Assembly: GCA_002189035.1 (NCBI GenBank)
Contig: NEEC01000021.1
Span: 1,178,001-1,242,000 of the forward strand
DNA length: 64,000 bases
Source: Utricularia gibba
Taxonomy: Eukaryota > Streptophyta > Magnoliopsida > Lamiales > Lentibulariaceae
Direction of reading: 5' to 3'
Shown: positions 1 to 64,000 of the stretch, piece by piece
Layout of the letters: each line of letters begins with the position of its first letter
Numbering within the stretch: position 1 is the stretch's first letter
The notes under the pieces: generated by a model
Database searches by the model: none
What the model was told of the DNA's origin: nothing
The model's input: the letters and a program-made list of their open reading frames with translations, nothing else
Translations under genes and position numbers: made by a program

Positions 1-3676
<3,676 letters not shown>

Positions 3677-4873
3677 AGAAGAGGGAGCGCTGTGCGAGGC
3701 ATCCTGTACAGTAATAGGCTTCATGATAGAGAAGTATATAGTACATAAGCGTGCTCATTGGCATTTCATACTCCTCTGTACAAATATGCTCATCACACAC
3801 CAGAATTCCTACTGTTGGAGCAACTGCAACTGATAGTTCAGCTTCATAAGTGGTTTTTGAGACACAGATGTGAAAAAATCCATTCACTGGAACTTCCTTG
3901 GAAGCCAGTGAATAGCTGTCCCTGTTCTCTCTCTATACGCTGTAGGTGAAAAACAAGAATGCACCATGAGTATAATTGGATCCAGAGTTCTATATAATCC
4001 GTTCCTTCAAGTCAGGTGTCATACAGGTTTCTATACCGATTCAGAATCCTCAGAAATGGACATATCTGTTAGGTCAGAGACTCAGAATTGTCAATGCTAG
4101 ATGGCCATTCTTGCCACCATCCCATACTGCATTGGTTACTAAAAGCAATGCAGGCAAAGAGCATGAAACTTGGGTATAACCAACACTTCAGTTCAATCAA
4201 ATGGAAACCAAGATGTATATACTTGAAGACGTACTCAGGGAATGACAAAAATGAAGAGCCTTGAGAAAACCACAGTAAGGTAAACTGGCACATCCTAATC
4301 AAGCTCTGGAGATGTATCAACGGTAATCCCAAGATCAATCAGCCAAGATGTATCAAAAGGGAAACCTGAAACCTCAGAAAAGAGTGCGAACCTCTCGGTG
4401 ATCGAGTGAAAAAGTACCACCAGCTTTGGTCTGAGCTTCGGGTTACTGAAATGTACCTAATTTTCCCTTCTCGTCCCCAGGCGTCAGCAGCCTCGCCGTC
4501 CGCCGCCATTTTTCTTGCCCTGATTCCTTCAAATGAATTAGAGAAGAATCAAACAGAAGAAAACACGATGACCCAATGCAACTAAGCCCTCGGGAATATA
4601 ATCAGTGGTTTTCCTATGGATGTTCGAGAAAGCAGGGGAGCTTTTGGTGGCGATTGCTTCTGCTGCATGTCATATTCTGTAGCAATTTGTTTTACTTTTG
4701 GTACTTGCACATATGATATTCACAATTTCAATCAATTTTGACGTCATCTTGATCTCGGATATCATCGGTTTTCTTCTCCGGCATCGACCGGAGTTATCTA
4801 GCACTTCGTCAGCTCCGCCATCTTTCAAGTCTGTGATGGGCTTGAAAGTTGAAACGTCATGAAGCGATGATGC
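3677..4873. other. 3' flank between convergent genes
   Basis: This interval holds the probable 3' untranslated regions of the receptor kinase (+) and the FQR1-like gene (-), which converge here. I see no gene with family resemblance. A 56-codon minus-strand frame at 4339-4509 begins with a GC-rich Ala/Asp/Glu stretch but has no recognisable similarity. Confidence 0.5.
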
Positions 4874-5891
4874 TCAATTCCTGAGCTTTTTGGTGACCTG
4901 GGCCACGCGCTTTCCGTGATGAAAGGCCTGTTCGAGCTCCAGCGCCGTCGGCTGACGCGTCCCATCCGCAGCATACGTCCCAGCGCCGTACGATGATCCA
5001 CCCTTCACCTCCTCCATTTCGAACATCCCTTCTCCAAATGTGTATCCCATGGGAACAAAGATCATGCCATGGTGCGCAAGCTGAGTGATGGCCGTCAATC
5101 TGCAGAGGGTTCGATGCAAGTACAGATTCTTCAGCTACCGAGTGAAGAATGAAGCAGCAAGAGGATGCAAGAAGCTTACGCAGTGAGTTCCTGGCCTCCA
5201 CCATGGAAGCCAGTGCTCCAGAAGATTCCAGCAGGCTTTCCAGCAAGGGCCTGAGTAGACCATATCTGACCAGTGGCATCAAAGAAGGCTTTGAACTGCG
5301 CGGCCATCACCCCAAAGCGAGACGGGAATCCAAAGATGAAGCCATCTGCTTCAACTAGCTGGTCAGGTTGAATGGTTGGGACATCTGTAGCTTTCTCAGA
5401 AGCCTTCATCTTCAGCAACACGCCCTCCGGAAGCGTTTCCGGGACCTGATTCGAGAGAACATTGCCACCTCGATTTAGGAGAGAACAATGAGAACCTATG
5501 TCTCTTTATCTTATCAGAAGTATCCACATTCAGCTGAAAGGCTTCAACCTTAAGCAAATCAGCACAATCCCATTACCACAAATCTCATTGGCTTCAAACG
5601 CCCCAATAAACCACCAACAAGATAAGTAAGGGTTCTAGAGCAATATTTTAACTTCAATTGAGAAAAAGAAGAACAGGGGAAGCGCTAGAAATCACCTGCC
5701 ACAGAGATGCTTCAACATCAGGAACAGAATTTGCTCCCCTCTGTATCTCCCTAGCCATGCTCTCAACATGCCCATGAAGAGAATAGTACCTAAAACACAA
5801 ACAAAACTTGCAAACACAACTCCCAGAACACCAAAGGATCAACTAATATCGACTTGCAGGCTTACACTATATATAGCCTGGTGATGCCCAT
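4874..5891 (-). CDS. FQR1: NAD(P)H:quinone oxidoreductase, FQR1/WrbA-type flavodoxin
   Basis: FMN-binding enzyme that performs two-electron reduction of quinones with NAD(P)H; the Arabidopsis homologue FQR1 is an auxin-responsive detoxifying enzyme. Four exons read on the minus strand: 5891-5866, 5789-5696, 5445-5180 and 5099-4874, giving 203 residues, the family's usual length. The first exon encodes only MGITRLYIV minus one base. Family landmarks are YYSLHGHVE (phosphate-binding loop region), [45 protein letters not shown] and a C-terminal [10 protein letters not shown] helix. All splice sites are GT-AG and the frame is continuous. The start is the only ATG in frame before the conserved beta-strand. 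Confidence 0.93.
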
Positions 5892-6644
5892 TTTGTTAGC
5901 AAACTGCAAACAATAGAATAGACTTAGGGTGAAACAAAAAGAATCAAATAGACCATCAACGGCACGGGAAAGTTCTATTGAACACGAAGATACAGCGGTT
6001 TCATTTAACAACCTGGTGGGAGCAGATTCTGAAAAGCTTCGTAATTGTCGCTGCAGAGGAGGAAGGAAAGCATCAAGATCGCATAGGCGCTTATTGCGGT
6101 TGGCTTGAAAATCCAATCCTTATCCTCGTAATACAGCTTATTTTCTAGTGGGGTTCAAGTTTTATGAGCGGTTTTGAGGCAAATATGCTGATTGTGAATA
6201 AAGTTGTAATCGGTTTCGATTCAATTTGGGAATATGAATTTTCGTAAATCAGAACCGTACCGTTTCAAATAGGTTCAAAATATTTGGAATGGAGAAACCA
6301 TGGTTACAACTTATACGAAATAGATGTAACAAATGATTCAGAATAGATGAGTCATTGGTTTCATTTTTAAATATTTCAAGATATTCTTAATCATTATGTA
6401 AGTTTAAAAAAATATTTTAAAGAATAATATATCTCTAAGGTATCAACTTATAATGTAAATATGTTAAAAATATTTTTTATTTCAAGATAGTTTTTAGATA
6501 TCTTTAACAACTGTTATTCCGGCTAAAAGCATACAAGTACTATAATGGGCTTCTTCATGAGTATCTGGTAACCATGTATGTAGGGGTATCATTGGTAATT
6601 TGACCGCAAAAGCAATATGAAAAATCATTTAAAAAACAAGTAGA

Positions 6645-6893
6645 CTTTGTTTGATTGATGTGTTTTAAATATTAATAGGATTAAATTATTTGGATTTAGC
6701 TAAATCCAAATATATAGGTATAAAAATAACCATACCTACTATTGAATATACATATATTTATATATGAGGTTATTATATGGATATAATAATTATTATATCT
6801 ATATATAAGGTATAATTATATTCACATATCAAATAATACAATTTTATTAAATCTATCATAAAACTACCTTATACTCTCATATCAAACAAGTAC
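6645..6893. mobile_element. MITE-like element, tentative
   Basis: The two ends carry a short inverted motif, TTGTTTGAT near 6648 and ATCAAACAA near 6883. The interior is very AT-rich and includes a perfect 22-bp palindrome at 6689-6710 centred on TTTAGCTAAA. There is no coding capacity. I could not find a clear target-site duplication, so the boundaries and superfamily are uncertain. Confidence 0.3.
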
Positions 6894-7918
6894 GTAGGGT
6901 GTTGGGAAATTAATTTCTAAAAATATAGTTTAGTTTAGATTCTAATTTGATTCAACATTTTCAGTTTTGGTTTCAATTCGATTCAAGATTTAAAAATTTA
7001 AATTTTGGTTCAAAATGGAAACCCTAAATCAACCATGAACCATGATTTATAAACTGATGTTTCGAAAAAAATTGATCGATTTCGAACTGAAACCAATGGA
7101 TTCCATACCGGTCGCAGCAGCACCCAACCAATGGGCCGAGAAGGAAACAAAGGGTCTAATCAAATGCGAGGAGGTACTACAGGGGAACTTGGGCTCTGAA
7201 CTTTAGTTCATTCAATCCAATTTGAATACTCTAAATTCGAAGTTGACGTTTCAAAAAAAAAGAAAAAAATATGTTATTCCTTTGATTTTATTTATTAACT
7301 CATATGTTAATGGTGTGTATTTAATTGTAAATGAAAAATAGGATGAAATTTGATTTAATTGATATTATTTGTAAAAAAGGATATAATTTATTTAAATAAT
7401 ATAAAATTTTGAGTATTTCATTAAAGATATTAAAGAGATATTATTTTCCATAATATTTCGGAAGAATCAGTCTTGTAATATTTATATTAATTTGAATTCC
7501 CCCACGTGCCACCTAATTAGACTCCACCCACGTTCTAAAGGTTACTATTTACGGTGGTTAATTATGTCGCTGCCGGCGTCACGAGCCGTCCAGCTGGCGC
7601 TTTCGCAGATTTTTCATGGACGGCGGAGATGATTCCACCGGAAGATATTTTCCCGAAGCTACCTAATGGAGATATCTCCGTACCGCATGTGGGACCCACG
7701 TGCCGGTGACAAGGGTTAGATACCCGATATTTTTCTGCCCGCATCGCAATTGCAAGAACGCAGGGTCCCTTCGCAAGCAAATTAATTTTCCTGAAAATTA
7801 ATTATCAGTATTAATTTTAAGAGGAGCCGACATGAAATAATCAATTTTTAATATCATTTTTAGATTTTCATTATGCAAAAAATATTATAATACAATTTTA
7901 CTTTTAAATAAATAAATA

Positions 7919-7940
7919 AATATATATATATATATATATT
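7919..7940. repeat. (AT)n microsatellite
   Basis: A run of about eleven TA dinucleotides in AT-rich intergenic DNA. Similar short TA runs occur near 18907, 34190, 44648, 51497-51536, 58986 and 62504. Confidence 0.8.
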
Positions 7941-8704
7941 AATTTCAATTTTTAATGGTACTTTGTTTTTATATTATTTAGTTTATTATTTAATAACCTT
8001 TTTTGTTGAGAGAAACAAAGTCCAAAGGTAAAATATAAAATCACTTTTGAAAAACCCTAAACCCTAGATTTTAAAATCTTAAAACTAGAGAAGAAATATC
8101 GAATCATTTTACGGTTTAGCCACTTCAAATATCAAGCAGTAAAAAATTTATTAAAAAATACTTTTATGCAGCCAGTTTATTATTTTTAGTTTTTCGTCCT
8201 TGTGGGTCCCCCGGTCCCACCAGACAATAGAATAGGTCCAACTTGGCTTCCTTGTGTTGAATATTCAAATATAAAAACTATCGGCTGCTGATTTTCTTGA
8301 ATTTTATTTATATATAATAAAAAATGGCGTATTTATTTAATATTATTCACAAAACAATGTATTAAATCTCTTGTGTTGTATTCTGGGAGTCACCGTTAAT
8401 TTATTTTTGTAAAAAAAAAGGCTAAAAAACGAGGGTCGTTGATTGGGAGTGACAGCGACGTCTCCTTCGTCTCTCTCCATATGCGATAAGTGATAAGTAC
8501 ATGTGCGCTGCTCCGGCGAACGAAAGGCTGCTCAGAGTGGCCACGGGAGAATTTTCTCTTTCCCGGTGAGCTTCTCGCGTCGGCTCCTCTTCGTTTCCGG
8601 TAGATCTGCGAATTTTCCGATGAGAAGAATCCTTACCAGCTTTCAGTGATCGCTCTGCAGAGGCCTCCCTGCAACATTTCCGCATTTCCTCATCTACGCA
8701 GAAG

Positions 8705-10036
8705 ATGGAATTCCAAGCGGTGCATTGTTCGCGTTGTTCTAGCCAGTCATCCTTTCCCACTTACCCTCCTCTTCTCAAGCATTCACAATCGCCGTACCGT
8801 CGCCGTCGTCTTCACGGCGGGGCCTCCCTCTACACGGCGGCGGTAAACGCTCGGCGCTCCAGTGGTCTCGATCCTGGAACGGGCGGATATCGAAATCCCG
8901 ATCCCAAATCATCACAAGCGCCTTGACCGCAAGCTTCAATCCATTTTCTGATGAGGATTCACTTCATAAGCAGTGGCAAGGGGGCTTATGCAGGCAGGGG
9001 AGACAGCCTATTGCTCAGTGAAGAAAGCCTTTTCATCGACTGTTTTCATAATCCTTGAACTCCATAGCTTCGCTCTGCAGATGAGGGAGTTTTTGTACTA
9101 CGAAGATCTGCAGGGGATTTTAGCAGTGGTTCAGAAGGAGATCCATGCCTCATTCGTTTGGCTGTTTCAGAAAGTGTTCTCTCATACTCCGACCCTGATG
9201 GTTTATGTCATGATCCTCCTTGCAAATTACGGCGTTTACTCTATGTCCACTCGCGTGGCAGCTTCTCCAGTTCAAGTGCAACAAGTATCTGCTGTGGAAG
9301 ATCAGAAGAATGCAGACCAGGGGATGGACTCATCAACTGTTGCAAAAGCTAGATTCAGCTCCTCCAGTGGTAAGACAATGTCCATAGGAGGAGGTGATGG
9401 TGGTAAATACAGGCCGGTGGCTAGTGATACTGATGGAGATGATGACAGATTCAATGAATCGAATGATTGCCATACAATTGTTCCCAATGAGTCCGTCTCA
9501 TTCTCTGAAGAGTCAAGAGATGGAGCTGATCATGAAACAGTGAAGGGATTAGTGCCTGCTATCAATATCAAAATCGAAACAAGGGATTATTCAACAGAAC
9601 ATTTCAGGACTGAGATGCAGTACCTGATGGAATTGGCTCAAGAGCCTAATAATTCCCTTCTGCTGGCGAACTTCGCTCAGTTTCTGTATTTAGTTGCCAA
9701 GGATTTCGACAGGTACATACCATCTCCCTTTTTGTGCATCCAGAGCAGATTCACACAGCCCTTTCATTAGGAGGAAGTGAGAGTTATACTTGTGCTTGTT
9801 GTTGTAACAGAGCAGAAGAGTATTTCAAGAGAGCCACAGCGATTGAGCCAAAGGATGCAGAAGCATTGAACAAATATGCCAACTTCTTGTGGAAAGTGAA
9901 GAACGAACTCTGTGCAGCTGAGGAGACATTCTTGGAAGCCATCGATATGGAACCACAGAACCCGTTTTATCCGGCAGAGTATGCGCATTTTCTGTGGAAT
10001 ACCGGTGGCGAAGACACTTGCTTCCCTTTGACTTGA
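8705..10036 (+). pseudogene. TPR protein gene with two apparent frame breaks (or sequence errors)
   Basis: Tetratricopeptide-repeat protein of the plant family that includes At2g29670 and At1g07280; its function is not established. The solid part is 8973-9712 spliced to 9811-10036 (GT at 9713, AG at 9809-9810). It includes a hydrophobic segment (TLMVYVMILLANYGVYSM) and two C-terminal TPR-like helices (AEEYFKRATAIEPKDAEALN and the following EETFLEAIDMEPQNP). Upstream, protein-like sequence continues in other frames: DEDSLHKQW lies in the frame that ends at 8976, just before ARGLMQAGE in the next frame, and the plausible ATG at 8705 is in a third frame. Both switches need one extra base. The first lies somewhere in about 8800-8911, the second at GG 8975-8976. 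See the finding on systematic one-base losses: the gene may be intact in the organism. Confidence 0.7.
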
Positions 10037-10668
10037 ACTGATGTATGAACCTGGCTAGTAACTATCACAGAATGAATGATTCTAGAGTACCCAAAATTAC
10101 ATATAATCATGGAAGAAGTGGAAAACAGAGAAGTAACCTGTTAGTGCTTTAAACTCAGCTACTGCTTCCTGCTGGCGTTCTCCAATTGGTCTCTTGGTGC
10201 TTTCTTCCCCTCTCATCCTGGATGCTGTGGTTGTATAGTCTGCCGGCACCAAGGGCGGTTCACCAAGGAGATGAAATAAAGTTCTTATGCCATTTGTTGA
10301 CTCCATTCCTGCTGAGTTATTCAGATGCACCAAAAAAAAAAAAGTAGGGATTGATGATGCAGGTGGCTGAAGGTTCAAATCCCACATGCGATATACTTAG
10401 CCGTAGAGACAGAAACATACCAATAGTCTTCGCATCATGAAAACAGCGTTCAGAATTATAAAACAATTGTTTCTACTCTACACTAGGAGCAAAATCTGAG
10501 TTCTAAAAGCATCCTTGGGTATACCAAGTGGCTGCAGTGGTAGGGATAAAAAGCAAGTTGTTACTACTGAAAATGGGGCGGTTTAGATGAAGAGCTCTCT
10601 GCATCCACACAGCGGAGCTGCAACGGATGCATTACCGCCCCCAGGGAGTTCGATCCAGTGCAAAATTA
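10037..10668. other. intergenic / 3' flanks of convergent genes
   Basis: About 630 bases between the stop of the TPR gene and the stop of the UXT transporter. Both genes end here, so much of it should be 3' untranslated sequence. I see no conserved gene. A GGTTCAAATCCC word at about 10371-10382 resembles a tRNA T-loop but lacks a pairing stem. Confidence 0.5.
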
Positions 10669-12593
10669 TCATGCTTGCAGGTCCTTGTTTGGAATGACTC
10701 CAATTTCAATGCTTAACAGGGGATCTGATTCGCCTTCCTTGGCCTTCAAAAATTGATATTGGTGTGAATTCAAAAGATGAAGTGAATGAGGAATGATTAA
10801 TTGACTACTTACTTGGGATGATAGTTGAGGGGATGCATCGCTGAGAACCTTTTGCTGGCTTTCGGTGGTGCAGTAATAGGAGTATAGTATCATTCCAACT
10901 ACCGCAATCAGGATTCCGAAAATATTTCTCCAGCTGAAGGGGTCTCGGAGAAGAACATAACCAAATGCAAGGACAAGGCATGTTTTCAAATGTCCCAACA
11001 CCTGATAAGTAACTGGAGATGTCTTTCCGATGACCAAAAAGGTGCTGAAGTTAACAGAAACTGATATCAAGCATGATAAAACAATAAATCCCTGCCACAA
11101 AACACGAAATAAGATCACCCAGATTAAGCAGATAACTGGAAGAGTTTTAGTTCTTACCATCACTTGAGGAGTGTAGCTGAAGGCAAAAACATTCTGGTCT
11201 GTCAGAAGCCCATCCACAAAAGGCCCGGTTACGAAAAGAATCAATGTCTGGAAAGGGCAAGATTGATAAAGGAGCTGGGTGGATGAAACCTTGAACTTCT
11301 TCTGTATGGTATTTGTCATCTATATGTTAAAAATACGACAGCATCACACACTGCAATTTAACTACTACTGAGGAAATATGCCAACTAAAAAAAAAAAAAA
11401 AAAGGTGATGCAAGCATATAAAGTTTCATGAAGAGAAGGTTTACGATTTGTGCTACACAAGTTGTGGCAACCGCAAGGAAAGACAATAAGGAACCAAGGG
11501 TATTGAGCTGCAAATCGGTCACCGTAGCAATTCCAACGCCAAGTAGCAGCACAACGAGTGAGAGCTGAACATTCCGACTAAACATAGTGAATAAGAAAAT
11601 ATTAGCAGCAAGGATAACACAAGCGATAGAGCACCACAGAGAAAGGATGTAATCATGTTCAGGCTCAACAAAAATTAAAAAAAATAAAAAAGTGAATTGA
11701 TGCGCTGACCTGAACTTTTTTCTAAGGAACAATGTCTCTAAAATAACTGTGAAGGGGATGATTGCCAACTTGGTCATCTAAAATAATAAGCCATAGAAAC
11801 GATGGTTTTAAAAGGCAGCAACTGAGATAAAAAATAAAGAGCTTCTGACTCCATAAATGCATCACACAGAAATTTATACAAACGAGATGACTTCTGCCTT
11901 ACTGCAACTTATTGCACCAAGAAAAAGAAAAAAAGACATCAGACATGGATTAATTCAGTCGCATACAAGAGAATCAGGAGCATGGTGCTTCACACTGGAT
12001 GCATGAAAGAAAAATTGCTCTTAGGATGTTGACAGTCAATTTTTGTTCTCACAAATGGCAGCAACAAAACAACATAGGATCAGTAGAAACAAGCATGAAA
12101 AACTCTGAAGCACAGACATAACCTTCGAATATGTGAAGGGCTAAAACATTAAGGAATCGAGAAAACAACATTCAACCTGATAAAAACCGACGGAGTTGAA
12201 ACCAAGGCTGAGGTTTAGTAGTCCAATAGATGCGCCATTGAGAATCCCAAATGCCATCACAGTCCTTGGATCAAAAGGCTTATGCTCAAACCATTTCAAC
12301 AATATCGCCAAATGGAGCGAACAAAATGTGACGAGAAGATGCCAACTAGTTAGTGTGGTAGCTGAAAAGATATTAAATGGAACCAAGTCAATCTCAATCG
12401 CATCAACAACTCAGAACAAAACTAACCAGCTACAACTGCACAATTATCACGATTTTAATTCAGAATTTCTCACCAAAAGCGAAGCCAAGTGTGCTAATCA
12501 GAGCCTTGTTGCAAATCACAATCGAAACCGACGAAACCACCGAGAGACTCAACGCTCCGGCAGTCCCAACCGAAACCGCTGCCCCTCACTCAT
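10669..12593 (-). CDS. UXT: UDP-xylose transporter, UXT family (frame break in exon 1)
   Basis: Drug/metabolite-type nucleotide-sugar antiporter of the Golgi/ER, most like Arabidopsis UXT2/UXT3, which supply UDP-xylose for wall polysaccharide synthesis. Seven exons: 12593-12474, 12361-12177, 11777-11710, 11577-11445, 11319-11158, 11091-10813 and 10743-10669. Family blocks are TLTSWHLLVTFCSLH, GLLNLSLGFNSVGFYQ, MTKLAIIPFTVILETLF, TTCVAQI, QLLYQSCPFQ, GKTSPVTYQVLGHLKT and FGYVLLRDPFSWRNI. The total is 1022 nt; one added base gives 341 codons, the family length. The break is in exon 1: MSEGQRFRLG is in one frame and GALSLSVVSSVSIVICNKAL in the next, separated at the CCC run 12565-12567. The last intron (10744-10812) is 69 nt without stops, so it can be retained in frame. 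Confidence 0.9.
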
Positions 12594-13428
12594 CTTCTCT
12601 ATCCTCTCCCAATTCAAAACCTCAAATATCTACTTCTGAGACGCAATCCACGATCCTACACACCATTACAACACCAATGAGTTCTCACAAACGTTACACA
12701 TTCGAGTTCACAGCACATCTCCAGATCAGCTCCCACCGGTACAACCAGAAACCAAATGTCGCATTTCTAAGAAAATTAACAGCAACGAATTTGAAAAAAA
12801 AAAAAAACAAAGCAACGACATGCTAGATCTGGCGCTCTACATAACAATCCATGGACAATCACGCAACGATTTAAAGCTCTACAATCGGAGTACGCAGAAA
12901 AGGATCGAACCTCAAACAGGGACGAAGCATCACTCACTTCGTTGGAGAGAATGCGTTGCATTTGAAGTATCACAAGCAAAACTGAAACGTTCGACAAATT
13001 AATTACTATCCCGTGCGCCTTCCATTTCATAATGAGATTCTAAATCGGGAAGCAGCATTATGTCTGTAACCGCTAAGATTGCAAGATACTACTTATAATT
13101 TAATTCATAATATACTTAAATTATATTAAATTAATATATCAATTTGATAAACATATATTTAAAATAATACTTATTTAATATTTAGAAAACATACTAAAAT
13201 TTATTTACGAAAAACTAGGGAAGAATGAAATTAGGGGTAAGAAATGAATTAATTTTAATATAATTTATAAATTCCAAAAGTGTGAGGGTCAATTATTAAT
13301 AAATTTTCTTCCTCTCTCTTCCAAAACACACACCAAATTATTCTTTTCTTTTGAGTATCCACAAAACCATGGTGATGGATTGTATCTACAAAACCAAACT
13401 AATCACCACAACACCTCCACAATTCCGG
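12594..13428. other. UXT 5' leader/promoter and CLE 3' flank
   Basis: The stretch next to 12593 is GC-moderate and probably holds the UXT 5' untranslated region and promoter. From 13070 to 13330 the sequence is strongly AT-rich. I see no additional gene. Confidence 0.5.
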
Positions 13429-13647
13429 TCAGTTGTGGAGCGGATTCGGGCCGCAAGGCACGAGCCTCTTGGACACCGTATGCGGCTTCTTCTCCGGTTC
13501 CGAGTATCGTCGAGCATCTGAGAGGTATGCATCAAAAGCTAGTCGAAGCCTCTCTTGGTCTCCTGCATTGCTGATTATTTCCCTGCAACAAGTACATGGA
13601 GCCAAAGTGATGAGGAATAGCAAGAACAGGAGAGTTGGAATCCTCAT
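13429..13647 (-). CDS. CLE: CLE peptide hormone precursor (CLE9/10-like, Cys variant)
   Basis: Single-exon secreted precursor of 72 residues. CLE precursors are cleaved to 12-13-residue signalling peptides perceived by LRR receptor kinases (CLV1/BAM families). Residues 1 to about 20 form a hydrophobic signal peptide (MRIPTLLFLLFLITLAPC), followed by a variable acidic/basic middle. The last 12 residues are RLVPCGPNPLHN, ending exactly at the stop. This matches the CLE motif at R1, V3, P4, G6, P7, N8, P9, L10, H11 and N12; Arabidopsis CLE9/10 is RLVPSGPNPLHN. Position 5, normally Ser/Thr, is Cys here. I chose the ATG at 13647 because the signal peptide begins directly there; an in-frame ATG at 13758 would put a non-hydrophobic extension in front. 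Confidence 0.88.
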   Translation of the reverse strand: MRIPTLLFLLFLITLAPCTCCREIISNAGDQERLRLAFDAYLSDARRYSEPEKKPHTVSKRLVPCGPNPLHN

Positions 13648-14963
13648 CCTCGAGTGTTTCAAGCTCAAATGACAAAGAGAGGATCTTTTTAATAGAGAAT
13701 AGGGCGGCTTTGTGAACTTGGCTGCCCACAAAAAGTCATGAGCAAGATTGAGAAGCAACAGTGAGGAAAAAGAAAAGCTTTCATGGTCTGAATTCTAAAA
13801 CCAATTCCTGTGTGTTCCAAGAACAGTTCTATAAGCAAGTGATGCCGTGCTTTGAATAAATTATCAACACCGTTCATTGACTCTGCATATTCCATTCAGA
13901 GTCATCCACCGTGGGATGAAACTCCATGCATCAATCACACATCAAGCAATAGTATGTGAGTCATCCACCCCACTTCTGAAAAAGTCATAGGTCCGAATCC
14001 TAAACACTAAACCATAAAATTCATGTATATATTAACCCAACGGTGAAACATAGTTAGCTAGCTGTGGCATAAGAAGCAAAGAGGTGATCGACTTCAGTGA
14101 CTAAATAAGCCAACTCATTGTATAAAGCAGTGCTTTATCTACAAAGTAAAATATGAATAAACGAGACTCATGTAACAATAAAAATTCCATGTGTCAATTG
14201 AAACACTTCATTGAAAGGGACAAAAAGTAGGTTACAACTATTCAATGATCAGCTAATCTGTCTGAATATTTCCTGTCACGCATTCTACAAATAAAGCAAT
14301 GGGTGCTGCTGCTTTCATTTGCATTCTGCCATCAAATGGCTGCTGCTGCACAATTCTATTAACCATGTGATGTTTTTCTTTTACACGCTATTCAAAAATC
14401 CCCCTCTGTATTTTTTTTTTTTGATCAATCAATCAAAAATCCCTCTTTCTCTCTATGTATATATACACATGATTCCAGATTACAACAAACTAACAAGTAG
14501 GATTGCTGAGAGTTTAAGGTACATTGTGGATTTTATGGATCACATAGAAGAGGCCACCAACCTGGCTTCATTATGATATCCAGATGTGGTGCAAAGGAAA
14601 CATAGAAGTAAGCCGCACATGCAGTCGACACTCGAGAAGTACCTGGATGGACATGAAATCACTTGGAAAATGTGATGCACATCATCAATTCCTACCCACA
14701 CACCATCTTTTATACTCAGCATTTGTTAAGCTTTGCACTTGTTACTCCTCCGTATTTTGTCCTTCCAAGTCTCCCACCAGCCACATCAGATCAATTCAAA
14801 ACTGACTTAGCAGCAAATGAGATACACAAGTGGGAATAACAAACTCCGTATTGATTCCTTTTTCGTCTCTTGAAAATAGTAGAATACCTTAGCATACGGA
14901 TCATTTCCATAGATAAGCTCAACACGTGGAAGATAAAGATGGTCGACGATTTCCCACGCACAT
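13648..14963. other. intergenic, CLE upstream region
   Basis: About 1.3 kb upstream of the CLE gene and downstream of the doubtful small gene. Only scattered short frames without similarity are present. A poly-T tract lies near 14411. Confidence 0.45.
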
Positions 14964-15190
14964 TCAACCATTCCATGCATGAATTAGTACCTGCTGGGAC
15001 ACCAGCAATTCGGACTCCACCCGGTTCATCAAGTCCCTCGTTGCAGGGTCGCCTTGACGTTCATAACCACATATTCAAACATAACATCACTTGTCAAAAG
15101 AAAACTCTCAGGGCCCCAAAAGACAGCAGCTGGGTTTACGAACATCCACCACTCAAGATATGGAACCTTGTTTGAAGAACAACTTGGCAT
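14964..15190 (-). CDS. possible small conserved protein, unassigned, frame uncertain
   Basis: From ATG 15190 a 53-codon frame ends at 15029. Its core, YLEWWMFVNPAAVFWGPES followed by FLLTSDVMFEYVV, is Trp-rich and looks like a real small, possibly organellar, membrane protein. About 15 codons before the stop a second protein-like stretch begins in another frame (RQGDPATRDLMNRVESELLV) and runs to a stop at 14964, with a good donor CAG|GTACT at 14990-14989. One extra base near 15075 would join the two. I do not recognise the family with confidence; a small mitochondrial complex subunit is one guess. Confidence 0.3.
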
Positions 15191-15967
15191 ATCCCAATAG
15201 CAATCCAATACAGTAACACCAAAATACCATCACAACGAATCGGCGCCCTAATCAAGAACAAACCTTGAAACCTAATGAAAAGAAATAACCAAAACAATCA
15301 AATCTTCTTTCTTCCAAACAGAAAGAAACGCCGCCGGGAATGTTCTGAACTCGAGGAACTTCCCTACGCCGGGAATGGTCGCCGTGATTTGGGCCGGACT
15401 TCAAATCACGAATCAGCCCAATGAAAGCATTTTAAAATATAATATCCATTATTATAAAATATATTTCATTTATCAATCTCTAATTTTAAATAATCTATAA
15501 TTCATATTTTATTACTTCTGCTTCTATGTTTTGTCACCTCAAAAAACATACATATTGAATCGTATTTAAAATTCATTCTATTCGATCAATTAACTAAAAA
15601 TTGATCCGATATAATCCGTTTTGAATTCGGATTTTAAATCACATTATAAAATTCGAATTAATTGATATTTAAAATTAATTCTATTCAATCAATTTACGAA
15701 AAATTGATTCGATATAATCGATTTCGAATTCGAATTTTAAAACACGTGATGAATCACGCAAATGAAATGAAAATCCACTAATCTAATAATCAATACATGC
15801 AATCCATTTTTAAATAGACACTTCTTCAACATAACAAGCCGAAAAAGGAAACTTCATGGCGGAGTAGATATTTATACACACAGACTGCAGAACTGGAGGA
15901 GGAGACAGAGGGCACAAGTTGGTGAGTTGTAAGAATGAATCGCTACCTTGATTCCCATCTGGTGGCA
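15191..15967. other. intergenic with a two-copy tandem repeat
   Basis: Contains a probable 5' leader for the small gene (15200-15420, moderately GC-rich), then AT-rich DNA with the tandem repeat listed separately. The last 100 bases are likely the remorin 3' untranslated region. Confidence 0.45.
15551..15747. repeat. two-copy tandem repeat, about 100-bp period
   Basis: Two related segments, 15551-15645 and 15656-15747, share the order ATTTAAAATT...TTCTATTC...ATCAATT...AAAAATTGAT...CGATATAATC...GAATTCG...TTTTAAA. They differ by scattered substitutions. The DNA is AT-rich and non-coding. Confidence 0.65.
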
Positions 15968-16930
15968 TCAGAAGAAAATCAATGATTTCTTAGGAGCTGT
16001 TCCAGTGGCGCGATACTTGGCGGCTGTCTCTTCAGCTTTCAGGAGATCTTCGCCGCGCTTTGCTTCAACGCCTGCTCTCTTCTCTTCTGCAGCTTTGTGC
16101 ACTAGAGCAATTTTGTTCCTCATTCTCTCTACCCACTCTGCCTTCTTCCTCTCCATCATCTCCTGCAGGCACCCAAAACGAGTTTCAGTCGATCGGAAAG
16201 GAAGGTTAATCCTGATTCGGTATGAATGGATTCCCCAGAAATTGAGGATCAGTGAAGGGTGTGGAAAGAAGCTTGAGGTTATTACCTCGATCTTCTTCAG
16301 CTCTGCCTCCAGCTGCGCCTTCTTGCTGTTTTCCCATGCCCCAATGGAAGATAGTTTCTTCTGAGCTCTGGTGACACCAAACTCGTACGTGTATCAAGAG
16401 GTATGTTAAACAGGATCAGGGGAAGAGGATCTAGAGGAAAAAAACTAACTTGTTTTCAGCTTTCGATTTCTCGCTTTCTTCCCATGCTTTGATCAAAGAG
16501 AGTCTCTTTTCGGTTGCTACTCGAGCAAGAAGAGCATCTGCAAGAAGGAGATGAGCATGATCCGGAATCAAGTTAGGTTTTATAGTCAAATCTGGTACCT
16601 CTGTCTAAGCTCCCATCTGGTTTAGTTCCCTCTGCAGGCTCTTCATGAACAAAGAATCACATAGAGACACATGAGCATAAAAGTAGAAAATATTTCTGCA
16701 TCAGATTCAACAACAGGAAGATTACTTTCCACTATGGTAAGAGCTTTGAGGTCATCCGCAGGCTTCTCCTCCGCCGGGCCTGGAACTATCGTTTCCACCT
16801 CCACATCCTTGGGAGCCTCCAGCTTCGGCTTCGTCTCCGACTCGAGCTCTTTCTCTGGCTCCGGTTCAGGGTCTACTTGCTTTGGCTCCGGCAGGGGCTC
16901 TTGTTTCTTTGAGTGCTCCTCCTCCGCCAT
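15968..16930 (-). CDS. REM: remorin (group 1-like)
   Basis: Plant-specific peripheral plasma-membrane protein that organises nanodomains, involved in cell-cell movement and immunity. Exons on the minus strand: 16930-16726, 16640-16599, 16537-16450, 16367-16286 and 16162-15968, giving 203 residues, the usual length. Exon 1 encodes the N-terminal Pro/Glu/Lys-rich region (PEPEPEKELE). The C-terminal remorin domain starts around ARVATEKRLSLIKAWEESEK, continues with WENSKKAQLEAELKKIEE, and forms the predicted coiled coil through ERMRNKIALVHKAAEEKR to AKYRATGTAPKK. The final residues are SLIFF; the Cys usually found at the remorin C-terminal anchor is absent. A TATA-like element lies upstream at about 17024-17033. 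Confidence 0.94.
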
Positions 16931-19184
16931 GACCTCTGCGAGATTAGCTATCTTGAGCGGTAAATCTACACAGAAAAGGCGAACACCCAGTTGCAGAGAC
17001 GGTAAAACAATAACTTTTTTGAGGAGTATATAGACAGACTACAGAGAGAGGAAGCAGCAGAAGCAGAGGCAAGACAATTGACAGAGAAGCGCAAGTTGGT
17101 GAGTGAGGTGTTTACTCGAAAAGGCTACTGTAGCGCTCTCGTCATTTACAAGGAATCCTTGGATTCCCCTTTCTGACAAATCGGGTGAACCAGAAACAGA
17201 CACACTCTTAATCCTAAGGCTTCTGCTTTCAAAAGGGCCGGTCTGAAGCAGATGCACCCTGTCCAAATCTTCCGGTTTTGCAACCCGGTCCACCTCACGG
17301 TTCAAACCGGTGGATTTACGGAAGAGAGCCGTTGGGGTTGTCAAAAACACAAGTAGGCATGGGAGGCGTGGTCCATAATTCCCTCGCTGGCAACTTAAAC
17401 CTTTATGCAATGTGGTCCCACCCAGCAAGTACACCAGAGTGCTTTTCGGTAATTTCACAGCTCACAATTTTATTTTTTATTATAAACTATTTTACTCTTC
17501 ACCATTTTTTATTATTTAAATTCATAAAATAGTTTTTTCTTTTATTTCAAGTAAAATCTTTTTTAAAAAATAAGATCCATTTAAAATTTATACCTAAATT
17601 TCCAATGTTATTAATTTGAGAATTAAATATATATCTATTTCCAACTCTGCATTATTTTGGCATCTCATCAACTAGCAAATTATGGGATTTATTTTACTTC
17701 AAAAAAAATAATAGATGCAAATAAAAAAGAGAAAGTAACTATTATTTTCCTTTTTTTATTCCATAATCCAAGATGCATAATTAATAATTATTTAATATTA
17801 ATATATGAGCATGCCACTTTGACCTAGAACATGTACAATTGATTTGGTGGATTAATGGTGAGTTATCTTGTCAAGACTCACTCCCATCCAATTACCTAAT
17901 CGCATTGAATAGTGTGCATAGAATTCAAACACAATCAATAATTGTGCATCCCTCGCATGCCCATCCCCATTTTTTCTAATGTGAAATGCACCCAGTCAAA
18001 CTTGACGGTACGGAAATAGCTTTGAAATGGTATATTGTGATCCTTATATGTTCAAATGAATTGAAAGATGTCACGTTTGGATCGAAATACGACGTCGTAT
18101 GTCATATTTGTTAACATGGAATGCATGCTTGAGGATATGTCTACTTTATGTTTATTTAATCGTATGGACAAATTTTGAAATTAAATTTAAAAAGAACAAA
18201 AATATATATGAAATTTTGCAATTCAATGAAAAAAATCAGAGATATCAATTTTTACTAGTTTCATGAATCACAATTTTATTAATTTGTTTTTAAAGTTTTC
18301 ATTTACATGAAAATACAATTATATGATTATTATTTTTCAATGTCAATAAAAAAAAAGAATAAATTATTAAAATATCAAATAAGTAATAAAATATATAAGC
18401 TCCACATTTTATGGATAGAATTTATATATCCTAATATTTGATGATATCAAATAACATTATTTAATATTCATAAATCCTATTCATGATTTTAATATATTTA
18501 TATAGTGTTTGATAATATAGTATATAAGATTTATACTCAAATTTACATATTAATTATTATTTGATTAATTAGTATATGTATGTCAATCTTATATTATTAT
18601 ATCACTTATGTACTCATTTTTTGAGTATACGAATGTTATAAATAAATAAAAAGAAGTACTAATTATATCTATAACAAGTCATCTTTTTTGAGATGTTTAA
18701 TAATATAATATAGAAGATCTTAATTACATTATATTTAAGCATATTAATAACTTACGAGCTATGGATTTAATAATATCATAAAACACATTTTTGACATTTT
18801 CAATGTTAAATCACTAATTCAAATTTTATAGTTATTTTTATATAGGAGGGAATCTTATGTAGGTGACATTTTTTTTTCAAAATAATTAAGTTAATACTTT
18901 TTAATGATATATATATATATATATTTTTTTTTTCGTGTTTCGTGAATGTGAAGGCAAACAGTGGGTACCACAGAAGTCTTGAAAATTGGACACGATATTT
19001 CCGGAATTGCTGAAACGACCGTTTGTTTGAATTGCGAGAGTTTCTTCTTCGGCTTCCTGCTCCATTCTGCTTCTTTGCATTTTGTCTCCATGGAAGCGTA
19101 CCTTGATTCTGCAGGATGAAGGAGATTGTGAGGATGCAGTGAAAGGTTGTTCGGCTGTTCTGGGGTACGATTTGATTGTTGAGG
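16931..19184. other. AT-rich intergenic region
   Basis: Remorin promoter at its left end and leader of the GT90 gene at its right end. 17440-18900 is very AT-rich with no coding signal. Two segments beginning near 18503 and 18690 share GTTT(G/A)ATAATATA-like words in direct orientation and may be relics of a small element. Confidence 0.45.
17022..17036 (-). promoter_or_regulatory. putative TATA box of the remorin gene
   Basis: On the minus strand the sequence reads TCTATATACTCC about 95-100 bases upstream of the remorin ATG, a normal TATA-box distance for a plant gene with a short leader. No transcript start is known. Confidence 0.35.
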
Positions 19185-21121
19185 ATGGATGGGATTCGCC
19201 GCCCGCCGCAGATATATCTGCCGGTGGCGATTTTGTTCTTTTTCTCCTCCGCTATTGGAGTGTTTATCTCTTTGCGGTGGTATATCGAGTTCTCCCCCGG
19301 CGTATGTAACTAAACTCTCACTGGCACCGCTCTTTTTTTGTTGGCGTTGTAATTGCATTTCAAATTGCAGATACTGGACAGAATCCCTAGAAAATCGTCG
19401 ATTGCTGCGTCTGTCGTCGGGAAGATACATCGGAACCCCAGAGAGGTCGTTAACATTCCATTGAACTGTAGTTTCAATACACACTCCCGGAGCTGCCCTG
19501 CTTCGTATTACCCGTCGGAAAACATGTTCTTTGGCAAAGACTCGTCGGGGGAGGCGGCGGCGACGTGCCCGGATTATTTCCGGTGGATTCATGAAGATCT
19601 CTGGCCGTGGCGGGAGACCGGGATAACTCGCGAAATGGTGAACAACGCTAGCCGGACGGCGAATTTCCGGCTGGTGATTTTGGGAGGGAAAGCTTACGTG
19701 GTCACTTACAAAAAATCATTCCAAAGTCGAGATACATTCACCTTGTGGGGAATATTGCAGCTGCTGAGGAGATACCCTGGAAGAATCCCGGATTTGGATT
19801 TGATGTTCGATTGTGTGGATTGGCCTGTCATCAAGAAAGAAACCTTCAAGAGGCCGGAGTACAGTGCCCCGCCGGCGTTGTTCAGATACTGCAGCGATAG
19901 CGCCTCCTTTGACATTGTCTTCCCCGACTGGTCATTCTGGGGCTGGTACGTTTTGTACAATAACATTAGTTATATTGATCTCTGTACTGCAATGGAAGCC
20001 ACCTGACGGAGTGGATAAACAGGCCTGAGATCAATATCAAGCCATGGGAGATACTCTCCAAGGAGCTAGAAGAAGGGAATAAACGGAGACAGTGGCTGGA
20101 GAGGGAGCCGTATGCTTACTGGAAGGGCAATCCTGCTGTTGCTGCCACAAGGATGGACTTGCTCAAATGCAATGTCTCTGATAATGTGGACTGGAATGCC
20201 CGCCTCTACAGTCAGGTTAATCCCGATCACCTCGCCTCCTCCGAGCTGAATTCGAGTAGGATTACGACTGCTGATATATGTATGACTTGAGCATTTGCAG
20301 GATTGGCTGAAAGAACAGAGAGATGGCTTCAAGGAATCAGATTTAGCAAGCCAATGCATTCACAGGTTTTGAACAAACCTCCTCTGCTCCATTTACATGG
20401 ATAGCTTTCCTTGAAAAGGACGATTTCTATGTGTCATAGATACAAAATATACATTGAAGGATCAGCTTGGTCTGTGAGTGAGAAGTACATTCTAGCCTGC
20501 AACTCCATGACATTGCTTGTGGAGCCTCGTTACCATGACTTCTTTACCAGAAGCTTGATCCCAATGCAGCACTATTGGCCCATCAAAGATGCCGATAAAT
20601 GCCGATCGATAAGCTACGCCGTCGACTGGGGCAACCAGCATCAACAAGAGGTTGATTCAGGATGCAGGATACAATATACAGTCCCCTTTAGTTTCTCTTC
20701 CAGCTGCATACACACTACACTCCTGCCTAACAAACCTCCTTTTACTCAGGCGCAAGCCATCGGGAAAGCTGGGAGCCGTCTGATTCTGGAGGAGTTGAAG
20801 ATGGGGTACGTCTACGACTACATGTTCCATCTGCTGAGTGAGTACTCGAAGCTGCTGAAATACCGGCCGGAGGTGCCGGAGGGGGCCGTCGAGGTATGCT
20901 CGGAATCAATGGCGTGCGGTGCTGGAGGATTGGAGAAGAAGATGATGGTTGATTCACTGGTAACAGGGCCGAGCATCTCGAATCCTTGCACAATGCCTCC
21001 CCCTCCTTCCCCGGCATCTTTCCATTCTCTTGTTGAAACCAAAAACAGGGGAATGAAGCAAGTTGAAGCCTGGCAGGATGAGTACTGGAATTCACATCCC
21101 AAAGAAGAAACTGGAAGCTAG
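19185..21121 (+). CDS. Rumi/CAP10-like protein O-glycosyltransferase (GT90)
   Basis: Type II membrane protein of the plant 'O-glucosyltransferase rumi homolog' family (CAP10/DUF821, GT90); the secretory pathway is expected and the plant acceptor is not certain. Six exons: 19185-19301, 19371-19945, 20023-20215, 20301-20365, 20440-20650 and 20750-21121, giving 510 residues in one frame. Exon 1 supplies the membrane anchor (PVAILFFFSSAIGVFISLRW). The catalytic domain runs from CPDYFRWIHEDL through DLDLMFDCVDWPVI, DIVFPDWSFWGWPEINIKPW, YAYWKGNPAVAATRMDLL, YKIYIEGSAWSVSEKYILAC, PIQHYWPI-type sequence (here PMQHYWPIKDADKCRS) and AVDWGNQH. The C-terminal part ends with NPCTMPPPPSP. The acceptor at 20021-20022 is preferred because it restores WGWPEI. 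The gene is convergent with the PMT gene, 460 bases away. Confidence 0.92.
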
Positions 21122-21581
21122 TCTGTTTGTCTTGTCGTCAGGATTTAATTGATTGTAAAAAGTATTTTATCGGAAATTATGAGTAAATAAAAAATGTGTT
21201 GAATTTGATTTGAAACATTAATATATATTGATATTTTTCATATTAAAATATATAATTTAACAAAATAAATGTATATATAACACACATATTAAAATAAATG
21301 TATTTTTCCATTAGATTTACAGTGTGTATAGTTTCCCGTTCGATCGATAAGTATGTATTTAGAAATATTAAATTCAATATATTTTCAATTCAAACGAAGA
21401 ATTAAAATTGAATAACACACAAATCGATTCTAAAATAAAAAAAATGAAAAGGATTTAATGGGACATAAATTTAATATTTCCGTACGAAATGAGGCATCCC
21501 CAGGAATAAAATAATAAAAATTATATGAATTTCCCCCGTCGCTTTTATTACCTGAATTTGAGACCACCGACCAATCTCCGG
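21122..21581. other. short intergenic region between convergent genes
   Basis: AT-rich 460-base spacer holding the 3' untranslated regions of the GT90 gene and the PMT gene. No additional gene is visible. Confidence 0.5.
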
Positions 21582-24005
21582 TTACTGCTGATCGGCGGTG
21601 GCTGGCGCCGTCCAGTACGTTTTCACGGCGAACAGGAGCTTCTGTCTATTGAATGGTCCATCTTCGTGATCGATTATCTGGCTGTCCCAATGTAGCCCGT
21701 CGGCGATTTTCTTCGCCTTCACAAGCACATCCACATCGTCTCTGATGATCAAACTTCCCTCCGGCCGAAGAATTCGATCCATTTCCAGCATCAGATCATC
21801 CATTTCGCACCTGTAACGTACGCCGTGAAATGCTGCTTCCTCAGTTTATTTACCGATTGATCAGTTCAGCTCTTCAGGTTTTGCGGATTTACCTGTCTTT
21901 GTACAGGGTGAAAACTAAATCCGCGTGGATTAGATCGTAGGATCTCGGGTACGTTGACATCGCTTCGCACCTGCAGCGTAGTGCGCCAAGTGTTTGATCA
22001 GTTGACTGAAAGAAGATGTAATATGAACTGCTTGCTGCTCTACTGACTGTTACTTACCAGCTGTGGTAAGTTCCGATCAATCCTCTTTCGTAAATGACGC
22101 CTAATGTGTTGATCTTGGCTTCCATTGGAACTACGTTCATAACCCAGAGTGGATCCTCAGCTAAATTTGCAGCAAATCCACCCAAGAACGCGTTCATGTC
22201 AAGGATGTTTCGGTATCTCCCTGCTTGTCCTAGCTGATTGTTAACTGTCTTATAATATGATACTCTCCTTCCCCATAGCTTCATGTCTTGCGCAAATGCA
22301 TCTGATGTTAATCCCTTTACAGTTCCCTGGGTGATCCGCGGCGGAACTGCCGTCAATCGTTTCGGCCATCTTTCTAGCTCACCACCAGCCACCTCCCGCT
22401 CAGCGGCCACTCTAGGTAAGGGTGTTATACATGGTTCCAAGTTGGTGTACCTGCAACAGAGCATCTAGATATGAACGAATCTCTTCGACGAAGAAACTTT
22501 TGATTGTTTGTTGCAGTTCGACTTACCATGCTTTATCAGGATCTTGACTGGTGCTACATATCGGAGGAAGGTTCTTCATCACTTTCTTGCGCTTATTGCA
22601 CTGTAAGTGATTAAGTGGTTTCTGCCATATGGCAATGTCATCCTTCTCCGCCAGTTTCTTCCAACACAGGCTTTTGGTGACATTCTCAATCTGCAGCTGC
22701 TCAGCGTTGAGATCCTCCCTAGTTCGCTCCCACCCTTTCCAGTACTTCCTCCACCGGATTGGTGGACCGGAGAGGATCCAGTACCCCCAGGCCGCAGAAT
22801 CCGATCAACCTCGATCAAATAGACTCCCCCTGCAAAGTGAAAACGTAAGAGTCTCATCCATCTATGCATATCAATATAACTAACAGACTGTGGCTAAGGT
22901 AGGTACCATATTCCCCCAAGGAATCAGGCACCGGGAGCAATGTGCCATGTCGAAAGCGCGAGACGGGTAGGGGAGCCTTTTCGATGCGATAACTCCGATC
23001 AATGCAGGTACCCCCCGTTCCAAAGCGAACTGAACTTGCGCCTCGTGTGTATCCCTCGGCGCAAATGACATTGTAAGAACGTTTCTGGTTAGTAGGTACG
23101 CTCCCCAGCTTGCAACCTGCAAGATTCAGCATCATTCAATGGTTTGATCTAGCATTCCTTTCCCGAGGAAAGTCAGAAGTACGGGGGGGCTTTCCTACAT
23201 CTGTGAGTAAAAGCATCTGGATTTACTCATAATGGAAGCATAGAACAGTGAAAAAAGAAGTTGCAAATGAAGGAATGGTGATGAGTTATCCCAACTGCTG
23301 CGAATACTGAGAATAAAAGGATATGAAGGAAGGTTACCCCACAGCCGGTATCGATGGCGGTTCTGATGGACCCATCTTTCAAGTTGATCAACTTTCCGAT
23401 GTCATCAATGTAAGAATCAGCCCCATTAGGAAACATGGTCCCGCCGCCGGGGAACCTGAGCCGGTCGCCTTCGAAACGGACCCAATTCTGTACAGCTTTC
23501 TCGACAGTGAGATCTTTGTGAGGTACATTAGAGAACCACACCAGATCCCGGCTCGCCGGCCACCGAAACGGGGTTCTGTATCCGTACGGGGCCGGGATTC
23601 GGCACTTGAGCTTCTCCGCGTTGGCAGGGCAATGCCGCTCCCTGTATATCAAACGCTTTCTGGGGAATTTCAGCGAACGGATGGGGTCCTCACATGGAGT
23701 GTACTCAGAGTACTTGATATCGCACGGGGGATACGATTTGACGGCGGACGAGCCGTCTTCCGAGGCCGAATGGTGGCTGGAGAAGTCCAGATTTGGGATA
23801 CTCCGATTCAGCATTGAGGAGGAGACGCTTCCGCGAAACTGTAAACAGGAGGCGGCGGCCGAGGAGTTGACTGTGACACCCCGCCGCCTTTGCGCCAAAC
23901 TCCAAGGAAGTAGCAGATAGAGCAGAGAGCGGCGGCAAGCGCCAGAGAGCAGAGTCCTGGCATCTTGATGAAGGATGCTCGCGGCGCCGCAGACGGGCTT
24001 CCCAT
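21582..24005 (-). CDS. PMT: PMT/QUA2-like Golgi methyltransferase (three frame breaks)
   Basis: Putative pectin methyltransferase (DUF248; QUA2/TSD2 family), a Golgi type II membrane protein using S-adenosylmethionine. Exons: 24005-23338, 23116-22907, 22829-22527, 22450-22058, 21970-21893 and 21810-21582. The anchor is [20 protein letters not shown]. Family blocks are [131 protein letters not shown] and [16 protein letters not shown]. The frame breaks are: in exon 1 between about 23898 and 23815, where the anchor frame runs into a stop; in exon 2 at C5 22913-22917, after which exon 3 needs a different phase; and in exon 3 at C5 22784-22788, immediately after RPGG. Adding one base at each gives 628 codons, the family length. 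Either the sequence has homopolymer errors or the gene is dead. Confidence 0.85.
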
Positions 24006-24109
24006 TTTCAGAGCTCCGATCGGGATATCAGAAGCAGAAACGAACTTGTGCTACGGTGGAGCCATGAGCATGAGGTAATCAAATCAAACCATAACGACTG
24101 CAAAAACGC

Positions 24110-24130
24110 TAGTTATATATATAGATATAG
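24110..24130 (-). promoter_or_regulatory. putative TATA box of the PMT gene
   Basis: The minus strand reads TATATATATA within CTATATCTATATATATAACT, about 110 bases before the PMT ATG. The position is plausible, but such runs are common in AT-rich DNA. Confidence 0.3.
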
Positions 24131-25030
24131 CTTCCGTTGCTTAGAACGGGCACAAACGGTGCCGTTTTGGAGGAAGACAGTAAGACTTTTATTTCGACTA
24201 TTTAATTTTCATGAATTTATATTTTTATTATATTAAAAAATTCTTTTACTTAATTATATATTTTTTTCTCGTACGTAATCAAATTTGGAGCTTACCATCC
24301 ATACCTATATTAAGATAAAGATTATTTCAATTTATTATTATATTTTCAAATATTAAAAATGATAATTAATTGAAATTATTTATTCCTAATGGTCTTCTCT
24401 TCACAAGAATATCCTTGAGCCTAGTTGCAAAGTACACACGTAGCCCCGAGTATTGTACTCAGTACAATTATGCGAGACTAAGGATGCGGGGTATTTCAGT
24501 CATTGAGGATGATTAGATTAGGGCTTGGCTAGGAGGTTTAATACATCCTACAGTGGGATAATGACATCCTAAGCAGCGGCACGTACGTAAGAAAACAACT
24601 ACAGTACATTTAAGAGAAGCACATCAAAATCACATATTGGGTTTAATTTTAAATAATAAAAGAAGCACATCAAACATGAATTATAAGTTACAAAGATATA
24701 AAAGAGATCAGGGTAATTAATTTAGGATTAATGTTGTTTAAAATAGAAATATAACATCTCACTTATGATACTACACAGATTATAAGATACAGGGATTCAA
24801 GAAGGGAAACTACTTTACACGGTCATGGAATAAATAACTTTGTGATACACATTTAAGATCAGCAGTGTACTCATTCAGTAGATGGATGCTCAATTTAATG
24901 CAAATCGAAGTGTTGCATATTGCAACTAAATGAGAAGAAAAAACAGGAAAATTAGTCTTTAGCTATTGATCTCTGAAGAGCAATCACCAGTATACAGGGT
25001 TAGAGCAGCAACCTCTTTGTTGGCCTGAGG
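24131..25030. other. intergenic, PMT promoter and SLK 3' flank
   Basis: AT-rich DNA. The right part (about 24840-25030) is probably the 3' untranslated region of the SEUSS-like gene. No gene is seen. Confidence 0.45.
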
Positions 25031-28000
25031 TCAATCCTTCCAGCTGAAGCTCATGTTGTCGTCAAGATCACTGTTAAAGAACATGTTCTCATTGAAGTCA
25101 TCAGAGATGTCAGGAATGAACTCACCCAGTGAATGAAGACTCTGTGACAATTCTGTTGCTTTTTGTCCCATGCCCGCATGATCGACAGGGGGTGCAGGGG
25201 ACTGGCTGCTGGAAGAATTGGGTTTACAGGTGTAGCTTTCATTGGATGGCTGGTCTCCACCAGCAGCAGTTGTGGTCACCGAGGAACCCATGAAGCCACG
25301 GCCACTGGAAGATGCATCCCCACCGGGATTCTGCATGGACATGTTCTCCCGGGGAATGGTTCCCATTCCCATGTTACTCTTTTTCGTCATGTTCTGCAGC
25401 ATTTGTTCAATCATGTGCTGGTGTAGTGCTTGGCTGCTGTGAGAGGCCATAGGTACATTTTGCTGTTGCAAGTTGCTGGAGCTAGGAGAATGCATTTGCT
25501 GAAACTGTGGCTGATTCTGGGGTTGGCAAGCAGGAAACCCACCGAGTTGTGACTTTTGTAAGAGAACACTCGAAGGCCCTGTGCTTGTCCCGAAAGGGGA
25601 AAAGACTTCCCGTGGAGTTGAGCTGTTAGCCAGGTTCAAAGAGTTCTGCCTCACCAGGATATTTTGGTAGTTGTTCAGGGCCAATGCAGCTTGTGCTGTG
25701 CCACTCAAAGCTCCACGGACACCCGCAGGTTGAGTAATATTCATGCGGCTACAGAGATCGGGATGCATAGCGAGGTGTTCCCTGACTTGGTTTGGATCGG
25801 TGGGAAGACCTTGAAGACCAACAATTTGGTCAGTTTCCTGGGACTTTTGTAAAGGAACAGCATGCCCACTAACGCGTCGAGGAAAGTTTTTCAAGCTCTC
25901 TGCAAGAAAAAAAAGTTCAATATTTCACAACTTTCTTCATCTAATGAATTCATACAGTTCTGTTTACACAAACAGAAATCATATTTTGGTGAGCCTAATT
26001 TCAAGGAAAACTATATTATGATCAGGAGACACTTGAAAAATGATGAACCACCTGAAGTGAACATCACTAATTAGCATGATCAAGGTCCTTTAAGTTTTGA
26101 AGATAACTTGAAAAACTATAGCATGGGTATCATCACGAAAATAAGTACCAATTGGGCCTTTTTTCTGTTCTTTGCAGAAATCCATCAAACCTTTCATGCT
26201 GTTCACGACATCAGCAATCTGTCAGAGCAGTGAAATATGAAAAACAACGGCTAAATTGAATAATAAAATTAACGGATAGATTTTGAAATGGGTAAAGCTT
26301 GCCTGCAGGCACCGCACATATCGTTTGGAAAATCCAAGGTCATTTAATGACTGCAATTCCAGACTCCGAGCAAGCTGGCGACCAGCAGAAAGAACCCTGC
26401 AAGAAAAATGCCACGATAACATCACGCTTGAAGCCTCACACATACATGCCAGGTCTGAAGAATTCACATGCAACACATCCACTTTTGAGAATTGGATTGA
26501 AACTTCGGCAACCAAGTCAACCAAGATCTGTCAGGAATATCTTGCTTGTAACAAAATAAGTAAAGATCAGGAGTTCAAAATCGGTGACGTACAAAGCACT
26601 GTTTCCCTGTAAGTTTTTCTGGGGCGCATTGTCAGTTCCACCTTCAGATATTGAACTTTGACATTTCTGTGCGACCTGTAATAGTTGGTTTACCTGCAAA
26701 AGTGGGCCAACCCAGATCTTCAATGCAGTTGATTCAAATAAAGCTACTACGGACCAAGGGAAATTGAAGAGATCAGATCTCATGAGCAAAATGCATGATA
26801 TTTGTACCTGAGGTGCAACCAATCTACGAGGAAGAAGTTCCTCATGAAATCGTGCACAGAACTCCCATGACAGTATCTGTAAAATACAAAAAGTAAGTAC
26901 CAGGGCAGCAATTCAGATAACCATGGGAATGTAGCATTGCGCTGTCGAATTCACCTTCAAATCAGGGGTAAAGATAATGCGAAGATGACCCTCATGAACA
27001 ACCCGAAGTTGCTCATACACACTTTCTTGCCTGGCTTTTGCATATTCAAGCATCATCAACCCAGAAGGAAATCGAGACTCACGAGGCAAGTCCAGAAAAA
27101 GAAACTCATCCAGAACCCCACTAGAAAATTTGATCTCATTAAGTCTAGGAAGCACTTCATATGTTGCCTCTGTTAATATCACGAAACTGAAAAATGTCAG
27201 AAAACCACCAAATAAAACAATTCTTCAATGAGAATTTATTATAAAAGACTAGTAGCTAAAATGTTCCTCAATAGAATGTCATGCCCAAAAATCGCATTGC
27301 ACACAAGGTTCATAAATAGTAAGCAAACATAGCATGACACATGAGCTATAAATATAAAGTGATACAAGAAGCTGTTTGACGGCAATTCTCCCCCAAATGT
27401 TGGGGGAAAGGGGGTGCCGCAGGGTATAATGAAGAATGTAGGGAAACAGACCGAATCCTCTTCCTGATTTGGAGCCGCAGATATCACATTGCCATGTATC
27501 CTGCACAAGAAAAGACAATTCATTAACATTCGAAAATAAAAGGAGGTAAAAGGGCAAGAAGAAAAACGTGAGTCAATTCTGAAGATGCGGAAAATTAAAT
27601 TGATAAAACATTCAGCCATAGAAGTGTAAATCACCATTGATGCTTGCGGGAATGCACCAAGTGAATGATGCCCAACACTATTATACAGAGACAGGCACCA
27701 CCTCTTCTTTGCACGTGGAGAGTAGTACTCGGTCACAAATTTCCTCCAATACTCGATGGAATTTTCCTATAAGGATGCAAGAATTTCGATGATGAGGTAC
27801 TTAAAAACGTAACAAGAAAATCATTTAAAAAAAGTTGAAAGCTTCTCACAGCTGGCCTTTGTCCCTCGTGATACAAATATTGCATTAGTCTACGTGAGCA
27901 TACACCTCCATCATATGGATATGGACGTTTTACAGAAGCTGGAGATGGCTGAGGCATCCCGTGCAACTGAAGCTGCTGCCTTAGCTGCATTTGTTGTTGC

Positions 28001-28758
28001 TGCTGCAATAGCTGAGCACGCTGAAATGGGGTCATAGCCTGGAAAATCTGTTGTTCTTGCTGTCTTAGCCGGTGCTGCTGTATTAGAGCTTGAAATTGCG
28101 GGTGGGTGCCCTGAAGATTTGAAAACTCCTGTCTATTAGATAACTGCTGCAGAACCTGCTGCTGCAAAATATCTTCATGTTTGATATCCAGATGTGGCTT
28201 CTTTTGTAGATGAGAGAAGGCGGTTGCTTCTTGGATATAGGTGTTAGGCAATCTTCGAGCAGCAGGGTGCTGCCCTTGCCCCATGTTCATCAGTGATGTA
28301 GCACAAGAGTTCCCAAAAGGCTGCTGATTTTGATGATGCTGAGAAACAGGGTCTTGATAGCAGGCTTGTTGTACAACAGAGGACACATCCATGATGGAAG
28401 AGCCAGACATGCTAATGTTGTTAGATGAAAATGATAAGGGTGAGGCTGGCAAACGCATGTATGATTCTGTATTACTGCTAGCACTTCTCTGAAGATGAGG
28501 CCCCCCTGAGAGTCCGGAGTTGGCATCCGTTACCAATGAGCTCGCTCCAACACTGGCCCCAGAGCTTGCCATGCTATTCAAAACTCTGTCTTGGCATATG
28601 CTTCCCTGTGCATGTCCATGTAATGTATTCGTCGAGCTCCCAAAATTAGAGCTCAATTGAGAATTTCCAGCAACTTGCGAATTCCCACCTCCTTGAAAAA
28701 AGATACCAGAACTCGATGACGATTGCTGGATCCCTCCGGCAACACGTGATGGCAACAT
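25031..28758 (-). CDS. SLK: SEUSS-like transcriptional co-repressor (LIM-binding domain)
   Basis: Nuclear adaptor that with LEUNIG-type partners represses floral and embryonic patterning genes. Nine exons: 28758-27850, 27766-27635, 27500-27452, 27169-26955, 26876-26808, 26693-26593, 26396-26303, 26218-26149 and 25899-25031, giving 835 residues with no frame problem. The N-terminal part has SSGIFFQGGG, ASSLVTDANSGLSGGPHLQR and SYMRLPASPLSFSSNNIS, then Gln-rich tracts. The Ldb1/SEUSS conserved domain covers CSRRLMQYLYHEGQRP, YYSPRAKKRWCLSLY, WQCDICGSKSGRGF, VLPRLNEIKFSSGVLDE, EGHLRIIF, LLPRRLVAPQVNQLLQVA and LNDLGFSKRYVRCLQ. The C-terminal part is Ser/Gln-rich and ends in NMSFSWKD. The intron after exon 7 begins with GC (CAG|GCAAGC) instead of GT. 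The ATG at 28758 starts MLPSRVAGG, the family N-terminus. The 5' leader probably reaches about 29400. Confidence 0.93.
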
Positions 28759-30797
28759 GAGGTCCTACTGATTTTACCTTGGTCCTATTATCAGCCCGGT
28801 TGATTATGTCATCCACATTCTGGAATTCCAAAACCTGCTTCCATGGCACTACACAAAAGTACCAATGTACGAAGAGAAATTAAACAAACCTGCGAGCATA
28901 ACCGAACAAAAAACCCAATCTAGGCAAAACAACTAAACACAGATCCATAGAGAGAAAAAAAAAGCCCACTGCAGACGAATTCAAACCGGACTGAACGACA
29001 TTAGGAAAACCATCTTACTATGATTAAAAGATCCGAATCACACACTGCCAACAAACCCTAACTCAGCATCATCCGGTAACCTTCCAGCTTCACACAAACC
29101 GATCAAGCATCAACCCAAAACATAATCAACTAAAATTCAAACTTAACAAGCAATTACGATTCTCAAGAAATCACCCAGAATTGTATCTTACAAAGAAGAG
29201 ATGATCCAACTACCGACTTAGCATCCAATGCCGAATTCAACGAGAAATCACTCCAAACTGAAGGCGCTAAATATGTGGAAGAAGAAAGCGAGACACGGCA
29301 TGGAAGTCCAGCTGAAGAGAAACTGGAAAAAAGAAAGAAACCGTCCTGACGAGAAACTGAGAGCACGGAATTTTGGGATCGGGGTTTTAAAGGAGCTCTC
29401 CGCTCCGTACTTCTTAACATACATTAAATACTCAATAAAAATGATTTTTATTGAATTAAAAAAAGGAGAATAACAAACTAAATTGGTTCAAAAACGAGAA
29501 AATTGATTCTGATTGGTTTAAATTTTTTTAAGAAAATAAAATAATTATAATTTAAAATATGTGAAATCTTTGTAATAAGAAATATTTCTTTTAATATCTT
29601 TTCTAATTACAATTCAAATTTCTTTTAATATTTTGTAATAAAATATATTTTTAACCGAAACAGCCCCAACATGCCGTCCAAGAAAATGGGCCTGATCCCG
29701 CTCCAGATTGCCACAAACAATTGGGGCCGGATGATCCAGCCCGCTTCCGAAACCCGTACCCGTTTCTCATTTAAATAAATAGTTTTAAATTGGAAGGTAG
29801 TTTGGGCTAACGGATTAAAACAACACCTATTTATTAAATTAATCACTTTGGATTCTTTTATTTCATTTGCAATAAATACATTTATTTGCGGCCAATAATT
29901 TTTGGCATGCCACTCTAGTAAATTTCCATTAATATTTTTAATAAAAGTATTATATTATTAAATACAGATTATTTAAGTTTAGAAAACCTAAATTCAAAAG
30001 TCTTTCTTATTAGAATTTATAAATAATCGTCTTTTTTTTATTAGAATTATTACTCAAAAAGTGTTTCTCAAAAATCGTAATCAAATATAATTTAAGTATT
30101 ACAAAAATAATTTTATCATCAAATACAAACAAATGTTACTTCAAATGGAATAAAAATCTAGAAGTATTTTTATTTTTATAAGTTTTAAAGGGTCAACTTC
30201 TGCTTTGTTAGAAACATTTATCAAATTTTTTTTCAAAAAATAGAATTTAATATATATTAAAATTAATTAATGAGAGAAAGTATTTTTATAATGAAATATA
30301 CCTAAATAAAAATGGATTTTAAAAATATGTGGCACTGGTAATTTACTTTATAACTTTAAATTGCATTATTTGTAAATTTAAAAATATTTTAATATGAATT
30401 TCATTAAAATCCTTTTATTATTGTGTGTTTGTTAATAAATGGATTTTATATTTTTAGATTAATTTCGTAAAATAATAATAGCATTAAATGCATCAACTTC
30501 AACGTAGACGGGAACCCTATCGTCGTTCCACCAACTTTTCTCTTGCATTACCTTTTAACAGAGCGCTAGGTGAAGATGGCGACAGAGAACAACAGCTGGC
30601 CTCTCAGTAATCTCTTGTCTCATTTATTGATTGTGTTTGCTTCTTGTTTGTCATTGTTCGACAGCGATTTCAGTCGCTATTTCTCCCATTCACAACCGAA
30701 AGTTTCAATCTTTCTGGTAAGGGTATCCGGTTCCGCACCCGCCGCCGTGGATTCTTGTGACAGCCAATGAATGGGCGGCTGAAATTTTCAACGGTAG
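28759..30797. other. SLK leader/promoter and AT-rich intergenic DNA
   Basis: 28759-29400 is probably the 5' leader of the SEUSS-like gene with at least one leader intron. 29420-30480 is AT-rich without coding signal, apart from a GC-richer patch at 29650-29765 of unknown nature. From 30500 the sequence is the upstream region of the BAG gene. An ATG at 30575 with the short reading MATENNSWPLS before a GT could be an alternative first exon. Confidence 0.45.
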
Positions 30798-31779
30798 ATG
30801 GAGAATAACACGCCCGCCAGGGGCTCCGGCGGAGAGAAGAATTGGGAGCTTCGGCCCGGAGGGATGTGGGTCCAGAAACGCACCGACTCCGTGGAATCAC
30901 CATCGCAGATGATTCGGGTTCGGGTCAAATACGGAGCAGTCTACAATCATGTTTATATCAGCTCACAAGCAACTTTCGGTAACTGCTCTCTGTGAATCGC
31001 TGTAGCTCCAATGCTTTGTGCATTATGAATTTGATTGGGGGTTTGATTTTCAGGGGAGTTGAAGAAGCTGCTGGTTGAGCAAACGGGGCTACAGCATCAG
31101 GATCAGAAGCTGTTTTACAAGAAGAAGGAGAGGGATTCGAAGGCGTTTCTGGACAGTGCAGGGGTTAAGAACAAATCGAAACTGATACTCGAGGAGGATC
31201 CAATCAGCATAGAAAAAAGACAGATACAGGTGAAGAAGATATCACGTGTGAGAATGGAAGTAGATAAGCTTGCTCAGCAGGTGATTGATTCGCTGATCCG
31301 TTCATATATCAAATGCGAGTTTTCATCACATTTTGTGATGATTGGATCAGGTTTCCGAGCTAGAAATGGTGGTTTCTAAAGGGTGTAGTGTAGCTGAAGA
31401 TGATGTCGTCAAACTCACTGATTCACTTATGAATCAGCTTCTTATTCTGGAGAAAGTGTGTGCTAATGGAGATACAGAGCTACAGAGGAAAATGCAGGTG
31501 TGTGTGAGGATTTTGGTTTCTGCAATTTCTTGTCATGATTTTGAACTCCATCCTTTGCAGCTGAAGAGAGTACAGAAGTGCGTTGAGACACTAGATATGC
31601 TGAAGATCAAGAATTCATCTGCAAACAAGAATACTAGTGAGACTCATGAGCAAAATAGGTGTTCAAATGAGGTTTTGATAACCACAAAATGGGAAACTTT
31701 TGATGCTACACCTGTTTCGTTGATGGATGCACCCTCAACATCAACACCTGCTCCTGGTGTTATGTGGAATTTGCTTTGA
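30798..31779 (+). CDS. BAG: BAG family molecular chaperone regulator (ubiquitin-like + BAG domains)
   Basis: Hsp70 nucleotide-exchange co-chaperone of the plant BAG1-4 type. Four exons: 30798-30978, 31054-31280, 31351-31497 and 31561-31779, giving 257 residues. Residues about 20-115 form the ubiquitin-like domain (WELRPGGMWVQKR, MIRVRVKYGAVYNHVYI, ELKKLLVEQTGL, QKLFYKKKERDS). The BAG domain helices follow from SRVRMEVDKLAQQVSELEMV through DSLMNQLLILEKVCANGDTE to RVQKCVETLDMLK. The tail is Ser/Thr-rich and ends GVMWNLL. All junctions are GT-AG and in frame. The start at 30798 is the first ATG of this open frame. Confidence 0.92.
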
Positions 31780-32092
31780 GTTGCCCTCCTGCACAATCAT
31801 ATTCTTTGCTGTATCTAAATTTGGTTTTCATCTTTTTTTCAATGAGCATTGTACTTGTTCTACAAAATGTAGCATAATTGTGGAATGCATTAAAGACCAC
31901 ATGATAATGCGAAGTCAACTCTTGAACTGACATTGATCTTGATCTGATACCGCATAGATGAGCAACAAAACCAGTTCCAGACAGAAACCCAATAAAAAGG
32001 GCAAAAACTACCAGCACCAAAATGGGAAGATTCATAGAACAAAAGTCAACTACAAGTGAAACGCAGAGGATGGAAGGACTGCTTGATAAATT

Positions 32093-33741
32093 CTATTTCG
32101 TCTTCTTGGTGAGAGCAGAGGTCCTGAATTCACAGTCGTCTCTAGCAAAGCTCCACCACAGATAGGTAAGAGGGATGGTGGTTGCGTGCCATAAAGCATG
32201 AGCATCGACAATGCCCCAGTAGGGAGGGAAATCATAAATCTCAAGGAGCATTGCAAGAGCACCTCCAAATATAACGAACCACAACTTCCAACGTGAAGGG
32301 TGACGAGTGGCACCAGCCCAGACAGCCCACAAGATCATCTGCAGGATCCCCATTGCCACGCAGACTTTCATGTTCCATCCTAAAAGGATTCACTTGTCAG
32401 TCTGATTGTTAAAGCAAGATGATAAAGTGCACAAGATAAGATGTATGGTGTCTTGCCAGCTCAAATATTTATACTATTTGATGCTAGAAGGACTAACCGT
32501 AATCAAAACGGAAGAAGTTCAGGTACAAAATGTGTGTTGTCACAAAAGCAAACACAGGAGCAGCAACCATGACCCTAGTAGCCTCAATCTTTACGCTGTA
32601 AACTCTTATTATAGCAAGAAAGAGCGAGTAACCGAGAAAAGCTATAGCTGATGAGTAATCAAGCCTCTCAGTTTGCTCAATATCTCTGCATATGGTCATG
32701 GGTATTCAATTAGATTATGGATAGGGATAAAGAAGAACAAAGTGATTTCATGTTGGCAAGTACATATACTGACCGAGTGTGGAAAACTACACTCCAGAGC
32801 CATGAATTCATCGCAAATATTGAATATATGTACCACAAGCCAGTGTATTCGTAATATGTCCTCTTATTTGGTCTGACTGGTAGTTTGGAATTTGCAAGGA
32901 AGTAAAAGGACACCAATCCATGAAATTGCATACTGAGATTGATAGCAGAGAAACCCACAGATGCTGGTTCCTGATCGCATTATATAACTCTTATCAGAAC
33001 AAAACAGAACCGATTGTGAGTTAAGGTGCCATCCCAGTTGCTCTTACCTGCAATCCAAATAAGCGCTTGAATGGCCATTTCCCATGGTATTTGTTGGGCT
33101 TGTATCCAAGCTTCTGCCTTTCTTCTTCTCTAGAAAGCATGCATTCGTACTGGCAGTTGCTACGGCAGTCCCACTGCTTCCAACGCAAATACAATGGCTC
33201 TTGTAGATGCTTACTATCATCAACTGAATTCCCATCCAACGAAAAATCACACCCGGTCTTCTCACAATGTTCAACGCAAGCCCTAGATAGAGTCAAAAGG
33301 ATATAGTTCAGTGACCCACATGAAAAAGGAAGTGGGAGAAGCACGCGCAAATTCTGAGACGCCTGTTAACTGTTCACACAAATTGCACATCAAGAAACAA
33401 CGCAAGATCTGAATTTCCTGGAAACTACGCTACGAACTAACATCCCAAGTCCAGCCTTAAGAATACGGTTGGCAATGTGAGCACTCTTCAGAATCCCTAG
33501 CATTCCGAAGCAATCAGCAACCACAAACTAACTAAACATTCATCAATCAAGAATCCAAACGGTACCTTTTCAAACAAAAATACCCAACACAAAAGGCAAA
33601 AAACTTCAACTTAACAACCAAACCATAAGAGGTTGAAGAATCTAACCTGTAAACGGGATCAGCATCACCAGGACTACCATAAATCACTGCGAAAGAACAA
33701 AAAAATGCGCCCCACAAAAGGAGGAACGAACTCCGATCCAT
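32093..33741 (-). CDS. PGAP3: PGAP3/Per1-like GPI-anchor remodelling protein
   Basis: Multipass ER/Golgi membrane protein of the Per1 family, which removes a fatty acid from GPI anchors (phospholipase A2 activity inferred for the family; CREST superfamily). Five exons: 33741-33647, 33282-33048, 32970-32774, 32685-32498 and 32379-32093, giving 333 residues. An N-terminal signal peptide (SSFLLLWGAFFCSFAVIYG) is followed by a Cys-rich lumenal domain (ACVEHCEKTGCDF, WDCRSNCQYECM), the HGKWPFKRLFGLQEPASV block, and seven or so hydrophobic helices. Conserved membrane residues include NSWLWSVVFHTRD and GIVDAHALWHATTIPLTYLWW, the His/Asp motif typical of the superfamily. A hAT-type element is inserted about 120 bases upstream of the ATG. 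Confidence 0.94.
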
Positions 33742-33853
33742 TAAAATGAGAGGAGAGCCAAAAACTGATGAGGGTTCACAAGGAACTCCGACTCCTACTC
33801 CACGGTCCGTCAATGGATCTGCCTGCGCTATCCTGTTCAATTGAGGAAGCTGT

Positions 33854-34392
33854 CACAAACCCAGTGTTTTAAAATGGGTTAAATACATTGAACCATTTTA
33901 TTATGATGTTAGGTTGAATCCTTTTTAAAATGGATTGAATCGGATTCATTAAATTTTAATTATATTTAGTAAAATATTAAAATATAATTATAAAATCACA
34001 CTTTAATGTATAAAAATATTGAAAATATACAAAATTAGGTATATATACATAAACAATTGATACAATTACATTAAACATTTTAATCATTCAATATCTCATT
34101 CAAATAGTATATAATCTAAATATAAATGAATATTTTTTACTATCAATATGAATACATATATAAAAATATAATTATTAAGATTTAATCAATATATATATAT
34201 ATATATCAAATATTTATAATATATCTTATATTTGCTATTGATTATCTTCAGAATATATATATTTAAAAATTAAAAAAAAAAGAAATTAAAAGGAAAAGAA
34301 TTGAATTAGATACAACCTATGAAAATATGGATTCGTACCTAACTGGATCAAACCATGGGTCGAATCCATGATTTTAAAACACTGCACAAACC
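33854..34392. mobile_element. non-autonomous hAT-type transposon (MITE), complete
   Basis: The element body is 33862-34384 (523 bp). Both ends carry a perfect 14-bp terminal inverted repeat (CAGTGTTTTAAAAT inward from each end). It is flanked by an exact 8-bp direct duplication CACAAACC at 33854-33861 and 34385-34392. An 8-bp target duplication with CA-starting ends is the signature of the hAT superfamily. The interior is AT-rich with partial sub-terminal inverted similarity (GGTT..GAATCC words) and no transposase coding. It lies between PGAP3 (divergent, ATG at 33741) and the U2AF gene. Confidence 0.9.
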
Positions 34393-35153
34393 TCATAAGA
34401 GGAAAATATATGTGGTACATTATGCCAAGCCTACCCCTAATTAGGCTTTTTTTAAATCTGCCCAAAATCCCAATTTAATCATAATTTTTTATTTTTAAAC
34501 ATTTCTATCAAATAGGTTTTTTTATTGATTCAAATGATTATATCCACTAAATAAATACGTCATTGTAAATAAATATTTATTTTATAGTATATATAAATTC
34601 AACTAATTTAAATTATATTTATTTTTATTTTCACGTTTGAACATAAGAACCCGTAAAGCACACAGGCCCAATAGATAGTATTAGTGGACAAGTGCCTCGC
34701 ACGTGCTTTGCGCCCTCTTATTCGGCCCGTATATAAGCCCATTAATTGGCCCAAACTTGGAAGTATAAGTACAATACCATGAAGGAAAGAAAATTGAACT
34801 CGAAAAAAAAAAAAAAAACGCAACTTCTGAGGGTTAGCGACCGTCTTGCGAATCGAATCTGCATCTGCGCCGGGAATTTCAGTCGGAACGGTGATTTCTC
34901 CTTTTGAGCTTCTTTGTGTTTTGTTTTACGAGTACGAGAGTGGATCTGTGATAGTTTGGAGGATTCATGGTGCTTTTCTGAAGACGTCTTTTTGTAGGGC
35001 TGAGATAGAGTTCATGCCTTCCATTTTTTATCTATTTGGATTTTAATTCTGTATCTTTTTCTTCATGACTGTAAAATACACTTGCAAAGTCAAGTTTCTT
35101 TTATTTATTTTAGTAGTTTTGGTAGCGCTAATGCTGGTTTGGCTGTTCTTAAG
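34393..35153. other. U2AF promoter and leader with intron
   Basis: AT-rich DNA followed by the probable promoter near 34700-34760 and a leader of the U2AF gene. The run from 34820 to about 34900 is GC-richer and likely the first untranslated exon, with an intron before the coding exon. Confidence 0.45.
34662..34755 (+). promoter_or_regulatory. U2AF core promoter candidate: TATA box plus GGCCCA-type elements
   Basis: GTATATAAG at about 34729-34737 is a good TATA box. It is surrounded by AGGCCCA (34664), CGGCCC (34724), AGCCCA (34736) and GGCCCA (34749) words, the site II-like elements common upstream of plant housekeeping genes. Confidence 0.45.
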
Positions 35154-38100
35154 ATGTCAACGGGCGATGTTGATGGCAATGGATACGCATATTCTCCTTC
35201 TGGGGTGCAGTCACCTGGTCTAGCTGCCACACAGCAATCACTCAAGGTTTCATCTGGTTCAGGCTCCAGGGTATGTTGCATTCTTATACTTGCTGTGATG
35301 GATGCTTTCTATGCTATTTGTATTATTTTACCATAGTGGAATACCCAAATTCTGTAATCCTTAATGCTGATGTGTAGAGTCTCTGACTTACAGCGTGTGA
35401 CTTTGTTGAACAGTTGCTTGTTTTTATTGCGATAAATCAGCCTATATGCTGTTTTCTGATGATTCTTCAACGTGGGATTCATTTATAATATGTTGTGTTG
35501 AGTTAAAACTATTTGATTCTATTAATGTGATATTCTTCAGCATCGCCATGATGAGAAGGATAGAGATAGAGATAATGAGAAAGAGAGTGATTCCTCAAGA
35601 AGCAGGGATAAGGAAAAGGAAAGAGGTCGAGAGAGAGAAAGAGAGGTGGATAGATATAAAGAGCGAGATAGAGTGAGAGACAGAGACCGGGAAAGAGACA
35701 GAGTTAGAGAAAAAGATAGGGATCGTGATAATGACAGGGATAGCCACCATTATGACCGTCATAGAGAGCGAGGTGATCGAAGAGACAAGGAGAAGATAAG
35801 AACTAAGGATGATGAGGAGGAGGAGGAGTACCACAGAAGCCGAGATCGTAGCAGGTTAGAAATACTTCCTTTTGCTACTCTTGGAAACAATAATTCCTGA
35901 AATAAAATTATTAATATTTTCATTTGAGTGAATAAATCTCAATATCCAATGCAACTTAGTAACCATGGCACTGTGTTTCAGGCGCAGGGAATATGAAAGA
36001 GAAAGAGAGGATAGGCACAGACACGGGTCCAGATCAAGGTCAAAGCCCCGCTCTGAGCATAGGTCTAGGTCAAGGTCTCGTTCGCGCTCAAAAAGGTAGT
36101 TCACTTCTATTCCTTGAAGTATAAATTATGAGTCATCACGCTTTTGTTTCCAATATTTGAGTTATTAGTAAGTATTGTTTTAGCTGATACATTTTCCTTG
36201 GAAGAATTGTCCTAATAATTATAGTTGGTTTCTGATAATTTTATTTTTACCTGACAGCAAAAGGGCAAGTGGTTTTGACATGGCACCTGTTGATGCGGTC
36301 CTCCCCACTGCTGCTGGTGTAACGGGTAATATTTACTGAGTTCTTTCACCATTTCCACTAAGATTTTATTTTTGATGGTTTTGGTAGTACACGGTTATGA
36401 TTGTTAAGCATGCCTGCCTTCTTCAACTTGCCTGTTTAACAGTATGGAGCTTGTCTGTTTCTTGAATACAATTATTTCTTGATTCTGAAACTGAGAGGGC
36501 TTTCCTTTCTTGTTGTGTTTGGTGTTTGTTTGTTGTTTTGTATGTCCTGTCTTGTAACTAAGAAGGCAATATTGGGCTACTTGCCCGATTATGCTGACAC
36601 TGGGCGTGAGCCGACATCTGTTGCTTTTATGTACAAGGAAGAATCAATACAGGTCTTGTTCATCTTCAACCAGGAATTGCGTGCATGGTAGTTTTTACGG
36701 ATACTTTTGAAACATCTTGCAGTATATAAAAAATGAATAAATAAATTAATGGTTTCCTTGGGCTTAAAAAAGAATATATCATGTTTGAATGTTTTATGGA
36801 TACTTTTCAAATAACATCTCTTCATGAGGGAAAAGTTCATTTTTAGGAATTCCTAAAATGTGATTATTGAGAAACTAATAGCTCTCGTGGTTTCTCATGC
36901 TTAATCATTTTTTTATATTTCATGAACACAGGTCAGCTGCTTGGGACTCCTGCTATCGCTGGGATGTTCCAAAATGTGCTACCCTTGGCAGCTGGACAGG
37001 TTTCTTTTCTGAAACTAAGTCAATTTTATTCTCTGATGCAATTTTTTTTAATTATAAATCTCGCTGCATGGCAGTTTCAAACACTCCCTGTTATGCCTGT
37101 CCAAGCCATGACCCAGCAGGTTGGTTTCAATCTTTGCGCCGTTTTTAATGCGGCCCTTTTTTTGAGTCGTGTGTTTTGTTTCCAGGCTACAAGGCATGCC
37201 CGGAGAGTTTATGTTGGGGGCTCCCCCAACTGCGACTGAACAAGTAATGTGATTCATCTTTTGTCTTTTTAATTTTTATGGCTTGACCAATGGGGATTTT
37301 GTGAAGGATTCTGCTGAAACATGTGTTTTGGAAATTCTGTTCCTAACGTGGGTTTAATTTTCTTTCCCTTTAGATTGTTTGGGCCTACCTGCTGGTTTTT
37401 CTTCTGTCGTAAAGATTATCTCTCTTCATGAAAGGCCTTAACTTCCTATTTCCTTAGTAATTGTAACATACCTTTACTTGTTCTCCTTCATATTTGAATC
37501 ATGTATAAAATTTTTTATTCTCACGTTCATTGCAATACTCCTTATGTTTGCAAAGCTTATTGACTGATTTTTAGTAACACTTTTCCCGTTGCAGTCTGTT
37601 GCTACATTCTTCAATCACGTCATGTCAGCAATTGGAGGGAATACTGCTGGTCCAGGTTAGTGAAGGATGCAGTTGTAAATGTTTGTTGAATTTTCTTTCC
37701 CTCTAGATTTTTTTTTGAACAATTTATTAAGATTTTCATCGAATTTTTCCACTTGATTTCAGGCGATGCAGTTGTTAATGTTTATATTAATCATGAAAAG
37801 AAGTTTGCATTTGTGGAGGTGAGATCTGTGGAGGAGGCTAGCAATGCTATGGCTTTAGATGGGATTATTTTTGAGGTAAGGAGATGCCATAAACAGCATG
37901 TGCACTACTTTTGGCTCCACTTCAAATTGTCTCAGGTTATACGCACAATGCACAATATAGCGTCTTGTTACAAAAAAAAATGCATTTCCAGGGTGGACCT
38001 GTCAAAGTGAGAAGACCTAGTGATTATAACCCTTCTCTGGCGGCAGCCCTTGGTCCTAGTCAACCGAATCCGAATTTAAATCTTGCTGCTGTTGGATTAA

Positions 38101-39061
38101 TGCCAGGATCTGCAGGAGGCCTGGAGGGGCCAGATCGGATATTTGTAGGTGGACTGCCATACTACTTCAATGAAGCACAGATAAGAGAGTTGCTGGAGTC
38201 ATTTGGACCACTTCGTGGCTTTGACCTTGTCAAAGACCGAGAGACTGGAAACTCAAAAGGCTATGCGTTTTGTGTTTACCAAGATTTGTCGGTCACCGAT
38301 ATTGCTTGCATGGCTCTAAATGGAATAAAGATGGGTGACAAGACTCTTACTGTTAGGCGAGCGAACCAGGGTGCTACACAGCCCAAGCCTGAGCAAGAAA
38401 GTGTATTGTTGCACGCCCAACAGCAGATACAGCTGCAGGTAATCATCGATGCAAATCAATAGGCAGGAGATTAGCGAGAATCCTGGAAATATGATATTAC
38501 TCCTCATTTGTTGCTTCTCATGACATCTTTTGATCTGCAGAAGATGATGCTGCAACCTGCCGTAGTTGCTACAAAGGTTGTCTGCCTAACCCAAGTTGTT
38601 AATGTAGAAGAACTGAACGACGATGAGGACTACGGAGACATACTCGACGACATGAGATCAGAATGTGGAAAGTTCGGTGAGTGCATTCCATTTTCCTTCC
38701 TTTTAAAATCGCATCTGGTCGCCTTTCCTTTTATTGTTCCAACATGAACATATAAACCTTCACACTCTGTGCAGGAACCTTGGTGAACCTCATCATTCCC
38801 CGTCCATCTCCAAGCGGCGAAATCGGACCCGGTGTAGGCAAGGTTAGTGATTATTCTTGAGCTCACAGCAGATGCATCCTTGTCAAGCTTCCATTCCAAA
38901 CAATCGTATCCTGTTTTGTGCAGGTGTTTTTGGAGTACGCAGATGTCGAAAGCGCATCGAAAGCTCGGCAGGGGTTGAATGGTAGAAAATTCGGAGGAAA
39001 CCAAGTGGTGGCCGTCTACTACCCCGAGAATAAATTCTCGCAAGGGGACTACAGCGGCTAA
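35154..39061 (+). CDS. U2AF65: splicing factor U2AF large subunit (U2AF65), one frame break
   Basis: Nuclear factor that binds the polypyrimidine tract at 3' splice sites with U2AF35. Coding exons: 35154-35270, 35541-35854, 35982-36095, 36258-36325, 36932-36999, 37075-37119, 37186-37243, 37595-37655, 37763-37875, 37992-38438, 38541-38676, 38775-38842 and 38924-39061. The N-terminal exons encode a long Arg/Asp/Glu-Ser (RS) domain. Three RRM-type domains follow: RRM1 around RRVYVGG...FFNHVM, RRM2 from DRIFVGGLPYYFNEAQIREL, and the C-terminal UHM from VVCLTQVVNVEELNDDEDYG to VVAVYYPENKF. In exon 37186-37243 the reading frame fails after RVYVGG: the run GGGGG at 37216-37220 needs one more G to read on as LPPTATEQ into the next exon. 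Confidence 0.93.
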
Positions 39062-40129
39062 GTTGGTTGGTTAGTTGCCTTTGCTTGCTGTGCTGAAAGG
39101 TGCCTGTTGAAGTGCTTAGGGATACGCTTTTTAATCTTCCAGAGTTTGTGTAGTTGCTCCTTTCTGGCTTGTGGGTTGTTACTTGCTAGTTGCTCTTGAG
39201 AAACAACTCTAGTTATTCACCAGCCTCTTCTTCAGAGGCATTTTGCACCGTCAGCTTACTTTTCTACGTTCTTGTGATCAAATTATTCGAAATTTCGGAA
39301 AAATAGGGTAATTTGAAGATTGCGGTAATTTTAATAAAATTTTATTCCATGTATATTATAAAATTTAGTCAAATATGTTATATATTATGAAATTTAATAT
39401 TATAATTTGTCTAATTAATTTTTATTAAATCATAAAAATTCAATAATTTATATAGAACGATTGAAGATTAAAATTTTCAAAATTAAATAGAATAATTTCA
39501 AAAAATTATTAATACAAAACAAACCCATAGATGATGTATCATTTTATATTTTTTGAGAATTGATTCTAAGAAAATAAGAATTGAATTTTTAAAGTTTATT
39601 TTAAATAGAATTAGTTTGATAATTAGGGTGCATTTTTCATTGCTTGTTAATGGAGTTCATGGTGCTAATGTGAACTGGTTAAATCATCGTCACCATTACA
39701 AGAAAATGAACTAAGAGGAGCATTTGGGCTACGGTGGCGGCGGTGCCGTACAGATGGTCGGAGATTCTCCGTTGGCCGGACTCCGGTGGAGGTGGGAGAG
39801 GAGGAGGTGGCCGTGGAATAGTTCAATCAAAGTTGGTATTTTCTATGCTTTTATTTATTTAGTATAAATGTTTTTTTAAAAAAAAGTATAAATAATAAGT
39901 CCTAAAATTCACCTGAAATTAATAAAAAGTAATCGAAAAATAATAATTGAAGTTGGAACAGAATTTTGTTGGATGGGCCCAGGTGTCAGGCCAGGCCCAT
40001 CATGTTTTAAAGAGAGGGGAATCTCATTAACTACACCGGCGTGAATGAGGAGGCGTGGGAGTTTCCCTTTAAATATCGAATCTCAACGGTCGACTTCTTT
40101 GAACCCCTTGGCGTTGTTCTCTCCATCGC
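39062..40129. other. intergenic region upstream of MAP65
   Basis: U2AF 3' untranslated region to about 39290, then AT-rich DNA. A GC-rich patch at 39715-39825 is of unknown nature. The MAP65 promoter is expected around 40000-40100. Confidence 0.45.
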
Positions 40130-40720
40130 AATTTCAATTGCTTTATCACAGATTCTGATGTGTTGTCGCGGTTCTCGGTGGGTTGCACGCTCAGAGTTTT
40201 GGTTTCTGTTGATTAATTAGTTTTTTTGGTTAATCTCTTGTTTGGATGTGGTTTCAGTTTGCAGATGTAATTTTAGCGTGGTTGAGGAAAGAGATACTGA
40301 AGGTTAGGACTTCAATTGCCTTTCCCAGATTTCTGCGACGCTCTGGAGTATTGTCGCGGTTTTCGGTGGGTTGCACTGCACGTTCAGTGTTTTGGTTTCT
40401 GTTGATTAATTAGCTTTTTTTGGTTAATCTCTTGTTTGGATGTGGTTTCAGTTTGCATATGTAATTTTAGTGTGGTTGAGGAAAGAGATACTGAAGGTTA
40501 GGATTTCTCTTTGGTTCTCGCAGTTGCAATGCAATTGCCTCCCCCAGATTTCTGCCACGCTCTGAAGTGTTGTCGCGGTTTTCGGTGGGTTGCACGTTCA
40601 GCGTTTTGATTTCTGTTGATTAATTAACTCTTTTGGGTAATCTCTTGTTTGGATGTGGTTTCAGTTTGCAGAAGTAATTTCAGTGTGGTTGAGGAAAGAG
40701 ATACTGAAGGTTAGGATTTA
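40130..40720 (+). repeat. three-copy repeat in the MAP65 leader region
   Basis: Three closely related segments have cores starting at 40160, 40348 and 40567, each running about 150-160 bases to GATACTGAAGGTTAGGA. The offsets are 188 and 219 bases. Each copy holds TTGTCGCGGTT, CGGTGGGTTGCAC, GATTAATTA, TCTCTTGTTTGGATGTGGTTTCAG and GTGGTTGAGGAAAGAGATAC. Within every copy TTTCAG and GAAG|GTTAGG can act as splice acceptor and donor around a 45-base segment, so the repeats may represent duplicated leader exons. Copies 1 and 2 contain ATGTAA at 40265-40270 and 40459-40464; copy 3 has AAGTAA instead. Confidence 0.85.
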
Positions 40721-40803
40721 GGCTTTTGTAAAGCCATTGTGCGGGCATTTTCTCTGGGATGATGGGTTCCTTTTTGATCTCGTATGGCTAGCTATTTGAG
40801 GCT

Positions 40804-43800
40804 ATGAAGGGCCATACGAATCTGTTGTTGCAAAGGTTAAGTGTCTGTGGATCCCTTCTGAATGAGTTGCAGGTACGATGCGTTAGTTTAGCAGTAAGGA
40901 ATTTATATTTGTCTTCTCTTGGTTACATGAAAGTTGGGCTTTTCGCTGGTTTGGTCTCTGCTAGGTGATATGGGATGAGGTAGGGGAATCCGAGGCTGAA
41001 AAGGGTAGAATGTTGCACGAAATTGAACAAGAATGTTTAGACGTTTGTAAAAGGAAAGTTGATCAGGCTAACAAGCGTAGAGCTCAGCTGAAGCAGCAGA
41101 TTGCCGAAGCTGAAGAAGAGCTTGCTGCCCTATGTTCGGCAATGGGAGATCCATCAGTGCAAATCAGGCTGGTCAAAACTCTTTTTTTATTTGTTTGTTT
41201 ATTTTCTGTCGATGTCTTTTACTCTGATACAGTTCTGTAAGGATAATCGTTTGCTTTTGTGTTTGTAGCCTGACAAGAATCGAGAAACCCTAAAGGCTGT
41301 ACTGGAAGCTGTCCTTCCGCAAGTAAACGAGATGAGGAAGAGGAAAACTGACAGGAAGAAACGTTTTAATGAAGTTCTTGAAGAGATTATGAATATTAAA
41401 AGAGAGTTCGGCAGATCAAATGATGCTAGTGTGCATAACCTGGAATTTCAGGAATCTGATTTGTCCATGCAAAAGCTTGATGGGTTACACGCACAGCTTC
41501 AGGTTCTCCAAAAACAAAAGGTTACGTCATATGTTCTGTGTCTGTATTCATAAGCTCTGCATATGCGTCTCTATAACCCTGAGTGATTTTCACTTTCAGA
41601 GTCTCCGTATGAAGCTTGTGTTGGACCACCTGAATTGTTTGTACTCGCTTTGCTCAGTGCTTGGTTTGGATTTCAAGAATGTAGTGGATGAGATACATCC
41701 TAGTTTACTGAATGCCGAAAGCTCAAAAAGTATAAGTGATCATACAATACAGCAGCTGCATGTTGCTGTTAAATCACTAAAAGATCTTAAACTGCAGCGA
41801 ATGCAGCAGGTATTCTCCCTGCATTTGATGTACTTTTATGACAAACAAAGCGTAACTATGTGTTTGTTCTTCATTTTGCAGTTGCAGGATCTTGCAGCTT
41901 CATTGTTGGAGCTTTGGAACCTGATGGATACTCCAATGGAAGAGCAACAGACCTTCCACAAAGTCACCCGTAATATAGCTGCCTCAGAAGATGAGATTAC
42001 CGAACCAAACGTCCTGTCCCTTTTTCACATTAACTTTGTGAGTTTCAGGGTTATACTGGGTACATTCTTCAGTTTACACTGTGCAAGCTCAATTTGACTC
42101 TCGAGTAGAGCTTATGCAATGGACACTTAAGTAGCTGTGATTCCCCTGTCAGGTTGAGGCAGAGGTTTCCCGATTGGAGAAGTTGAAAGCTAGCATCATG
42201 ATGGATCTCATTTTGAAAAAGAAGGCAGATCTAGAAGATATTTGCAAGAAGGCTCATCTTTTCCAAGAGAAATATAGTGCATTCGAAATGGTCATACATG
42301 CAGTGGAAACAGGTAGTTATTTTTCACTCGGTGACGTTGTTCTCTCTCTTTCCATCATCTTCTAATTTCTTTCCTCACACGAAAGGATCTGCTGATGCCA
42401 TGAATGTCCTTGAACAAATTGAGCTGCAAATCGCTACTGTTAAGGAGGAGGCTCTCAACAGAAAAGAAATCCTTGAAAAGATTGAGAAGTGGCATGCAGC
42501 ATGTGAAGAAGAAATCTGGCTTCAAGAGTATAACAAGGTTTGGCTGTTACAACTTGCGGTATGAGATACTGTTCCAGCACAGTGCTCATGATATTTCATT
42601 CTCCTATTTAGGATAACAATCGATATAATGCTGGGAGAGGTTCTCATCTCGCATTGAAACGTGCTGAAAAGGCACGCTCATTGGTCAATAAGATTCCAGG
42701 TTAATGAATAAGAACTACCCTTCTAGCAAATCAACAGCTCAGGAGTGGCATCCTGATGCTGACTTGAGATATTTCTTGGCTCGTATTTTATATGCAGCAA
42801 TGGTGAATGCACTCATTGCTAAGACCATAGCGTGGGAAAATGAGAACGCAAAAGAATTTAAATATGATGGTGTAAGCTCTACATGAAAATGTTGTTTTCT
42901 TAGCGGAATTACTTGATATCTGCAATGTGTTTGTCCTGACTATGTACAGGTTAGCCTTCTATCAATGCTGAAACAGTACATGGCACATCGTCAAGAAAAA
43001 GAACTACAGCAAAAAAGACGAAGGGTTTGTATATAGCTAGATTCCATGCCCCATTTCCTATAGTTGTATCTAGTGTTCTCCTGAAACTTCGGTTTGTATG
43101 TTTGCCTTTCCCAGGAACAGAAGAAATTTCATGGGCAGATTGTGGCAGAGCAGGAAGCTCTTTATGGCCCCAAACCTAGTCCAACGAAGAACCATGATTT
43201 GAAGAAAGGGCAGAGACCATTTTGTGGCAGTTCCAACCATAGAAGTAGCTCTCTTGCCGCTCCAGTGCTGCAGACTCCAGCGCCGAATAGGCTTCATTCT
43301 TTAAAACCAACTCCTAATACAAGAAACGCCAAGAGGAGTGATGTCAAGAATAACAGATTCACAGCTTCTGGTAATATTTCTATAATGCTCTCCTTGTCTT
43401 TCATGGACCTGGTAGTATCACTTTTCATTCCACAGTGCTGCAAATATGTTTGCCTCATAAATAAGATTCAAACTTGAGTTATGTTTGCCTCAAAGCAAGA
43501 ATCAGAATGTTGCTTCTTCTGTCTAAGTTGCTATTGTTCTTGATTTCTAGAGAAGAGAGGCCCAGACATGGTTGATCCTCCTGCAAAACACCTTCAGAGC
43601 TCAATGAGACCCCCAAAAAAAGCCGACCCTGTCGTGGCTCGAAAACCATTCTCTCCCATTTCTTGTGACAAACCATCCAAGCCAAACAATGCATCAGGAG
43701 ACATGAAGAGAAGGCTTCTCCAAAGAGAAAAGGTATTTCCAACAGACCAGATGGCATTCTCTACCCCTCCCAAAATCATGCCTAGAGCTGAGGATGAGAT

Positions 43801-43921
43801 CACAACAACTCCCCAGACAACAAAAGCTATGCCTTCGCAGTTGCCTATGCCCATGAGCTCATCCCACAAGGAAATCGAATACTCATTCGAGGAGAGGAGA
43901 GCTGGCTTTCTGCTACTCTAG
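40804..43921 (+). CDS. MAP65: 65-kDa microtubule-associated protein (MAP65-4-like)
   Basis: Microtubule cross-linker of the MAP65/Ase1/PRC1 family. Twelve coding exons: 40804-40872, 40965-41171, 41269-41520, 41600-41809, 41882-42037, 42153-42312, 42386-42537, 42612-42699, 42798-42871, 42950-43024, 43115-43370 and 43551-43921, giving 689 residues in a continuous frame. The protein is almost wholly helical and predicted coiled coil ([40 protein letters not shown]). The conserved microtubule-binding part includes [52 protein letters not shown] and [20 protein letters not shown]. The C-terminal tail is basic and Pro/Ser-rich and ends [13 protein letters not shown], a feature of the MAP65-4 branch. 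The donor at 41172 is chosen to keep phase into PDKNRETLK. Confidence 0.93.
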
Positions 43922-46112
43922 CAACACCTTTAGTTAAACAACTGCAAGGTAACTATGAAAACTCCCACTACGACTTGTGTTGGTTCTTGATGATTTTGCT
44001 TGTACTGTATATAGTATGCAAATCTCCAACACTGATTTGTGTCCATATGGTTTGTACTGCCCTGTGTTTTTTTTCACTGTTGCCATGGTTATCTATCTCC
44101 TGTTTTAACACTATAGGGTTAATTTCAAACATTTTGATATAATAGTTTAATATTACAGGGTTTTGTTAATTTTTGTATTATTTTCATAATATTAAATAAC
44201 TCGTACTTAGTTTGTGAAAAACAGTAATAAATCAAACAAATGGTGATATGAAAAAAATCAGAAAATTCCTTAAACTCGATTTTTGCCTTTGTGGAGTTTA
44301 AAAATATATTTAAATCTTTTATATTTAGATAATTATGTATTTTATGATTAAGTACAATCTTTACATAAAATTTAATGTTAAACAAAAAAAATATTAACAG
44401 GCCCATGTGACCATCAAAGTTATGGGCCCTAGACGTACCCATTTGCCTTACAGGCCAAACATGGCCCCACATCCAAGGATGTGTGTGGGCTGTGCTTTTT
44501 CATGCCTTTCAGGTTGGGTCAGCCGACGCCCACTTCTCTATTCCATGTGTCCCGTGCTTACCGGCCATTGAAAAAAAAATGCGTCCGTGCTTTCCGATGA
44601 TTAAATAATTTAAAATAAAATAAATTTTATATACAAAAAATTAAGATATATATATATATATATATATAAAAGTTAAATATATTATTTATTCATTTAAATT
44701 TTAATGTAACATAATCTCAATACCAATTAAAGGTAAACACAAGTGGAAATATTACCAGTGAAATCTATTGAATCAATATAAAAAATTATAGATCAATGTA
44801 TACGAGTCGATATTAGATCCATCCAAGATTATGTATTGAACCAGATCATTACATGATTTATATATACTAATGTGAATTGAACTTAATTCATAAGCTACAA
44901 AACATGGGTACGGGTGCGTATTAGTAGGGATACCGATACCGAGATACGGATATGACAATTTTAAAAGTATCATATTAGGATACGACTAAGATACGTTTAA
45001 TTAAAATTTATTATTTTTATTATTTTATTAATACAAAAACAAAATCTTATTAAAATATCAATAATTAAAACATACTAAATTCAAAGTTAACATTCAAATG
45101 ATCAAATGCATAACAAAGTTATAATAGTTTTTTTCATATCAATTCTAACGCTTGCAAGAATTGTGTGAGAGTTGTCCTTAATTTTCTGAAATAATAAAAC
45201 CATTTAATCTATTTTATAATTTTTTTAATAATATCAGAGTATTCGAACGTATCCGTGTACCCATGTATCAGGTACGTACCTAATAAGTAGAAAGTATAAA
45301 TCACACGTATCCGTGCTTTGTAGTTTATAAGTTATGGATTCAATTGATTGGAAATTTCAAATTATTTGATAAAAAACATATTTTTTATTGTTTAATTACG
45401 CTTAATGTTCAATCTATCTAACTCATTTACTTCATCCATACCATACGTATGTACTATGAATCCGGCCCATTTCCATTTTCACGGTTACGAATAACAAGTC
45501 CAGCCCGTATTCTTGAGCATCTCTAATGCCAACCGCCAAATATCAAATTTCCTAATAAATAATTATTATGATAATATTTGTGGAAGCAGTTCAAGTCTCA
45601 TCCTTCTTCTACTGAGGGTGATGTGGTGGAGATGCAATGGATGGCGTATCTATGAAATTAGTTACAGTCCGAGGTCCTATGGCGCTTCTTGTTGAATTTT
45701 TGTTTTCTCTTCGTCGTGGTGTATTTATTTTTTGTGCAAAATATTCTCCCAAACCCCAGCCATCCACAAAAAACGCCGTTTTGATTTGATCTATCCCATC
45801 AGTTGGCAGTTTGATTTTGACTGCTTGATCTGTGCCCTATACGCTACATTTAACCCCTTTTTGAGCGATTGGTGGTGGATAATTGGTGTCTTGGTTTGTG
45901 AAATTACGGGGGAGGGGCGGGCGGGCATTCGGGTTTGTCTGTGGAGAGCTACCACCAACTGTCCATGCCACGGTTGTCCATCGGCTTCTGTGAGGAGGAC
46001 TCTGAAACAGGCGGTGGTGCTGGAGGCGCCACTGGAGAGGGTGAAGGCGATTTGGGGTTGATTGTGTTGGATTTAGCTGATTTGCTTCCGGCCGATTGGT
46101 GGGTATCACGAT
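43922..46112. other. intergenic region with inverted-repeat element and NDT leader
   Basis: MAP65 3' untranslated region up to about 44100, AT-rich DNA, a GC-richer patch at 44400-44580, an (AT)n run at about 44648-44668, and the inverted-repeat region listed separately. 45540-46112 is GC-richer and probably the NDT promoter and leader; its short frames have no family similarity. Confidence 0.45.
44874..45356. mobile_element. inverted-repeat element, tentative
   Basis: The left end (about 44874-44930: GAATTGAAC...CATAAGCTACAAAACATGGGTACG) and the reverse complement of the right end (about 45295-45356: ATTGAATCC...TATAAACTACAAAGCACGGATACG) are similar over about 45-50 bases. The interior contains further GATACGGATA/CGTATCCGTG words in opposite orientation. 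This suggests a small inverted-repeat transposon. No clear target duplication was found and there is no coding capacity. Confidence 0.45.
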
Positions 46113-47922
46113 ATGGTAGTTCATACGCACGGACCTAGTCCAAAGACACTTCTTTGCAACGCAGGGGCTGGTGCTGCTGCTGGTAACATATTTTCCACCC
46201 CCCTGTTTTCGATTGTGGGGAATCAAGGGAGTTCATAATTTGTCATTATGGGTTTTCTAGGAGTGATCGCAGCGACTTTTGTCTGTCCCTTGGATGTTAT
46301 AAAGACTAGGTTTCAGGTTCACGGGTGGCCACAGCTAACTAATGCAAATTTTAGAGGTGAGGTGAAGAATGTTTTTGTCTCATGAATTTGGGTTTTTGGT
46401 TTAGCAAATGAGATGGATATCAATGGTGGTCATGGCGTAGGTTTATAATGATGAGATTTATGCAAATTTTCCAGGTAGTGTGATATTAGGTAGCTTAGAG
46501 CAGATAATACAGAAGGAAGGATTGCGAGGGATGTACCGAGGGCTCTCTCCTACAGTGATTGCATTGCTTCCGAATTGGGCGGTATGCTTGCTACTTCATT
46601 TTAGTGTTTTTAACCTTTTTGAAACTGAAACAATTTTTTCTGTCGAAAGAGGTCACCCAAAGATGATTGATTAGCAAACTTTTGCAGGTTTATTTTACTG
46701 TTTATGATCAGTTGAAGAGCTATCTTGGTGCCGATGGTAAGTATAACCGCATTTTGTCTGTCTTTATGATCTGCATTAGCTAACCTTTTTTTTTTCTGGG
46801 AATAGATGTAAACCATCAACTATCGATCGGTGCAAATATGATGGCTGCTTCTGGCGCGGGAGCAGCAACAACTATTGTGACTAATCCTCTTTGGGTTGTC
46901 AAGACAAGGCTTCAGGTACCCTCAGTTATCACTTAATTCTTGCATGCTATTTCCACAGATTCCTTTACCCACCTTCTGCCGTTCTCTTTGAAAATCAATC
47001 TCAGTGATATATGTGTAAACAGAGCATTATGGCTGTTCATTGATTGCCATATTCCAGGGACCTGTGTATAACTTTTATGCTATTTTTTTTTTATTCTTGT
47101 GAAAGATTTGGCTTTGTCTTCTGTATCAGACCCAAGGTATGAAAAAGGGTGTGGTGCCCTATAAGAGCACACTATCTGCCTTGAGAAGAATTGCAGTTGA
47201 GGAGGGGATTCGTGGACTATACAGGTATATTTTCACCATGAATATAGCAGGCTCCACCTTACGTTGTTTTCCTAAAGCTCAGTTTCGAACTCTATGCTCT
47301 TTCTGTCTTGGTACACAGTGGTATTGTGCCTGCCTTAGCAGGTATTAGTCACGTTGCCATCCAGTTTCCCACTTATGAGAAAACCAAAACCTACTTGGCT
47401 TATCGTGGTATGTTTCTCTTTACGCCTTCGATATGTTCATCACAACCCTCTCTGGTTCACTTCATCCTGAACAGAAATCTGAATTTTGCGCATGGTAACG
47501 ATAGGAAACACCACCACAGACAAGCTCAGTGCAAGAGATGTTGCCTTGGCCTCATCAGTTTCCAAAATCTTTGCCTCTACACTTACATATCCTCATGAGG
47601 TCCCCTCCCTCTGTGTTCCATCTCCTACTCATTACTCCAAACTCCATCGTTTTCATATCCTGCATTCTGTTTTGACACACCCCAGGTTGTGCGTTCACGG
47701 CTCCAAGCACAGGGGCATCACTCCGAGAAGCGGTATTCCGGGGTCGTCGACTGCGTCAAGAAAATATTCAGACAAGAAGGCATCCCTGGTTTCTATCGGG
47801 GCTGCGCCACCAACCTCCTGAGGACAACCCCAGCTGCTGTCATCACATTCACCAGCTTTGAAATGATTCATCGCTTTCTGGTGGCGTTTTTTCCTCCAGA
47901 CTCGCGCCATCACACATTGTGA
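46113..47922 (+). CDS. NDT1: mitochondrial-carrier-family NAD+ transporter (NDT1-like)
   Basis: Six-helix carrier that exchanges NAD+ for AMP/ADP; Arabidopsis NDT1 (At2g47490) was described in chloroplast and later mitochondrial membranes. Nine exons: 46113-46182, 46261-46356, 46475-46581, 46688-46736, 46806-46915, 47130-47224, 47319-47407, 47505-47599 and 47686-47922, giving 315 residues. Three carrier repeats are visible: [10 protein letters not shown]...[24 protein letters not shown]...[15 protein letters not shown], and YPHEVVRSRLQ...[20 protein letters not shown]. Each follows the PX(D/E)XX(K/R)X(K/R) pattern. Family-specific stretches are [14 protein letters not shown] and [16 protein letters not shown]. 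The ATG at 46113 gives a short N-terminus before [15 protein letters not shown], as in the homologues. Confidence 0.94.
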
Positions 47923-48647
47923 ACCAGGTGCTCGCTCCATCCCTCCCTCAAGACTCTTCCTTTTTCCCATCTCCTCATCGCTTGGCGTTAGTAAGTGCAT
48001 AAAAGGCGATACCTTGATGATGACGAAGAACTGCATTTGCTGTGTCTTGTATTTCCCTCCCCTGAGATGTTTCAGACGGAGCTGCAGGTCCTATCCATGT
48101 TTATACTTACATGAAAAGAGTTGCTTTAATAGAGACGAAGCTGGGAGCTTCTACCCAATACCCATTCGCCACGTGTAGGCTTATGTTTTCTTTCGCGAGT
48201 GCGGTGCAGCCGTCCGTACGTGATACCTCCCTCCCTCCCCAATGACGGGGCCCACAGTCGACCGTTGGTTTTTCGAAATTACAAGAACACCCTTGGTGGT
48301 CTCCCACGAGCTGACCGTGAATGAACATGATCACATCCTTCATGCATACGTATACAGTGTATTTATATTATGTTTCATATTATAGTATAGTAGATTTATA
48401 ACTAACTTACACATAACCAGAGTTTGATTAATTAATATACGTAATCAGTATTTTATAATTATACTATTCGTATACTCATTTTTTAAACATATATTGGTAT
48501 ACACATATGAAGTAAAAATTAATATATCTATATTATTTACATACACAAATTTATATTTTCGAATATTAAACATTATATATTACATAGCATTTTTAACACT
48601 TCATGATAATAGTCATCGAAGTAGCATATTACATATTCACGTAGCAA
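47923..48647. other. intergenic region between convergent NDT and GH1-A
   Basis: NDT 3' flank, then AT-rich DNA from 48340. No gene is seen. Words such as TACTCATTTTTT near 48474 also occur near 18611, hinting at copies of a small dispersed repeat. Confidence 0.4.
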
Positions 48648-51335
<2,688 letters not shown>

Positions 51336-51627
51336 TGCCCTCCAGTACACCGACACACTCTCGGCGGAGCTGTCTTGAGTATGATGAGAGTGTTAGTTGG
51401 GCAATCGTCCGTGAACGCCTCTTTATCTAACCGCTTCGTATCTAACCCAAACGTGCTACATCCCCAAAATTCTATTTTCCGCTTTTAGAATTAAAAATAT
51501 ATATATACTTCTTATGGACAATATATATATATATATTATACGTGGAACACAGAAAATCACGTACTTTAATTTTAATTTTTTTTCAAGTTGTTTAAAGTAT
51601 CATGATTATATATTATTTCTTTCTATC

Positions 51628-51764
51628 AAAATACTCCAACCACAAGTGAGTGAACCCAATTGTACTTTATATTAAAATACTCCAACCACAAATGAGTGAA
51701 CCCAATTATTCTTTATATAAAAATACTCCCAACCACATGTGAGTGGACCCCAACTATTAAATTG
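51628..51764. repeat. 46-bp tandem repeat, three copies
   Basis: Units start at 51628, 51674 and 51720. Each begins AAAATACTCC, continues AACCACA(A/T)GTGAGTG-like sequence and ends in ACTTTATAT-like sequence. Copies 1 and 2 are nearly identical; copy 3 is partly diverged. Confidence 0.85.
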
Positions 51765-51847
51765 CACATATGGCCAACTTGTATATCTATCCATTACTAT
51801 TTCATGTTCTTTCCACATCATGTCACCATAATTTAGCATTTAGAGGA

Positions 51848-51991
51848 TTAATTTAGAATAATTCAAAATTAGGATGATCAATCTATTTAAATAACTTTTA
51901 TTAACTTTAAACAAGTGTGCATGGTCAGATGGGATTTTGGAGTTTAATTCAGAATAACTCAAAGTTAAAGTGTTCAATCTATTTAAATAGA
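51848..51991. repeat. 97-bp-spaced direct repeat, two copies
   Basis: About 44 bases at 51848-51892 and 51945-51990 share TTAGAATAA(T/C)TCAAA, then ATCAATCTATTTAAATA-like sequence. In one minus-strand frame they read as a repeated LNRL..L.L.YS.L motif, but the frame has no other coding evidence. Confidence 0.6.
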
Positions 51992-52368
51992 TTCCATTCA
52001 ATGGAACAATACTGAGAGACTGGCAGATGATGCACACAAAAAAAAGGTGCAATTCTACTACCAGCTTCATCCTCCATGTGAAGTGTTATGAGATCTAATG
52101 GAAATGGAACAACCCTCTTCATTCATTCCACTTTCTAGGGTTCATAATGTTGCACAGTGTGAGATGAGGGGGGAGAGGATGCTTTCTCAAAACTTAACTG
52201 AGACATAAGATTGGCAAAAGGCAACATGAGAAGGTGTAGAATCAAGATTTGACTCAAAATCACTACGTGCCCCATTAGAGAGAAACTCACATAAGGGTGT
52301 AATGTAGAGAGTATTTTGAAACATAATGAAACACAGAGGGGAGAGAACGGGCACCAAGATGTGTAAGT

Positions 52369-53255
<887 letters not shown>

Positions 53256-53335
53256 TTTCACCTCCCGGTCACCGCCGCCGTCTGTAGAGCTGAACTAGAA
53301 AATTGAGAGAAATGGAGAGCCTGCACATACACTAC

Positions 53336-53412
53336 TAGGGTTTCGTATTGTTTTTCTCTATCACGGATACCCTGCTACTTTTATAATGGGCCGGGAATGC
53401 GAACAAAGCCCA
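53336..53412 (-). promoter_or_regulatory. telo-box and site II elements of the eL22 promoter
   Basis: Upstream of the eL22 start, the strand carries AAACCCTA (telo-box, 53336-53343), GGCCCA (53387-53392) and, in the opposite orientation, TGGGCT (53407-53412). Telo-boxes combined with TGGGCY site II motifs are the known signature of plant ribosomal-protein promoters. Confidence 0.6.
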
Positions 53413-56008
53413 TTAATCATCCATTTGTAAAACCAATCAAATGCTTGATAATTTCATTTAAATAATTTAAAATAAAATATAATTTAAAATTTAAAGCTAT
53501 AATTCTAAATATTTAGATAGTAGAAAATTACAATATCATTTCAAATTAGGTAATATAAAGAATTTAACCCTCAAATTTTAAAATTATAAAAAAAAACCCC
53601 ATATTGTCAAAATCATGCAACGAACATTCAAACAGTTTTCAAAATTTTAAAAAAATAAACTGGTTCATAACATTATTAACCGACTTTGATTTCAGATCCA
53701 AAAAAATTCTATACTTGAGATTTTCGCATTCATGTATTAAATTCAATAAATCTAATAATATCTTTTATTAGAGTTATATTGTATTTATATATCATATAAT
53801 TCACAATAATGATGTTTATATCATGTTTATATCTCATATAATTTAAAGTGATAATGACTGTATCACGTTTCCTATGATGTACTGTTGTAATGACGTTAAC
53901 GCCAAAATCAATTAGTTTTGATAACTTAAGGGACTTATGACGCAATTTCATAATTTTAAGGATAAACCGTTTATATCAAAGTACTTAATTTTGAAAATTG
54001 AGGTTTTAACTTGTTATACTTACTATAATTTGGAGTGCTACTGAAAAACTCCATTATATCCTACCTAATTCAATTAATTATAATCTTAATATTATGAAAA
54101 AAGTAAAAAAAAAAAAAAATTAATCCAACAGTCGTGAGTAAAAAAAAGGAAAAAAAAATGGCATCATTGATGATTGGCGGTTGACGGTTAAATGCTTGTG
54201 ATGAGTTGAATTCTGGTGCCTGCTGCTTCGTTTCGTCTCGGTTGGCTGCAGCCTGCTGCTGCTTCGAAGAAACCTCTCATTTACTCTCCTCCTCCTCTTC
54301 CATCCTATCCATTCCCATTCCCATCTCTTCTTCTGTGGCGGGAGGCGAGGGGCTTGACCGCCCCAGCAGCAGGACGGGTTGCAGAAGCTACCACTCCGCC
54401 ATTAATGGCAATGGCCACCCATATCCTGATTCTCAGGGGGAGGGAGGGAAGGAGCTGCAATTCAATGGATATTAATTAAATGGGGATATGAAACGCCACG
54501 CCACGCACCTGCTGCCTCTGCTGCCCAGGGAGGAGATTAACCAGCACACCCACAGTCCAGGATCATAATTAGAATTTGGGTGATGTGTAAGATCATATTT
54601 ATCAATATCCTGAAATGACATTTTTTGAAATTGAGTTATTGATTTTCTTTTATTAAGTTTACTTTATATTTGTATCAATTTCGAAAATCATAATATTAAA
54701 AAAATATTAAAATAAATAGCACAAATTATATTTTAAACTGTTTTCGGAAATTTCTTCATTTTAGTTTCCTTAAGAAATGACAAACTGTACTCATTTCCAA
54801 AAATATTTTCCCATTTTCGGAAATGCACATTAGTATTTCCGGAAATGGGTAACGATGCTATAATATATTGTATGAAAAAAATAATTATATTATATGTATT
54901 TTTTTGTCAAATTGTGTTAAAAAGAACGTGACAATGATCATTTTTATAAATAATTTCAATCCAGTATACTTTATCTACCACTTTCAAATACACACAAACC
55001 TGAAATACTCTCTCATTTGGTACCCAAAGTTTTGATTATCTTGCTTCAAACCAACCAATATTATTGCTTATGTATGGCATGGATTAAAGTTTTCACTATT
55101 TAAAACTTTATCAATCTCAACATTCTTGATGAGTTTTACTTCATCATCTAGAATTTAGCTTTAATTAGGGATTCGTAAAATCAAATGTAATTATTCATAT
55201 TTTCTTTATATGATATTATTCATTTCAAATATTTAATTTTCATAATATTATATTTTGCTCTTTTCATGAAAATAATTCATGTAAAGTTAGAAGAATCTCA
55301 TTATATAAACAATTCCTACTTCTCATCCCTTATAAGGATACCTTGGGATTCAGCTAACATACTGCAACAACTTTATCAATGCACTAGTCCCACATTTTGG
55401 GGGAGGGGAAGAGTTTTTTTTTTTTGTTTTTTTGAATTAAATTTAATGATGCTTTTGACTGGTATTCATCTTTACCACCTTATAAATAGAATATAATATT
55501 CCATTGTTATATTCTATATTGTTAAAATATGTGTTTATATAATATTCTATTTAATTAATATGCACGTGTATAATCCATTGTCTAGCACGAGGGAGGCAAC
55601 TTATACCATCCATGTAACTAGACTTCTCACCACGTTTCGGACATCAAACCCTAAAAAACGGTAAAAAAAAAACGGTTGATTCGATCATCGTGCTTGAATC
55701 TTGATTCAAAAGGGCATATTACAGAATATGTTTACAAAATTATGTCTTTATTTATATGGTGTTGGAAAATAGAGATTTTTGTGTATTTATTCATAGTGTC
55801 CTTGAGTTTTTTGACATGCAATAAATAATGCATGGAGGTTGCAGTGAATTATGAGGCTTCAACAACCAGGCGTTGCGCTTATATAAGGCTTGCTTCATTT
55901 TGCCCCCTCCTTCGCCTTTTACCTTTTAACCTTTTCAAACTCCCTCATCGCGCATTCTCCCTCTTTCCCCTTTTTGTTTCTTACCTTCTTCTCTACGTGA
56001 AGAGAAGG
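53413..56008. other. AT-rich intergenic region with one GC-rich island
   Basis: Mostly AT-rich DNA without coding signal. The exception is 54185-54540, which is GC-rich with overlapping open frames on the plus strand (for example 54206-54475 and 54216-54479), dominated by Ser/Pro low-complexity sequence. I recognise no protein there. It may be a relic, a leader exon or a non-coding transcript. Confidence 0.4.
55879..55888 (+). promoter_or_regulatory. TATA box of the alpha/beta hydrolase gene
   Basis: TTATATAAGG, a near-perfect plant TATA box, lies about 125 bases upstream of the ATG at 56009. It is followed by a pyrimidine-rich leader (CCCCTCC, TCTCCCTCTTTCCCC), which is common just after plant transcription starts. 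Confidence 0.55.
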
Positions 56009-57712
56009 ATGGAAGTGAAGTTCGATTATCAGGAGGTGGGTGGGTTTAGTTTAGTTCACAGCTCTGTTCCAGTTTTACCATGAAAAACAGTAACTTTTCA
56101 TTAGTCCTCTGTAGAAACAGACACTTTCTTGACTGTGTGTGTGTGTTGTGTTCGATTGTGTGTTGGGTTTTCAGGCGTACGTGAGGAGTTCACGGGGAGT
56201 GGAGCTTTTCAGTTGCAGATGGGTGCCTGTTTCTTGCCCGAGGGCTATCGTTTTCCTCTGCCACGGTCTGTAGTTGTGTGGTTTGTTTAAGTTAATTTTC
56301 ACGTGATGGGGTTCTGTCTAATTGAATGCAGTTGCAGGGTATGGAATGGAGTGCAGTAATTTCATGAAAGGTAAATGTACAAAAGCAGTAATTGTTTCCT
56401 GCTTCAAAATCTAAGTAGGGTATAGCACGAGGGTGGCTCAGACTTCTGCTACGACAATGGCTGTGTTGGGGCAAATGGGCTGCTCCAGATTTGGCTTGGC
56501 ATCGCCTAAGCAACTTCCATGGCTTTGTAGGCGTTGGAACGAAGCTCGCCAGCCATGGCTATGCTGTCTTCGGGATGGACTACGAAGGGCATGGCCGATC
56601 CATGGGCGCCCGGTGCTACATCAGGCGTTTTGACAACATTGTGAATGACTGCGCCGAGCACTTCAAGTCCATCTGCGGTCTGTAAGCTGCAGTTTGGGTT
56701 CTCGGTGCAGCCCCTTTGTTGGTTCACTGACCTTTGATCTGCAGCACAAGAGGAGTTCAGAGGGAAGAGGAGGTACCTGTATGGGGAATCCATGGGAGGC
56801 GCAGTTGCCCTGCTGGTGCACAAAAAGGACCCCAGTTTTTGGGATGGAGCTGTGCTCGTTGCTCCAATGTGCAAGGTCTGTACCTACCAAGGATTCATGG
56901 ATAGCAGCTTTTATTGAGCACCCCGAAAAAGATGAACACCAGCTGCTTCTTGTTCATTCATCTCTGTGTGATGTAGATATCGGAGAAGGTGAAGCCGCAT
57001 CCTGTGGTTATTAGTCTGCTGACTCTGGTGGAGAACATGATACCTACATGGAAGATAGTTCCCACAAAAGATGTAATCGATTCAGCCTTCAAGGAGCAAT
57101 CAAAAAGACAAGAGGTGACATAAAGTGTGATTACATTTCACAAGGTATCATCAATCATTCAGAGTCCAACATTGAACATAATATGATGCAGATACGCAGC
57201 AACGAGTTGATATACCAAGAGAAGCCACGGCTGAAAACCGCCTTGGAAATGCTCCGAACAAGCATCAACCTTGAGGAGAGTCTGCATGAGGTGACTTTTG
57301 TCTTCTTATCTAGCTTTGCAAAGACATATATAGTCAAACAACTACACATATAAAGAGGCATCAGTTTTCCAATACACGCAGATCAACTTTGTCAAAGATG
57401 AACCTTTCTTCTTCACCTGTTTTCAAACAGGTGACTCTGCCATTCTTTGTGCTGCATGGGGAAGCTGACATAGTGACTGATCCTGAGGTGAGTCGGGCTC
57501 TCTATGAGCGAGCCAGCAGTAAAGACAAGACCATAAAAATGTATCCGGGGATGTGGCACAGCTTAACAGCAGGGGAACCAGACAACAACATAGAGCTTGT
57601 CTTCTCGGATATTATATCATGGCTCGACAAACGAGCAAGAGATGGCCTTGTTAAGGAGGGTTTAACTCCTAGTGCCGCGCTCCCGACGATGTGTTCAAAG
57701 ATTCACATTTGA
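56009..57712 (+). CDS. monoacylglycerol lipase / caffeoylshikimate esterase-like hydrolase
   Basis: Serine hydrolase of the alpha/beta fold. The family includes plant MAGLs and the lignin enzyme CSE; the substrate is undecided here. Eight exons: 56009-56035, 56175-56265, 56338-56370, 56531-56677, 56745-56875, 56977-57114, 57192-57290 and 57431-57712, giving 315 residues. Landmarks are RGVELFSCRW, IVFLCHGYGMECSNFMK, GYAVFGMDYEGHGRSMGARC, the nucleophile elbow GESMGG, LVAPMCKISEKVKPHP, LPFFVLHGEADIVTDPEVS (catalytic Asp) and YPGMWHSLTAGEP (catalytic His). The donor at 56678 (TGCG|GTCTGT) is chosen over the next GT because only it keeps the frame into AQEEFRGKRRYLYGESMGG. Confidence 0.93.
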
Positions 57713-58220
57713 GGAATCAGAAGCACGTTGGAACATGGCAGCATTCCCAATATTTGTGCAGCTGGAAGGGGAGTGAAGTTTACCATGGAGTGTAGGATGC
57801 TCACCACCACTTTACAAGTGGTGTGGCTTATCATCATTGCTGTAGAATATTGTGAATCTTATTTTGGTGAAGAGTTTACTCTCAACTCTATAGCTTCTCT
57901 AGTTGCTAGCTTCAACAACTAAAGTTACTTAGATGAAACTGTTCTACACATAAGGGTCACATTTTAACGTACTTAAGCACTTAGGAGAAACAATCCGATA
58001 TCTATAATCTATTCAATCTACCACAAACATATTATACACTTGCGCTACACCGTGGATTTGAATCAACAATGAGCTGCATGCCATCCTAGGCAATCTTCTA
58101 GTCATGGTGGATGTAACGTAAAGTAGACAATTCATTATGCATTCAAAATCAATTCATAGTCAATTCAGCAAATGAAAATCCATCGCTTCGGTTATTGATG
58201 AACATGATGACTCACTCGTT
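57713..58220. other. intergenic region between convergent genes
   Basis: 3' flanks of the hydrolase gene (+) and MZM1 (-). No gene is visible in this 508-base stretch. Confidence 0.5.
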
Positions 58221-58692
58221 TCATGAAGCAGATTTCTTGAGAAGAGCTTCAGAAGGAACTTCAAGGGTTGCTCCAACATGATCTTTCCCGGGCTTCACTT
58301 CTGTACAAGGGAAAATAACAATAACCTTAAAACGAAGGAATTCTTTATTGGTTGCCGCAAAGACCCGAAGTTCTCTCAGGCATTTCATCAAACAGGTAAT
58401 CCGCGCATCTCAAAAACTAAAAAGGGAGAAAAACTGCTGGTGATCCTATCATACCGTAGCCACCGCGATCAGTGAGTTTGGCTTGAACTATCATATGTGT
58501 GATGAAATGGGAAGCCTCTCGCGCCTCGTCAAGCAGGCGGGTGAGATCGGCGGCGGAGGTCACATTACGATTTTCCTCGAATTTCTTTCGGATTTCGGCG
58601 CCGGACTCCCGGAGCATCAGGGAATCGCCCGCAAATGTGCTTCGTGCGGCCCGTAGCAGTGATCTGTACGCCCTCAGAGCTTCACTTCCCAT
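58221..58692 (-). CDS. MZM1: mitochondrial zinc maintenance protein 1 (MZM1, LYR family)
   Basis: Small mitochondrial matrix LYR protein; in yeast the homologue protects the Rieske subunit during complex III assembly. Two exons: 58692-58455 and 58300-58221, giving 105 residues, the family length. [15 protein letters not shown] contains the AYR-type LYR motif near the N-terminus. It is followed by [49 protein letters not shown] and the C-terminal [17 protein letters not shown]. An upstream in-frame ATG at 58734 exists, but homologues start at the position of 58692. Confidence 0.93.
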
Positions 58693-59684
58693 TCTCTTGT
58701 GACAAACGTACTGCAGAGTCAAAATTGTCAGCAACGGTAGTTTATTTCGGTAGGACAGGTGCCCTTAAAATGAAGTCATTTTGTTCATTTTTAAATTCAA
58801 ATAAATCTATAAATATAATACACTTTTAAGTTTTACCCCTCAAACTCAGTAAATAGTATATTTTTTAATGGATATATAATTTCTTTATTTATTGATGAAA
58901 AATAATCATTTTCGAATACTAAATCATCAATTATTTTGGTATTGTAGTATTCAATATTCATCATTTTATATTTTTCTTTTTCAAATATATATATATATGT
59001 ACATACATGGATAATTATCATCATGATTCAACGAATTAGATATTTGAAATCAATTCATACCATGAATTGATTCAAGTTTAATATTTAAAATGCAAGCACT
59101 ATATGTGTTTCACTTGATGTTTATCATAACTCACGAAAAAAATAATGTTACAACTTGTATACCATCATATTTGTGCTAATCAATGATTATATATTAAAAA
59201 ATACGAATTGAATACTATTAAATTTGAATAAAAAATATTTGACTTGATTATTTTATATGAATACAACTCACTCATACTTGGGGGTTGGATGTAAGAATAG
59301 TGATACTAAACCCCCATCTTTTTTGTAATAAAATCAATATGAAAGATAACCGGTTAACTGAAGAATGTTTGATGGAGGGAGAATTTTGATTGAATTTGTA
59401 GTGTCTGGAAGTGGGAAGGAGTTTGCATTTGACTTGGAAGTTGAACGCGAAGACCCGATCACTCAATGCTTATTAATGGTGTTGAATTGAATACTACCAA
59501 GTTACTTGAAGCTCACTGTTTCTGGAGATTTTCCCAGATGCTTGTTTTGGAATATATCCTGGGTATTAATTCATGGGGTGGCGACGACGACTCACCGTCG
59601 CCGTCACCATCACCATCGCCATCCCTTTTTGTTTGTGGATTCTCCCAATCGCTGCACATACACACAAGTCACGTACTGGAGGCC
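58693..59684. other. intergenic region between divergent MZM1 and GH1-B
   Basis: AT-rich DNA with a short TA run near 58986. The last 200 bases become GC-richer and should hold the GH1-B leader, including a CACCATCACCATCGCC-like triplet run near 59600. No separate gene is seen. Confidence 0.45.
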
Positions 59685-62172
<2,488 letters not shown>

Positions 62173-62630
62173 TCCTGTTAAATAATATTTTAATGCATTA
62201 TAATTTTATATTTTAAATATATGATATAATCACATTAAAAATAATGTGTATAAACTGTGTCTAATTAACGGTTCAAGTAAGATGAATTATCGAAATTATT
62301 ATAAAAATATAGTTTATAAATTATTAATGGGCATAAATTTATATACGTCAATAATTAATAAATATTTTAAAAATTGTATAATATAAGTAATATTTAAATT
62401 TTGTGATCATAATTAAATATATTGCGATATTTTTTTATTTTACTGAAAAAATATATACCGTTAATAAATATATAAATAATTCGTTGCTCGTAGTTGGCTA
62501 TATTATATATATATATATATTGTACCTGTAACCGTCAGAGTTACGCGCGGCTGCTTCTTAGCCGTCCAGGTTCGTCGCGTTCAGCTTCACTTTGCTGGCT
62601 CGCGGCGGATAGGACGCCAGAGGCTGCAGA
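62173..62630. other. spacer between GH1-B and GH1-C
   Basis: AT-rich 458-base spacer with a TA run near 62504-62520. The last 100 bases are GC-richer and form the leader of GH1-C. It must contain both the B terminator region and the C promoter. Confidence 0.5.
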
Positions 62631-64000
62631 ATGTTTGGTTTCAGATTTCTAGCGCTTCTTCTTCTATTGTCTGGGGCAATAGAGGCGGCTGGAAATGGTT
62701 ATACTAAAGCTGATTTCCCGCCGGGATTCGTTTTTGGGTCGGGAACTTCGGCTTATCAGGTCAGGTTTTCTATCTCACTGCTGTGTCTATTTCCAGGAAC
62801 AAAAACTGATGTGGGTTTTTCTTTCTTTTAGTATGAAGGGGCTGCGTTCGATTATGGGCGGAATCCCAGCATCTGGGACACTTTTGTTCACTCAGGTTTC
62901 TTCTTTCTTTCCTCTGCTCTGCCTATGCTGCGAATTGGCGGGGTGAGCCGAAAATTAAACCTTGTTCATTTGTTGATATCCTGGAGGAGATAGATATGAT
63001 AATGGGGATGTTGCGTGCGATGGATATCACAAGTTCAAGGTGCAAATATGTAGTATATTTTACGTTTAAAGCAAATGTTGTGCTTATGATGACAATTTCT
63101 AAATAAGGAGTTGTCATTTATAATTCATTTTCTTCAGGATGATATAAATTTGATGTCTGAGATGGGGCTTGAAGCTTTTAGATTCTCCATATCATGGTCA
63201 AGACTGATTCCAAGTATACCATGACCCCTTTATCACGGTTTAGACTAGAAACTGATTTTCTCCCTTTTATTTATTACGTGATCCTATGGTTTACTTTTCA
63301 GATGGGAGAGGAATGGTGAATCCACTTGGACTGCAATACTACAACAATTTCATTGACGAGCTTTTAAGCCATGGTAAGTACCAGTGACAAACATTCTTCA
63401 CAATTTCTGGCCTTGGCCACAAGTTTATCTCATGTTCATCTCCTCGGGTAAAACTCCAGATATTGAACCTCATGTTTCACTGAATCACTATGATCTTCCC
63501 CAAGCACTTCAAGATGAGTACGGGGGATGGCTCGACAGAAGAATTGTGTACGAATCTCTTACCATTTTATAAATATCACCTGATTGGTTATGCTATTTCA
63601 TATGCAGTATCATCAACATCTGATGGAGTGATACACTCTCTGAAATCAGGAAGGATTTCACAGCTTATGCAGATGTATGCTTCAGGAAGTTTGGCAATAG
63701 GGTAAAGTTTTGGACAACTATCAATGAGGGAAATGTGTTCGCTATTGGAGGTTATAGTGCTGGAATAACTCCTCCTGGTCGTTGTTCTCCATCCTTGATA
63801 CCGGGTTGTGTTGGAAATGCATCCACTGAACCGTATATTGCTGGACACAATATGTTGTTAGCACATTCTGCAGTTTGGATGCTCTATCGGGATAAATTTA
63901 AGGTACAATGTTTTTTCCATACGGACTGTTGTATATCAGATGATTTCTCATGTGAGATGAAACTAATCTGGTCTGATTCACCCTGTTTTTCTATCTACAA
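62631..64000 (+). CDS. BGLU: GH1 beta-glucosidase C (BGLU11-like), 3' end outside window
   Basis: Third paralogue, cut by the window end. Exons seen: 62631-62759, 62832-62895, 62987-63039, 63138-63213, 63302-63373, 63460-63547 and 63650-63902, all GT-AG and in frame. It encodes a signal peptide ([15 protein letters not shown]), [77 protein letters not shown], the acid/base motif TTINEGN and ITPPGRCSP. The nucleophile half (ENG motif) would lie beyond base 64000. Exon lengths match copies A and B, except exon 3, which is 53 bases here, 56 in A and 65 in B. Confidence 0.9.

Follow-up and report, generated by a model that had tools for sequence, protein, structure and literature searches.

Deletions at runs of 2–8 bases, most commonly at runs of 4–5, are a known error of long-read assemblies (Kastor; PMC12007338). 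They cause frameshifts that resemble pseudogenes, as do the breaks that we describe here from Utricularia gibba, but they were reported for small genomes and chiefly for nanopore data, with A/T runs dominating, whereas G/C runs dominate in U. gibba. Another described case is Enterococcus faecium ATCC 700221. Short reads revealed that 561 single-base deletions in homopolymers, or one per 5.7 kb, had remained in its genome (about 3.2 Mb) after assembly with HGAP and Quiver (PMC4888979). The same pipeline is reported for U. gibba: its published assembly was built with HGAP from 88x PacBio coverage, with a contig N50 of 3.4 Mb (PMC5793159), and totals 100.689 Mb (PMC6258962). Both organisms show one-base homopolymer deletions, and the frequency in E. 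faecium is of the same order as the rate that we found for coding sequence in U. gibba (about one per 3.6 kb). In E. faecium, short reads removed over 90% of the deletions, whereas in U. gibba we infer them from reading frames and related copies only. The breaks can also be compared to fractionation after whole-genome duplication, which likewise gives a broken copy plus an intact duplicate. Unlike fractionation, however, we saw no stops and no decay, and selection was not relaxed in PMT, the broken copy that we tested.

We analyzed a stretch of 64,000 nucleotides (C321:1178001-1242000), which we call the window; all positions are those of the window unless a contig is given. Relatives of the window's genes were located by protein searches across the assembly (100.09 Mb in 516 contigs). 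To find breaks, we used a purpose-written protein-to-DNA aligner that permits frameshifts and GT-AG introns. As a second check, we aligned the DNA of the window's genes to that of their duplicate copies.

A sequence-only reading of the window had proposed seven one-base losses in four genes. The breaks are indeed present in the sequence as given, and the window total is seven firm one-base losses, no gains, and one weak candidate (in the leader of the TPR-like gene). The distribution differs from the proposal in that U2AF has two losses instead of one and the TPR-like gene has one that is firm. The features are:

8705..10030, + strand: TPR-like gene with two exons; its C-terminal part matches Pfam TPR models
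8756..8759, + strand: possible second break in the TPR-like gene, in the variable leader
8980..8984, + strand: firm loss in the TPR-like gene; G5 run, one base short in alignments to the C1 copy
10849..12593, - strand: UXT, a gene of the UDP-xylose transporter type, TPT family (Pfam TPT, 1.7e-18)
12565..12567, - strand (CCC on the + strand): loss in UXT; G3 run near the start codon, one base short relative to the C328 copy
14848..15148, - strand: two open frames proposed as a small gene, with no family and no relative; excluded from the count
21612..23996, - strand: PMT, a putative SAM-dependent methyltransferase with six exons (Pfam Methyltransf_29)
23879..23882, - strand (CCCC on the + strand): first loss in PMT; G4 run, one base short (DNA alignment and protein-to-DNA aligner)
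23011..23016, - strand: G6 run in PMT, in frame (DNA alignment with the C1 copy)
22913..22917, - strand (CCCCC on the + strand): second loss in PMT; G5 run, one base short (DNA alignment and protein-to-DNA aligner)
22784..22788, - strand (CCCCC on the + strand): third loss in PMT; G5 run, one base short (DNA alignment and protein-to-DNA aligner)
37087..38438, + strand: analyzed part (RRM exons) of a U2AF large-subunit gene (Pfam RRM_1)
37216..37220, + strand: first loss in U2AF; G5 run, one base short (C213 copy)
37223..37227, + strand: second loss in U2AF, overlooked in the sequence-only reading; C5 run, one base short (C213 copy)

At all of the firm sites, a related copy is intact: the duplicates of PMT (C1:3013603-3015938 and upstream) and of the TPR-like gene (C1:3003769-3005128), the second copy of U2AF (C213:1583987-1585129), and the relative of UXT on C328. 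As had been claimed, every firm event is a loss and never a gain, and every one lies in a G or C run (of 3–5 bases). We found no internal stop codon in any of the broken genes, and their introns keep GT-AG. Homopolymer lengths across the window had no clear cut-off, and there was no baseline to compare them with. Three tandem beta-glucosidase genes in the window are unbroken (48726-51251 on the - strand, and 59748-62154 and 62706-63902 on the + strand). The last of these is cut by the end of the window.

For PMT, three losses had been proposed, and both methods recover all three. The DNA alignment to the copy on C1 has three single gaps, all of them in the window's copy and all in G runs. Not all of the runs are short, as the G6 run is in frame. 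Between the two copies, dS is 0.51 and dN is 0.056 (dN/dS = 0.111). Downstream of the last break, dN/dS is 0.085, and amino-acid changes are balanced across the two lineages (14 versus 11). The window's copy is still under purifying selection past the last break. A gene that had long been broken would show relaxed selection, stops, and a mixture of insertions and deletions, and we see none of these.

For the U2AF gene, a single insertion had been proposed, but this would not restore the frame. The intact copy on C213 carries one extra base at both the G run and the C run, which are 7 bases apart, and the phase of the next exon fits only if both bases are added (a net deficit of two). The break at 37216-37220 that had been noted does exist. 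The accompanying argument, that U2AF is essential and so unlikely to decay, proves little because there is an intact second copy.

For the TPR-like gene, the protein search located the duplicate at C1:3004135-3005128. We tried frameshift costs of 8–20, and the break at 8980-8984 (GGGGG) was stable across this range. So, one of the two losses that had been proposed for this gene is firm, but it lies at 8980-8984 and not at 8975-8976. The other, near the start, is seen only at a low frameshift cost: the candidate at 8756-8759 is called at costs of 8–12 and is absent at 15–20, and the leader is poorly conserved. For UXT, the only relatives are older ones (on C328, C505, and C213), and comparison with the relative on C328 bears out the one loss that had been proposed at 12565-12567. 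The name UXT refers to the UDP-xylose transporter (Pfam TPT) and not to the prefoldin with the same name.

A possible eighth loss, in a small gene near 15075, is not supported. The peptide has no match to a Pfam family and no other match in the genome, and the minus-strand frames are offset by one extra base rather than by one missing base. This pair of open frames is at most a candidate gene.

As controls, we used 31 genes from outside the window, with 46.9 kb of coding sequence. These are relatives of the window's genes together with HSP70 genes (the PMT, UXT, TPR, and HSP70 families). They were picked by family and not by the presence of breaks, and the reference for each gene was its best relative. 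Eleven of the 31 genes were affected, with 13 one-base losses and no gains, or about one loss per 3.6 kb of coding sequence (0.28 per kb). Losses thus outnumber gains by 13 to 0 outside the window and by 7 to 0 among the firm events within it. No internal stop codon was found in the controls; a single stop was flagged, and its alignment ends 15 bases away. One of the 13 losses (C213:593379) is at the end of an alignment and may be spurious.

To see where losses would fall by chance, we simulated 1,500 random losses and processed them like the observed ones. All 13 of the control losses could be placed in G/C runs of at least two bases, versus 41% of simulated losses (p = 8e-6), and 8 of 13 could be placed in G/C runs of at least three bases, versus 10.6% of simulated losses (p = 1.3e-5). 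A few of the losses could be placed only in a run of two bases. For A/T runs, there was no clear excess of control losses over simulated losses. Overall, the losses are located in homopolymers well beyond chance (p about 1e-5).

The losses are also spread over the assembly irrespective of gene function. Contigs with breaks in control genes include C1, C2, C142, C255, C304, C451, and C496, and breaks also affect genes for cytosolic HSP70 and actin. The motif VAPPERKYS is invariant in actins; in one actin gene on C1, there is a C6 run at 8287628 where this motif needs C7. In searches for essential families, Prp8 (PROCN) and the best match to Rpb2 were unbroken. A CCT chaperonin-family gene (C412:1903409-1903719) is in two frames that are 14 bases apart, which is too close for an intron, and the offset fits one lost base. 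This is likely a further error of the homopolymer-loss kind.

We noticed near-exact duplicates between small and large contigs (C241:11334-19737 and C304:2234323-2238962; C187:7500-12400 and C4:3366534-3371434), so the assembly contains redundant contigs. Over 4.9 kb, C187 and C4 differ by a single SNP and a single indel in an A run. C241 is nearly identical to C304 for its first 3.2 kb, and the two are divergent beyond that. We compared both pairs for errors, but they had too few differences in G/C runs to be informative. One break in an HSP70 gene is common to C241 and C304, which were probably built from the same reads. For C377 and C321:856190, equal match scores are the sole sign of redundancy.

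We propose, with a probability of roughly 0.94, that the breaks in the window are consensus errors of the long-read assembly. Short runs of G or C (about 3 to 7 bases) would be called one base short, at a low and steady rate across the whole genome, and in the living plant the genes that carry the breaks are most likely intact. Homopolymer under-calling was also the explanation given in the sequence-only reading. As it predicts, unrelated genes elsewhere in the assembly carry the same breaks, which are always losses and lie in G/C runs, while stops are absent and selection is normal. We infer that the cause lies in base calling or in the consensus. The description of the assembly as "unpolished" was probably too strong, since the published assembly was made with HGAP (PMC5793159) and HGAP/Quiver keeps such deletions (PMC4888979).

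Some observations count against consensus error. One error per 3.6 kb is more than we would expect from a published assembly that was polished at 88x coverage. Also, all of the broken genes have relatives in a much-duplicated genome, so the loss of a spare copy would be tolerable. Finally, the four genes in the window have about 1.5 breaks per kb, or around five times the rate in the control genes, but they were picked because they were broken.

This fivefold difference might suggest a local defect in quality, such as low coverage on this part of C321. A local defect would add to consensus error rather than contradict it, but we consider it unlikely. Besides the way the four genes were selected, the beta-glucosidase genes in the same window are clean, and the other contigs listed above have breaks too. 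Furthermore, if we assume that the window has 20–25 kb of coding sequence, then the control rate of 0.28 per kb predicts 6–7 breaks.

Alternatively, the broken genes could be true pseudogenes: spare copies from whole-genome duplication that are dying via real one-base deletions in G/C runs. The genome does contain duplicate segments, and U2AF, PMT, and the TPR-like gene have second copies. The TPR-like gene and PMT are about 9 kb apart on C1, within a duplicated segment (C1:3002635-3017435) that has them in the same order as in the window. Between these two genes, the C1 segment has no DNA similarity to UXT, which appears to have been lost from it. As no UXT was found in the part of the duplicate segment that was sequenced, genes are indeed lost after duplication in this genome. 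But the broken genes themselves do not look like pseudogenes. They have no in-frame stops, no damage to splice sites, and no mixture of insertions and deletions, and all of the losses are in G/C runs. In PMT, selection is not relaxed overall or past the last break, and both copies are changing in a balanced way. The same breaks affect actin and cytosolic HSP70. It is also improbable that one otherwise perfect gene would have three very recent deletions while another gene has two within 12 bases. Overall, true pseudogenes are a very unlikely explanation. If the short runs are nevertheless real, then one-base deletions in G/C runs would be silencing spare copies on a large scale in this small-genome plant, in an ongoing process that is too recent for other damage to have accumulated; we see very little chance of this.

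Programmed frameshifting or insertion editing could rescue the frames in the cell, and the frames do pick up at exactly the family length past each break, but this is extremely improbable, as the sites have no motif in common except the G/C run, the duplicates or relatives of the same genes manage without it, many unrelated nuclear genes would need it, and we know of no such system in plant nuclei.

The frame breaks are almost certainly an ordinary artefact and not a real biological feature. The artefact can be measured: false frameshifts occur about once in every 3.6 kb of coding sequence, and roughly a third of the genes that we sampled are affected. The published truncation of DCL3 has been checked with RNA-seq and 5' RACE (PMC8333044). 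The Dicer-dimerisation domain has just three matches in the genome (C244:2027168, C3:1250835, and C255:2646411), which accords with the published DCL3, one of four Dicer-like genes, being without that part. Gene loss and genome shrinkage are topics for which this genome is used as a model, and claims of gene loss need support from reads. Where this assembly has a gene annotated as truncated or missing, the reads should be consulted before the annotation is given biological meaning.
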